The notes beneath the pieces were generated by a model that made no database searches, was not told the DNA's origin, and saw only the letters and a list, made by a program, of their open reading frames with translations. 64,000 bases of DNA. Origin: Hemileia vastatrix. Lineage: Eukaryota; Basidiomycota; Pucciniomycetes; Pucciniales; Zaghouaniaceae. The stretch spans positions 9,411,501-9,475,500 of the forward strand of contig JASXTE010000019.1 in NCBI GenBank assembly GCA_030280995.1, written 5' to 3'. The position numbers and the translations under genes are program-made. Below are positions 1-64,000 of this stretch, in pieces. How positions within the stretch are numbered: the stretch's first letter is position 1; each line of letters opens with the position of its first letter.

Positions 1-2
1 AA

Positions 3-1755
3 AAAGTCCTGGAATGGCCTGAGCCCAAAAACGTTAGATCCCTCCAAGTATTTTTAGGTTTTGCCAATTTCTATAAAATATTTATTAAAGATTACTCTAA
101 AACTATTTCCAATCTTACTTCCCTTCTTAGAAAAGATACCCCTTTTGTTTTTACTTCTACAGCACGAAAGGAATTTGAAGCATTGAAGACTGCGTTCACC
201 ACAGCTCCAATTCTTTGTCACTTTGATCCTTCTGCTTCAACAATATTCGAGACAGATGCTAGCAGTTATGCTATTGCAGGGGTCATCTCTCAATTAAATC
301 CTGAAACAAAATTGTTTCATCCTGTTGCTTTTGAGTCACGCAAACTCATTGCAGCAGAATTAAATTATTGAATTCATGACAAAGAGCTTTTAGCTATCAT
401 TCATTGTCTTAAAAAATGGCACTCTTTTCTTCTCAGCCTAGAAAGTCCTTTTCAGATCCTGACTGACCATAATTATTTGAAATACTTTATGTCTTCCAAA
501 GTGTTAACCAGGCTTCAGGCCAGGTGGGCTGAATTTCTGTCTGAATTTCCGTTTTCTATTTCCTATTTCCCAGGTAAGAACTGTATTGTCCCAGATATCC
601 TGTCACGTTGGGACAACATTTACCCACAGCCGGGGGACGCATTTGCAGACAAGAGCCCAGTAAATGTGAAATAAATATTCAACAAATCAATGTTAACAAC
701 TCATCAACTTAATTTGATGACAATTCAATCTTTTCAAAATCTACTATCCAACATCCTCAAAGCTCAGTCAAAGGAAAATTATTGTTTAGGGTTAAAAGAC
801 AAAATACTCTTGAAGCAAGAGGCCAAAAGACTTAGTATTGAATCAGGTCTATTAGTTTTGGAAGGTAGAGTAGTCATACCTGAAAAAAATGAAATAAAAT
901 TATGAATTTTCAATAGTTGACATGATTCTCCATTAGCTGGTCATTTTGGTGTTGATAAAACCTACCAGTTAATAGCGAGGTATTTCTTCTGGCCAGGAAT
1001 GACCAGAGAAATCAAGGCCTATATAAGATCTTGTTACAAATTTAATAGGAATAAGGCTCCCCGTCACTGGAAGCATGGGTTGCTTTAACCACTTCCTATT
1101 CCCTCTAAAAATTGGGAATCTTTATTGATGGATTTTATTTCTCAACTTCCTCTTTCTAATAATTTTGATGCTATATTAGTAATAGTAGATAGATTTTCAA
1201 AAATGTCTATTTTCATAATAACCACTACTACTGCTATAGAAGAATCTTTGTCAAAATTGTTTCTAGAATATTTATTTTTCAAACATGGCTTACCTAATGA
1301 TATTATTTCAGATAGAGCCTCATTGTTTGTATCCACATTCTGGACTCAATTGTGTCAACAACTAAATATCACAAGAAATCTCTCCATGGCCTATCATTCT
1401 GAAACCAATGGGCAAACGGAAAAGATCAATCAAATCCTCGAGCAATACCTCCGAATGTATGTCAGTTATCAACAAGACGATTGGACTACATGGTTACCAT
1501 TGGCTGAATATGCTTATAATAAGTCGACTCATTCTTCGACACAACAATCTCCTTTTGAAACTTTTTATGGAAGACATCCTTTATTCAACTCAATCCATGT
1601 AGGAGCTAGTCATCCTGTGGAACATTATCTTCGAACCATATCACGACTCCAAGAAGAACTTAAATCAAACTTGGAATTAGCAATTCAAAGGTACAAGGAG
1701 CAGGCAGACAAACATTGACAATCTTCTCCTTCCTTTAAACCAGGCAACAAAGTAT
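3..1755 (+). pseudogene. Ty3/gypsy (chromovirus, element B) pol fragment: RT tail, RNase H, integrase
   Basis: One frame (starting at base 3) runs from the end of reverse transcriptase (FLGFANFYKIFI) through RNase H ([21 protein letters not shown]) into integrase. The integrase core keeps its triad region: MDFISQLP...VDRFSKM (Asp), DIISDRASLF (Asp) and SETNGQTEKINQ (Glu). The HHCC zinc-binding motif is damaged: its last pair reads CYKF instead of CxxC. In-frame stops near 369, 672, 903, 918, 1086 and 1716 make it non-functional; the first is explained by GAA to TGA in LNY(E)IHDKELLA. The 5' part of the element lies before the window. The frame stops at KPGNKV, where a DNA transposon is inserted, and resumes at 2587. 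Confidence 0.9.
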
Positions 1756-2586
1756 CACCACGCAATATAGGGGGAGGACTTGCTAGCAAGTCCGCAACTT
1801 GAAGTCAGATGGAAATCAGATGGAACTCAGACTGAAGTAATACTGAACTTTCACTTGAAGTATCACACAAATAACAATGGATCTATATTGAAAACATAGT
1901 GAAAGTGTGAGGATAACTGAATGGAAGCCAGAAAAAATCATTCCATTAGTCTACTCAATGCAAAGTATTTTTTGAAGATCAGTGACTTTTTCTATTACCT
2001 ACAACTGTTTTTACAGAATTGAAAACTATGTTTCAGCTACTATTTTATGGAAGTGAACTCTGTTCTTCGCCCGAAGAACAGAGTTCATCCTCCTATTTTC
2101 ACACTCTGTTTTGTTTCAGCTAATATTTTATGGAAGTGAACTCTGTTCTTCGCCCGAAGAACAGAGTTCATCCTCCTATTTTCACACTCTGTTTGCACCA
2201 ATCTCCATCCCTTTCAATTCTATCAACACATGCTTGTCTTCCCTTCCCATGCCTTTCGCTATCCTCCCAGCCCTATTGTATGCCATCCTCTTTTGATCCC
2301 CATTTCACCCCTCTCAACCTCTCCCAGACCCTTTTCTTCATTTAAAATGCCTCGGAACCCTTAATCTTCCCTTCCAACTCTTTCCCAACCTTTTCGCTAC
2401 CCCATACACCCTTCCTCACCCCTCTCTCCAGCCTTTCCAGCCCTTGTAGCCCCATTTGTGTTCAAAGTAAATTCAATACTTCTTCATGATGGTTTCATCA
2501 CTTCCTCAATGTGTGCTCAAAAAGATATGAATTAGGGTTCAAGGTTGCGGACTTGCTAGCAAGTCCGCCCCCCATATTGCGTGGTG
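1756..2586. mobile_element. Non-autonomous CACTA-like DNA transposon, 831 bp
   Basis: It interrupts the gypsy B pol frame exactly: removing it and one TAT rejoins KPGNKV with LLDAQNIQTTRPSKK. The 3-bp target duplication TAT is at 1753-1755 and 2587-2589. Terminal inverted repeats of about 45 bp start CACCACGCAATAT and each contains the palindrome GGACTTGCTAGCAAGTCC. The CAC...GTG ends and 3-bp duplication fit the CACTA/CMC superfamily (inference). No transposase is present. Inside are two 83-bp tandem copies (2029-2111 and 2112-2194), each with a perfect 15-bp hairpin. Confidence 0.85.
2029..2194. repeat. Two 83-bp tandem repeats, each with a perfect hairpin
   Basis: The copies differ at only about one base. 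Each contains a 32-bp inverted repeat (2055-2086 and 2138-2169) with 15-bp arms beginning GAACTCTGTTCTTCG and a 2-nt loop. Short ORFs reading through here are products of the repeat, not genes. Confidence 0.9.
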
Positions 2587-2936
2587 TATTGCTCGACGCA
2601 CAAAACATTCAAACGACTCGACCATCTAAGAAACTGGCTGAAAAGCTCATGGGACAATTCGAAATCAACTCCAAAGTCTCTAAAACTGCATTTTGACTCA
2701 AGCTACCTCCTAAATGGCAGGCTATTCACCCTGTTTTCTACATATCTCTCCTGGAACTGGCTTGAGAAACATACCCGGGAAGGAGCCAGTCAAAGTAGAA
2801 GACCATCTAGATTGGGAAGTAAGCCGTATCCTTGATTCAAGAATGTGCAAGGGGAAAATTCAATACCTCGTGGAATGGGAAGGCTTCCTCAATGATTCAG
2901 ACAAAACATCCTGAGAACCAGCCATCAATGTTTCTA
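2587..2936 (+). pseudogene. Gypsy element B pol, C-terminal part with chromodomain
   Basis: This continues the element B polyprotein after the CACTA-like insertion: DAQNIQTTRPSKKLAEK, then KLPPKWQAIHPVFYISLLE, then a chromodomain (VEDHLDWEVSRILDSR, KIQYLVEWEGF). Stops near 2694 and 2751 and a frameshift at about 2750-2770 separate the pieces. The chromodomain, which in chromoviruses guides integration to marked chromatin, is legible. The frame is cut at INVSNA by insertion of element A and resumes after it (PELLKSFHLK) at 12109. Confidence 0.88.
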
Positions 2937-2941
2937 ACGCC

Positions 2942-4077
2942 TGTTGGTCAGTTGTCTAGAAGAGGGAAAGAAAAGGGACAAAAAAGAAGAGAAACAAATA
3001 GGAAAAGATACTAAGGTAAATAGAAAGATAAAAGTAGTAATAGAAATAATTTATTTGAGATGAAGCAACGACGAGTGAGTTGCGAGTTGAACAATTTGAG
3101 GTTTTTATTTAATATTAATATTATTTAAGTAAGAGTTCTGCGCGGCAAACACTATAATTCCTATCAGACTTAAGGCAACCTTTAATTTGTTATTGAGAAT
3201 TTTTAATTAGATTGTAGTACCAATAAAAATAATAATAAACGTGATAAAATTATCTTTTAAATTGTTGAGTGTATAGTAAGTGATGAGGCTATAGGGGATT
3301 ATCCAAGGCCCTTTTATAGGCAATGGGTCCTCTGAAGCTCCACTATATTTGTAAATACAATAATTAGAATAGAATAAAACAAGTATATCAAAGAGTAAAT
3401 GAAACATAACAATGTAGAGAAAAATATGAAACAAATAATTAAAACCCCAATTAAGAATCCAATTTTCCTGCCATTAATTCCCAAATCAGTAAGTAAAAAT
3501 AGTGAATAACTAAACAAGATTGGAACATAGGAACTATGAGAAAAATAATTCCAAACAGATGGTACAGTCTGATTTAAGGATATTTTAAGTGAAACAAAAA
3601 TACTTTGACGCAACAAAACATGTAATTAATCTCAATTTAGTATAAATTAATTAATTGGTTTTTCCTGACACAATTAAGGGTCAAAGGAAGCGTCATTAAT
3701 TATTGTTTAGTATTATATGAAAGGTGTTATTTAATATATAAATTTAAATAATTAATTTAAATATATTATAAGTCAATTTTACACTTATAATTATAATATA
3801 TGTTTTTCAATTAATTAAATATAAATTTATAATTATTAAATACATAAAAATGTGCCATTATTTGTAGAATATATTATATTATGTTCAATTTAAATGTATA
3901 TAAAAATTTATATAACCAATAAAATTAATATAACACTTGTATATAATAAAATACTTATATAATTTTATTATGCAATAAAATATTAATTTATATTCATTAA
4001 ATACAATGCTTACCCACTCTTTCAGGTTTTATAAGTTACATATCATTTACTGGACTCCTGGAATAGCCTGGCTGACA
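2942..4077 (-). repeat. 3' LTR of gypsy element A
   Basis: This 1136-bp direct repeat matches 10968-12103. A purine-rich tract (minus-strand AGAGTGAGGGAG, 4078-4089) lies immediately upstream and is the likely polypurine primer for plus-strand synthesis. Short ORFs inside the LTR (3207-3434, 3314-3616) recur in the other LTR and are not genes. Confidence 0.95.
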
Positions 4078-4109
4078 CTCCCTCACTCTAAAAAAACAAT
4101 AAAAAAATG

Positions 4110-4523
4110 CTAAGATTTTTTCTTTTTGTATTTTTTCAACAGAGTAGGCAGATTTGAAATTTCCTTGCCAGGTATCCATGCATCATGTTCAGATGATTTG
4201 TTCTTATATCTCAATAAATATTCAGTACCTCTTTCAGAAGTGATAATTCTATCATTGAGAATTTTATCAATTTCTGCTGTTTCTGTGACTTCCTGAGGGT
4301 TCTTCTTAGGTCTTCTTCTTCTTTTTGGAAATAAGTCACTGTTGGAAGTATAAGGCTTAAGCAAAGAAATGGGAAAGACAGGATGTTTCCTATCATATGG
4401 AGAATACAATACAACTTCTACTGCATTATCACCAACCATTCTTTTAACAACAAATGGTCCTACAAAAGGATCTTTTAATTTGTGGTTACCTTGTAAATTG
4501 AAATGGACAGTAGAGATCAACAC
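4110..4523 (-). pseudogene. Element A integrase C-terminus and chromodomain
   Basis: In frame with the integrase but separated from it by TAA at 4524-4526 (NKGD*VLIS; CAA to TAA would explain it). It contains the SH3-like stretch GNHKLKDPFVGPFVVKRM followed by a chromodomain, EIDKILNDRII...EYLLRYKNKS..DAWIPGKEI, and ends in a lysine run. In chromoviruses this tail directs integration toward modified histones (family knowledge). Confidence 0.88.
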
Positions 4524-5747
4524 TTAATCACCCTTGTTAAATGTGTATTCTTTATGGGATTTATCCCATCTTTTCTTTTCATATTCAAATCCTTTATCAA
4601 TACAACTCTGAGCATGTTTTCTGCATAGCTGTTGCATTTGCATAAAAGATTTTACACCAGGTTGTAGTTCCAACTTAGGTAATTTATTATTGAGAATCTG
4701 AGCAGGAGTGTTTGGGACATAACCTAACCAAAGCTCAAAAGGCTTTTTCTCAGTGACAGAATGAACAGTGCTATTATATGCAAATTCAAGACCAGGCAAA
4801 AGAGTGACCCAATCATGAGTAAATCTGTCATTGTCTTTATATTCTAAACCAAAGTCACAATACCTTCTAGTCATATCTTCCAGAGTTTGAATAATTCTTT
4901 CAGCTAGACCATCAGTCTGAGGATGGTGAGCTGTAGACAATTTTAACTCACAGCCACAAATATCCATCAAAGAGGTCCAAAACTCAGAAGTGAATTTTGG
5001 ATCCCTATCAGAGATAATGGCTTTTGGAAAACCAATAATATTAAACATGTAAGACCACCATAAGAAATCTAATTCTTTGGTGGATACATCTTTGTGGGTT
5101 GGAATAAATTTGCACATTTTTGTGAATCTATCTACTATTACCCAACAAGAGTTAAAGCTGTCTTTACCTGCAACAGGAAGACCAGTGACAAAATCCATAT
5201 TAATGATTTGCCAGGGAGCACTAGGTGCTTCAATATGTTGTAATAACCCTGCTCTCTTACCTGTTAACCTTTTAGATTTTTGGCAGGAATCACAAGATTC
5301 AACATATAATTTTGTGTCTTCAGACATATTAGCCCACCATGCAGTGTTTTTGATTCTAATCAATGTTTTTTCAAGATCAAAATGACCAGCTAATATGTCA
5401 TCATGACAAAGTTTGAGGATAGTTTCTTTCATTGAAGGAGGAATTACCATTACATTGGTAAGCTTCCTTCTATAATATATATAACCATCTTCAATAGAGA
5501 ACTTTCCTTTATTTAAAGCATTTTGGTACTTTGTAGGAAGAGTTTTTATTAATGCTTGAATTGAAGAATTCTTAGGATCATTTAAGATAGTAACCAATTT
5601 ATTTAAATCAGAATCTTTATCATATGAATCCAGTATTAACTGTAATAACTCCTCTTCCATATCAACTATAAATATACCATGGATATGAACAGTATCATCT
5701 TCAGGTACATAAGCAGGATTTGAGTCATTATTTGGCAGAGGCGATCT
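4524..5747 (-). pseudogene. Element A integrase
   Basis: Zinc-binding HHCC motif: CHDDILAGHFDLEKT ... SCDSCQKSK. Catalytic core: MDFVTGLP / CWVIVDRFTKM (Asp), AIISDRDPKF (Asp), HHPQTDGLAERIIQ (Glu). All catalytic residues are kept. The start shown is the codon after the TAA at 5748-5750 that splits it from RNase H in the same frame; the sequence reads smoothly across that stop (VDMP*RSPLPN), so it is one polyprotein with a nonsense mutation rather than a separate gene. Antisense ORFs here are shadows. Confidence 0.93.
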
Positions 5748-6316
5748 TTAGGGCATATCAACATTAGAGTGAACATTTCCAGCTCTATTGATAATTGTCA
5801 TCCTTCCTCTGTATTCTTGAACAGCAAGTTGCCACCTGAACATATGTCTTTTAGGTGTCTTTAGGTTTAAGAGGGACTTTACAGCACTACAGTCAGTTAC
5901 CAACTCAAATTTTTGGTCATCCAAATAGTAATGAAGTTTCTCAAGAGCCCAAACAACTGCTAAGAACTCCAATTGAGTGGCACCATATTTCAATTCACTA
6001 TTTCTTAAGGTTCTTGAAATATAACAAATTACAACCTCTGAGGATTTATCATTAATAATTTGCTTTTGGTGAAGGGCAGCACCCAGACCAATAAAGCTTG
6101 CATCTGTATAAAGGACAAATGGCTTGTTAAAATCTGGAAGAGCCAATATAGGGGCTGTCATTAAGCAACTTTTTAATGTATCAAAAGCTTTTTGACAGTC
6201 ATTATTCCAGAGAAAAGCAACATCTTTTCTGGTCAGTTTTGTAAGAGGCAAGGCTATGACCTGATAATTTTTAATATATTGTCTATAATAGCCACACATA
6301 CCCAAAAACTTTGGAT
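5748..6316 (-). pseudogene. Element A RT thumb and RNase H
   Basis: Contains FLGMCGYYRQYI (RT end), the tether DVAFLWNNDCQKAFDTLK and RNase H (VLYTDASFIGLGAAL, SRTLRNSELKYG..QLEFLAVVWALEK, ELVTDCSAVK). It lies one frame away from RT. The junction reads REIQ then KFLG and needs one extra A in the CAAAG run near 6316, so a single-base deletion is the simplest cause. Confidence 0.92.
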
Positions 6317-8350
6317 TTCTCTTACAGAAGTTGGTGCTTTCACATTTTGAATGGCAGCAACTTTATTATGTTCTACACAAATTTGTAAGCCTGACACAAC
6401 ATGGCCAAGGACTTTCAAAGATTGAAAACCAAATTTACACTTTTTTAAAGATAAGTTCATATTGATATCATCCATTTTTTGGAAAACTCTATTCAAGTGA
6501 TTCATATGCTCATCAAAAGTTTTAGAAAAAACAATAATATCATCAATACAAACCATGAGACAACCCTCAATAATTTCCTGATGGAAAGTGTTATCCATAA
6601 CCTTTTGGAAAACTGAAGGAGCATTTTTAGGGCCAAATGGCATCCTAACATACTTATATATTCCCATATGAGTAGCAAAAAGCAAAAAATTTTGAGAATT
6701 TTTCTCAACTGGAACTTGATGATAACCTTTATTACCATCCAGACAACTAATAAATTTTGCACCTTGCAAGGTAGCATGTATTGAATTAATTCTGGGTAAA
6801 GGATAAATATCATCAACAGTATAAGTATTTAAAGCTCTGTAATCTCCACATAATCTAGCTTTATCCTTTTCATAAGAAATCAAGACTGGGGAGATGACAC
6901 AATATTTGGGGGTGACATCCACCTTCTCAATGATATTAATTTTCAATAATGTTTCAATATTATCTTCAATATCTTTTCTTTTTGATGGAGAAGCAGGATA
7001 TGGTTTTTTCTTAAGGGTAGGAGGAATATCACTCAAATTACAGGATAAGGTAATTTTCATCTCTTTCTGAACAATTCCCAAGACATGAGAACCATGAGCA
7101 AAAGCCATAGGGAAAGAGGTAATAGAGGCAACAAGAGAATCCTTTTGTTTACTAGTCAACTGATCACCAAAAGAAGCGGTATTTATTTCATGTAATAAAT
7201 CATCCATTTCAGTTGTTGTTCTACCTTTACACTGGATCAGTGAGTTACAAGATTTCAACAAATGCCCAGAAGTTCTAGGAGAGGAAATTTTGAACTTCCT
7301 TTTCCCATTCATTCCTAAGGTAAAGCAATTATTTGCTGGGTCCAGTTTCACACCAAACATGGTTAAAATATCATTTCCCATAATAAACCAATTGCTTAAA
7401 TTATCATTTTTCATGACAACAAACTCACAAACAGCTCTGACAAAACCACCATTATATTTGAAGAATACAGAGGTTTTGTATTTTCCAATAGGAAATAAGG
7501 TAGAACCATACCCTCTCCATTTTTCAGAAGTTATAGGTAACAATTTACTCAAATATTCCTTATCCACTGAAGCCAAAGCTTTTTCAGATACTACACTTCC
7601 TCCAGCACCAGAATCAAGAACTACATCAACATTTTTACCATTAATGATAACAGGTGCCTTTAAAGGGGATATAGGAATAGAATTGTTAGTAATATCTCTA
7701 ATTATCTCAGCATTTTCTACTGAAGATAAATTCAATACACAATCTTCAGATATATTATTTAAATAATGGACATCATGTTCCAACATTAAAACATCTCTAA
7801 CAGATTCATTGTCATAGGAGATATTACTTTCACAGTCACTGGAAGAATTATTGACATCAAGTTCAACTTCATCAGTGTCTTCATTTTGTTCAACAAGATG
7901 AATTTTCTTGTCACAAACATGACCCTTCTGCCACGGTTTGTTACATTTATAACAAGTATTTGTTGCATATTTTTTAGGTGCAACTGGGGCAGAGGGTTTA
8001 CCAGATTTTTCTGGGAGCTTTGTAGAAGGTTTATTCTGATCATTATAAGATTTACCAAGGTAACTCTTTGGTTCATATCTATGGTTGAGCAGTACCTCAT
8101 TACAGATATTAATGAAAGAAGAATTTTCCCTTACATTCTCAGTTCTAGCCACAATCAAATCCCTAAGAGAATTTGGTAATTTATACAATATTTTATCTCT
8201 CCAAATATCATAATCCATCTTTGGATCAATTGCTCTAAGGATTTTTGTTATTTTCATCAGAAAAACAATGGGCTTTTCAACAGAGGAGGATACATATCTA
8301 GTATTTTCATACAGTCTCTGTTGAGCTAACCTGAATTTTGAACCACCAAA
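6317..8350 (-). pseudogene. Element A nucleocapsid, protease and reverse transcriptase
   Basis: In order: end of capsid; zinc knuckle of the plant/fungal gypsy type (CYKCNKPWQKGHVC); aspartic protease (VVLDSGAGGSVVSE, catalytic DSG present); reverse transcriptase (SPVLISYEKDKARLCGDYRALN, SCLDGNKGYHQVP, MPFGPKNAPSVFQ, VCIDDIIVFS with the catalytic DD pair, and LGHVVSG). The reading frame is continuous with gag upstream, interrupted only by TAG at 8351-8353. Length and spacing match a normal gypsy pol. Confidence 0.94.
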
Positions 8351-9181
8351 CTAATTCTCAATCAAGGATTTCCAATCATTCCATGTATAATGATTGTTAT
8401 CTAAAAGAACAGATTCATACCACATCAAGGCTACATTGGAAAATAAAGAAATTAGCTTAGAAACAATTTCCTCATCAGGTAGTTTATAAGATCTCTTTAA
8501 ATTATCAATTCTTTGGATAAAGTGTTGCCAATCAGAGGAAGAATCATCATCAAAGGTAGGATATTGGTCTAACATAGGCCAATTTTTCTGACTACTGGGA
8601 TGGTCCACTTTTTGGTTTGAATTATTCATTATTAATAATTCCTGAAGTTTAGCCAGGTGTTCAGAAATTTCATTATTTACAGAAACAGCTGGTGCATGAC
8701 CATCACAAGATTTTTTGCTAGTAGCAAAAGATTTTACAGACTCATTGTCAGTTTGTTTAATGGTTGAAATATGAGGAAGAAAGGATGAACTTTGCTCAGG
8801 TTTTTTCCCTTTATTTTTATGCAGCTTTTTTACAGAAATCTCATTTAATTCATTATTGATGGTTAAGTTTGAGAACTTTTCCTGCAGGTCAGACACATAG
8901 TTTCTTATTCTTGGAATTTCAGACATCTGGTCATTTACTTTTGCAAGAGATAGAACATTTCTGTCCTCAGAAACTGAGTGTTTGGTACTTAGTGCATGGA
9001 AATCATTTTTTAGCTTCTTAAACTCATTTTGCAGAGATTTTATTTCATTCTTGAATGAATAATTTTCCTCAATAAGGGGTTTCAATTCACTCAAGGTCTT
9101 ATGTAGACTGATATTTCTATCTGAGATAGCTCTATGGTCACTTCTTATTTGTTTTTGTTGACTAAGAACAATATTCAAGGT
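8351..9181 (-). pseudogene. Element A gag: coiled coil and capsid
   Basis: In the same frame as the ORF upstream (separated by TAA at 9182-9184) and as the protease-RT ORF downstream (separated by TAG at 8351-8353). It begins with a heptad-rich coiled coil (IEENYSFKNEIKSLQNEF) and ends with a retrotransposon capsid (WQHFIQRIDNLKRSYKLPDEE...ALMWYESVL), continuing after the stop as FGGSKFRLAQQRLYENTRY. There is no ATG at its apparent start, which supports it being the middle of one gag-pol frame. Confidence 0.85.
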
Positions 9182-10276
9182 TTATTTGATTTTTAAATAA
9201 GCTGTATCTTGTACAGAAGAACTCACTTTACATTGCAAGTGTAAATTATTTAATCTATCATTTTCATGGATTAACACATCTCTCACATGTTTGTCTTTCA
9301 CAATATTAAAATCAAGGGTATCTTTCAATATTTCCTCAGAAGTTTTTTCAATTAAGGTATAGATTTCAGGGGGAACAGAATCATTTTTAATTGCAAGAGA
9401 AGGATTAATTATAGATCTAGAAGTTAAATGTAAAGGTTCATCAAATGACAATTTGCTAATTACATCAATAGGGCTACTAGTTACAGGAAGCTGTCTTTTA
9501 ACAGGTTTAACTGTTCTTTCACCATTTTCAATAATATTACCTGCAGAAGAAGATTTATTAGAAAACATACCCAAGTGACTATCAACCAAATTACTTACCA
9601 TGGCAGAGGAGGAAACTTCCCCTGGGGCTGGGTTTGGGATTGTGCTTGGGCCTTCTTTCTCCTGCCTTGTTGGTAGGGATGAGGAGGTGGATGGAAATTG
9701 GGTGTTCTGGATGGGCCAGGCTGATGATGAGGAGGGTGTTGCACATTCTGTTGGTAGTGACTCATTAGATAATCCCATTTCCATTGCTCTACTTCCATAG
9801 TATTTGGATTTTGGATGGTTGAGCTGGGTGGCTGTGAAGGTTGAGCCTGAGACTGAGGCTGATTGGGAGGCAACTGAGGAGGGGCCTGGGCCTGAATCTG
9901 GTTCCTGAGTTCTTGAACCTGATCCCACAAGGTGTCTACCTTTGCTTTGTACGTCATATTTTCTGTCTTCAACTCTTTTATATGACTGGATAGGTTGCTG
10001 ATTTGTTGTGGCAGAGGAAGCTTTTTTATTTTGAAGCCTTTTGGAAGACCTTCTTGAGGCACTAGAGGCTTTACTTCCTTCTGTGGTACTGGGGGAAGGG
10101 GGTTTGGTTTGTTTACATTTCCTGTCATTTCCACATCCTGCAGTATGTGAATTCTTTGTGTTAGCATAAGATTTTTTATGTCCAACTTTTGAAGAACTTA
10201 CAGTGTCAGCATCATAGTCAATTTCAATTTCATCCACTTGCATGTTATCCATTTTTTCAGCCAAATTGTTGGACAT
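9182..10276 (-). CDS. Element A gag N-terminal region, 364 codons
   Basis: Starts at ATG 10276 (MSNNLAEKMDNMQVDE), rich in Ser, Pro and Thr with little predicted structure until a helical C-terminal third (EEILKDTLDFNIVKDK). It is in frame with capsid and pol, so it is the probable N-terminus of the gag-pol polyprotein. A second long ORF overlaps its middle in another frame (9595-10185). It may therefore not be translated straight through: the minus strand at the overlap end carries a good splice-donor-like ATGGTAAGT. Confidence 0.6.
   Translation of the reverse strand: MSNNLAEKMDNMQVDEIEIDYDADTVSSSKVGHKKSYANTKNSHTAGCGNDRKCKQTKPPSPSTTEGSKASSASRRSSKRLQNKKASSATTNQQPIQSYKRVEDRKYDVQSKGRHLVGSGSRTQEPDSGPGPSSVASQSASVSGSTFTATQLNHPKSKYYGSRAMEMGLSNESLPTECATPSSSSAWPIQNTQFPSTSSSLPTRQEKEGPSTIPNPAPGEVSSSAMVSNLVDSHLGMFSNKSSSAGNIIENGERTVKPVKRQLPVTSSPIDVISKLSFDEPLHLTSRSIINPSLAIKNDSVPPEIYTLIEKTSEEILKDTLDFNIVKDKHVRDVLIHENDRLNNLHLQCKVSSSVQDTAYLKIK
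9595..10185 (-). CDS. Overlapping alternative-frame ORF in element A gag, Pro/Gln-rich coiled coil
   Basis: A 196-codon open frame lies entirely inside the 364-codon ORF. Its product has a leucine heptad stretch (ISNLSSHIKELKTENM, VDTLWDQVQELRNQI) followed by a Pro/Gln-rich tail (QLPPNQPQSQAQPSQPPSS) and a basic patch (GRRKKAQ), which resembles retrotransposon gag more than the overlapping frame does. It has no ATG context stronger than an alternative start and ends in TGGTAAGT. It could be joined to other exons by splicing or frameshifting; no function is assigned. Confidence 0.45.
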   Translation of the reverse strand: MDIKNLMLTQRIHILQDVEMTGNVNKPNPLPPVPQKEVKPLVPQEGLPKGFKIKKLPLPQQISNLSSHIKELKTENMTYKAKVDTLWDQVQELRNQIQAQAPPQLPPNQPQSQAQPSQPPSSTIQNPNTMEVEQWKWDYLMSHYQQNVQHPPHHQPGPSRTPNFHPPPHPYQQGRRKKAQAQSQTQPQGKFPPLPW

Positions 10277-10967
10277 ACTAGTGGGAAGATTTTAATTTAC
10301 TTCTTATTATTTTTTAAAAAAAATAATAAATGTTAGTTAATAATTGCTCCAAATAATAATAAAAAATTTTATTAACTAAATTATAGAAAAAAAATTTTCA
10401 ATATAAAGTAATAATTATAAAAAATTAATTTAAAAAAAATGGATTGCAAGGTTAAATTGGGAATAAACAATCAAGTTAATTCAACCAATTAATTACCAAT
10501 ATTAAATATGGCAATATATTTGGGACTAAGCACAAAGTACTTTTAAGTCAACCAAAATTAACAATAATTAATAATAATAAAAATTAAATTAATAATTCAA
10601 TTTGTATTAATAAAAAATGTTAATTCTTCTAGGACTAAGAGGATTTAACACTCTATAATGGTCAACTAGGAAAAAAAAATTTTTAATAATTGAACACTTA
10701 CACTCAGTGAATCAGCAATTAAGCCGCAATCACTGTTATTGCAGTAAAAATATAGTAATATGAGTGAGAGGTGCAAAGGTGAACTTACTATAGTGATCGA
10801 TAAATCACTTCAAAATAATATAAGAATTAATATAATATAAACCTAAGAAATCGAACCCAAGTTCAAAACACAGTTGCGGCAAAAGTTTTGTTTTTGCTAG
10901 GTGGTCCGTGCGTTTTGTCATTCGTTGCCAGGCTCAATCGTTGTCATCGTTTGGAAAGGTCCCCAAT
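10277..10967 (-). other. Element A leader between 5' LTR and gag, with possible primer binding site
   Basis: AT-rich, no ORF. Next to the 5' LTR the minus strand reads ATTGGGGACCTTTCC; TGGGGACC two bases in is a possible tRNA primer site, but the tRNA was not identified. Confidence 0.5.
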
Positions 10968-12103
10968 TGTCGGTCAGTTGTCTAGAAGAGGGAAAGAAAA
11001 GGGACAAAAAAGAAGAGAAACAAATAGGAAAAGATACTAAGGTAAATAGAAAGATAAAAGTAGTAATAGAAATAATTTATTTGAGATGAAGCAACGACGA
11101 GTGAGTTGCGAGTTGAACAATTTGAGGTTTTTATTTAATATTAATATTATTTAAGTAAGAGTTCTGCGTGGCAAACACTATAATTCCTATCAGAATTAAG
11201 GCAACCTTTAATTTGTTATTGAGAATTTTTAATTAGATTGTAGTACTAATAAAAATAATAATAAACGTGATGAAGTTATCTTTTAAATTGTTGAGTGTAT
11301 AGTAAGTGATGAGGCTACAGGGGATTATCCAAGGCCCTTTTATAGGCAATGGGTCCTCTGAAGCGCCACTATATTTGTAAATACAATAATTAGAATAGAA
11401 TAAAACAAGTATATCAAAGAGTAAATGAAACATAACAATGTAGAGAAAAATATGAAACAAATAATTAAAACCCCAATTAAGAATCCAATTTTCCCGCCAT
11501 TAATTCCCAAATCAGTAAGTAAAAATAGTGAATAACTAAACAAGATTGGAACATAGGAACTATGAGAAAAATAATTCCAAACAGATGGTACAGTCTGATT
11601 TAAGGATATTTTAAGTGAAACAAAAATACTTTGACGCAACAAAACATGTAATTAATCTCAATTTAGTATAAATTAATTAATTGGTTTTTCCTGACACAAT
11701 TAAGGGTCAAAAGAAGCGTCATTAATTATTGTTTAGTATTATATGAAAGGTGTTATTTAATATATAAATTTAAATAATTAATTTAAATATAGTATAAGTC
11801 AATTTTACACTTATAATTATAATATATGTTTTTCAATTAATTAAATATAAATTTATAATTATTAAATACATAAAAATGTGCCATTATTTGTAGAATATAT
11901 TATATTATGTTCAATTTAAATGTATATAAAAATTTATATAACCAATAAAATTAATATAACACTTGTATATAATAAAATACTTATATAATTTTATTATGCA
12001 ATAAAATATTAATTTATATTCATTAAATACAATTCTTACCCACTCTTTCAGGTTTTATAAGTTACATATCATTTACTGGACTCCTGGAATAGCCTGGCTG
12101 ACA
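10968..12103 (-). repeat. 5' LTR of gypsy element A
   Basis: 1136-bp direct repeat of 2942-4077. On the minus strand it is the upstream copy, so it should carry the element promoter. The flanking ACGCC follows at 12104-12108. Confidence 0.95.
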
Positions 12104-12108
12104 ACGCC

Positions 12109-12165
12109 CCTGAACTCCTAAAATCTTTTCATCTTAAATAACCTTTAAAACCAAAACCTTAAAAC
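12109..12165 (+). pseudogene. Gypsy element B pol, last C-terminal fragment
   Basis: Removing element A and one ACGCC copy joins INVSNA (2936) with PELLKSFHLK here, a typical chromodomain tail of this gypsy type. A TAA follows at once. It confirms that element A inserted into element B. Confidence 0.75.
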
Positions 12166-12900
12166 TCTCTTTTTTTTTCTTTTTTCTTCTCTTTTATTTT
12201 CTTTTCTTTTCTTAAAATTCTAAAACTTCTTCTCTTCTGAAAAAATCCTTACTCTGTTTTCTTTTTTCTTCTTCTTTTTCAAAAAGTTTTTTAAACCTTC
12301 TGTAAAAAAATAAATAATTTAAAATCAAATTAAAAATCAATTAAAATTAGAAAAAAAAAAAGTCTTAAAAGATTCATTAAAATAAAATCTTAAAAATAAA
12401 TAATTCCTTTAATTTTCTTTCTTTTCTCCTTTCAATCTTTTTTCTTTTTTTCAAAATACAATTTTCATTTCCTTATTTCTTTTTCTTTGAACTATCAAAA
12501 TTTTTCACAAACTCAATACAACAACCTTTCTCAAACTTCACTTCAACCTTTAAATCTCTCTTTTAAAATTCTTCAAACAAATTACTCTTTTCTTTCAAAG
12601 TTTTTTTTTTCAAAACTATTTTTTTTCCTTTCTCTTCAAATAACCAAAATTCCTCAAAAACTTCAAAAATAACCTTAAATAAATTTTCACCAATAACAAT
12701 TTTTCTTTTTCTTTTTTCTCATTAAATTTTCATTTAAAAACATAAAAACCAAAATTTTCAATCAACTATTTTTTCTTACTTAAAAATTTTTTTTCTTTTC
12801 AAAACTTAAACTAAAATTTCCTCAAATAGATTAATACACAAATTACATTTTCTTTCTACTTTTTTTTCCCTTACCTCTTTTCTTTTTTTCTCTACCCATT
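12166..12900. other. T/C-rich polypyrimidine tract, no gene seen
   Basis: Long T and TC runs with interspersed A-rich stretches. The 61-codon ORF here is low complexity. It is possibly the 3' untranslated region or degraded LTR of element B; no repeat boundary is visible. Confidence 0.5.
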
Positions 12901-13947
12901 TCAAATCTTCTCCTGCATTTTCTCCCAAACCAATTTCTTCATTTTCTCCAACACCACCCTTATTTCCTTTCTGCATTTTTCAAATACCTCCTCCTCTCCT
13001 ACCGGTACCACCTCTCCAATTTCAAGTAACTCTTCTGCCACATAAAAGGAGGCAGCATCAACAATCTTGTGGATCTTGTCACTTAAGCCTTCAACAAATT
13101 GAACTTGTCGACCCTGCCGACGCTTCTTTGACCACACCTGGTCAAGGGTTTCCTCATCCTCCTCCTTCGAATTAACCGCCGGTTGACTGGACTCAGCTGG
13201 AAGCAATGAAATAGCTTCCACAATCAGAGCTTCTTTGATGACATCTGAATTCTAAAAATTATAACATATAGTCATCAGTGTAAACTCAAAAAAAACTTGA
13301 AACAAGAAAAAGGTAAAACTCACCTCAAAAACAGGATTGGGTTCTAAAAACAGTTTCAGAGTGACCTCTATTGTCACTCCCTTCTCCTCTTCATCATCAT
13401 CCTCAATGATCATCCATTGTTTTTTCGGAGTAAGGTTCAAGATGGGAACCTCATCCTCATCCTCTTCAACTAATTCATCCACCACTTCTTCCACCCCTTG
13501 TTTTCGACCTGTGGCCTGAGCTACCCAAGTCACCATGGTATCTTCGACCTTGTTCTCCTCTTCTTCCACTGATCAATCATCCCCAACCAATATGTCCCAA
13601 ATATCTTTGACCACCTCTTTGGTCTTAGGGATCACCCAGTACTTAGTCCCTTTAAACCTTCTCTCGATATCCCCATTTTCTGTAAGGGCATCACAAGTCA
13701 CCTGTCTCAAGCAACAAAATTAGAATTTCCAGCAAGGTCCTTGTATGGCCGTGCTTTTGACGCAGAAATACTCCATCAATGCACAAGCCATGCAAGTGTG
13801 GGTATATTGGCGAATAACAATACCGCAATCAGCTTTGGGGTGTGGAGGTGTGGGAATGAAAGTGGGGCAGTTAGACATAATAAAAATTTTAAAAGAAGGA
13901 GTGAAAGAAAAAATTAATAGTGTGGGAAGAATGTGTCTCACGCTCAA
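12901..13947 (-). pseudogene. LTR-element ORF1 with Zn2Cys6-like cysteine cluster and acidic tail (copy 1)
   Basis: It begins downstream of the LTR at 13976-14782 with MSNCPTFIPTPPHPKADCG. A cysteine cluster follows: TCMACALMEYFC, then GPCWKF, stop, FCCLRQVTC, spaced like C-x2-C-x6-C-x9-C-x2-(C)-x9-C, with the fifth Cys mutated to Phe. It continues RRFKGTKYWVIPKTKEVV and a Glu/Asp-rich region. A 72-nt intron (13252-13323; donor GAG|GTGAGT, acceptor TTTTAG) joins NPVFE to NSDVIKEALIVEAISLL. Stops near 13720 and 13570 disable it. A related copy is at 22150-22560. Its position suggests a gag-like or accessory ORF; no known family was recognised. Confidence 0.55.
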
Positions 13948-13975
13948 CGGAGCTTGTATCTTATACCCGAGAATC

Positions 13976-14782
13976 TGTCACACGCCACATGACACTCGAG
14001 GCAAAAGCAGCTCATTAAATCAATAATAAAGAGGTCTAAATCCATATTTGAAGCACAGAAGCGATTCTACATAGCAACTGCAACTTTCCTTTGTGTACTC
14101 ACTATTCAGCCAGGCTAATCTAAAACTTTAAATCTAAAATAGTTAATCTCTCAATAGTGTGTTCAGTCTTTTCTTCAATAGGCCAAGCACAGCGCAACGG
14201 CCAATGCAATATTCCGCTAAAGGTTTATTATGTTTCTGTGGGTTATTAACAGGGGTAGTGAGCATGGACGGGATGGTTAGTGGAGGGTCAAAGGGTTAAC
14301 GGATGTTAGTGAGGAGGGTCCAGGTGTAACGGGTGTTTTTTCGGAGGTCTGTGGTGTGTGGAATGATGGATGGGCATGAGGTCAATGCAAGGAGGATTAG
14401 TGGATATAAAAGGGATTGGATTTTGGTACTACATTCTTTAGAACTAAATTATAAAATGTATATATAGTTAATAGTGGTAAATCTTCAGGTTAAATCATTA
14501 TTATTGTACATTTCCTTATTTTCTCAGTAATCATTTCTAAAACTTAAATCTTTGATTATTGAGTTTGCAACCCTTTGTGAGATCCTAAGAATATTAATAT
14601 TAACTTTAAATTATATTGAGATTCTTATCAAACATATCTCAAAGAAGCAGCTCTTCCTTCGACTCATCTTTGAATCACTTCCTCAAATATTTCCTCTGTA
14701 ATTCAAAGAAGTCTCTAAACTCCTCCCTCTGTCTCACTTTTGAGGAATACCCTCAACCTTGTGTGTAGGTTGTCTGGTGACA
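13976..14782 (-). repeat. 807-bp LTR upstream of ORF1 copy 1
   Basis: Begins TGTCACACGCC and ends CTGGTGACA. It closely matches the solo LTR at 53894-54700 (same length) and, more distantly, 22695-24229 and the reverse copies at 23362-24141 and 55126-55905. It lies between integrase D (upstream on the minus strand) and ORF1, cutting integrase at KRLNG, so this element probably inserted into gypsy D. Confidence 0.85.
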
Positions 14783-15835
14783 GTCCATTTAATCTCTTGG
14801 AAAACATTTTTCCCCATTAAAATTGAAGACTTTGGTTTTATACTAATACCAAATCCTCTGGTTTAAATATTTTCTAAAATTTATGTGCTAATCTCTCATC
14901 TCAATACTTAACAGATTTGTTCCAGATTTGTATCATCCTTTCATATGCATTCTCCAAAAAATCCTCCTTCCTTTCAAGCTGTTCTTCCCTTGCTAGAATT
15001 AAGTCCTAAGTTGAGCCCACTTGATCCCAATAACATCCTAGAAAAGATCCATCTTCCAAATCAACAGGTATTACAGCCCTTTGACCAAAAATAAGTTCAT
15101 AGGGTGAGAAAACTGTCTTCCTTTTAACTGAAATTCTATCTTTAAATAATACTAACAGAAAATAGCTTTTCCATTCTTCCTCATTAGTTCCACATAACTT
15201 AACTAGTACATTTTTAATCACTTGATTCCCTCTTTCAACAATTCCTTCCACCTCTGGAAAATATGGTGTTGAAAATCAAATATTGGAGCCAATAGATTTA
15301 AATACTTCTTGAAATTCCTCTGAAAATTAAGTGCCACCATCCACAGTTACCATTTTCATTACTCCATACCTATAAACCCATTCCTTGTTTAAAAATTCAG
15401 CTAAATTACTTGCCTTAAGGTTTACTAAACGCACTGCTTCAACCCATGCTGACAGATCATCCCTGGCTAATACCAAGTACTTAAAGAGGCCTTCATTAAT
15501 ATGGACTGCTTCCAAAGTAATTCTGCCAAAAATAGTGTCTTCACATGTTTCCTTTCCTTTCTCTTTAGGCTCTCTGTAACTTCTGTGCTGACACTCTGGG
15601 CCAGATTTGACCCAATGCTTGAACTCTGCTTTCATTTTAGGCAACCAGAATTGGTCCTTGACTCTCCTATAAGTCTCATCTTAACCCCTATGTCCCAAAT
15701 TTTCATGTAATTCACTAAGAATCTTTTCTTTCCTGCCTCTATCCACTATAACTAGTTGTGGTGTAGAAGACACTGGGGAAAAAAAAGAGGACTGGTAGGC
15801 AAGTCTTTTTTTGTACTCCTGACTAACCTTGTTGT
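14783..15835 (-). pseudogene. Gypsy element D integrase fragment
   Basis: Reads ELHENLGHRG, ETYRRVKDQFWLPKMKAE, SGPECQHRS (zinc motif with the first Cys changed to Gly), then core motifs LEAVHINEGLFKYLVLARDDLSAWVEA (Asp), MVTVDGGT (Asp) and EGIVERGNQVIKN (Glu), then SPYELIFGQRAVIPVD and the C-terminal PEDLVLV. Stops near 15324, 15279, 15006, 14909 and 14892. This is the basidiomycete gypsy clade also seen at 18850-20760 and 58518-64000. It is truncated at the 5' side near 15835 and at the 3' side by the LTR. Confidence 0.85.
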
Positions 15836-18800
15836 AACCTGCTTATAATTCTGTAATTCAGGTTTTTTACAAATTTTTAGTTCTATATACAGGTCCAATA
15901 CATATTATAAGTAAACAAGTTTATTTAAGTTTTTCAAGATGGACCAAGATTAAATTTCTTAATTTCATTTTTTGATAAATTTTCTGATAAATTGTTTTAT
16001 TAATTTTTATCTAATTTTTGGCCAGTTTAAAACATTTTTATTTTTATTATTATATACTTCTAAAGTTTCAAAAAATATTTAGATTTATTCATCTCTTTTT
16101 CTTACACATATGATCTGGTTAAAATTTCCATACTATATGCACTTCAATCCACTTCCACATAATGAAATATTGATATATGTAGAGATAAAACATAATTAGT
16201 ACATAGTAAGAGTTCTTGCTCAAATTGTATGAAAAAAATATTTATTTTTCATCTAAATCTTATATCCATCATTCATGAATAATGAAAGTATATATTGGCT
16301 AGATTCCATAAGCATATTAAAATAATTTTTTAAACTCATATCATTTTTAATATAAATTTTCATCAATATTGGATAATTTCTTTCCCATTCTTTGACACCC
16401 ATTTTTTAATTTTTGACCTCAGGTAAATTAATCACCAAAAATCTACTCCCCTGGGTTAAAAAATCTTTTCCCGCCCACTCTTTGTCCCCCACTTATCATT
16501 AAAACAAAAATACTTGAAAGAATTCATTTTATACTACTCTGTAATCTTATAAAACCCCTGCTCTATAAATTTAACCATTATCCCCCAGTGTGTCCTCTCC
16601 AAGTTCTCTAAATCCCATTCATTTTTTTTTTTTTGCAAAGATCACATGTCCTCAATTTTTCACTGCCTATAATTCCCAGTTTGACCCTTCAAACCATATA
16701 GTTTCTGCTTTAATTTACCCCTACTTCTTTACAATACCTCAATTACCACCCAAAGATTGTCCTTTTCACCCCCAGGATCCTAGTTGCACCTCTACGTTTT
16801 CTATTTTTCTCCATCAGCCATTCCTGCTTTCCCCCCACACACATCCTAAATTCTGCTCACCAACTTACACCCTTAACTTACTCATTTACAGCCCCAGGTC
16901 ATGTTCTGTAAAGTGTCACAGAGACACTTAGTGGCATGTGATCTCAATATTCTCACTCCCCTTAAATCAAAAAATTTACTGGGTGCCTTGAAATCCCAAT
17001 ACATGTGCAGGAAAGTGTCACAGAAACACTTCCTTGCACGTGACCCCAGTCTTTTCACTGCACTTTTCTGCTACTCTTTCACTTAGTCCCTTGGAGAACT
17101 GAATAACATACAATTTAGTATTTATAAAAAAGAAATTTCATTCCATGTAGTATTTAAGGAACTAAGTAAGAGAGTAGGAAGAAGGGAAAGGTATTGAGTG
17201 GATGAAGGGGCTAGTGAATACAATGAATAATCTCATAGGAAGAAAGATACAATGAGCATGGGTATAAAAAAATCTAAAAAGAGGGCTTTAAGAGGGCTTT
17301 AAGAGGGAAAAAAAAGGAAAACTGTGGAAGAAGGAGGGGTTTCAAGAGGTGAAACAATGTGTGTATGTAATAGAGATTTAACACCCCATTGAGTAACTCA
17401 AGCACCATCAGGGTGGTCCCTGAAGGGGTCAAAGCGGGGATTCAAAAGGGAAAAAAGTAAGATAAAGAGGATCTGTTACTGGAATTTAAAAGGTGATTTC
17501 TTCCACTTCAATTTAAAGTGAAATATTAAAAGCATTATCTACCAATTTTAACTGAAGAACACCTAATACAAAAATTATTTTTTAATATTTAATTTTGCCT
17601 TAAAACAAAGTGTTTTCCAGGTATATATATAAAGAAAAACCTATCATTTAATCAAAATTTCAATTATCTGACTAAATTTTTATGAAAAAAGTATAGACTT
17701 CACTTTCTATGATTCATCACCTCATATTCCATTTTTTTCCTTCATCCAAAAATTAAAATAAATGGAGATTATGAATTATCTCCAGCAACTTTTTTAAAAA
17801 GTTAAGTAATGTAAATATTTGATTGGAACCAAAAAAATGTGATACATCAACCACACCAAAAGGTCTTAATTGATGATTCATGTAGAAGTAATAGTAGAAC
17901 TTGTGAATTATGATAAGGAATTATTATTGAGTAAATTAAAATGGAGTTAAAAAAGAGAATCAAAGGAAAAAAAGAAAATAAATGTGGCAAAAATTGATGA
18001 TTACCATCTCAAGAACTCCAAAATATGGGCAAAAAAATTGAATAAATCAACTTTTTACATTTAAATTCTCAAAATCACTTGTAATATTAACTTCACAAAT
18101 GATATTGGTATCAAAAGCATGTCTCATACTAAAGTTCATTAAAGAATTAAAAGTTTGAGATGAAAAAAAAATTTAAGAAAAAAAAAGTGTAAATGGCTAA
18201 TGATATCTATTAACATACAAAAATCTTCTTAAAATATTCAATGAAATTTAAATAATTCAATGTGCTATGAGATTTTAGTTTTTTCCTCTGTTATTTTTCA
18301 GAATTATTTGAAAAGAAAAAAACTTTTCTGAATTATCTAGGGGCTAAGTAAGTTTTTTTTTCTCATTTTTCAAAAATTAGCAACTAATATGGTTCTTCTG
18401 AAAAAAAATGATATTTGAGGTCACAGGAATTTCTTTTTTTATAATTTGACTTAGAATAGATATAAAATCATGATGAAAAACTATATTTTTATAAAAAAAA
18501 TTCCTTTTGAGGATAGCAAAACTTTATTTTTTTGCTCACCTCTGCAATAGCAGATATAGCTGGAGGATAGTTGCAGAAAATATTTAAATGTATATTTATA
18601 GATTAAAAATTCATGATCAGAACTATAATTCTCTTTCACAGCTCCTCATGTTCCGGATACATACATATTTAATAATTAATATAAAATTTAATGAATTCGA
18701 ATCATAAATACTTTTTGAATACACATGATAAATAATTATTGTTTATGAGATATACATCCAGATTTAATATTTCTTTTAAATATATATTGAATATTCATTG

Positions 18801-18849
18801 AAAGTGCGTGATTTATATTCAGTATACATGAATTTTGATTATTTCATAT
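15836..18849. other. AT-rich region without recognisable gene
   Basis: About 3 kb with no convincing coding sequence on either strand. The 113-codon plus ORF at 16590-16931 is C/T-rich without domain features. Palindromic repeats lie at 16900-17042 and a small tandem of GAGGGCTTTAA at 17281-17305. It occupies the place where RT and RNase H of elements D/E would be expected; none was found. Confidence 0.5.
16900..17042. repeat. Two related hairpin-forming repeats about 100 bp apart
   Basis: Unit 1 (16900-16938) has the core AAGTGTC-ACAGA-GACACTT at 16911-16929. Unit 2 (17002-17042) has longer imperfect arms, CATGTGCAGGAAAGTGT against a CACGTGCAAGGAAGTGT complement. Both are flanked by CATGT/CACGTG sequence. 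Confidence 0.6.
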
Positions 18850-20760
18850 GGTGTATGGAACATAACTACATTAATCTGAGAGCAGTTATATACCTGAGCT
18901 CTGATCTGTTTTCCATTAATTGTAACCATTAAATACCCAATGGTCCTGCATGATGTGGCACCCTTGATAGTCCCACAACTGGCTGTAATGAATTCTCTTC
19001 CATATCATATTCAATGAAATTAGAACCCCTTTTATCTCTACATTTATCCACTATCACATTCACTACCTCTGGAGCTACTGCTTTAAGTACACCTAAAGAA
19101 CAGGAACTGTGGTCTTAAGACACTCTGTAATTAAATCCTCTTTGGCCTTAGGAAACTCCACATGAAATGGGTGCTGCATCCTCCATTTTAGTTGAATTGC
19201 TTTCAGACCAGCTTTTGCTTTACCAGTCAGATTCTTTGGATTAATATTCTTAGCTCCTGGAATTTCTTCTTCTGGTTTTGCTCTCTGTTGAACTACCTCT
19301 GGCTCTTCTAATGGCTGTTTCTTAACACCCTGATCTATATCAAACTCCATTTTATTCCCAGGTTCATTCTCCATCTCCACATCCTCAAGTGGTACTGGCA
19401 TATTTTCCCTTGTATTATACCCAACCTCCTCAATGTCTTCATGATTTGCATACTTGGCACCAGCCTCCTTGGCCTGCTGATTTTTGGCGGAGCCATATTC
19501 TTGTGTTTTGTGGCAAAAATTTATAATCACTTCTTCCTTTTTTACTTAAAAATCCAAAACTGCACTTTTTACTGAGAAATTAACTGATTTACCATTTTTA
19601 TCTTTTACTTCATGCTCCTTACCTTTACTAGACTTGATTTCCATAATTTTCTTATTAATATGATTGATAAATTTTACTTGAATCCCTCAATACCTATCTA
19701 TGAGAAGCTTTTTGACACCCTCAAGTATTTATGTTGTCCCTTCCTTGAGAGCTACTTCATCTTCCTTATCTTTTTGAAGCACATTAAATATCATCCTTTT
19801 ATGACCTTCTTTATTACAATAGTAGCATACCATAGACACAAAGTGTGATGTTTGAGGAGTAAACCTTTTCTTAGGCTTAGCTGAATCACTTAATTTCTTC
19901 TAAAACCCCTTGATTCTGGCCATAAATGAGTCTGTATCTGGTGCTGGAGTTTTTACTTTTGGAATTGACACTAAAGAAGATGATCCAGCACTTGGCAATA
20001 CCTTTATCACCTCTACATCCTCTAAAGAAACCCTAGCTTCTTGGAGCTCAAACCAACACAAATTTGTTTCAGCTTCCACTGCTGTTTCTACTTCCTCCAA
20101 TCATGGATAGTTATAATCCCTTTTTTTCTTTCTGACCAGCTTTCCTTCATTATAAAGGTGCCTGTTTGCCCAGTCTTTGACCTTAGATGCTAGTGCCTCA
20201 AAAAACCAAGTTGGTGAGGTGCTAGTGTCACTCATATCCTCATTAATGACCAAATAATATACCAATTTATTGAATTTGTTTCAAAAAAATTTGAAGTATT
20301 TAGGGTCTTTGATACCCCCTTTTGCCTTAAACTTGTTAACCAAGACTTCTAGGTCCTTGATTGTATACCTTGACTCCTCAGTAACTTTAGGCCATCTTTT
20401 CAGAATTTGGTATTTTAGCACAGTACAATCATGCTTCTCTTGACCATCCAGTTCTTCTAGATTGTCCATAAATTCATTTGGGACAAAAAACAAGACTTGA
20501 TGCACCATATCATAATTTGAAGCTCCATGAACCTCTTCTGCATGTTCAAACCTCCTCAAAGAATTTTGAGTATTAATTCCAGTAAACTGAAAGCTTTCAT
20601 CCTTGAACCTAATAATTTTTGAAAACCCTAGGGGTAAGAATTCCATGGAGCTAGTCAGTTTTTCCCTTTCCTGAGCAACTTTAGAAGTAGTCAGTGTAGG
20701 TTCCATACTAACTTTTCCAAAAATGCTAAAAAAGCTTATACCAACTATGTTCTTTCAATA
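18850..20760 (-). pseudogene. Gypsy element E gag, zinc knuckle and protease start
   Basis: Gag begins near 20757 or at Met 20706 (MEPTLTTSKVAQ). Capsid-like sequence follows: SFQFTGINTQNSLRRFEHAEEVHGAS, LDGQEKHDCTVLKYQILKRWP, YTIKDLEVLVNKFKAKGG. The zinc knuckle is CYYCNKEGHKRMIF with the final Cys lost, and the protease region NGKQIRAQVYNCSQIN has lost its DSG. Frameshifts and stops near 20281, 20100, 19897, 19729 and 19090 break it, and it ends abruptly near 18850. Homologous to the gag of element F. An intron (GTGAGTACGG donor near 20890, acceptor near 20846) probably precedes it. Confidence 0.75.
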
Positions 20761-20908
20761 CAGCCCTACGTTATCCTCTGATAATGGCTCAATCTACTCA
20801 TTGAAGACCCTACTAATTTTCTTCAAAGAACCAGCTTTCTTAAGTCCTCTCAAAAAAAACCCAAAAAATATATATATAACCGTACTCACAATCTGGATGC
20901 CACTGTTT

Positions 20909-20917
20909 GGACACCAA
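20909..20917 (-). promoter_or_regulatory. Possible primer binding site of gypsy element E
   Basis: Minus strand CTTTCTAAAATTGGTGTCC; TGGTGTCC fits pairing with a tRNA 3' end (GGACACCA). Element F has the similar CTTTCTAAATTGGTGAGG at about 58370-58387. No LTR boundary was proved here. Confidence 0.3.
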
Positions 20918-22149
20918 TTTTAGAAAGGAGGTTCTATGATACTAAGCTATAGACACAATTCAACATGGGTTTTCTCTACTTCCTAAAAACTATTTGAAAA
21001 TCAAGTGCCTGAAACTCTAATTTAAAATACAGAGATATCACATATTGTAAGTGTGGTTTTATATTTTTAAAAAGAAGAAAAGAGTAGAATGATTTAGAGA
21101 TCTTTAAATAGAAAGGTAATGTATTTTTATATAATTAATCTTTCTACTAGCTAGATATATTCTCAGTAAGTGCTAGTATTCTCAATCACTCCCACTTTAA
21201 GCCCTCTATCTAATACTATTCTTACTTTAGCAATAAAATACCTCCACAGTACTACTTCTGGTATGCACACCCATTATGTACAAAAAAATCAAATATATCT
21301 ATTTTTCTTTATCTCTGTATGTTCACTGTTTATTCTCTAATATCTAAAGTAATAATAATCTTAATTTCATATCTAATTATTAATTAACCATTTCAATTAA
21401 TATTTTTTTCTTTTTAAGAGTGAGTTCTCTTTTATATACCTTGTAGGTTCAGTGTGATTCTCCTATGATTCCTTTTCCTTCTAGTTTTCCTACACATGTT
21501 TAGCATTAATACAAGAATATTGAAAAGTAATTAAGTATCTCAATAAACTAGGTAAAATTATATGTCTTGTTCCTAATAGCTGTTGAAAAATCTATTGAAT
21601 AACAGCTTTTAGAGCCTGACTCTTCACCTTTCTGTTAATACCCTATACTTCTTGAGATTCCTAACTATATAATAAGTACTGTAATACCTTCCATAACTAT
21701 TATATTGACCAGTACTTTCTGTGTGAGTATGCACTAATTGTGAAACCCTGTGTGATAAGTAATTATCCTCCATATTTTGAGTCTCACTTTCCTGTTTATT
21801 GACTGCTGCCTACTAACACACTTGCTAATCACTTGTTCATCTAGCGCTACCTTATTATCTCCAAAAAGTTTCTATCAGAGATGGGTGTGTGTGGATATAT
21901 TTAAGGGCCATACCATCTATATAAGTGTCAAAATCATACCCTCTCTTGACACTGTTTCATAAATTTATACTATGTCTCTAGCACTTGCCATGTCTTCCTC
22001 AAGTACATACCATACCTTTTTTCTTATAGTCCAGTATGCACTTTCCTCTAACCTTTACTTTCCATGGCTTGTATATCCATACTACACTAAAAAAACTGTG
22101 TGTGCAGTGTCTACCTTTTCTGTGCTTTTTAAAACCCCTTTGTTTTTCT
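20918..22149. other. AT-rich, no gene recognised
   Basis: Only short ORFs of low quality. It could contain an LTR or leader of element E, or the disrupted 3' part of ORF1 copy 2, but no repeat ends are visible. Confidence 0.4.
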
Positions 22150-22560
22150 TCAGTAACAATCCTTCATAGCAACCCCATTGCTGCACTTGCTGCAAACTGA
22201 TACATTTGCTGAATTACTGCAAGATGTGTACCACACCACACTATCCACTACCAAATCATTCTCAATGGGCTCCTCCCAAATGTCCTTGAAGATTTCCTGA
22301 TCCTTAGAAAGTGAACAAAATTTTTTTGAAGCAAATCTTCCTTTGGTGACTACATTCTTCTCCAATGCATCTCAGGCCACTCAATGCCATCGACAAAACT
22401 GACACTTCTTGCAAGGGCCCCAGGATTCTGTGATTTCAATACAGAATAAATCTATAGCCACACAAGCTGTGAAAGCTATTTTCAATTGCTGTGTGGGTAT
22501 AATGCCATCAGCATGGGGACAAGGAGGAGTAGGAGTTGGATTTTGATGTTTGGGCATTAT
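22150..22560 (-). pseudogene. LTR-element ORF1 with Zn2Cys6-like cysteine cluster (copy 2)
   Basis: Starts MPKHQNPTPTPPCPHADG (22560) and aligns with copy 1: FTACVAIDLFC, GPCKKCQFC, then two stops at H*VA*DAL where copy 1 reads QVTCDAL, followed by FKDIWEEPIENDLVVDSVV (compare VKDIWDILV). Here the first Cys is Phe and the sixth is a stop, while the fifth Cys is kept, so each copy fills gaps in the other. It follows the LTR at 22695-24229 at the same distance as copy 1. Function unknown. Confidence 0.5.
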
Positions 22561-22694
22561 GAAAAATTTTAAGGTATTACTATTTTTATCTAAAAGACTC
22601 TATTAAAAAAATTTTCAAGAAAAATAAACAAGGAAGATAAGGTTGATGAATAGTTTTCATGCTCAACAAAGCATGTGTTTTATACCCTGGCATC

Positions 22695-24229
22695 TGTCAT
22701 GTGCCATGTGACACTCCAAGAAAAAGTCAATCTTTTAATCCATAAATTAGAACCCAAATCCATCCTCAAAGTGCAGAAAGAAACATCTACTTAACAACTG
22801 CTTTTTCCCTTTGTGTGCCTTGATTTGACAATGCTATCTAAATCTTAAATCTAAATTAGTCAATTATATCCTTATACTTTTCAGCCTTAAGCAAAGGTGT
22901 GGTGTACTAGTGCCAGTATTAATGATATATTTTTAATGTTGGGTTATTGCGTGTCTGTGAGTAAGAACTAAAGTGAGGTTAAAGGATCTGAGGGTTATAT
23001 TGGAGGGTGCATAATAAATTAAAGGTGGTTTATTAAAGAAGTCAATGCAAAGTGGATTTTATTTATATGATTGGGTTAATTAGGTTCAACATTCCTTAGA
23101 TTTAAATTATAATATTTTTGTGATACTAGTCAAAATTATATAAGGCTATTATTTTTTCATACCTTTCTTAATAATCAATTTCCTTCAATCTTAAACTTCC
23201 CATAATTAATTTGATTGTAAAGTTCCATCCCTTTGTGAGAATAACCTGAATATTTAGTGTCACTTTAAATTACATTATTATACATCTCAAACTTATCTTG
23301 AAGCAGTATTAATATATTTTCAACTTATCTTTAAAGTCCTCCCTCAAAGTATTCCTCTGTGTGTCACTGGATGGCCTATGTACAAGGTTGAGGGTGTTCC
23401 TGAGTAAGTGAGAATGGTAAGATTAATTTAGAATTACTTTGAAGTACAGAGGATTACTTTGAGAAAGTGATTCAAAGATACATCAAAGATAAATTATGTG
23501 CTTTGAGGAAAGTTTGAGGTGAAGAATAATGTATGGTAGAGTTTAACTAATATTCAGGGAATCTCACAAAGGGTTGAAACTTAATAACCAAAAGGGATTT
23601 AGGAATTTAAGAAGTTTTTAGTATAAATTGATTATTAAGAAAGGTAGAGAACAAAAATATTTTTATATTAATGTAGCTACTATCACAAAAATATTATAAT
23701 TTAATTCTAAGGAATTTTTAACCAAATTCCCTCAATTATATATACAACTCCACCTTTAATTGATCCTTTTTATTATCCACCCTTTATTTACCCTTGATCC
23801 TCCATTATAATGCACAGATCCTTTAACCTTACTCCAATTACCACTCACAAACCTTTAATTAACCATAATCACACAATAACCCAATATTAAAACTATACTA
23901 TTTTATCCAAGCACTAATAGACTGCGCATTTGCTTAAAGTTGAAAAGTATAAGAAGATGATTGACTAATTTAGATTTAAGGCTTTAGATAGCACAGTTGC
24001 TAGTGTATTTGTATCAAGACAAAAAAGGAGAAAATAAGTTTCTAGGTAGATGTTGCTTTCTGCACTTCAAGTATGGATTTCTGTATCAATATATTGATTA
24101 AAAGATTGAATTTTGCTTATAATGTCACATGGGACATGACACTGTGCTTCAAAGGTGTCCTCAGTCATCTTTTCCAATCTCACTTACCCATGAACACCCT
24201 TGATCCTGTGCATAGGCTGTCCAGTGGCA
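22695..24229 (-). repeat. LTR upstream of ORF1 copy 2, split by a nested solo LTR
   Basis: The parts are 22695-23361 and 24147-24229. The first begins TGTCATGTGCCATGTGACA; the second resumes as CTGTGCTTCAAAG and ends GTCCAGTGGCA. The joined sequence CCTCTGTGCTTC matches the LTR at 53894-54700, proving that the intervening piece is an insertion. Confidence 0.8.
23362..24141 (+). mobile_element. Solo LTR, 780 bp, nested in another LTR of the same superfamily
   Basis: Begins TGTCACTGGATGGCC and ends GGGACATGACA, opposite in orientation to its host LTR. The 5-bp target duplication CTGTG is at 23357-23361 and 24142-24146. The same length and sequence type recur at 55126-55905. No internal coding region remains, as after LTR-LTR recombination. 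Confidence 0.85.
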
Positions 24230-24256
24230 CCTAAGCTCAAAATTTCTTTCTACATT

Positions 24257-24438
24257 AGGGGGTGTCAGTTCTGGCAAATCCACACTTACAAATCCGCACT
24301 TAAATAAGTGTGGATTTCCGAAACACACTAGCCCCAATACTGGTGGATTTCAAAATGAAATAAGTCACTTATTTCACTCAAATCCGCACTTTCTTAACCA
24401 AAAGTGCTGATTTCACCATAACATCTCATTTCACTGAT
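24257..24438 (+). repeat. H1 left terminal inverted repeat
   Basis: Nearly identical to the reverse complement of 31281-31448 except for an extra ACACTTACAAATCC-type stretch of about 14 bp. It contains an AATCCGCACTTAAATAAGTG subterminal palindrome. It ends about 50 bp before the uL14m ATG. Confidence 0.9.
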
Positions 24439-24486
24439 ACTCGTCACTCTCATCATAATCTCTATCTTCCTCCCTCTCCTCTCATC

Positions 24487-24987
24487 ATGCTCGGCCTCAA
24501 AGCAAAGATGCTCATCATTGAAAATTCTGGTGGGCTGATGGCTGAGTGCATCAACGTCCTCAAGTTCAAAGGACGCCCTGGTCTTGCCTCTGTCGGTCAG
24601 TCACTGGGTGGCCAAGGTTTTTCTGCTTCTTGTCCTTCATTCTGACATGTATCCATCATCTTTCTCCATCTCTCAAAAGGCGACCAAATTGTCTGCGTCA
24701 TCAAGCGGGCAAGACCCATCCCTCATACCCACTCTCCTTCTTCTTCCTCACATATCTCTGCCTCCAATAAAGTCTGCTGTGGTGATATTTGTAGAGCTGT
24801 CATTGTTTGTACCAAGAAAGAGTTCTCTCGCCCTGATGGTCGCACCATTTGTTTCGATGACAATACTTCTGTCTTGATTAACCAGAAAAACAAACTCTTG
24901 GGCACTAAAATTAACAGTGTGGTTGCTAGTGAATTAAGAGAGAAGGTCGGTCTCTGTCATTTGTCTTGGATTGTTTATGTATGGTAA
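24487..24987 (+). CDS. MRPL38: Mitochondrial large-subunit ribosomal protein uL14m, two exons
   Basis: Exon 1 is 24487-24595 and exon 2 24680-24987, with an 84-nt intron (donor GTCAGT, acceptor CAAAAG). The spliced product is 138 residues: MLIIENSGGLMAECINVLKF, then ASVG|DQIVCVIKRARPIP, then KVCCGDICRAVIVCTKKEF, SRPDGRTICFDDNTSVLIN, LLGTKINSVVASELREK. This follows bacterial L14 (IENSG, VGD, RPDG, FD.N..VL, GT.I.G.V..EL) with a Ser-rich insert. The C-terminus (LCHLSWIVYVW) is more diverged than the usual ISLAPEV. uL14 binds 23S-like rRNA at the subunit interface; this nuclear gene would serve the mitoribosome. No stop or frameshift. The ATG follows the H1 terminal repeat closely and the stop lies 55 bp before a second left-end repeat. 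Confidence 0.85.
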
Positions 24988-25041
24988 TCTATCATAATCT
25001 TCATCATTAACTCACTTCTCTTTCTCTTCTTCATCTCTATT

Positions 25042-25200
25042 AGGGGGTGTCAGTTCTGGCAAATCCGCACTTAACTTAAGTGCGGATTTCAAACCAAATC
25101 AGCACTTACAAAGCAGCACTTAAATTTTGCAAAAAAGTCACTTATTTCAAAAAAGGGTGTCAGTTATGACCTCAAATCAGCACTTTTTTCCCATTTTTTT
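25042..25200 (+). repeat. Second, diverged H1 left-end repeat
   Basis: Starts AGGGGGTGTCAGTTCTGGC, preceded by ATT, in the same orientation as 24257. It matches for about 35 bp and then only in its AATC(C/A)GCACTT and AAGTCACTTATTT modules. Because it points the same way as the outer left end, 24257-25041 is a repeated left-end unit enclosing uL14m, not an element with its own inverted repeats. Confidence 0.75.
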
Positions 25201-25412
25201 TCACAACCACATTTTGGAAACAAAACATCCCTTCCTTTCTTACCCCATCCCTGTCACATGTGACACACTGACCTTCCTCACTCCCTACCCATCAATCCTC
25301 GGCACACACCCCTTCCTAACATTTTCAACATTTTGACCAGGCATGTTTACATGCTTTTTTACTTATTTCTTCTACCTCTTAATCTTTTTTCTTGTTATGT
25401 GCCAGTTTCATA

Positions 25413-26730
25413 ATGCCTCCCAGACATTCCAAATCTCAAAAGGTAACTCAAAAATCTGCTTCGTCACAAAAGTCTCCTCGTAAAGCAAGCCCTACACCTT
25501 AAAAATCAAAGTCAGGTTCAGTTCAGCTTAAAAAGGATGATTATCTCATCATAATCAACTTCCTTAAAATAAAATCAAATTTTGAAGCATGTTTTGGATG
25601 TGAAAAGTCCACTCGTATTGGACGTCCACCTTCTTCAAAGGTAAATGGCTACTTATTGATGGCCAATGAAGTAAGGAAGAAAACAAAGGGGAGAATAGAT
25701 ATCAATCCTAAACAAATGAAGGAGAGATTTAAGAGTTACCAATCAAAATATAAAAAGGCTCATCATTCTGCAAATGAAACTGGATTTGGTATTGACAATG
25801 ATGATTTGGAGATTGGAATTACTACTGTTTCTGAAAAGCTCAATGTCATGTGTCCTTTCTATGAGGAAATGGATAATCTTTTTGGCTCCTGAGTTGATGT
25901 AAACCCTTGGTTTCTACACAATACTACTAAGAATATACCCTCTGGATCTCAACCATCAATTAATCCTCCTGAAATACCTGTACATCAACAGGATCAATCC
26001 CCTCCACCTTCTAACCATAGTTCAGCTGAAGATGATCCCGACTATCAAGCAGAACAATTATATTGCAGCAGATCTGAATCCTCAGAGGCCCAAAATTTAA
26101 ATGTATGTTTACTTTTTGTTTTTTCTTCAATTCTTCTCTGAATTTCTCTTTCTTTCTAGTCTCCTCCTACTCAAACTCAATCTCCATTAAATAATCTCGA
26201 TTCTGGAAATGTGAATCCCACTTTAGAGGCTGCTTTAGATGAACTTCCTGAAGCCTCTTGTTCAAACTCCAAACTAAAGCGTCAAGCTGCAACTTCAATG
26301 AACTTGAATCATCTATTAAAACGTGGTAATACTTCAACAAGCTCATTTCGCTCCCTTGAGGATTATTTTGAAAAAAAAGATATAAGTAAGTTTCGTTTAC
26401 TATATATCTTAATCATTAACTCATTTATTTATTTATTTCAATTTAATTTTGTCAGAAAAATCAACTATTGAAAATAATGCCCTTGACTTTGAGAAGATGA
26501 AGCTTGATCATATGCTAAGGAAAAATCAGCAAGCCTTAGATTTGGAAGAAAAAAAATTTGAGGCAGAGCAGATGGAAAGAGTAAATGACCGTCAATTTCA
26601 AAGAGAAATGGCTACTTGTGAATTGGAAAAACAAGAGAGTTTTAAAAAAAAAGATTTCATTATGGAATGTGTAAAAAATGGCCAATCTTATGAGGAAATT
26701 TAAAAATTACTTGACCTTTTCAATTGATAA
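25413..26730 (+). pseudogene. H1 Myb/SANT-like DNA-binding and coiled-coil protein gene
   Basis: Three exons with introns 26103-26159 (57 nt) and 26386-26455 (70 nt, GTAAGT...GTCAG). The N-terminal part is basic (MPPRHSKSQK). The central domain, VQLKKDDYLIIINFLKIKSN ... SKVNGYLLMANEV ... QMKERFKSYQSKYKKAHHS ... TGFGI ... CPFYEEMDNLFG, has the helical pattern of Myb/SANT- or MADF-like domains carried by many Harbinger elements (family knowledge). A C-terminal charged coiled coil follows (LDFEKMKLDHMLRKNQQALD), ending CVKNGQSYEEI. Stops at about 25500 (PTP*KSK), 25890 (GS*VDVN) and 26701 (EEI*KLL) break it. The H2 counterpart is 52025-53429. It probably binds transposon ends with the transposase. 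Confidence 0.65.
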
Positions 26731-27242
26731 ATTGTTTTTATAGTTAATTCAATTTTGTTTGATTTCTTTTTGGTAATATTTTCTTATATGCTGACTTATA
26801 AAAGGTCTTGAATATAGTACATTATTTTTGACAAATTTTTGAAAATATCATACATTTTTTCTATCTTTACATTCAAGTCAATAAGTTTGCTTATACTTTT
26901 ATTTTGACGAAAATTTGAAAATATAATAAAAATTTTCTATCTTTACTTTCATGTCAATAAGTTTGCTTATCTAAATACTTCTAAGTCAATAAAATTCAAT
27001 ATCTCTTTTGAAAATTTGGCAATACCCTCCCCTGCATTTTATTGAAACAAGGGGTGGGTACCACCAAATTTTTCTAAGTCATCAATTTCACATGTCAGAT
27101 TTAAAAAATTGGCAATACCCTCCCTGAATTTTATTGAAGTAAAGGGTGAAAGTCATCAAAATTTAATATAATTACATAAATTAATTAATATATAAATAAG
27201 TAATGTCAAATGTACTACCTTTAAAGTAATGACAATTCCTCC
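26731..27242. repeat. Intergenic tandem repeats between convergent Myb and TET genes (H1)
   Basis: Repeats centred on GGCAATACCCTCCCTGAATT followed by TTATTGAA(G/A)...GGGTG (about 27019 and 27110), plus an earlier pair built on CATTCAAGTCAATAAGTTTGC (about 26870 and 26945). The same GC-tagged motif is amplified in the equivalent place of H2 (51410-51850). Confidence 0.6.
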
Positions 27243-28631
27243 TGCCAAAATGCAGATCAAGTCTAGAAACTAGGTTTGGGACTTTCCACCGGTATAGGCT
27301 AGAGGAACCCCATGAAACAATTTAATGTTATCATGATTACCATTTATACAACACAAGGTCGTGGGCCCATTACTTTAGTTTCATAAATTAAAATATCATA
27401 TTTATTTATTATAAATTTATGGAAGAATATTAAATATTTGGTGACTCTACAAATCCTCATACTTTTTAGATCTACCTAAAGAATGTTTAAATTTATTACC
27501 TTTTTCTTCTTTTTTTAACTTGTTTATTCGTTGGATTAACTTTTGACTTATCTGGAAAGAGAAACCAAAATGTGTGAAGTCTTGACAAGATTCCAAACTT
27601 GGAGGAGCCTTTGTGGTTTGGTGATTATCGTAAGAATAATTCCAAACTGTTTTGATGATTCCATTTCCTAATCCAAAATCGATTATACATCTATGATCTG
27701 GGAAATATAATCCATGTCCTTTAATTTTAGCAGGTGACGGAATAGGTTGTCCAGTGATAGGATTAATATATGTGAAAAATCCATAAGTGAGGTAATTGGA
27801 ATCATTTTAGTCAGTGTGAATTCGATTATGAAATCCAGAATGAGTGATTATAACATTTGAAAACATTAGATAATCACTGCTAATATCTTATTATTCAGAG
27901 TCACACCAATTTGGTATTCCAAGTCTCATAGCAACTTCATGATTTTTTTCAAAAGCTTTATGGAAGAGTTTTTTAAGTCAAAGAGCAAGAAATGAATTAA
28001 ATAAAGGTAAAGTATTCCATTTTCGAAAATCATTATCTAATTCAGCTTTAGATAATGATCTGAGTAAAGAATATATACCTATTTGAATTAAATTCAGTAA
28101 AATGATATTAAAAAATTCAGAAAAATTTTTAAACATACCAAGAGAAAAACCTTTATCAAATCCTGGTCTCCATCCAATTCCAATCATGATTCCACCCAAC
28201 AAATTCTTATTCCTTAAAGATAAGAGAACCAAAGCCATTTGATAGAGTGTTATGATGAGATCTCAGAGTTGATTAAATGATTCATCTTTTAAACAATTAA
28301 AAGAATGGTTTTTGTAAATAAATTGAGGTTTGAAAGTATTATTAATAACAGCTTAAACTTCATCACCTCCAGTTTCAGTTAAATAATGTATATTTTCAGG
28401 TAACGTTTTTGGATATTTTTTTTCAACTTTAGTTTTATAGTACTTGATTTTTGAAATATGGCCAAATAATTGATCCAAGTGAATTTTTATTTTATAATTT
28501 CTTTTATTTCAATACTGTTCATTTTTTGAAAATGTTTTAGATGATTATTGAAAAGAAGTTGAATTTGAAGATGATAATGAAGTTAAAGAAGATGAGAGTG
28601 AGGTAAGTGGTGAATCTGAAGTTATAGACAT
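27243..28631 (-). pseudogene. H1 TET/JBP-like 2-oxoglutarate/Fe(II) dioxygenase gene
   Basis: Starts at ATG 28631 with a Ser-rich tail (MSITSDSPLTSLSSS). The fold-bearing part follows: LLGGIMIGIGWRPGFDKG and, after a 60-nt intron (28079-28138), SLGIYSLLRSLSKAEL; then THSGFHNRIHTD (candidate HxD iron ligands), YGFFTYINPITGQPIPSP, CIIDFGLGNGIIKTVW, YDNHQTTKAPP (candidate distal His) and HFGFSFQIS. This matches the pattern of fungal TET/JBP-like oxygenases, whose studied members oxidise 5-methylcytosine. A possible last exon (LFHGVPLAYTGGKSQT) lies at 27243-27370. Stops near HTD*ND and DSE**DIS and a 1-nt loss in the last exon make it a pseudogene. Its paralogue in H2 is 49750-51360. Confidence 0.7.
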
Positions 28632-28819
28632 GTATTTTTCTACTTAAAAATTTGTTACTTTTCAAACACCCAAAATTATACATCAAAAAAAACTCACTTA
28701 ATTTAAATTAAAAAAATAAAAATCCTCAAAAGACTAATAAGAATTTTTTTATTTCACTTGAACTTGATGAATATTTTTCTCTAAAATTAAAAAAAAAAAT
28801 TCAAAAAACTGTGAAATTT

Positions 28820-29490
28820 TTTTATCACCTCCCCATTCCCCTAAATTCCCCGCTCCAAACCCCTCTCCCACCTCCCCAAAACCCTTGTACAACCTCCCCC
28901 CCTCCATCCCCCTCCAAATCCTCCAAATCCCCCTCCAAATCCCCTCCAAATCCCCCTCCAAACCCCCCTTCAAATCCCCCTCGAAACCCCCTGCAACCCC
29001 CCCCCAACACCCCCTTCAATCCACCTCTTTTCCCCCCTCCAAATCCCCCTCAAAACCCCCCTACCCTCCCCTCAAATTTACTTAACAATTTGCTAACAAT
29101 TCGTTAAGTTAAGGAACGATTCATTACCGAATCGTTAAGGGAAGTTTAAGGGGGGGGTAGGAGGATTTGAGGGGGGGATTTGGAGGGGGGTTCGGGGCAG
29201 ATTGAAGGCGGGTTTGGAGGGGATTTAATGGGGGGATTTGGGGGATTTGGTGGGGGGTGGAGTGGAATGAGGGGAGGAAATGAGGAGACCAACAAGGGGG
29301 AGAAAGGGAGATATGAGACCAAAGAGGGAGAAAAGGGAGGTTAGAGTGAGCCAAGGAGGGGGGAATAAGGCAGTCAAAGGGGGGAAAAGGGGGATGTATC
29401 CATTCCAAGGAGAGGGTAAAGGTGGGAAAAAGCCCAGGCCAAGGGGGGATAAAGAGAGAAAAGAGGGAGAGGGAGAGAGAGAAAAAAAGG
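28820..29490. repeat. C-rich to G-rich strand-switch island upstream of TET gene (H1)
   Basis: About 270 bp of the plus strand is almost only C, T and A in CCCC(C)-TCCAAAT units. After a short AT centre with small inverted repeats (TTAACAATT, AACGATTCATTACCGAATCGTT) it flips to about 330 bp of GGGG-rich sequence with the complementary AGGATTTGAGGGG theme. It forms a long imperfect inverted repeat with many G-runs able to form quadruplexes. Pro-rich and Gly-rich ORFs here are artefacts. H2 has the counterpart at 48640-49260. Confidence 0.85.
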
Positions 29491-29910
29491 TTAATTTTAC
29501 CTATAAATTGAAAAACAACCACTTACAAAAAACAAAAACAAAACCAAAAAACTAAAAAACCAAAAAACCAAAAAAAAAAAAATTAGCAAAAAATTAAGTA
29601 AAAAAGATAAAATGACTTACCTGGAGAGATGAGTTGATAAAAAAGAAATATAAGTGAAATTGATTGAGTGATGTAGGAAGAGAGGAGAAAACGGATATGA
29701 GTGAAGAAAAAAAAGAGAGTGACTGAAAAAATATGTGTTTGCTGAAAATATGCGATTTCATGTTGAGTTGATGAAAGAAAACACAGAGAGATAAAAAAAA
29801 ATAAGACTTTAACAGCAAATTCAAAAACGAAAAAAATATGCAAAAAAAATTTACCATTCTCAGTGAATAACACATGCAAATTGATCATTTGAAGAGAATG
29901 AAAAAAAAAA
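29491..29910 (-). other. H1 spacer between transposase 3' end and strand-switch island
   Basis: A-rich on the plus strand. Homologous to 48235-48420 of H2: minus-strand TTTCATCAACTCAACATGAAATC corresponds to TTTCACCAGCTCAACATGAAATC there. It includes CTCATCTC(T/A)CCAGGTAAGT, a splice-like donor found in both elements, so it may be a 5' leader exon of the TET gene. The overlapping 90-100-codon ORFs are hydrophobic low complexity. Confidence 0.45.
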
Positions 29911-31176
29911 TTAAAATTGCGTTGAAAAATGTTGGAGTGTTATTGGAAGAATTTGTGCCCTTATACTAGTTGATTGAGAAATAAAAGTGTTGGATATAGT
30001 TGGAGGTGAATCAACTTGTTCATCTTCATACAGCTCTAACCATTGATCTTTTAGGTCATCAAGTAGGTTATGAAGTATAGTGCAACACAGAATCCAGTTG
30101 ATCGCCACCTCCATTTCAGATTTATTTCTAAGAGGATTTATTAATTCCCTTAAACTAGAAAAATGGCCTTTCAAGATTCCAATAGAATTTTCAATACGGA
30201 CTCTTGACTTTGCCAAATGATTGTTGAATTTGGCATTTTGACTGTCTTCTGAAGCTGCTCCCCAAAAAGCAGGAAGTACATACTTTCCATTCACATAAGC
30301 AGAATCTGCAAGAAGATACTGATCTTCATCAAAGAATTTTTCAGGTTCATTTAAAACTTGCATTCTTTGGAAGATGTAGGAGTCATGACATGAGCCAGGA
30401 TAGCCAGCGAAGAATGATATAAATTTTTTGTTTACGTCACATATAAGCTGAACGATAATTGAATATCTATAAAGAAGATATATTTGTTTGTGTTAGTTTC
30501 AAAGAGAATGAAAGCAGTTAAAAATAATCTACCTCTTTTTACGGTCAAAGTAATTGTTTCCACCTTGAGCAGGTTTCTGGCTCAAAGGAATAGTAGTACC
30601 ATCAACAAAACCAATACATCCTGGGAAGCCCTCTGCTTGCATAACCTGAGATGATTCAAGTCGCTCTTCTTTTGTTGGCCAGGTGAGAAGTTGAGATTCC
30701 AAGGAGTTGATGGCAGTGATACATTGTTTGGTATAAGTGTTAACTGAACCATACCCTAAATCAAAGACATTTTCTAAACATTTCAAAGCAGCTCCATTAC
30801 CATTTGAACCCAAACGACATAGTGTGATGGCCAATTGAATTGAAGGATGTCGTTGTTCTTTTTGAGAATTATTGTGAAATATGGGATGATCCTGAATAAG
30901 CTCAAGCAATTTAAGGAAACATTCCTGAAAAGTCCTGAACAGCTGTCTAAAACTGGGTGTAGATAGGTTAAGAAGTGTTTGGATGGTGTACTTGGGGGTA
31001 TGAAGTACTTGAGGCTTTCTGGGAAGAAGGTAACGTTTCCTGGCCATTTTTGATAAAACAACGAAATCTTCTTCTAGATAAGAATCAGAATCGGAATCAG
31101 AGTCCAAGAGCAGTTCAAGAGCCATGAAAGTCCTTGCTTTATGTAATTTATCACGATTTGAAAGTGAGGAAGGCAT
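29911..31176 (-). CDS. PIF/Harbinger DDE transposase (H1), two exons, intact
   Basis: Exon 1 is 31176-30533 and exon 2 30466-29911, with a 66-nt intron (GTAGAT...TATAG) joining DRKK(R) to YSIIVQL. The product is 399 residues with no stop or frameshift. Helical N-terminal region: FRQLFRTFQECFLKLLELIQ, HPSIQLAITLCRLGSNGNG, then LGYGSVNTYTKQ. DDE_4-type nuclease motifs: GCIGFVDGTTIPL (first Asp), GYPGSCHDSYIF (second Asp), YLLADSAYVNGKYVLPAF, RVRIENSIGILKGHFSSLR (Glu). Ends PITLQHFSTQF. It would cut and rejoin the H1 terminal repeats in the nucleus, usually with a Myb-like partner. H1 could be transposition-competent if the partner is supplied in trans. Confidence 0.93.
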
Positions 31177-31280
31177 AACTCTTATATGATATTATATGAA
31201 GATGTAAATGATGTACAATGTTTTGAGTTATGAAGTGTTATGCTGCGGAGTGCTGCATATGAATGGGATGATGCTGACAA

Positions 31281-31448
31281 ATCAGTGAAATGGGACTTGA
31301 TGGTGAAATCAGCACTTTTGGTTTAGAAAGTGCGGATTTGAGTGAAATAAGTGACTTATTTCATTTTGAAATCCACCAGTATTGGGGCTAGTGTGTTTTG
31401 GAAATCCGCACTTATTTAAGTGCGGATTTGCAAGAACTGACACCCCCT
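31281..31448 (-). repeat. H1 right terminal inverted repeat
   Basis: 168 bp, reverse complement of 24257-24438. The transposase ATG lies 105 bp inside it, so the repeat may contain its promoter. Confidence 0.9.
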
Positions 31449-31609
31449 ATTGTTGTTACTTTATTAATATTTAAATGTGTGTACAATTTGTAGTGAAAGA
31501 AATATCAAAGTCAAAGATTTTCTAGCGCGCATACGTATATCACTTGCCACATTTTGTGTCATTCTATATTTGCTTACTTTTTGTTTAACAATTCAACTCA
31601 AAATTATCG

Positions 31610-31993
31610 TCAAATATCTACTAAACCCTTGGGCGGGCGCTTCTTACCTTTTAACCTACTACATCCATACGAATATGACCAGATCCCATTCATATTTTTA
31701 CAGATCGTTGTTGAATTACCGTCAATTGTACCCAATGGGATCTTGCAATCATGATCATGGAACAAGGATACATTACAAAGATTGAGAGTTTCTTTGTACA
31801 GAAGGAAACCCATCGACTGTCCAGATCCTTTAGTTGAAACGCATTCAGATGTGAATTCAACTTGCCATATACCAAGCGACTCGTAAGAGACTGTCGGTTC
31901 AGTGCAATTGCGTGATCCATACACTGTTATATTATCTTGCTTCGAATAACCGAGAAATAGAAATGCAAGTGAGGTCACCAACTGTGTCTTCAT
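31610..31993 (-). CDS. Small secreted cysteine-containing protein
   Basis: 127 residues from ATG 31993. N-terminal signal peptide: MKTQLVTSLAFLFLGYSKQ (basic start, hydrophobic core). The mature part has six cysteines (residues 30, 51, 73, 83, 98 and 111; an even number, fitting three disulfides) and N-glycosylation sequons NIT, NCT, NVS and NST. The C-terminus is basic (LKGKKRPPKGLVDI). Base composition is more balanced than the flanking transposons. No family was recognised; an extracellular protein, possibly effector-like in a pathogenic fungus, is inference. H1 is inserted about 160 bp beyond its stop codon. Antisense ORFs at 31477-31785 are shadows. Confidence 0.65.
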   Translation of the reverse strand: MKTQLVTSLAFLFLGYSKQDNITVYGSRNCTEPTVSYESLGIWQVEFTSECVSTKGSGQSMGFLLYKETLNLCNVSLFHDHDCKIPLGTIDGNSTTICKNMNGIWSYSYGCSRLKGKKRPPKGLVDI

Positions 31994-32666
31994 GTTATTA
32001 GACTACATTATATATCAATGAATATAAGAGAGTAAAGTGTCAGGAGGTTTTGAAACATGTGTGATGTTAAAATCTATCGGTATGTTACATTTAAATATAT
32101 CTAAATGATTGGCGTAAAATGATTATGATCCTTAATCAACGATGAAAAAGCACTCCTGCAGGGGTTATAGGGAGCGACAAACTTAGAGAAAATTCCTCTA
32201 GTTACACTAATGTGACTGCTTGATTCGCTTCGGCAATCAGGACAATTGAAACAGAAAGCTTACCTGGACAATGATGGTTGAAGTTCCGACAAGAATTATT
32301 TGATATAAAAACTTGGTAGCATAAATATTGATATTCTCCACCACAGGAAGATTTTTCCGATATCAAAAATCGGATTTGGAAAATATGAAAAAAAAAATGT
32401 CACAATAAATGTCTAAAAGATGAACATGTTGGGGTAAATGAGAAAAAAAGTCAGTTGGGTTTGAAGAATTGATCATTAAAAGATAATAACTGTTTAAATA
32501 TCACGTTCTGCAACATACACGGATAGCGATGATCCTAATAATTTTTAGGGAGAAAATGTGGATGGGGGAATTAAAAGTTGGGTGTAAGTGCCCTATCTTT
32601 ATATATATATCCAAAGCAGTGACTAAGAATAAGATTTGACACGTAACACCATGGGGATATTTTGCG
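31994..32666. other. Upstream region of the secreted protein, no other gene seen
   Basis: Moderately AT-rich, no clear repeats. It should contain the promoter of the secreted-protein gene. The 85-codon minus ORF at 32501-32758 is not supported. Confidence 0.4.
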
Positions 32667-32904
32667 ATGGCGAGATTTTGTGGCTCGCTGTCTAGACGAT
32701 TTGGAATCTTGATTATTCTGAGATTAGTTTCAGAAGACAAAATTGAAGACGCCGCCATTCACTTTCTAGCAAAATTTCCTCAATTAGGGGATATTTTTGA
32801 AAAATGGTCTCCCCCCTCTAGTTTAATACATACATATGATGATTTTGTCACAAACGGAATTGGGCCTCATCAAAAGAATTCTTGTTTCACACTACAATCA
32901 CACT
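32667..32904 (+). CDS. Hypothetical small protein, 3' end cut by CACTA-like element
   Basis: From ATG 32667: MARFCGSLSRRFGILIILRL, basic and hydrophobic (a possible organelle targeting or signal sequence), then DKIEDAAIHFLAKFPQLGDIFEKW. The frame enters the CACTA-like repeat at 32905, which supplies the present stop (R-T-K-stop). Removing that element and one ACT joins QSH to YKSGGKCSFFK and a stop near 34105. A donor-like GGGTAAGT lies just there, so splicing is possible. Family unknown. Confidence 0.35.
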
Positions 32905-34069
32905 CACTACGCACCAAGTAAGATATCCCTGATGGGGATATTCATGCGCCTGTTGGGGATATTGTAGGTAGTGACATAAGGACAGAAAAATACAACCATA
33001 TTCGAAATGGTTGGTGCAGTTTTAATAAAAAATTCTTAACTTTTGGTCAGCTCAAATGACATTTGACAGTAAACTTAGCCTCCCTTCACCTAAATTTTGC
33101 CAGTTTCTCTGTCAAATTTCAAGCATTCTGTCTAAATGTTTTAATTCTTTTTGCAAAACTGCACCAACCGTTTCAAATTCGGCTGTAAGTGTAAGAGAAA
33201 TATCTAAGTGCGAGATAAATATGTGTAAGAAAAATATGTGCGAAAAAAATATGTGGGTGAACAATAAGAAAAACATATTGCGAACACTACGCACCAAGTA
33301 AGATATCCCTGATGGGGATATCCAGCGCGAGTTAGGGATATTTTAGGGAGGGACATAAGGTCAAAAAAATAAATGTAAGAAAAGTAAGTGCGAGAAAAAA
33401 AAAGTGTGAGAAAAGTAAATGTAAGAAAAATCATTTGCGACCATAAGAATGTTTTTTTTTTTCAAAAAAAAATTGTAAAAAAACAGAAAAAGATAAAAAA
33501 ATGAAATAAATAATCATTTTTTTGGAAAAAAAAAAAAAGTTAATTTTTTTGGAAAAAAAAAAGTTAATTTTTTTGGGAAAAAAAAAAGTTAATTTTTTTT
33601 TTCCCATGGTTGCACGATATTTTTCTTACACTTACTTTTCTCACATATTTTTTTTCCACATATTTTCCTTACACATATTTTTCTTGCACTTACTTTTCTT
33701 ACATTTATTTTTCTGACCTTATGTCCCTCCCTAAAATATCCCTAACTCGCGCTGGATATCCCCATCAGGGATATCTTACCATGTGCGTAGTGGAATATGG
33801 GAAATTTTGTTTTTTTTAATTTTTTTTTTCTTGAAAAAATGATTTTTTTTATTTTTTTTATTTTTTTCCTATTTTTTTATACTTCTTTTTCGGAGAAAAA
33901 AATTTCTCAGGGTTGCAAACAATTTTTTTTCACACCTACTTTTCTCGCCCTTGTTTTTCTTGCACTTACTTTTCTTTCATTTATTTTTCTAACCTAACGC
34001 TCCTCCCTAAAATATCCCCCCCTCACATATGAATATCCCCATAGGGGATATCTTCCTTGGTGCGTAGTG
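32905..34069. mobile_element. Outer CACTA-type foldback/MITE element
   Basis: Ends CACTACGCACCAAGTAAGAT and its complement ATCTTCCTTGGTGCGTAGTG, with a 3-bp target duplication ACT (32902-32904 and 34070-34072). The terminal CACTA and 3-bp duplication are diagnostic of the CACTA superfamily. It contains only the inner element and T/A-rich filler, no transposase. Confidence 0.88.
33285..33792. mobile_element. Inner CACTA-type foldback element, 508 bp, nested in the outer one
   Basis: Same ends as its host. Target duplication GAA at 33282-33284 and 33793-33795. Arms of about 170 bp are nearly perfect inverted copies (ATATCCCTGATGGGGATATC near each end, then repeated TAAGTG(C/T)GAGAAAAG units) around a short A/T centre. 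Short ORFs reading SYTYFSYIYF here are repeat artefacts. Confidence 0.9.
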
Positions 34070-34288
34070 ACTACAAGTCGGGGGGTAAGTGCTCCTTTTT
34101 CAAGTAGCATTTTTTTTTTTCTTTTTTTTTTCGAGGGCAACTTCGATTTTTTTTCGTCAAAAATTCCGCAATCTTTTCTCACTTTATTGTACATATATCA
34201 CTATAATAAATGTTCATTTTGTCTTGAGGTGCAAAAATGGCGCAACAATTACGCACAGATAAGTAACAATTATTTTTGGCACTTATGT

Positions 34289-35046
34289 TACAGCTAAACC
34301 GAAAGGGCTTTGTGGCAATAACAAGAAAAATTTAACTTTTTGCATTCCTACGCAATTATTCTGGGGACGCCACTGGTAAGCATAAAGCCTAATTTAGCTA
34401 TGAGCTGTCCAATTCTAGTTTGGCAGTATTATTTTGTATTCCCACCTCAATTGCAGTTCTGATTTCGTGATCCTAGCTACCCAAAACAGACAACTCTAGT
34501 CCAATCTGGTAGATTCCCTAACAATGTTCCCCTCCCTCAATAGTACCCAATTAATTCCCTTTTATTGCCCTTTTCTTAACTCTACCGTCTACATTATCAT
34601 GTATATACACCAAATAGCTCCTATTCCTTCATGCCCCTTGCTGGGTGAGATTGAATGAAATAAAAAAAAAAAAAAAAAAAAAACAGACAACTCATAGCCT
34701 AATGGGACTGTTTGCGCGCTGTGGCATCACCAAAAAAAGTGATGTGGGATGCAAAAAGTTGCAAATTTTTTTGTCATTTCCACAAAGTCTTTTTATTGTG
34801 CCAGTACCCAAACCCACGGGTAAGTTAGCCTGGCCTGTTTGACTCTTGGGTAGGAATAAGTATTTATTGCTAATAATTACTGACCTATTGTGCCAGTACC
34901 CAAACCCACGGGCAAGTTGGCCTGGCCTGTTCCACTCTCCGGTAGGAATGAGGAACAGCCGGGTGGGTAACAGCACACTATATACATGACTTGCCGTGTA
35001 ACCTAACATAACCTAATTCAAACTATAACACTTTTCGGTTTAGCTG
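34289..35046. mobile_element. Possible MITE with 16-bp inverted ends, host to a SINE-like copy
   Basis: ACAGCTAAACCGAAA (about 34289) and its complement TTTCGGTTTAGCTGT (about 35031-35045). No convincing target duplication was found. Inside are the retroposon at 34497-34680 and two copies, 91 bp apart (about 34795 and 34886), of a 65-bp unit starting TTGTGCCAGTACCCAAACCC. Confidence 0.45.
34497..34680 (+). mobile_element. SINE-like retroposon copy 1
   Basis: A 165-bp body ending CTGGGTGAGATTG followed by a poly(A) run of about 20, flanked by a 13-bp target duplication AAACAGACAACTC (34484-34496 and 34681-34693). The poly(A) and long duplication show LINE-type retroposition. No tRNA-like A/B boxes were convincing, so it could instead derive from a transcript. 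A homologous copy is at 35209-40720. Confidence 0.8.
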
Positions 35047-35461
35047 TAGTACATATATATAATTATAATCCTTATTAGTTTATTGAATTGTTTCTCAATA
35101 TTATTTGCATTACTTGTCCCAAAGTGGACTGATTTTAACTGTATGTAGAACAGAGAAATCTGTATTGGGTTAAGTGTGAGAAGTATTTATCCAACACTTT
35201 TATTATTTCCCAATAATGTTCACCTCTCACTATTAGCGCAACGTTATTGTTTTGTTTAAGTAATTGGAAGAAGGGATGATCTCATTGCAGCTGTGATGAT
35301 GCAAACTATATACTGGGCTGCGGTGTAGTCGTAACCTAACACCCGCTCCTTCGACAAGACGCTCACTCCAGTATATATAAAGCTATTTACAATTTGTTAT
35401 AATGTTGTTATCATAACTATTAGGAATAGAAAAAATATATGTAATTATAATAAAAAATATT

Positions 35462-37379
35462 TTATTTGATACCTAGGTTTTTGCATCCCCTGTCATGTAA
35501 CCATTTGTTTAGTTGTTTTGTCATTATATCCACTAGTTGTTCTGATGTAGGTACCCATGATATTGTAGCTTTTCTTTTGTGTAGCTGTTTGTTGACAAAA
35601 AAGAATTCCCTGTCGCTGTGTCTCGTCCTTTTGTTTGAGCTTTCGTCGTTTGATACCTTTTTTGAAGCTTGATTGTTGCATTTTAAATGGAATGGGCCTG
35701 TGAAATCAATCAATTCATTGAGCAAATTTTGAATCCACAAGCCCATTCTAGTTGTGCTTCCAAGAGCCATGTATTCTGCGTGGCATGTGGAGGAAGCAAC
35801 AGATGGCATGCATTTTGAGGACCAGAATATTAGGGAACCTTGCATGTTGATTATCATGCCTCCAGTTGAGCTTGAAAATTCCCCACCCCAGTTTGCATCT
35901 GAGTAGACATCGAGATTGATGGAATGGGAGGTTGACAGTGGATATAAGTGTTGTTTTTTTTGATGTATATTGTAAATAACCGAGTAAGTGTCCCAAAGCC
36001 CTCCAGTGTTCATTAGTGGGGCATTTTGAGTGTCTAGCTAATTGATTTACAGAGAAACTGAGATCAGGACGTGTTGCTGTGGTTAGGTAAGTCAAGGAAC
36101 CAATAATTGACAAGTAATCGCCTAGATTAATAGCTGGGTGGTTTGGTGGAGCTGTGGAAAGGTCTATATTGGTGGGAAGTGGTTGGTGATAGCATATTCC
36201 TGTTACATGATGAGTTGTTAGAATCCAATCAATCAAATTTTCTTGACTTAGTTGGAATCCTCATTCATTCCTTTCTATTTTAATACCCACTATTGCATCC
36301 GGTCTATCTTGCCATTTGATGATGAGAGTTTGGCTTAAATCTTTTTCAAGTTGCTTCAGAACTTCATTGTTGTTGCTAGTTACAATTCCATTGTCGACAT
36401 GAACCCAAAGCATTGCCTTTGTATTACTATTCTTCAAAAAATAAACACTGTTGTCATAGGATGACATTTTGTAACCCAGGTTTTTGAGTTGCTGTCCAAA
36501 ATGTTGCCACCAGCAATGTGCTGCTTGACATGTGCCATAAAGAGCTTTGAGTAATTTGAAAACTTTTCCATCTTTTCTTTCAAAACTGGGTGGGTCCTTT
36601 ACCCATACTTCTTTGTCTATGGGGCTGTGTAGGTATGCTGCTGTGACGTCAAAGGCATTGACTGGCCAGTTATACATTGTTGCAATTGTGAGAATGATAC
36701 TTTGGGCTGTAAAAGAAGCTGTTGGAGCAAAAGTGGATGATTAATCTATGCCTTTTGCTTGTTTAAAACCTTTTGCCACATAATGAGCCTTCAGTTTGGT
36801 GTTTCCTTTTGATGAGTCTTTCTTTTCTGCAAAAACCCATCTAGCATCCAGTATTCTAGCTCCTTTAGGTGGTTTTTTTCTCTCCCAAACCTTCATGTTT
36901 GTTTAGTTATCTATTTCCTGTTGACAAGCTTTTTTCCATTCATCTCCCTTCTCAGATTGTAAGGCATCTTTAAATGCTTTAGGTCGCTGAGTCGCAAAGT
37001 ATTCACAATTCAATTCGATGTCTTCTAACAAACAATCTTGTTCAACCATTTTCTCTTCCAGATCAAAGATTCCTAGTATGAGATTGCTTTTGATTAGAGC
37101 GTTTGCACTGTTCATTACAAAGTTGAGGGACATTTTATTTTCACTGTTTGTCTTGCAATCTTTGAAGCTGGCCCATGCAGAAGTTAAGATTTTCTTTTCT
37201 ATTGGGTCCCAAAAAATCCAGCCTTTCATACCAGCTGGAAAACCGACAGTGTAACATCTTCTTGCTCTGACATCTAGCTTTTTTCTTTTCTCTTCAGGTA
37301 TGTGTACATAAGCTACTTCGCCAAATTTCCTAAGAATATCTATTTGAGGTTTAGTGCTGAAGAGTGCTTCATAGGGCAT
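35462..37379 (-). pseudogene. Copia-2 RT and RNase H
   Basis: Pieces: MPYEALFSTKPQIDILRKFG (integrase C-terminus); RT with ARWVFAEKKDSSKGNTKLKA, FDVTAAYLHSPIDKEVWV, LLKALYGTCQAAHCWW and active site WVHVDNGIV (second Asp changed to Asn); RNase H with YSDANWGGEFSSSTGG, SSTCHAEYMALG, HSDREFFFVNKQ, STSEQLVDIMTKQL. Stops near 36903, 36741 and 36261 and a frameshift near 35880 break the frame. The active-site change means this copy cannot make working RT. Confidence 0.92.
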
Positions 37380-37421
37380 AGTTAAGTTGCAAATAGATTT
37401 GGGTATTCTGTTTATGAGATA

Positions 37422-38340
37422 TTACACCCATTTGAATGCAAATGACCAGAAGGGTTTTCCGAGACAACTGTCAAACAGTATTGTTCTTCCCATTTCTGTA
37501 AAATTACGATTAAATCTTTCAATATTTCCATTTTGTTGATGAAAATATGGTAATGATTTTTCATGTATTATTCCGTTTTTTTTTGTGAACATGTCCATCA
37601 ATTTATTGTTAAATTCTCCTCTGTTTTCTGATCTAATTATTTTAACCTTCTGGTTTGTCTGTTTTTCTAATCTTGTTATGATGTTAATGAAAGTATGTGT
37701 TGATTCAGATTTTTTTTTAAATATGTGAAACTCACTGTATGTCGTAGCTAAATCTCTGAACGTTAAAGCATATAAACCGCTGTCAACTGATTCTTCTTCA
37801 ATTGGGCCAATTAGGTCCATAGTTACTATTTCAAGCTTGTTAAATTTTCTACCAGTTGATTCTAGAAAACACTGTCTTCTAATTTTGCACATTTGGCAAG
37901 AGTCACATATAATATTCCCTTTAGGCAGTTTATCAGGTAATCCTTGAACCATTTTCTCTTTGCACATCCTCTGTATTTGTCTTAGACTCGCATGGCCAAG
38001 TAGGCGGTGCCATGTGTAGAGGATCTCTTCATCTTTTCTTCTTTTTCTCAATTCCGGATACTTAGTTGGGATCTCAAGACTAAATACTGATGATTGTATA
38101 AGTAAAACATTTACTTCATTTCTTGTTTGATAAATATGTGATAATTTAGTAGATAAATTAGTAGATATGTATAGATTATCATGATGAATTGGACTATTAA
38201 ATGTCCATTTCATATTGATAAACATGGCTGACAGAGTTGGAAGGCCATGATAGCTGATGAGAAAATCATTGAAGTTAACACACAAAAAATCAGCACCACT
38301 CTTGATTAGGGATTCCAGAGAGATTAGCGTACCTCTAGCA
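37422..38340 (-). pseudogene. Copia-2 GAG-pre-integrase and integrase
   Basis: Zinc motif WHRLLGHAS ... CDSCQMCK. Core: VTMDLIGPIEE (Asp), IIRSENRGEF where LRSDNGGEF is usual (Asp to Glu, Gly to Arg), HQQNGNIERFNR (Glu). The second catalytic residue is therefore altered. Continues as KPFWSFAFKWV to a stop at 37422; the next domain follows in another ORF. Confidence 0.9.
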
Positions 38341-38351
38341 TATTCACAGTA

Positions 38352-39887
38352 TTATACTGGTCTAATATTGATGATTTCCCCATTGAGACCATGGAAGCGT
38401 ATTGTCCCTTTTCCTGTAATGAGAGGAGAGGAACCATTAGTGGCCACTTTCAATGCTATGGGGTTTTTCAGGGGAAGAAAATCAACTAACTCATTTAGAT
38501 TACTAGAAGGATGATGAGTTGCATCTGTTTCAAAAATAGGGTTTGCCGAGTATGCTTCATTATCTGAGATTTGCATTCTAGCAAATGCTGCTGCAGATGA
38601 TTCTGGGGAGTCATCAGTGAGTTTGACTATTTGTGCTGAAACAGATTTTGCTAGGGGTGGTTGTGAGGTGTTATGACAGCTTGTTTGTTGTTGAAGATAA
38701 ATTGGATGATAAGAGTCCATTTTATGTTGTGTTGGCTTCTGATGAATAGGTAGATTTGGTTTGGGTGGGAGATTGTTGTTATGAACAATTGTTGGTTGTA
38801 TTATAGAGGGTGGTACTACCATTGGGTAGTGTGTGTTATAGCCGGCTTGCTTGTTTGGAAAAAAAGGATTGTAGTTGGTGCAGTTGTTGAAAGTTTTTTT
38901 AGGAAAGTTGGCCTGTAGGTGACCCAATGAGTTGCAGATATAGCAGTTGCCTGGAGATTTCTGAGTAGCAGCATTAGATTCATAGAAATTCACAGAGCAA
39001 GAGTCAGAGAGAGGTAGTTTAGTAGAAACAGAAGCAGAAGAATCATTCACAGTGAAAGTAGTAGTAGTAGTAGTAGTAGTATTCAGTATTTCATCATTGT
39101 GTTTAAGTCTTTTCCATGTAGTACAGAAGATTTTGTTGAGAACTGCAACAGTAATTGACTTGTCTGACTTGCAGAGTTGTTCCGTTTCTTTGAGTACTTT
39201 GGAACTAAAATGTGGATTGTCTTGAATTATTTGTTGGCAGAGACAGCCTAAGATATTCTTTTCACTGAGACCTTGAGCCCATAAGCAAGCACACACATCT
39301 CAAAATTTGTTCATCAATTATATAGGGTTATCACATTCTTTAGAGCAGAGATTGATCAGTCTTTCTATAGCATTTAGTTGAGCCGCTCTAGAAACAGTGT
39401 TGAACACACTCTTTATATGTCAAAAAGCAGTTGTGCTTGATTCGACATCAATTATTTGAGATTTCATTTCCGGCCCGACAGAATTGATCAGTATCACTCA
39501 GCCAATCTTCTCTTTGATGGAGGTTTTTGAGGCCCCTTTTTGCTCTAGGAAGTTGGTTTCACCAGTGAAATCACTGATAATGCCTTGGATTTCTCTATGC
39601 CACTTGCAGAAATTTGATCCATCGTCTTTTAAAGAATGTCACCAGTCTTTTAGTAACATACTTGCCTTGACAATGGTGTCCCAAATATAAGAGTCTTCTT
39701 GTATCCTGAGTAGGAAACACGGATTGGGTGCATCTTCCATGTCGGAGGTCGCATCTTCATCATTAATTTGTGCTTTGTTTTCATTGAGGGTGTTGTCTTG
39801 AGGTGGTCATTGTGGGTAACTAGGTATTGGACGGGAGGTTGGTGTATTGTATTCTTGAGGGGTTTGTTGTTGATTGGACGGAATCAT
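38352..39887 (-). pseudogene. Copia-2 gag and protease
   Basis: From ATG 39887 (MIPSNQQQTPQEYN): UBN2-type gag (SYIWDTIVKASMLLKDW, FWHIKSVFNTVSRAAQLNAI), a zinc knuckle CYICNSLGHLQANF with the last Cys lost, and a protease where the usual DSGATHH reads ETDATHH, so the catalytic Asp-Ser/Thr-Gly is gone. Stops near 39809, 39654, 39492 and 39300. A trinucleotide (TAG)n run near 39058-39080 gives a poly-Thr stretch. Confidence 0.85.
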
Positions 39888-40457
39888 TGAAGTATGAAGT
39901 GATAGAGAGAGAAAAAGGATAATAAAAATAAAGTGAAGAAAAGGAAAAGGGTAAAGTAGAGAGGAAGAAGGAAAAAAAACAAAGAGAGAAAACGGAAACA
40001 GGAAGAAAAGAAAAAATATTTATACATATATATTTTATTTTATTATTTATTTATTTATTTATTTTATTCTTATCTATATTTAAATCAGATATATATATTT
40101 TTGCTTTTGGAGAGATAGAGCCACTATCTCGCTTTGATGCTTGGCAAGAGCAAGAACCTAATTGCTTATTTTTTTTAAATAAAGTAATAAAGGATGATAG
40201 AAGGAAAGGAAAAAAGAAAATACTAGAAGAGAAAAAAAAGGAAAAGGAAAAGATAGATAGAGGAAAAAAAACAAGACAGGTAAACCATGAGAAAAGGGAA
40301 AAAAAACAATTAGATTTTGAGTGAAATAATTTTGGAAATTGGCGGTTGACAAGACCGTTAGTCTGATGAAAGAAAAAGAGGATGGTTGACAAGACCCTTT
40401 TTAAGTCAATAAAATGATGGAGAGTTTTTTTTTAAATTGGAAAAATAGTAGGCACAA
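39888..40457 (-). other. Copia-2 5' leader
   Basis: Purine-rich on the plus strand with AGAG/AAAGG runs and an ATTT tandem near 40042-40065. No supported ORF; the 113-codon minus ORF is low complexity. Confidence 0.5.
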
Positions 40458-40736
40458 GAGCCCATAACCTATTAGCGCAAAATTATTGTTTTGTTTAAGT
40501 AATTGGAAAAAGGGATGATCTCATTGCAGTTGTGATGACGCAAACTATATACTGGGCTGCCGCGTAGTTGTAACCAAACACTCACAGTAGTCACTCATAG
40601 TTTTTAATTGTCATTGCCCTTTGTCTTCCCCTCCTCCATCCACCTTACCATGTAAATACTCTTATGCCTCTCCCTCCTTCATGCCCCTCGTTGGGTGAGA
40701 TTGTAAGATATAAAAAAAAAAACACTTTTATTATTT

Positions 40737-41028
40737 AATAGAAGTTTAACATTAGCAAACCCCTTATGAACAAATAGCTAATGAGAAACACTATCAATAA
40801 CATTTATTATTTAATAGAAGTTTAATGTTAGTAAACCCCTTATGAACCAATAGCTAATGAGCAACACTATCAATCACCTGTCCCCAGTGATGATATAGCA
40901 AAAAATGGCCCAGTTTAGTTAAAGACTGGATTAGATATTAAAGAAAAGAAATAGAAGCAAGAAAACAAATTATAGTGAAATGATATTTTTTATATGCTTT
41001 AGAATCATAAGATTAGATCACTTTTATA
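40737..41028 (+). repeat. Dispersed repeat, also at 54705-55000
   Basis: Contains two tandem units of about 76 bp (TTATTATTTAATAGAAGTTT ... GCTAATGAGAAACACTATCAAT), then CCTGTCCCCAGTGATGATAT and an AAAGAAAAGAAATAGAA stretch. The copy at 54705-55000 matches throughout with one unit. Its origin is unidentified. Confidence 0.7.
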
Positions 41029-41031
41029 AAT

Positions 41032-41230
41032 AGGGGGTATCAAAGTTAGGAATTTGTAATTATTCAAAAGGTATTTCACAACACTAAAACAAAGCCACAA
41101 ACTTGAAATTAACTCTCAGTAAAAAGGTGTTTGGGGGCACAATATGTCATATTCTAATAAATAATCATGGTTGATTAGGTGGAAAAAAGAGGTATTTTGA
41201 AATTAAGGATTTACAACTTTGATACCCCTT
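41032..41230. mobile_element. 199-bp MITE with Harbinger-like ends
   Basis: Ends AGGGGGTATCAAAGTT and complement AACTTTGATACCCCTT, flanked by AAT at 41029-41031 and 41231-41233. The ends match H2 (AGGGGGTATCAATGTT), so the H2 transposase family could mobilise it. Its right AAT is also the left AAT of H2. Confidence 0.8.
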
Positions 41231-41249
41231 AATAGGGGGTATCAATGTT

Positions 41250-41415
41250 CAGGGATCGGCAATTAGGGATCAGGATTTTTTTTCCCGGGATCAGACATTA
41301 TTAATTGCGGAAGATTCTTATCCACTAGACCCAGGGCTAGTGGATAAGGAATCTACAATAATGCATTATCCCGCCTCTTTTACCCTGATTTCTATCCCTA
41401 ATTCCTGATCCCAAA
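41250..41415. repeat. Subterminal imperfect palindrome in H2
   Basis: Outer arms GGGATCGGCAATTAGGGATC against CCCTAATTCCTGATCCC. Centre (41317-41348) is a perfect 12-bp hairpin, CTTATCCACTAG and its complement around ACCCAGGG. It may be a nested foldback element or a transposase binding array. Confidence 0.7.
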
Positions 41416-41612
41416 CTCATCTCATCCATGATGGATTTGCAAGAAAGTCACATGACTCATAATTGCTGATTCCATCCTTAAGTCTTTCCTCACTCTATGC
41501 TACTTAATTTTGGTGGCACAAAATTAAAGTTTTTTTCTATCTACACACCCCAACTGCACATTTGGCATTAAATTCCCACTTCCCTCATCACATAAGCCTT
41601 CCACGAACAACT

Positions 41613-42873
41613 ATGAAACACCTCTCTACTAGGCAGCTACTTTACTCAAATATGAATGCTATTGCTTTACTTTTAGCCCTTTACTATAAAACAGACTCTG
41701 ATTTGGAAGATGCTTTAGCCTATATGTCTTTTATTTCCAAAAAGTGTTACATAAACCCAAGGTGGAGAAATCTTCATCATGATCCCAGATATGATCTCTG
41801 CTCCATTATCAACATTCCTCAACTAAACTTCACCCAACTTTTTAGAAATTCTCCCAACTCTTTCTTCAAACTTTATCAACTCATCTCCAATCATCCTATC
41901 TTTCATAACAATTCCCATAGCAAACAGCGTAATCCTGCCATCCAACATGCTTTTGCACTATGTTTCTTTGGCTCAAATAGAAATGGTGCTGATGTAAGAC
42001 ATTTGGATAATCTCTTTAACATAGGATATGGTACTGTGATATTATACACCAAGCGCTGTATGATTAATATCCTTTCCCTCAAGTCTCAAACACTTGCTTG
42101 GCCAACTCCAGAACAGTGACTTAAAACCTCTCAAGTAATGCAAGCTGAAGGTTTCCCTGGCCGTGTAGGATTTGTTGATGGCACAACTATACCTTTGAGT
42201 CAAAAGCCTGCTCATGATGGCAACCATTATTTTGATTGCAAAAAAAGGTTTCTTCAAAATCTTCTCCAATTTCTCATCCTTCATAAACCAACTTTTTATC
42301 TTCTTTCTAGATACTCTATTGCCGTTCAACTTGTATGCAATGTCAATAAAAAATTTATTGCTTTTTATAGTGGCTGCCCTGGCTCATGTCATGACTCTTC
42401 CATCTTCCAAAGAATGAGGATTTCTCAAACCCCTGACTCATACTTTGACAAATCTCAGTACCTCCTTTCAGACTCAGCATATGCAAGTGGAAAGTACATT
42501 ATACCTGCTTTCCATGGTGCAAGTTTAGAAAGTGACCCCAAAACTGCCTTTAATTATCACCTTGCCCAATCAAGAGTACAAATTGAACATGCTATAGGTA
42601 TTTTAAAGGGACAATTTTCTAGTCTTCGGGAGCTCAGAATCCAATTAAAAAAAATTGGAGATCAAAACTGCAAATCATTGGATCATGACTTGCATTATAA
42701 TCCACAATATCCTAGCTGATTTAAAGGATGAGTGGAATGAACTTTATGAAGAAGAGTATCCTGAACCAGCACCGGCTCTCCCCTCCCTTGAATCACAAAA
42801 CATTCATTCAACTGGCATACACTCTGTCATTATGCCTATTACTCTCCAACATTTCTCTTCACCACCCTTTTAA
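41613..42873 (+). pseudogene. PIF/Harbinger DDE transposase (H2)
   Basis: From ATG 41613 (MKHLSTRQLLYSN). A 63-nt intron (42248-42310, AG|GTTTCT...TCTAG) sits at the same codon as in H1 (KK(R)|YSIAVQL). Motifs: GRVGFVDGTTIPL (Asp), GCPGSCHDSSIF (Asp), LLSDSAYASGKYIIPAF, RVQIEHAIGILKGQFSSLR (Glu). An in-frame TGA at 42117-42119 (PEQ*LKTSQVMQAEGF) and a 1-nt shift near 42650 (after IQLKK; resumes as EIKTANHWIMTCIIIHN) disable it. The C-terminus PITLQHFSSPPF matches H1. Confidence 0.92.
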
Positions 42874-43000
42874 ATTATTTTTTGTACTCTCCAAATGTCC
42901 TCTTTGTGTACTTTATTCACTTGTTTTGGTATTTTGGTTTGTTGCATATTCATTTTTTTTTTTGGAATTTATGGTGAATATCTTTTTTTTGGATGGCTCA

Positions 43001-43360
43001 TGTTGAACGTAGATTACTAACTTAGTATTAGCTATAGAAGTCTAGTAGTTAACCTATTACATACGTAGAATTTACTAATTGTCTAAACCTAACCTGATGA
43101 TATCATGCAAAGCATATATGGGTGAGGAGCCGCATCCTTGTTCCTCATCCACTCTCTTTTCTATTTTATTATTTACTTTATTTTATTTTATTTATTATTA
43201 TTATTTTATTTTTCTTTCTTCAATTAACGATTAACAAATCATTCACCCTTATCTGTCCCTATCCAGTCCTTTTGTCCATTTCATTGTCCTGTCCTGTCCT
43301 TGTGTTCCCACCGTCCATACTAGCCTAGAAGTCCTACTTACCTGCTGCCTAATTCCATCA
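43001..43360 (+). repeat. 5' LTR of copia-1
   Basis: 360 bp, TG...CA. The same sequence, with a few substitutions and a 16-bp T/A-rich length difference, begins the 3' LTR at 47484-47859. Confidence 0.95.
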
Positions 43361-43361
43361 G

Positions 43362-43375
43362 GGTTATGGGCCCAG
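43362..43375 (+). promoter_or_regulatory. Copia-1 primer binding site of the initiator-tRNA half type
   Basis: GGTTATGGGCCCAG lies one base after the LTR. It is complementary to the anticodon stem-loop of initiator methionine tRNA (CUCAUAACCC-like), as in Drosophila copia, rather than to a tRNA 3' end. Copia-2 has GGTTATGGGCTC in the same place. Confidence 0.8.
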
Positions 43376-43470
43376 CGCCCCTGCATCTTTAATCGAAGCT
43401 GGCTACTCCTGACACCCCAATATCCCTCAGCAAATCCACTGACTCTGAATCGTCATCTGCGTATACGGCC

Positions 43471-46400
43471 ATGCCTGAATCTTCCTCCACTCCATCTCCT
43501 AACTTTTCTTATCTCCAAGACTCCTCTAACTACTCTGAGATCAAAGGACTAGAAAAGCTAAACGATAAAAATTATAGCGTATGGAAGACTGACCTTAAAT
43601 ATGCACTTACCGTCAGGAATCTCGATCAATTCCTTTCTGAGGACTGCCCCATCCCCTCAGATCCGGACTTGCTGTCGATCTTCAATATTCGCAAAAGGCA
43701 AACCAATACGATCATCAAAATGTTTATGGATCGTTCAAATCAAAACAAATTCATTCTTGATGATGACGCAGTGGAACCAGCTGAATTATGGACTCGAATT
43801 AAAAATCACTACGCTTCCAAATCTAGTCAAAATTGTTCCTTCGTTATTAATAAACTCTTCAAAATTAAATTCAATGAAGGCAATATTATGGAAGCGATGG
43901 ACGACTTTCGAAGCAACATTAAATTACTTCGTGATGTTGCTTTGGATCTTTTCAAGGACAATATTTTATTGTATATTATGGCTAATTACGTTCTCAATCT
44001 CCTTCCTGAGTCATACCAAACCTTTGCCTCAATCATCTTGAGCAAGTACGATATCACCAACCTACGACCAACTATAGAAGGCATATTTGGCGATATTGAA
44101 GTTGAGGTAATCAAACGGAAAACTCTTAATTCCACTAACTCAACATCTGGGACAGCACTATCAATAGACACCAAATCTAAAGTGTTTTGCTCAAAAGGAC
44201 AACATAACCCTCTAGCTCCCCACCCCGAATCCTCGTGCTTTCAGTTACATCCTGAAAAGCGTGATGAATTCTTGAAACGAAAGAAGGAGCGAGAAAATAA
44301 GGACAACAATGCTAAAGATTTATCCGTATTCTCGGACATTCCCCTCAATCACGCCATCCTGGACAGTGGCGCATCCTTCTCTATATTCAACTCACTCAAA
44401 TTCTTCTCTTCCTACAAACCCGTCAAACTATCTCTATCAATGGCAAATGGAGACGAACTACTCGCCCTTGGACAAGGAAAAGTAACGTTCTCTTCATCAT
44501 CCGGCCATCTCTTCAACATCGAAAATGCACTATATGCACCAGATGTAAAGGCTAACTTAATTTCAGCCGTTGATTTATTACTTGATGGGTGGAGTTTGGT
44601 CAAGGAAGACGGAACTTTTAAAATTAAAAATAAAAATGCAACACATTTTGAATGTGCCATAATAGGACGAATTATTACTTTTCCCTTATCCACTCCTTCT
44701 ATATTCAATATTTCCCCACATGAGGAAAATCATCTTCAACTCCTTCATCACAAGTATGGTCACCCGAATAATCAGGTCATGAAGCAGCTATTTCCAGGTT
44801 TGAATTTCACTAAATTCAGTTGTAGAACCTGTGCACTTGCTAAGTCTCATGTATTACCATATGGTGGTACTTTTCCGACTCCCAAAAACCCCCTCGATGT
44901 TGTACATATGGATTTGTGCGGACCTATCACTCCAGACTCTAAAGGGGGGAAATCTTACTTCTTCCAAATAGTGGACGGTCACTCACGATACCGACACACT
45001 TACTTCCTCAGCCTGAAATCGGAAACCTATGAGATTTTTTGTGATCATCAAATCATGGTTGAAAATCAACTTTCCCGATCCATCAAATGCGTTGTTTCTG
45101 ACAACGGTGGGGAATTTACCAGCAACGCCATGAAAAATTTATTCAAAAACAATGGTATCCTTCATCTTCGAACTGCTCCTTACTCACCGCAACAAAATCC
45201 GATAGCTGAGCGTGGAAACCGATCCATAGTTGAAAAGGCCAAATGTCTACTTATCGAGTCAGGACTAGATTCCTATTGGTGGGCTGAAGCGGTCAACACA
45301 GCCACCTTCCTGTTGAATATACTACCCTCATCAGCTCTAGACAATTACAAAACTCCCTGGGAACTCTGGCACGACGGTAAAGTCAAAACTCCTCAACAAC
45401 TACATCCATTCGGGTCAGATGTGGTTTATTATCAACAAAAGCACATGCGAAGTGGTAAATTTGGACCTAGTGGAGAGGAAGGGATTTTTCTGGGTTATTG
45501 TGAGGGTCACCTCAACTATCGCATCTACTCACCCAGTACTGATTCTATTTTAATTACCCATAACGTTAAATTCCTAAACTCTTTCACACTAGCTCGTAAA
45601 ATTACCAAAGGACAACCTGTCGAAACACTTGTGTTTCCCGAACTTGAACACTTCTCAATTCAGTCACCAGCTATCACTTCACCTCCCCCTAATCCTCAGA
45701 CTGCCTCTGAAATCAACTCAGAAATCTCTGAGAATTCAGACCCTCTACTGGAGATACCAGTCCCCATTGATCCCGATCTATCCACTGATCTCCCATCCGC
45801 CCCTAAAAACTATGCTTATGTCGACAAAAATCTGAAACCTCCTCACGAAATCAATTCCTCCATTGACACATCAAACATCTTGACCACGAAGCGCAGAGGA
45901 AACCAGATCAACATGGTAGTTACTCCCTTTGACACACCTAACTCATTCTACAATGCTCTCAATTCTCCTGAACGCGAAAAATGGCTCAATGCCATCAATG
46001 CTGAATTATCTAGCATCACCAGGCATAATGTCTGGGAAGAGACTCCCCCTCAATCAAACAATCATCTATTGGGAACCACCTGGACCTTCAAACGAAAAAC
46101 CGATTCCGAAGGTAACATAGTCAAGTACAAAGCCAGGCTGTGTGTACAAGGGTTTGCACAAATCGAGGGCATTGAATACAATGAAACCTATGCACCCACT
46201 GGCAGATTAAACACCTTACGTTTCCTTCTCGGTCTCGCAGCCTTCAAGGGATGGGAGCTTCACCAGATGGATGTGAAATCCGCCTTCTTACACGGGGAAC
46301 CCGACGAAGATCTATACCTTCGATTTCCCAATGGATACTCCCCTCAAAATCCTAATCATTGCCTACACTTAAAGAAATCTTTGTATGGGCTGAAACAGAG

Positions 46401-47472
46401 TCCCAGGTGTTGGTACCGCAAGCTCAGTTCTTTCTTCACTGATATTGGTTTTCGAGCAAGCAAAGCCGAACCCTGCTTATTTCTCAACACTGATTCAACT
46501 CATCCCTGTTATGTCTTCATACATGTTGACGACTTGATCATCGGTGGTCCCTCAGTTCAAGACTTTAAGGACAAAATATCTCAAGTATTTGACATGGATG
46601 ATCAAGGTGAACTCAAATGGGTCCTTGGTATGAAGGTGACTCGAGATTGGAACGCTAAAACCATCAATCTTTCACAAGAACTTTATATATCTAAGTTATT
46701 AAGTGAATTCAATCATCAAGACTGTCGGTCTGTTACCATTCCCCTAGTTCCCAATTCTCATTTTTCCACCTGCTCTTCGAATCAATTAACCAAGCTCTTC
46801 AATTACCGAAGGGCAATTGGTCTCCTCAATTATCTAGTTCTATGCACCCGTCCTGACCTGGCCTACGCTGCCTCTACCTTAGCCCAGTACTTGAATGAGC
46901 CTTCAGATCAACAGATACAGGCTTTCTTTCATATACTTCGTTATCTTCAACTAACCAAAACTTTCTGCTTAACCCTTGGTAACGTAGGTGAATCTCATAT
47001 TGGCCAATTAACTGGTTATGCGGATGCCAACTACAACAAATCCGAGGATTATAAATCTACATCCGGAACTCTTGTTTTTCATTTAGGATTGATTAGCTGG
47101 CAATCAAGTAAACAACAATCCGTCGCACTCTCCACCTCAGAAGCTGAATACTATGCAATGACTGATTGCGGTCAGGACCTGTTGTGGACTAAGGAACTCT
47201 TCAATGACTTCTCAATCCCTCTTGACAAGTCCATCCTCTGCGGCGACAATAAAGGCGGCATAAATCTGGCTCTCAATCCCCTTTATCAGCATCGCACCAA
47301 ACACATCAACACGAAGGTACACTGGTTACGCGAACAAGTGAACAATGATGAATTCACCATTGAGTATATCCCCTCAGCTCAAATGATTGCTGACGTTCTG
47401 ACTAAGCCCTTGCCAAGACCTAAACATCACCAATTTCTCAAATCACTCAATCTCTTGCCATTGCTTTCTTGA
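43471..47472 (+). CDS. Copia-1 gag-pol polyprotein, 1333 residues, intact
   Basis: In order: gag (KLNDKNYSVWKTDLKYAL, residues about 30-210); a His/Cys stretch HNPLAPHPESSCFQLHPEKR in place of a standard knuckle (about 245); protease AILDSGASFSIFN (about 295); GAG-pre-integrase HHKYGHP...CRTCALAK (about 430-460); integrase HMDLCGPIT (Asp), VVSDNGGEFTSN (Asp), QQNPIAERGNRSI (Glu); RT KARLCVQGFAQIEG, MDVKSAFLHGEPDEDLYL, LKKSLYGLKQSPRCWY, active site FIHVDDLIIGG; RNase H GYADANYNKSED, LSTSEAEYYAMTDC, DNKGGINLA, HINTKVHWLREQV, MIADVLTKPL. All catalytic residues are present with no stop or frameshift. It copies its own RNA in cytoplasmic particles and integrates the cDNA. Confidence 0.97.
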   Translation: MPESSSTPSPNFSYLQDSSNYSEIKGLEKLNDKNYSVWKTDLKYALTVRNLDQFLSEDCPIPSDPDLLSIFNIRKRQTNTIIKMFMDRSNQNKFILDDDAVEPAELWTRIKNHYASKSSQNCSFVINKLFKIKFNEGNIMEAMDDFRSNIKLLRDVALDLFKDNILLYIMANYVLNLLPESYQTFASIILSKYDITNLRPTIEGIFGDIEVEVIKRKTLNSTNSTSGTALSIDTKSKVFCSKGQHNPLAPHPESSCFQLHPEKRDEFLKRKKERENKDNNAKDLSVFSDIPLNHAILDSGASFSIFNSLKFFSSYKPVKLSLSMANGDELLALGQGKVTFSSSSGHLFNIENALYAPDVKANLISAVDLLLDGWSLVKEDGTFKIKNKNATHFECAIIGRIITFPLSTPSIFNISPHEENHLQLLHHKYGHPNNQVMKQLFPGLNFTKFSCRTCALAKSHVLPYGGTFPTPKNPLDVVHMDLCGPITPDSKGGKSYFFQIVDGHSRYRHTYFLSLKSETYEIFCDHQIMVENQLSRSIKCVVSDNGGEFTSNAMKNLFKNNGILHLRTAPYSPQQNPIAERGNRSIVEKAKCLLIESGLDSYWWAEAVNTATFLLNILPSSALDNYKTPWELWHDGKVKTPQQLHPFGSDVVYYQQKHMRSGKFGPSGEEGIFLGYCEGHLNYRIYSPSTDSILITHNVKFLNSFTLARKITKGQPVETLVFPELEHFSIQSPAITSPPPNPQTASEINSEISENSDPLLEIPVPIDPDLSTDLPSAPKNYAYVDKNLKPPHEINSSIDTSNILTTKRRGNQINMVVTPFDTPNSFYNALNSPEREKWLNAINAELSSITRHNVWEETPPQSNNHLLGTTWTFKRKTDSEGNIVKYKARLCVQGFAQIEGIEYNETYAPTGRLNTLRFLLGLAAFKGWELHQMDVKSAFLHGEPDEDLYLRFPNGYSPQNPNHCLHLKKSLYGLKQSPRCWYRKLSSFFTDIGFRASKAEPCLFLNTDSTHPCYVFIHVDDLIIGGPSVQDFKDKISQVFDMDDQGELKWVLGMKVTRDWNAKTINLSQELYISKLLSEFNHQDCRSVTIPLVPNSHFSTCSSNQLTKLFNYRRAIGLLNYLVLCTRPDLAYAASTLAQYLNEPSDQQIQAFFHILRYLQLTKTFCLTLGNVGESHIGQLTGYADANYNKSEDYKSTSGTLVFHLGLISWQSSKQQSVALSTSEAEYYAMTDCGQDLLWTKELFNDFSIPLDKSILCGDNKGGINLALNPLYQHRTKHINTKVHWLREQVNNDEFTIEYIPSAQMIADVLTKPLPRPKHHQFLKSLNLLPLLS

Positions 47473-47483
47473 GCACGGGAGGG

Positions 47484-48233
47484 TGTTGAACGTAGATTAC
47501 TAACTTAGTATTAGCTATAGAAGTCTAGTAGTAAATCTATTACATACGTAGAATTTACTAATTGTCTAAACCTAACCTGATGATATCATGCAAAGCATAT
47601 ATGGGTGAGGAGCCGCATCCTTGTTCCTCATCCACTCTCTTTTCTATTTTATTATTTTTCTATTTTATTATTTACTTTATTTTATTTTTATTATTATTAT
47701 TATTTTATTTTTCTTTCTTCAATTAACAATTAACAAATCATTCACCCTTATCTGTCCCTATCCAGTCCTTTTGTCCATTTCATTGTCCTGTCCTGTCCTT
47801 GTGTTCCCACCGTCCATACTAGCCTAGAAGTCCTACTTACCTGCTGCCTAATTCCATCAGGTAACTTTGTACGTATGCTCTACTAAAGCAATGTCATCTG
47901 ATCCACTCTCTTTTCTATTTTATTATTTTTCTATTTTATTATTTACTTTATTTTATTTTTTTTATTATTATTATTTTATTTTTCTTTCTTCAATTAACGA
48001 TTAACAAATCATTCACCCTTATCTGTCCCTATCCAGTCCTTTTGTCCATTTCATTGTCCTGTCCTGTCCTTGTGTTCCCACCATCCATACTAGCCTAGAA
48101 GTCCTACTTACCTGCTGCCTAATTCCATCAGGTAACTTTTCCTTTTGTCCATTTCATTGTCCTGTCCTGTCCTTGTGTTCCCACCGTCAATACTAGCCTA
48201 GAAGTCCTACTTACCTGCTGCCTAATTCCATCA
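47484..48233 (+). repeat. 3' LTR of copia-1 with partial tandem amplification
   Basis: Unit A (47484-47859) is a full LTR. It is followed by GTAACTTTGTACGTATGCTC and a partial LTR copy, unit B (about 47900-48130), then GTAACTTT and a shorter copy, unit C (about 48139-48233). Each ends CTGCCTAATTCCATCA. The 5' LTR has a single unit. The real end is fixed by the target duplication after unit C. Confidence 0.88.
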
Positions 48234-48238
48234 GCTCA

Positions 48239-48639
48239 TTGGTTTTCTTTCACCAGCTCAACATGAAATCACATATTTTCTGAAATCACATATTTTGTCA
48301 GTGATATTTTTTTTTCATTCATCACTCATATCCTTTTCATCCTCTCCTCAAACATCACTCAAATATTTTGCTTACTTTTATTTTCTCAACTCATCTCACC
48401 AGGTAAGTCTTTTTTTTCTTTTTTCTTGTTTTTTATTTGCTAATCATGAATTTTTTTATTTTGCTTTTTTTTGTTTTTTTTTTGTTTGTTTTTTTTTTTT
48501 TGTTTTGTTTTTTGTTTTGTTTTGTTTTTTGTTTTTTTTGTTTTTTTTTTTTTTGTTTTTTTTGTTTTTTTTTTTTTGTAAGTCCTTTTTTTTATTTTCA
48601 AGGTTAGACTAATTTTTTTTTCTTATTTTTCTCTTTTTT
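48239..48639 (+). other. H2 spacer, leader of TET gene region
   Basis: Resumes H2 after copia-1. Homologous to minus-strand 29600-29780 in H1 (CTCAACATGAAATC, CACTCATATCC, CTCATCTCACCAGGTAAGT). Then T and TTTTG runs (48400-48580). The 105-codon ORF is low complexity. Confidence 0.55.
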
Positions 48640-49260
48640 TTCTCTTGTTCACCCTCTTTAGCTGCCTCATTTCACCCCTTTTCCTCTCTATTTACCTGCC
48701 TCAAGTCACTCCTTCTCCCCTCTCTTTATCTTTCTCAAGTTCCCCTTTTTTCACCCTCTATACCTGTCCCGAATCCCCCCTTTCCCCCCTCTTTAGATGC
48801 CTCATGACCCCCCTTCCCCTCTCTTTAGGCACCTCATGACCCCCCCTTCCCTTTAGGTACCTCAACCCTCCCCCCTTCTCTTCTCTTTAGCCACCTCAAA
48901 TCCCCCCTTCCCCCCCTTCCACTCCCCTTAACCTGCCTCTACCCCCCTCCTTCTTAATAAACGATCGCTAACAATCATTTTTTAGGAAGGAGGAGGGGCT
49001 AGAGGTGGCTTAAGGGGGGTGGAAGGGGGGCCTTTGAGGTGGCTAAAGAGGGGGGGAAAGGGGGGGGTTTGGGACATCTAAAGAGGGGTGAAGGGGGGGT
49101 TTGGGGGGTTTTGAGGCAATTAAGGACGGGGTTTCAGGGGGATTTTGAGGCAGGAAAGGAGGGGATTTGAGGGGGGTTTTGAGGAAAGGAGGGAGGGATT
49201 TTATAGGGGATTTCAGAGAAATAAAGGGGGGGAAAGGGGACTTTTATGGGAGTTAAAGAG
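48640..49260. repeat. C-rich to G-rich strand-switch island upstream of TET gene (H2)
   Basis: Plus strand: about 310 bp of CCCC/CTTT-rich units (CCTCTTTAG.(C/T)(A/G)CCTCA), an AT centre (TAATAAACGATCGCTAACAATC), then about 300 bp of GGGG-rich complement-like units (GAGGTGGCTAAAGAGGGG). Same placement relative to the TET ATG as in H1, though the actual unit sequence differs. Confidence 0.85.
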
Positions 49261-49749
49261 GGGTTAACTACTTTCTGAAAAACATACTAAAAAATTTGTT
49301 TTTTGTAATTTTTTTTTTTGATAGAATTTTAGAAAAAAAAAATCTTTTACATTCTGTTAAGGTCTTTCCCTGTAAATTACAAAACAAAAAAAGTTTAGAT
49401 TTTAATTTAATAATTTTACTGAATTTAATTTTTTTTTTTAAATTTATTTGTTTTGATTTTTCTTTTACTGATTTTTTTTTTAATTTTTAATTTTTTTTTA
49501 AATTATTTTGTCAGGATTTTCTGTGAAGGGTTTTTATAACCAAACTTCAGGTTTTCTTTTGTATTTTTTTTTGAAATAATTTTTACTGAAAATTATTATA
49601 TTTTTTTTTTGTTTTAAAAATTTTTCTTAAATTCTTTTTAAAAGGATTTTGCTTTAAATTTTATTTTAAAAGATATTATTACGTGAGTTTTTTTTTAAAA
49701 AATGCTGTGAATTTTTTTTTGACATTTAAATTTTTTTCAGATCAAAAAA
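49261..49749. other. T/A-rich leader upstream of H2 TET ATG
   Basis: Homopolymeric T and A runs; no gene. Short Phe-rich ORFs are artefacts. Confidence 0.5.
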
Positions 49750-51360
49750 ATGTCTTCTTCTTCAGATTCACCCCTTACTTCTCTATCATCTTCATCTTTA
49801 TCCTCTTTATCATCTTCATCTTTATCATCTCTATCATCTTCTTCAAAATCAACTTCAATACAATCATCTTCTAAATCATCAAAAAAAATTAATGATAATC
49901 AGTCTCAACAGAATAAAAGATATCTGAAAAAAAAATTTTTCTTCTAAATCATCAAAAAAAATTAAAGATAATCAGTCTCGTCAGAAAAAAAGATATCTGA
50001 AAAAAAAAGATTCATCTTCTAAATCATCAAATAAAAAACTAAGGATAATCAGTCTCATCAGAAGAAAAGATATCTGAAAAAAAAATTCTCTGTGAAAGTT
50101 TTTTTTGTCATATCACAAACATCTTTTTTCATAAAACTAAAGTAGATAAAAAAAATCAATATCCAAACAAATTACCAGAAGATATCAAATATATAACCAA
50201 ATTTGGAGATGATTGAGTTGTTGCAGTTATCAGTAATACTTATAAGGCTCAATTCATTTTTGAAGTTCATTCATTTGATGGTGTAAAAGATGAATCTTTT
50301 ATTCAATTATCCGATCTTATCATAACTCTTTATCAAATGGATTTGATTTGGTTACCTATAAGGAATACGAATTTGTTGGGTGGTATCATGATTGTATTTG
50401 GTTGGAGACCTGGTTTTGTTGAAGGATATTCTCTTGGTATGTATAATAATTTTTGTTCCATTATTTATATCATTTCACTTATTTCAATTATATAGGCATA
50501 TATTCATTGCTCAAGAATATCACTAAAGCTCAAAAAGATGAAGATTTTTGCTTATGGGACACTCTACCTTCCTTTAACTATTTTCTTGCTCTTTGACTCA
50601 AAAAGCTCTGTAATAAAGCATTTGAAAAAAACCATGAACTTGCAGCCAAAGTTGGAATACTGAATTGGTGTGACTCCAAATGGGAAGATATCACCCACAA
50701 ATATCTTTTATTTTCTAATTTTATTATCACTCATTCTGGATTCCACAATAGGATTCATATCAATAGGAATGATGCCAATTTTCTTACTTTTGGTATATTC
50801 TCATATATCAATCCAATAACTGGCCAACCAATACCATCTCCAGCTAAAATCAAAGAACATGGTTTATATTCTCCAGACAACCAATGCATCATTGATTTTG
50901 GTTTAGGAAATGGTATCATCAAAACTATTTGGAATTCTTCTCAGGATAATCATCATATGACCAAAGCTCCTCCTGGTTTGGAATCCTGTCTAGATTTCAC
51001 ACATTTTGGTTGCTCATTTCAAATCAGTCATAAGTTGATTCAAAGAATCAACAAGGTAAAAAATAAAGGTAAAGTTAATCGATTTAAAATAAATTTATCT
51101 AGATCCAAAAAGTATGGGATTAGAGTTGTCATCAAAAAATTTATATTTTTTCATAAATTTTTAATAAATATTTTTTATATATCAATTTGCTCAACTAAAG
51201 TGATGAGCCAAAGACCTTTGGTTGTATAACAGGTAATCATGATAACATTTATTTGTTTCATGGGGTTCCTCTAGCCTATAGCTGTGGAAAGTCCCAGACT
51301 TTTGTTTCTAGATTTGATCTGCATTTTGGCTTGAGGAATTGTCTTTACTTTAAACTATAG
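49750..51360 (+). pseudogene. H2 TET/JBP-like 2-oxoglutarate/Fe(II) dioxygenase gene
   Basis: ATG 49750, Ser-rich tail (MSSSSDSPLTSLSSSS), then three tandem Lys-rich repeats of about 70 bp (49872-50095). Core: PEDIKYITKFGDD*VVAVI, LLGGIMIVFGWRPGFVEG and, after a 59-nt intron (50437-50495), SLGIYSLLKNITKAQKDED; FIITHSGFHNRIHIN (the Asp of HxD is now Asn); FSYINPITGQPIPSP; CIIDFGLGNGIIKTIW; QDNHHMTKAPP; HFGCSFQIS. A possible last exon reads NIYLFHGVPLAYSCG, FVSRFDLHFGLRN to TAG at 51358. Disabled by stops, the iron-ligand change and frameshifts in the Lys-rich part. Intron position and order match H1. Confidence 0.7.
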
Positions 51361-51404
51361 AAATTGATATATATTAGATATTTATTTAATAATTTATGTA
51401 ATTA

Positions 51405-51850
51405 TATTAAATTTGGATGACTTCCACCCCTTACTTCAATAAAATGCAGGTGGGGGGGTATTGCCAGATTTTCAAATCTGACATTCAAAATTGAAGACTT
51501 GTAAAAATTTTGGTGATACCCACCCCTTGCTTCAATAAAATGTAGGGGGGGTATTTCCAAATTTTTAAATGTAACATGTAAAATGTTTGACTTGTAAATA
51601 TTTTGGTGAAAAATTTTTGGTGATACCCATCCCTTACTTCAATAAAATCCAGGGGGGGGTATTGCCAAAATTTCTTATAAGACTTGTGAAATTCTTGACT
51701 TGTAATAATTTTGGGGATACTGGCAAAATGCAGGGGGTAGTAAAGCCAAAGTTTCATATAAGACTTTCAAGATTCATGACATGAAAGAATTTTGGTGATA
51801 CCCACCCCTTACTTCAAAAAATTCCAGGGGTGGGGGATTGTGAAATTTTC
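51405..51850. repeat. Tandem repeats between convergent TET and Myb genes (H2)
   Basis: Four to five units of about 100-125 bp, each containing GGTGATACCCA(C/T)CCCTT and ACTTCAATAAAAT then CAGGGGGGG(T)ATTGCCA and a GACTTGTAA(A) segment. Related to the pair at 27019-27170 in H1. ORFs here are artefacts. Confidence 0.8.
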
Positions 51851-52024
51851 AAAGGAGAAATGAAAATTTTATTTAAAAAAAGAATATTTAACTTTAAAAT
51901 ACAAAAATTCAAGTAATGATTGATTTCAAGTAATGTTTGATAGAGTAATGAAATACATGAAATTATTGTAAATTTTATGTACAAATAAATATTAACAGTT
52001 GAAGTGTGAGAGAAATAAAACAAA

Positions 52025-53429
52025 CTAGTCATCAAAAAATCTCTTTAAACGTTCAATTTCCTCAACAGATTTATTAGCTTTAACACATTCTATCAAGAAA
52101 TCTTTCTTTTTGGAATTTTCTTCATGATCAAACTTATATTTCATCTGCTCTAATAGGTTTTGATGTTTGAGTGTTTTCTTCACTTTTTTTGATTTTTCAA
52201 TACTTAGAGTTAACTCAAACTTCTTCTCCTCCAAATCTCGGGCCCAATCATCCTTCCGTAAAGAGAGCTTGTACTTCCTCTCCTCCAAATCTTGGGCCCA
52301 ATCATCCTTACGTAAAGAGAGCTTGTACTTCCTCTCTTCCAAATCTTGTAGCCTATCATCCCTCCTTAAAGAGAGCTCATATTTCTTCTTTTCAAAGCTT
52401 AGAGTCTCTTTAGAAATTTCCACTTGTTCTAGAGTGATAATAAAAATTAATATAAAGTAGAAGAAAAGTAGAGTAAAGTAATAAGAGGTATGGTATCACT
52501 TACCAGCATCACGTTTCTCTAAAAATTGTTCCATAGACAAAAAAGGGGTTTGTGATGAAGTATCACTATTTTTTCTTCTTTGGGAGTGGAAATATAGACT
52601 ACTTGAAGACCTACGCTTCTTGTTCAAGGTCCTATTTTCCTCCTCATCATTGTCACTACCTTCAGACTCAGTTGATTGAGGATCCTGGGTTTGTTTGTCA
52701 GCCTTTTAAGAAATAAGAAAAAGATAAGTAAATAAAAATATAGAACTGATTAGATAAAAGAAAAAAGAAGCAGACCTGAGTTAGATTTGGTTGGGTTAAA
52801 TCACCAACAGGATCTACAGAAAAGCTATCTAGATTTGTCTAATTCAAATGAGGGGAGGCTTGAGTGGAGGAAGAGGATGGGAAAAGATTTGCTTCAAAAT
52901 CATGTTAGGAGATAGGATCTTCTCCATCCAACATGTTTACAGGATTAACATTGGCTTTCTCTCCAAAGATTTCATCCATCTCTTTAAAGTAAGGACATGA
53001 AGATTCAAGTTTATTGTCTATGGATTTGATACCCTTAGTTATATCGATGTTGGCAACCCCAAAACCAGTGGAAGATGAAAGAGCCTTTGCCTTCTTGAGT
53101 TTGGTTTGGTAATGCTTGAAGCGTTCAGACATCTTTTTAGGCAAAAGATCAATCCTTCATTTGGTCTTATTCTATAATTCATTTGCCATTAGAAGATAGA
53201 CATTAACTTTTGATGCTGGGTGCAATCTTACTTTAGTTACATACTCAGTACCAAAACAAGAATCATAGTTAGATTTGGTTTTCAGCCAGTTGATAAGAAT
53301 GAGATGATCATATTTTTTTAATTGAACAGTCTTAGATTTCTCAGCTGAGTGGGGGAAAGAGGGAGTAGTGGGATTTGAAGAACAACTGGGTGATGGCTGC
53401 CTTTGAGAAGATCTAGGATGATGAGGCAT
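52025..53429 (-). pseudogene. H2 Myb/SANT-like DNA-binding and coiled-coil protein gene
   Basis: ATG 53429 (MPHHPRSSQRQPSPS). DNA-binding-like domain: VQLKKYDHLILINWLKTKSN, ASKVNVYLLMANEL, KKMSERFKHYQTKLKKAKAL, TGFGV, CPYFKEMDEIFG. The linker exon (ADKQTQDPQSTESEGS ... FLSMEQFLEKRDA) lies in 52500-52710 between introns (acceptor near 52707, donor near 52502). The C-terminal exon 52423-52025 has an 18-residue heptad unit (YKLSLRKDDWAQDLEERK) in about 3.5 copies and ends CVKANKSVEEIERLKRFFDD. Stops near 53170, 53156, 52902 and 52840. Partner of the H2 transposase by analogy. Confidence 0.65.
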
Positions 53430-53893
53430 GTTAAAATATAAATGAAGATGAAAAGGAGAAGAATCAAGGAGATGAGATAGAGAGATGAAAAGGAGCAGAA
53501 ACAAGCATATGAGATAGAAAGATGAAAAGGAGCAGAAACAAGCAGATGAGATGGTGAGGGGATCTGAGTGGATAGAATGAACAGGATGGGATGAGAACGG
53601 GAGTGAACAGAAAGGTAGAAGGCATATCCAGAGAGTAGTCCAAGATGTGGTTTTGGCGGAATGTAGGTCAAGATGTGGTTATGACAGAAAGTTTTCCAAG
53701 ATGTGGTAATGAAAAATTGAGTAAAAAAATGTTGGATAAATGGTGAACATTGACATGTAAAGTGTCTAATAACCCAATTATTAGCAAGAATAATTGCTGA
53801 AGATAATTGGGGTATGCAGATTATTTTCTGCAAATAATTTAATTGTGGATTGGCCAACATTGATACCCCCTAATATATATACAAGAATTATTA

Positions 53894-54700
53894 TGTCACC
53901 CGCCACGTGAAACTCCAGGCAAAAGCAGCTCATTAAATCAATAATATAGAGATCTAAATCCATACTCAAAGCGCAGAAAACAATTATACATAGCAACTGC
54001 GACTTTCCTTTGTGTACTCACTATTCAACCATGCTAGTCTAAACTTTAAATTTAAATTAGTCAATCTCTCAATAGTGTGTTTTAGTATTTTCCTCAATAA
54101 GCGACAAACAGCGCAATAGTTAATGTAATATTCTGCTAAAAGGTTTATTAGGTATCTGTGGTTTATTAACAGGGGTATTGAGCATGGACGGGATGGTTAG
54201 TGGAGGATTAAAGGGTTAACAGATGTTACTGAGGAGGGTCCAGGTATAACAGGTGTATTTTTGGTGATCTGTGGTGTGCCGAATGATGGATGGGTATGAG
54301 GTCAATGTGAGGAGGAGTAATGGATATAAAAGGGGTTGGATTGTGGTTCGATATTCCTTTAGAATTAAATTATAAAACATATATATAGTTAATAGTAGTA
54401 AAACTTCAGGTTAAATCATTATTATTGTACATTTCCTTATTTTTCTCAGTAATCTTTTCTAAATCTTAAATCTTTTATTATTGAGTTTTCAACCCTTTGT
54501 GAGATGTTAAGAATTATAATATTACCTTTAAATTATATTAGAATTCTTATTGAACATATCTCAAAGCAGTAGCTCTTCCTTCAAGTCATCTTCAAATCAC
54601 TTCCTCAAAAATTTCCTCTGTGCTTCGAAGAAGTTTCTAAACTCTCTCCATCTCACTTCCAGGAACACCCTCGACCTTGTGCGTAGGTCGTCCGGTGACA
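53894..54700 (-). mobile_element. Solo LTR, 807 bp
   Basis: TGTCACCCGCC ... CCGGTGACA, same length as and close in sequence to 13976-14782. Target duplication TATTA at 53889-53893 and 54701-54705. No internal region. The 68-codon ORF inside is not a gene. Confidence 0.88.
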
Positions 54701-54704
54701 TATT

Positions 54705-55010
54705 AAAGCAATACCTTTTGTTATTAAATAGAATTTTAACGTTAGTAAACCCCTAATTAACTAATAGCTAATGAGAAACACTATCAGTCACCTAGAAAAA
54801 TAAATTAGTAAGTACTAATATGATAAGATTAGCTATTCATATGTAATACCTGTCCCCAGTGATGATATAGCAAATAATAGTTCAGTTTATTTAAAGATCA
54901 GATTAGATAATAAAAGAAAAGAAATAGAAAAAAGAAAACAAATTATAGTGGAATGTTAGTTTTCAGATGCTTTAGAATCCTAATATTGGATATGGACAAA
55001 AGTACTATTT
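54705..55010 (+). repeat. Dispersed repeat, second copy of 40737-41028
   Basis: Shares AATAGAA(G/T)TTTAAC(A/G)TTAG, GCTAATGAGAAACACTATCA, CCTGTCCCCAGTGATGATAT and AAAGAAAAGAAATAGAA with the other copy, plus a 70-bp insertion after CACCT. Confidence 0.7.
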
Positions 55011-55125
55011 TCTAGCTATATATAATCTCATAATAAAAACTATATCCACACTAATCAATCACACAATAAGTCTATAGTTTTATCATTTCTACTCATGAGT
55101 TAAGCATGCATTCTGAATTCTATAT

Positions 55126-55905
55126 TGTCACTGGATGGCCTATGCACAAGTTTGAGTGTGTTACTTAGTAAGTGAGACTGGTAAGTGTACTTGAGGACTA
55201 CTTTGAAGTACAGAGGATTACTTCAAGGAAGTGATTCAAAGATAAATTGAAGATAAATTAGGTTCTTCAACGCAAGTTTGAGGTGAAGAATAATGTATGG
55301 TAGAGTAAAAATAAAATTCAAGGAATCTCACAAAGAGTTGGAACTTAATAATCAAAAAGGATTTAGGAGTTTTAGAAGTTTTGAATAGAAATTGATTATT
55401 AAGAAAGGTTGGAAAAAATAATATTTTTATATAAATGTAACTACTATCACAACAATATTATAATTTAATTCTAAGGAATGTTGAACCAAATACCCCCAAT
55501 TGTATTTACAACTCCACCTTGAATTGACCCTTTTAATTATACACTGTTAATTTACCACTCACCCTCCATTATAGCTCACAGATCCTTTAACCTTACTCCT
55601 ATTCTCACTCACAGACCTTTAATTAACCATAATCACACAATAACCCAATATTAAAACTATACTATTTTATCCAATCACTTATACACTGGGAATTTTCTTA
55701 AAGATGAAAAGTATAAGCAAATTATTGACTAATTTAGATTTAATGTTTTAGATAGCACAGTTTCTAGTGTGTTTGAATTGAGACAAAAAAGGAGAAAAGC
55801 AGTTGTTAGGTAGATTTTTCATTCTGCACTTTGAGTATGGATTTGTGTATTGATATTTGGATTAAAAGATTGACTTTTGCTTTGAGTGTCATGTGGAATG
55901 TGACA
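55126..55905 (+). mobile_element. Solo LTR, 780 bp, same type as 23362-24141
   Basis: Begins TGTCACTGGATGGCC and ends GGAATGTGACA, the same length as the nested solo LTR. Flanks TATAT and CATAT agree at four of five bases, a likely decayed target duplication. Confidence 0.82.
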
Positions 55906-55929
55906 CATATATTATTCAACTTCTACTCA

Positions 55930-57115
55930 GTATCCTCCTTTGACATAACCCCTGCTTCAAGCATGAGAAGATTGAGTTTTAACCTATCAGCTTCAAAAAC
56001 AACCTAAGGCTGTTGTTTGGTAAATAAATCTGCAAGAATTTCAGTGGTTAGAGAATATGAAACAAAAATTTTGCATTGTTGATATTTTTTCTGTAACCAG
56101 TGATAGAAAAAATTGATGTGTCTTAATCATTAGACAATTTGAGCCTCCTTAGCCAGGAAAATTTTGCCCCTGTTATCACACAACAATCCGGGAGCATTAC
56201 TACTAGTGAATAACAAAGGAGTAACCATGTTGATATTGAGAGCAAAGAAAAATTTGGAGATCCAAATTAATGACTTGGAACAATCAAACATAGCAATATA
56301 CTCTGTCTCAGTTGTGGAAATAGTAACAACTCTTTGTTGACAACTATTCCAAGAAACATGACCCTCATTTATAAGGATAACATAGCCTTTAACAGAGCAC
56401 CTAGCAGATTTACAGTTTGCATAATAAGAATAACTATATGATTTGAATGTAGAGGTGTCTAAATGCCCTGGATATTTAATTCCAATTTTTTGTTGGTAAT
56501 AACATAATGAAGATGGTCATGCAAAAGTTGAAAATGAGCAGGTGAATGATTAGAATTAAACTTTGATAAGTAATTTCAGGTGAATGATTAAATTAAACTT
56601 TGATAAAGAATTTAAAGCTTGAAAAATATCAGGTCAAGTTGCTACACACAAATATTTGAATGAACCAATAAGCTCTTTATAGGGATCATTTTTTCCTTCT
56701 CTTGTTTCATCAGAAGTTGGATTTCTCAGAATTAAACTTACTGGAAGTGAAGTGGATAATTTAGTAAAATTAACCATGTCAAATCTCCTAAAAATCTCTT
56801 CAACATAAGACTCTAGATTCAAAAAGATATGGTCATTGAGATAAGAAATTTTTATACCAAGATGATGTGTTGGATTATCCACCCATTTAACATTTAAGTG
56901 ATTGTTTAGATCCAGATGAAAATTTTCAACTTGAACACAATATTTTAAGAAGAACAATCCTTCATCTACATGTAGATGTAAGAAAATGAATTTGTTTGGC
57001 TCACAAAAGAAAAATAAAGATTCTTCACCCTCAGCTTCAGTGAATTCGAGACCACTCAATACTTCACAAATTTCTCCTCCCACTGTCTAGAAGCTTTTCA
57101 AGTCCCATACAAAGA
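55930..57115 (-). pseudogene. Ty1/copia remnant copia-3: RT and RNase H
   Basis: RT part 56634-57083: FLHLHVDEGLFFLK (HVDD altered to HVDE), KWVDNPTHHLGIKIS, FRRFDMVNFTKLSTSLP, IGSFKYLCVAT. RNase H continues with frameshifts: SWNSCQQRVVTISTTETEYI, DCSKSLIWISKFFF. The active-site second Asp is lost and stops are frequent. No LTRs were found. Confidence 0.82.
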
Positions 57116-58517
57116 TTTTTGTAGTTTCCACACTTTATCTTTACCCCAAATTTAATAGCCCTTCAATTGAGTGACACAAAAATTATCTCTCATTATTCAA
57201 TGAAGGAATGAAGTCAAAACATCAAAGTGTGAAATAGACCAATTATAGGCAGCAGCTAAAGCAAGGTGAAAAGTAAGGACACAGGATGATTATAAGTATT
57301 TTGGTTTGTGAACAGACTTGGGCCGTGTGGAATTCTAAAGCTTATTAGGGAACTCAGAATTATTTTAGAGGGATCTAAAATGGTAATTCTAGAGATTGGA
57401 AAGGCCAATCTAATTTTTTTTTATTTTAATGGATGTTTTTATTGTTAAAATGGGTCAATTATACAAGTTAAGATGAAAGAGTTATTTAATGGTAAATAAA
57501 TGCAAGTATAGTCTTAAAAGTGTATAAAAAAGATCTAGGGGTCTCAAGAACCTTTAGAAGTTTTCTGGGAATTTTTACTATTTGTCTTATAATCTTATAA
57601 GGTATTTTTGATTATTTCTGATTTTTCATGGTTTACTTAATTTTAATAATTTTTAATTAGATGAATAGGGCTGCATGGACTACAATAATTAGTTGAGTAA
57701 ATAAAGGGGAAATAGCTTTATCATCTGAAATATTTCTAGAAATTCTATTAAGACATTAAGGTTCTAATTGACTCCGGAAGTGAGGATGAGCTCCATACAA
57801 ACTCTGGGATACTCCACATGAGCTCTGGGGTGCTCTGGCTGAGGAAAGTAGGGCATGTGGCTTACTATGCATATAAAGGCTGTAGACTTAAAATTAGATA
57901 GGAGGAGAAAATATAAAAAACTTATCATTAAAAACCAACATCACTTTTATTTAACATTTCATAATTTTTAATACCCTTATAAAGTAACAATTTTGTATAA
58001 CACTTTATAAATTCCACTCAAAAACTCTTTGAAATATAATTTTAAGTTATCATTAGAAAGGTCTCAAATTCAGGGACTCACTTATAACATCTGTTCAAAA
58101 AAAATAAAAAACTCTATAAAAATATATATTCAATCATTTGGATAAATTATATAGAACAACTTTTCTGTTGTATTTCTTCATCTAAAATTTAAGAAAGCTG
58201 ATTTTAAATCTCAAAAACATTACTTTTAACTTTTCAACTGGTCATTTTATAACAAGTAGAAATTTAATCTTAATTAATTGTGAACTCTCTATTTACTTAA
58301 AGGGACAGGGTTTTCTTTTTTTTATCAAACTCCCTTGGATTCTGCTTTCAGCAAGGCAACTGTAAGAGTCTTTCTAAATTGGTGAGGCCCAACATGGGGT
58401 TTGAATTTTCTGGCTTATAAACAATCTTACTTGGTACTTGGAATGGCTTAGTCTGCAAGAGGACTATCTTTATGAACACTTATTTCTTTTTTAACAGCTT
58501 AAACTTTTAATATTTGG
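57116..58517. other. AT-rich region, likely LTR/leader of gypsy element F
   Basis: No gene. Contains TATGCATATAAAGGC near 57865-57880, which could be an LTR promoter, and CTTTCTAAATTGGTGAGGCC at about 58368-58387, similar to the possible primer site of element E. No LTR ends could be fixed because the second LTR is outside the window. Confidence 0.4.
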
Positions 58518-59770
58518 ATGTCTTCTTCCAATAGATCTGGTGTTCCTAGTGCTGGTTTTCTTGTTATGGAATTAGTTAGGATTGTATATTGGGATGGGCC
58601 CAAGTTCAGTGTTGAAGAGGTTAAATGGGTTTTAAGCAGATATAAATCTTCTGTTGCTGTTGAAGGGGATTCACATTTGGATATGGTGAAGAAAATAAAG
58701 CTTTTTTTGTGTACAGAGAGATGGAAAAAGAGGTCATTGCTATGGATGCATATAAATAGTGGGATCAGTTAAATTTTTCAAAAGAGATGATTTATAGATG
58801 GGGTTTCAGGTATACTATTGTGGAACTCAACAAGATTTTCAGTTATTGAAAGGCTAAGGGTGGTTTTTCTAATATTGTGGACTTTAAAAAGTTAGTTGGA
58901 CAGCCTGATGAAGTGGTGGAATATTCAATTTTGATGAAGGAATTGGGCCATGAAAATCAGGCCTAAGATTTATTTTGGTCATCATTTAGTAGGTATATTA
59001 GAATGGATGTGTTTAAGCAACTTCCAAGAAAGCACTTAATAAAGGATCTACCAAATGTGGAGCAGAAACTGCAAGCTTTAGAGGTCATTAAATAAGATAT
59101 CCAGGTGTATCTAAACCTTATGGCTCTAGAAAAACATCAAGAATTTTGTACTCAATATGTCAGAAAGGTTAGATAATTATATCATGGTCAAAAATCAAGA
59201 GGCTAAGAAGGCTAAGATGGGCCATTCTGTTGCTAAGGTAGAAGGGAATGTTGATAACAAGGTGATGGGTCATTTGTCTGAATTAACTAAGAAGATAAAA
59301 ATATTTGATCAAAAAACTCTTAAGGCTAATAGGACACCTGTGGCATCATAATCATCTTCTTCTTATCAATCTAGGAATTATGAGAGGAGGAACTATGGCT
59401 TTAATGGCAATGGAATCCAATTTTATGGAAATGGAAATGAAAATGGTAGTAGTAACCGTAATGGTAATGGGGGAAATTGTTTTTGAGGTGGATATAGAAA
59501 ACACAGGGTGTGCTCCTATTCTAATAGGAGAAGTCACAGAGATGGAGTTTTTTTCATTCGGATAAAGACTTGCAAGCTGGTTGAGTCAAATTTGATGGAA
59601 AGGTTTATAAATTTTCCAATGGATTCTTTATAAAACCCAGTGATGGGATAGCTCCTTTGGATTTAGTTAGGATGAATATGATGGCTGAAAAAAGAGCAGG
59701 TTTGAAGAGTTATATGGTAGAGATGAGGATAATGATAAAGGTGGTAATGAAGATGAAAAATTGGATAAAA
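58518..59770 (+). pseudogene. Gypsy element F gag
   Basis: Starts MSSSNRSGVPSAGFLVMELV. After a frameshift near 58735 it reads YTIVELNKIFSYWKAKGGFSN, FKKLVGQPDEVVEYSILMKE, homologous to YTIKDLEVLVNKFKAKGG of element E; then MSERLDNYIMVKNQEAKKAK (59157), an Asn/Gly-rich linker and a decayed zinc knuckle (CSYSNRRSHRDGV). Many stops. Confidence 0.75.
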
Positions 59771-60539
59771 GAGAAAATATGGAGGTAAGTAATTCCATTT
59801 TTACTACTTATTTTGGATGATTGGAGTTGGGAACACTTGTTAGAGTGAATGGTAATTGTATGATAGGGGAATGTGATGTGAATGCTGCTAGAAGGGAAGC
59901 TTCTACTAAAGAAAAAAGTAGCATTCAAAGCTAATTAAGGTCAAAACTAGGAAAGGCAGAAATAAAGAATATGAAAAAGATACCTTAATCTAAGGATGAA
60001 ATATATAGGATGCAAGAGGGAATGGAAGATATGGGGCCTCCCAGTTATAGAACTATGGATTTAAATGGTGAACCTATTCATGTTGAATCAGAATCATATT
60101 CCAAGTGGGATGTACCTTTAGCATCTATCCCTAGACCAAGTTTCAGTGGTCCCACTCCAATAGAGGGAGTAGGGAGGACCATTGATGGATATGGATTAAA
60201 GAAAGCAGTAGGAAATGAATCTGGATTATCAAAAATTAAGATGTTATTATGGGGGGTGAAGATAGAAATTTGGGTCCCCAAGAGGTTCCTAGGGCCAAGT
60301 TTAATAAAAATAAAGTACAATATGAAAGTCCAGTAGTAGCTGGTAAAGAAAATGCTATGGAGGTTTTTTTGGGTAGATTGAATCAGCTTCAGATTCCTTT
60401 ATCTTTACGGGAATTATTAACTATTAGTCCTGACCTTTCAGAAAGTAGAGGAAGAAACTTACAAGGAGATGGGTAGCATCTGGAGAGGTGGAATATATAT
60501 GCGAGAATGTGGAGAAGTTTTGAGAGGAGGTTGAAACTC

Positions 60540-60880
60540 ATTTTTTTCTATTTTAGCATATTTGATGGTAAATTAAATGGTAAAGAGGTGAAAGCCCTGG
60601 TGGATTCTGGGTCACAAATTAATCTGATTTCATAGGAGCAAGCCACTTCTATAGGCTTTCAAACCATGACTGGTACTGGTGGTAATTTAAGAGGCATCGG
60701 AAGGCATTCTACTGAGCTTATGGGAACAGCAGAGCATATCATTTTATTTGTTGGTGGATCAGTTGGTAGGTTGCACTTTTATGTGGCCAGAAGAGCTGTG
60801 AAAATAGTTCTCTGTGGGCCATTTTTAATGGATTTTAAAGCTAGGATAGGTTATCATACTGGTATGGGTATTATTTAAGA
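60540..60880 (+). pseudogene. Gypsy element F aspartic protease
   Basis: KEVKALVDSGSQINLIS (catalytic DSG kept), stop, then MTGTGGNLRGIGRHSTELMG, VGGSVGRLHFYVARRAV, LCGPFLMDFKARIGY: the usual retroviral-type protease of basidiomycete gypsy elements. Stop at about 60636. Confidence 0.85.
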
Positions 60881-61899
60881 GATTACTGGTGATGACATGG
60901 GAAGATCTCATATGCAGTTGGCAACACCAGGAGATGAAGGTTTGGAGACAAGGCCTGGAACTACCACAATGTGCCAATGTTGTGTGTGCACTAAGAAAAG
61001 ATGGATAAAAAAGGTCAGCTTCTGTTGAACTTATAAAAAAGAATAATTTTGGAGACCCCCATTTTTTGAGGTAGGAAGGGCTGATTGCTCTAATATTGTA
61101 ACCTCTAGTCAAGAGGAGATCCTGGATTTCAATAGTTCAGCTCATTTGGAGATAATTCAAGTGGATTCTCAATTGTTTTCTGTTGAAATATCTTTGGAGT
61201 GTCACCATGTGTTTGATTTTTCTATATGTTTATTTTCGTTATTAAAATTTTCTAGAAATTTTAAAAGTGGTTCAAATGGAAAGATGTGATGTATTGTTTT
61301 GGATAAAAGTTGGAATGAGACTTTAGGTAATAGGTGTGTTGAATCAGGTGGTATATTTTATGGCCTCCAGCAAGAGGATTAATTGCAATTAACTCATCAA
61401 AGTCAAAAAAAATCTCAGTATAATTAATATATAAAAAAATAATTTTTTTATAATAACATTTCTTTCCTCCAGTAACAGTATAAGCTTCCAAATTTATTTA
61501 CTGGGTAATTTATGGAGGAAAATGGTGGTTATGGTAATGGAAAATTAGATAAAAAATTAGACAAAGGAAAAGGGGCTTAAAATGTTAAAATTAATGATTA
61601 AAAATATGTTTTAACTTATTTTGTTTATAATTCTGATTATGAATAAAATTCTGATCACAAGTTAATTAATGGTGGATCTAGAAGAGATCCTATTCCTCAA
61701 GTCAAAGTGAATGTAGATGCAGCAAAATATAAAAAGGTAGCTAATAAATTCAGATCAATAAACAAAATGCTACCAGCAGATTTGAAGCCACCTTTGAAGA
61801 AGCCAAAGCTATCAAGAGATACATATGACTTTTCTTTGGTCAAGAATCTACCCTTAATTTTCTGAAACATCAAGAATCACTTTTGAGAGACTGGGTGTT
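60881..61899 (+). pseudogene. Gypsy element F protease-RT linker, degenerate
   Basis: No continuous frame. PADLKPPLKKPKLSRDTYDF near 61770 is typical of the sequence just before RT in this clade. The minus ORFs are not supported. Confidence 0.5.
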
Positions 61900-63340
61900 G
61901 TAAACTTTGGACCTAAATATTAGTTATCAGGTGAAGAGAAGAAGTTATTGTTGTATGTTATGGTAAATAGGGAGAAGGACATTACTTTTGTGGAAGAGGG
62001 AAGAGGTTTGTTGAAGCATTCTTATGGGGAGCCTTAAAATATTCCAGTTATCTGTCATGAACCATGACAACAAAAACCAATTCCAATTCCTGAAGTTTTA
62101 AAAGAAAATTATATTTAAATCATTACAGAATTAATTCAAACTGGATTATATGATAAATAATCATAAAGTTATTCTAGTCCAGTTTTCTGTACCAAGAAAC
62201 CTAATGACAAGCTCAGGGTAGTTCATTATCTTAGGGAATTATATAGGGTTATAATAAAAGATGCTGGTATACCATTTAGTTCAGAGGAGTTTGTGTAGGG
62301 TTTTGTTGGTAGAGTGTGTTATGGATTAGGTAATATTATGGGGGTATATGATGAGAGAGAATTACATCCTGATTCTAGGCCTCTCACTAATGTTGATACT
62401 CCATTAGGATGATTAAAATTAACATGATTACCTCAAGGCACAACAAATTTGGTTGCAGTTTATCAGGCTCATATGGCTTTGATTCTTCAAGATGAAATTC
62501 TACAATATGCTGGTATATTTATTGATGATGGTGCAATTAAAGGTCCTTCAACAGACTATGAAAATGTATTGTTGAAGGAGAATTCAGGGAAATGAAAATT
62601 CATTTGGGAATATTCTGTTGTTCTGGTGAGGATTTTGTTTAAAATTGAAGAGGCTGGTTTAATTATTTCTGGATCAAACTTCTCTTGTTGTGTTCAAGCC
62701 TTGGAGATTCTAGGTCATGTGGTATGTAGAGAGGGTAGAATTATGTCAAAGAAGAAGGTCAAAAAGATTCAGACCTTTCCAAGACCCAAGAATACAAATG
62801 AAGTCAGAGGTTTTTTAAGTGTATGTGTTTATTTCAGAATATCAAGAAGGTTATCTAGGAGGGATGAAGAATGTGAAGAGGCATTTGAGAAGTTGAAGAA
62901 TTCAGTTTGAGATGATATTGTCCTGCAACAGTTGGATTATTGAAAAAATTCAGGCTGGAATTTTTTAGCAGTTAACTCAAGTTAGATTGTTTCTGGGGCA
63001 GTCTTGTCCCAGATGGATAAAGCTGGATATATTAGACAAGTAAGGTATGAATCTTTTGTTTTTATTGAGGTGGAATCAAAATATTCTCAGCCTAAATAGA
63101 ACCCTGTAAAGTGAAAAAAAATTCTAAAGAAACTTTAAGATTATTTATGGGACAACACTTTGAATTACAAGTGGACACTAAGTCCTTAATACAAATGATA
63201 AATTTACCAAGTTTACCAGATTTACCCATGACCTGATAAGTTGCTTTTATTCAACATTTTTATTCTGATCTAGTTTACTAACCTGAAAAACATTTTCTAT
63301 TCCAGAAGTTTAATCAAGAAGACCACCCACTGAAGAGGAT
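61900..63340 (+). pseudogene. Gypsy element F reverse transcriptase and RNase H
   Basis: RT: YSSPVFCTKKPNDKLRVVHY, AGIPFSSEEFV, GRVCYGLGNIMGVYDERELH, LPQGTTNLVAVYQAHM, ILQDEILQYAGIFIDDGAIKG (FIDD active site kept), ILGHVVCREGRIM, KNTNEVRGFLSVCVYFR, EEAFEKLKNSV. Then traces of RNase H (SKETLRLFMGQHFELQVDTK). Numerous stops and shifts. Confidence 0.88.
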
Positions 63341-64000
63341 TCTGACTCAGAGGAATTTTATGAATATATACCTGTTATTAATGCCAGCACAAAAGGTGCT
63401 GAAGAATTTCCTTACCTCCCCCATGAAGTTAAACTGGCTGGTTCTAATTTTTTAAATATAGATGATAAGAACATCCACCATAAAGATAAACTGGCTTATT
63501 ATAAAAATATGGTAAATTATGTGCTTTGGGAGTCTGATTATGGTGTAGATAAATTTGGTAAAAAAGAGGTTGGAGAAGTTGTGGTACATTGTGGTGAGGA
63601 TGGTGAGATTGTTTGTGATAGTAGTAAATTGATTAATAGTGTATATGTTGGAATGTTAGAGAATTAAGTTAAAGAGAGGTTGGGAGATTGTATAAATTTG
63701 GTAAAAAGGAGGTTGGATGAAGAAGAAGTTGATTCTGAATTGGGTGCTATAATGGTGGATGAAAATTTGGTTACAAAACGGTTGGAAAGTTCAGAGGTGG
63801 AGAACTCAAAATCTTTAATGATAAATAGGCAAATTCAAGGATTAAAATAATTGGCTCATTCATGTGCAGGTGATTTTGGTGGTAGGGAAGTGACCTTAGA
63901 TGTGGTGTTGATAGAATTTCAAGATGAAGTCTGGGGAAAGAAAGGATTTTATTTTGCAATGGTTATATATTTATTAACCTTGGAAAGGCCAGAGAATTGT
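63341..64000 (+). pseudogene. Gypsy element F region between RNase H and integrase (runs off window)
   Basis: EEDSDSEEFYEYIPVINAST, acidic linker, then GKKGFYFAMVIYLLTLERPEN at the window end, matching the YL.TL.RPE motif that precedes the integrase zinc domain in this clade. Integrase itself would begin just beyond the window. Confidence 0.7.

Follow-up and report, generated by a model that had tools for sequence, protein, structure and literature searches.

The window, that is, the whole 64,000-nucleotide stretch of Hemileia vastatrix DNA that was analysed, had a GC content of 34.0%, and transposon-like reading frames were abundant across it. It contained decayed copies of two diverged Harbinger families, designated H1 and H2 (Table 1). 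In both elements, genes encoding a DDE transposase, a TET/JBP-like oxygenase (hereafter TET) and a third protein were found in the same order and relative orientation, as the original prediction had stated, H2 being reversed with respect to H1. TET was located between the transposase gene and the third gene. Among these genes, only that of the H1 transposase retained an intact frame.

Table 1. Features of the H1 and H2 elements (positions are those of the window)
Feature	Position	Strand	Characteristics
H1 Harbinger element	24258..31447		TA at 24256-24257 and 31448-31449; terminal inverted repeats
H1 inner left end (second copy of the terminal sequence)	25043..25151	+	77% identity with the right end (approximately 110 bp aligned)
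H1 third gene	25413..26703	+	two introns; weak Myb/SANT-like match in 25503-25889; at least one in-frame stop
H1 noncoding block 3' of TET	26975..27440	-	82% identity to H2 51130-51600 over 463 columns
H1 TET/JBP-like 2OG-Fe(II) oxygenase pseudogene	27447..28631	-	PF20515 match; HxD and distal His; at least five in-frame stops
H1 TET 5' leader	29530..29830	-	about 81% identity to the H2 leader over 277 columns
H1 PIF/Harbinger DDE transposase	29911..31176	-	exons 31176-30533 and 30466-29911; 399 aa, open
H2 Harbinger element	41235..53870		TA at 41233-41234 and 53871-53872; split by a copia element
H2 DDE transposase pseudogene	41613..42870	+	one in-frame stop, one frame break
copia LTR retrotransposon within H2, not part of H2	43001..48233	+	1359-aa open frame; LTRs
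H2 TET/JBP-like oxygenase pseudogene	49752..51229	+	PF20515 match; HxN replaces HxD; several breaks
H2 noncoding block 3' of TET	51130..51600	+	conserved with H1
H2 third gene	52025..53429	-	49% identity to the H1 copy over 252 codons; at least one in-frame stop

H1 and H2 were each flanked on both sides by a TA target duplication, as read from the element ends alone. The end sequence of H1, TAGGGGGTGTCAGTTCT..., was found at 24256 (+) and 31449 (-), and that of H2, TAGGGGGTATCAATGTT..., at 41233 (+) and 53872 (-). The outer terminal inverted repeats of H1 had an identity of 87.7% over 187 bp (end alignment), and the H2 ends matched each other over only about 20 bp. The assignment of both elements to Harbinger stood, and the coordinates first given to them were one to two bases too wide in view of the TA duplications; the reading of two diverged elements with separate ends, at separate TA sites approximately 10 kb apart, was supported. 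In H1, a second copy of the terminal sequence, the inner left end, was found at 25041. The distance from this inner end to the ATG of the third gene was 370 bp, and that from the H2 end to the ATG of its third gene was 441 bp; the segment 25043-31447 may represent the core element of H1.

A copy of the gene for ribosomal protein L14, which we take to be of the mitochondrial type, was present as two exons between the outer and inner left ends of H1. It matched PF00238 in two pieces (1.1e-22 and 0.0047), its intron was placed at 24596-24679 (favoured among four trial splices), and the L14 block stopped at the inner left end. Judged from its sequence and position, this fragment looks like a case of host-gene capture; a literature search on gene capture in rust Harbinger elements, covering titles and the opening parts of abstracts, returned no report of such an L14 capture.

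H2 had been treated as one unit in the original prediction, from which the copia element inside it was not separated. This insertion was bordered by the 5-bp duplication GCTCA (42996-43000 and 48234-48238), and its LTRs differed at 5 of 362 aligned sites.

The transposases of both elements matched DDE_Tnp_4 (PF13359) past the curated cut-off of the Pfam profiles (9e-23 in H1 and 1e-21 in H2), and the catalytic residues of the H1 protein were D192, D269 and E307. The predicted sharing of intron positions was upheld, with the transposase intron located at KKR (66 nt in H1, 63 nt in H2) and the TET intron inside SLGIYSLL (approximately 60 nt and 59 nt, respectively). Comparison of H1 with H2 pointed to purifying selection in the past on the transposase (ML omega 0.056) and on TET (0.089), both values being near saturation. 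The search for homologues of the H1 transposase yielded 147 proteins; among the 120 listed, those of Puccinia coronata and P. striiformis led with 53-54% identity, the best Austropuccinia psidii match listed had 45%, and a near-identical relative was not found in this protein search. In the transposase tree of 36 rows, in which H2 covered 38% of the columns and the root served for drawing only, H1 and H2 paired weakly (support 89/74). Together with seven Puccinia rows, they formed a nine-row clade (96/98), which was part of a 17-row clade (100/98) that combined H1, H2, seven Puccinia, seven A. psidii and one Phakopsora sequence, so that its 15 other members were all from rusts; 10 more rust rows fell outside this clade.

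The profile check of the TET-like products confirmed the predicted family, since 2OG-FeII_Oxy_6 (PF20515, Tet-like) matched one piece of each gene above the cut-off of 27 bits (1.8e-9 and 38.4 bits in H1; 3e-17 and 63.8 bits in H2); the second piece examined reached 13.3 bits for H1 and had no match for H2. The frame ends, originally set at 27243 and 51360, were corrected to near 27447 and 51229. The conserved part of the H1 gene consisted of six open pieces separated by gaps of 3, 3, 3, 6 and 3 nt, and the H2 gene contained in-frame stops and the motif HxN, that is, it was without the Asp ligand. Since both genes are broken, neither can be presumed functional at present. The iron ligands HxD and the distal His were kept in the H1 gene and in three relatives. 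Among proteins of similar length, to which the homologue searches for TET and the third protein were confined, 3 of 34 candidates matched the 210-residue H2 TET piece at 38-44% identity, including proteins of Puccinia triticina and P. sorghi. The AlphaFold model of TET had a mean pLDDT of 39.1, too low for judging a double-stranded beta-helix; the TET profile had no match among PDB sequences at E up to 1, and the TET query P0002 gave a single chance-level match there (E 0.83).

The third gene had been described as encoding a Myb/SANT-like protein, a label for which one sub-threshold match was obtained in H1 and none in H2. The open 129-residue piece of the H1 protein matched Myb_DNA-bind_4 (PF13837) with 1.6e-4 and 22.5 bits, which does not reach the cut-off of 27, and none of 10 shuffled versions of this piece matched any family, whereas the H2 pieces gave no Myb/SANT match against the Pfam profiles. 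On this sequence evidence, the H1 protein likely bears a Myb/SANT-like domain. The search with the 129-residue piece yielded no homologue among two candidates of similar length; against PDB sequences, the third-gene profile had no match at E up to 10 and the piece had a single chance-level match (E 1.5). The structure model was all helical, with a mean pLDDT of 41.5, too low for use.

The noncoding sequences adjoining TET were well conserved between H1 and H2. Alignment scores exceeded those of base shuffles (n = 100) by 15 SD for the leader and by 41 SD for the 3' block; the corresponding values were 3.5 for the transposase intron, 5.5 for the TET intron, 5 to 8 for the end regions, and 0.6 and 1.8 for the two third-gene introns (-0.3 to 1.8 for introns and 3' side together), it being noted that the H1 TET intron was set two bases off and that the H2 leader starts approximately 20 bases inside the copia element. 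Past the ends of the TET frames, the similarity lacked a codon pattern: mismatches at the three codon positions numbered 29, 25 and 28, compared with 15, 16 and 45 for the final exon of TET. The Rfam scan gave no match at the gathering score anywhere in the window, the 3' block included; below threshold, eight matches were obtained in H1 26900-27460, the best with E 0.0055 and 26.2 bits (gathering score 106). Folding z-scores of the block ranged from -0.73 to -1.40, and no tRNA was found.

The divergence of the three genes between H1 and H2 was assessed by several measures. At identical residues, the fraction of differing codons was 0.536 of 207 in the transposase (saturation expectation 0.573), 0.508 of 120 in the third gene (0.509) and 0.346 of 214 in TET (0.467). 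The differences at two-fold residues were 0.456 of 90 in the transposase (saturation 0.418), 0.397 of 73 in the third gene (0.407) and 0.152 of 99 in TET (0.279). The ML codon model gave a dS of 5.9 for the transposase, an unbounded value for the third gene and 1.84 for TET, and forcing a single dS on TET and the transposase was approximately 5 log units worse, as read off the likelihood profile. Four-fold sites gave no sign of TET being younger than the transposase: the differences were 0.544 of 79 in the transposase, 0.613 of 31 in the third gene and 0.565 of 69 in TET, and the transversions were 0.367, 0.516 and 0.420, respectively. The Nei-Gojobori pS (0.52 for TET versus 0.75 and 0.77 for the other two genes) was set aside as evidence of divergence, being near saturation; the four-fold sites did not agree with it. 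The TET flanks had approximately 17-18% mismatch, which is closer than the synonymous sites of TET itself, and for this reason constraint on the flanks, instead of recent exchange, could explain their similarity.

The original prediction had the three-gene set inherited as a unit. The shared order, orientation and introns are in agreement with this, whereas TET and its flanks are less diverged by several of the above measures, and on these sequence comparisons inheritance as a unit is doubtful. Exchange or homogenisation of the TET module between the two families appears to be the better reading of the divergence values and is moderately supported. An alternative is co-inheritance of all three genes from one TET-carrying Harbinger ancestor, with TET seeming younger through flank constraint and base composition. 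The equal arrangement and intron positions, the equality of the transposase and TET at four-fold sites and the weak pairing of the two transposases would fit such an ancestor; however, the ML dS, the two-fold sites (0.152 versus 0.456) and the noncoding flanks place TET closer, and published rust TET genes are described in the available text of PMC12730594 as grouping by host genus rather than by transposon superfamily. Co-inheritance is thus plausible but on balance improbable. It is unlikely that TET, with its conserved leader and a conserved 3' block that is perhaps an RNA or a regulatory sequence, is a module of approximately 3 kb moving among Harbinger chassis that also capture host genes, as with the L14 fragment of H1; if this were true, an anti-silencing function would spread independently of the transposase.

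The linkage of TET to Harbinger, which had been put forward as a new cargo system, is already in print for rusts. The available text of Kojima 2025 (PMC12730594; December 2025) describes fifteen TET-carrying Harbinger families with TA duplications, named "PHISTA", from six rust fungi and proposes that their TET serves methylation escape. H1 and H2 resemble PHISTA in the Harbinger transposase, the TET/JBP gene, the third gene, the TA duplication and the rust host, and by gene content, TA duplication and this published description they are TET-carrying, TA-duplicating Harbinger elements of the PHISTA kind. In contrast to the PHISTA third protein, stated in the same text to be without a Myb/SANT domain, that of H1 has a weak Myb_DNA-bind_4 match, and H1 also differs from PHISTA as described there in its captured extra gene fragment. 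KDZ transposons (Kyakuja, Dileera, Zisupton) are likewise DNA transposons with a TET/JBP gene, but they belong to another transposase superfamily and have longer target duplications (8 bp in the P. graminis Dileera), as given in the available text of PMC12730594; according to the same source, Nuwa, compared here with canonical PIF-Harbinger elements, has 3-bp duplications and two proteins, whereas H1 and H2 have TA and TET. Host TET genes could also have come to lie beside or inside Harbinger copies by chance, as transposon-like reading frames are abundant around both loci. Nevertheless, TET is placed alike in two diverged elements with separate ends, where it lies between two genes and in the same orientation, and arrangements of this class have been published (PMC12730594, available text), which leaves chance placement extremely improbable.

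The observed/expected ratio of CpG was 0.31 for H1 and 0.28 for the whole window; for the two parts of H2 it was 0.19 and 0.13, respectively, and TpG/CpA was only mildly raised there (1.03-1.26). The open frame of the young copia insertion in H2 had a CpG ratio of 0.70, a comparison in which coding pressure and age differ. These values are suggestive of a loss of CpG from the old elements through methylation. In the accessible portion of PMC12210899, a paper on rust genomes, DNMT1 and DNMT5 are reported as present in all 12 genomes surveyed.

Taken together, H1 and H2 are probably best explained as decayed PHISTA-type elements whose TET countered silencing and whose TET module was partly independent of the chassis. 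In the intact element, the transposase would have excised and inserted the element at TA, probably aided, by analogy with the general Harbinger scheme, by the Myb/SANT-like third protein. We infer that the TET/JBP enzyme, made from its own leader, may have oxidised 5-methylcytosine in the element or its vicinity and that silencing and CpG mutation could thereby have been countered. TET and its flanks would have been exchanged or homogenised after the chassis had diverged, as the divergence values suggest. Alternatively, the enzyme may have aided transposition or transcription in another way, with a different base such as thymine or 6-methyladenine as its target or with 5hmC as an activating mark. 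Kojima leaves this possibility standing, and the fungal CcTET also acts on 6-methyladenine, both according to the available text of PMC12730594; on the other hand, the CpG depletion of H2 fits, indirectly, cytosine methylation as the pressure on these elements, and the alternative role is considered rather unlikely.

Transposons with an enzyme of the DNA-demethylation type offer a view onto the arms race between silencing and escape. To this, H1 and H2 add possibly separate histories of transposase and TET module, an unusually high conservation of the noncoding sequence adjacent to TET, the mark of CpG loss in H2 and a third protein that is possibly of the usual Harbinger Myb/SANT sort. If the Myb/SANT domain is real, H1 and H2 would resemble ordinary Harbinger elements more closely than PHISTA does as published.

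The noncoding block located 3' of TET, the broken TET/JBP-like oxygenase gene carried by the PIF/Harbinger elements H1 and H2, had an identity of 82% between the two elements and was more conserved than the synonymous sites of TET itself. A long hairpin could be formed by the core of this block, with folding not clearly better than that of shuffled sequences. In both elements, C-rich repeats switching to G-rich repeats were found between the noncoding 5' leader of TET and its coding sequence; these repeats are imperfect inverted repeats, the units of which differ between H1 and H2. A further C-rich stretch of the window is perhaps similar to those preceding the TET genes.

Features identified in H1, H2 and the rest of the window
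Feature	Position	Strand	Remarks
Block 3' of TET, H1	26975-27440		noncoding
Block 3' of TET, H2	51130-51600		noncoding
C-rich to G-rich repeats, H1	28895-29244
C-rich to G-rich repeats, H2	48652-49263
C-rich stretch	12001-13000		very strong GC skew, -0.786
Young copia element within H2	42996-48238		including 5-bp duplication GCTCA
Short element, ~200 bp	41033-41229		ends resemble those of H2 (GGGGGTATCAAAGTT)
Copia-like reading frame, broken	35462-39299	-	judged by translation alone
Gypsy-like reading frame, large	4110-10291	-	judged by translation alone
Ribosomal protein L14 gene fragment	24487-25041		two exons; PF00238

The copia element in H2 contained an open frame of 1359 aa, with a CpG ratio of 0.70 in the frame versus 0.13-0.19 in H2, and additional partial LTR copies were present on its right side. 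The short element, which immediately adjoins H2, is a relative without genes and may be mobilised by the same transposase. The L14 fragment is flanked by the outer copy of the H1 left end on one side and by the inner copy on the other. This fragment probably represents a host gene captured by transposon H1.
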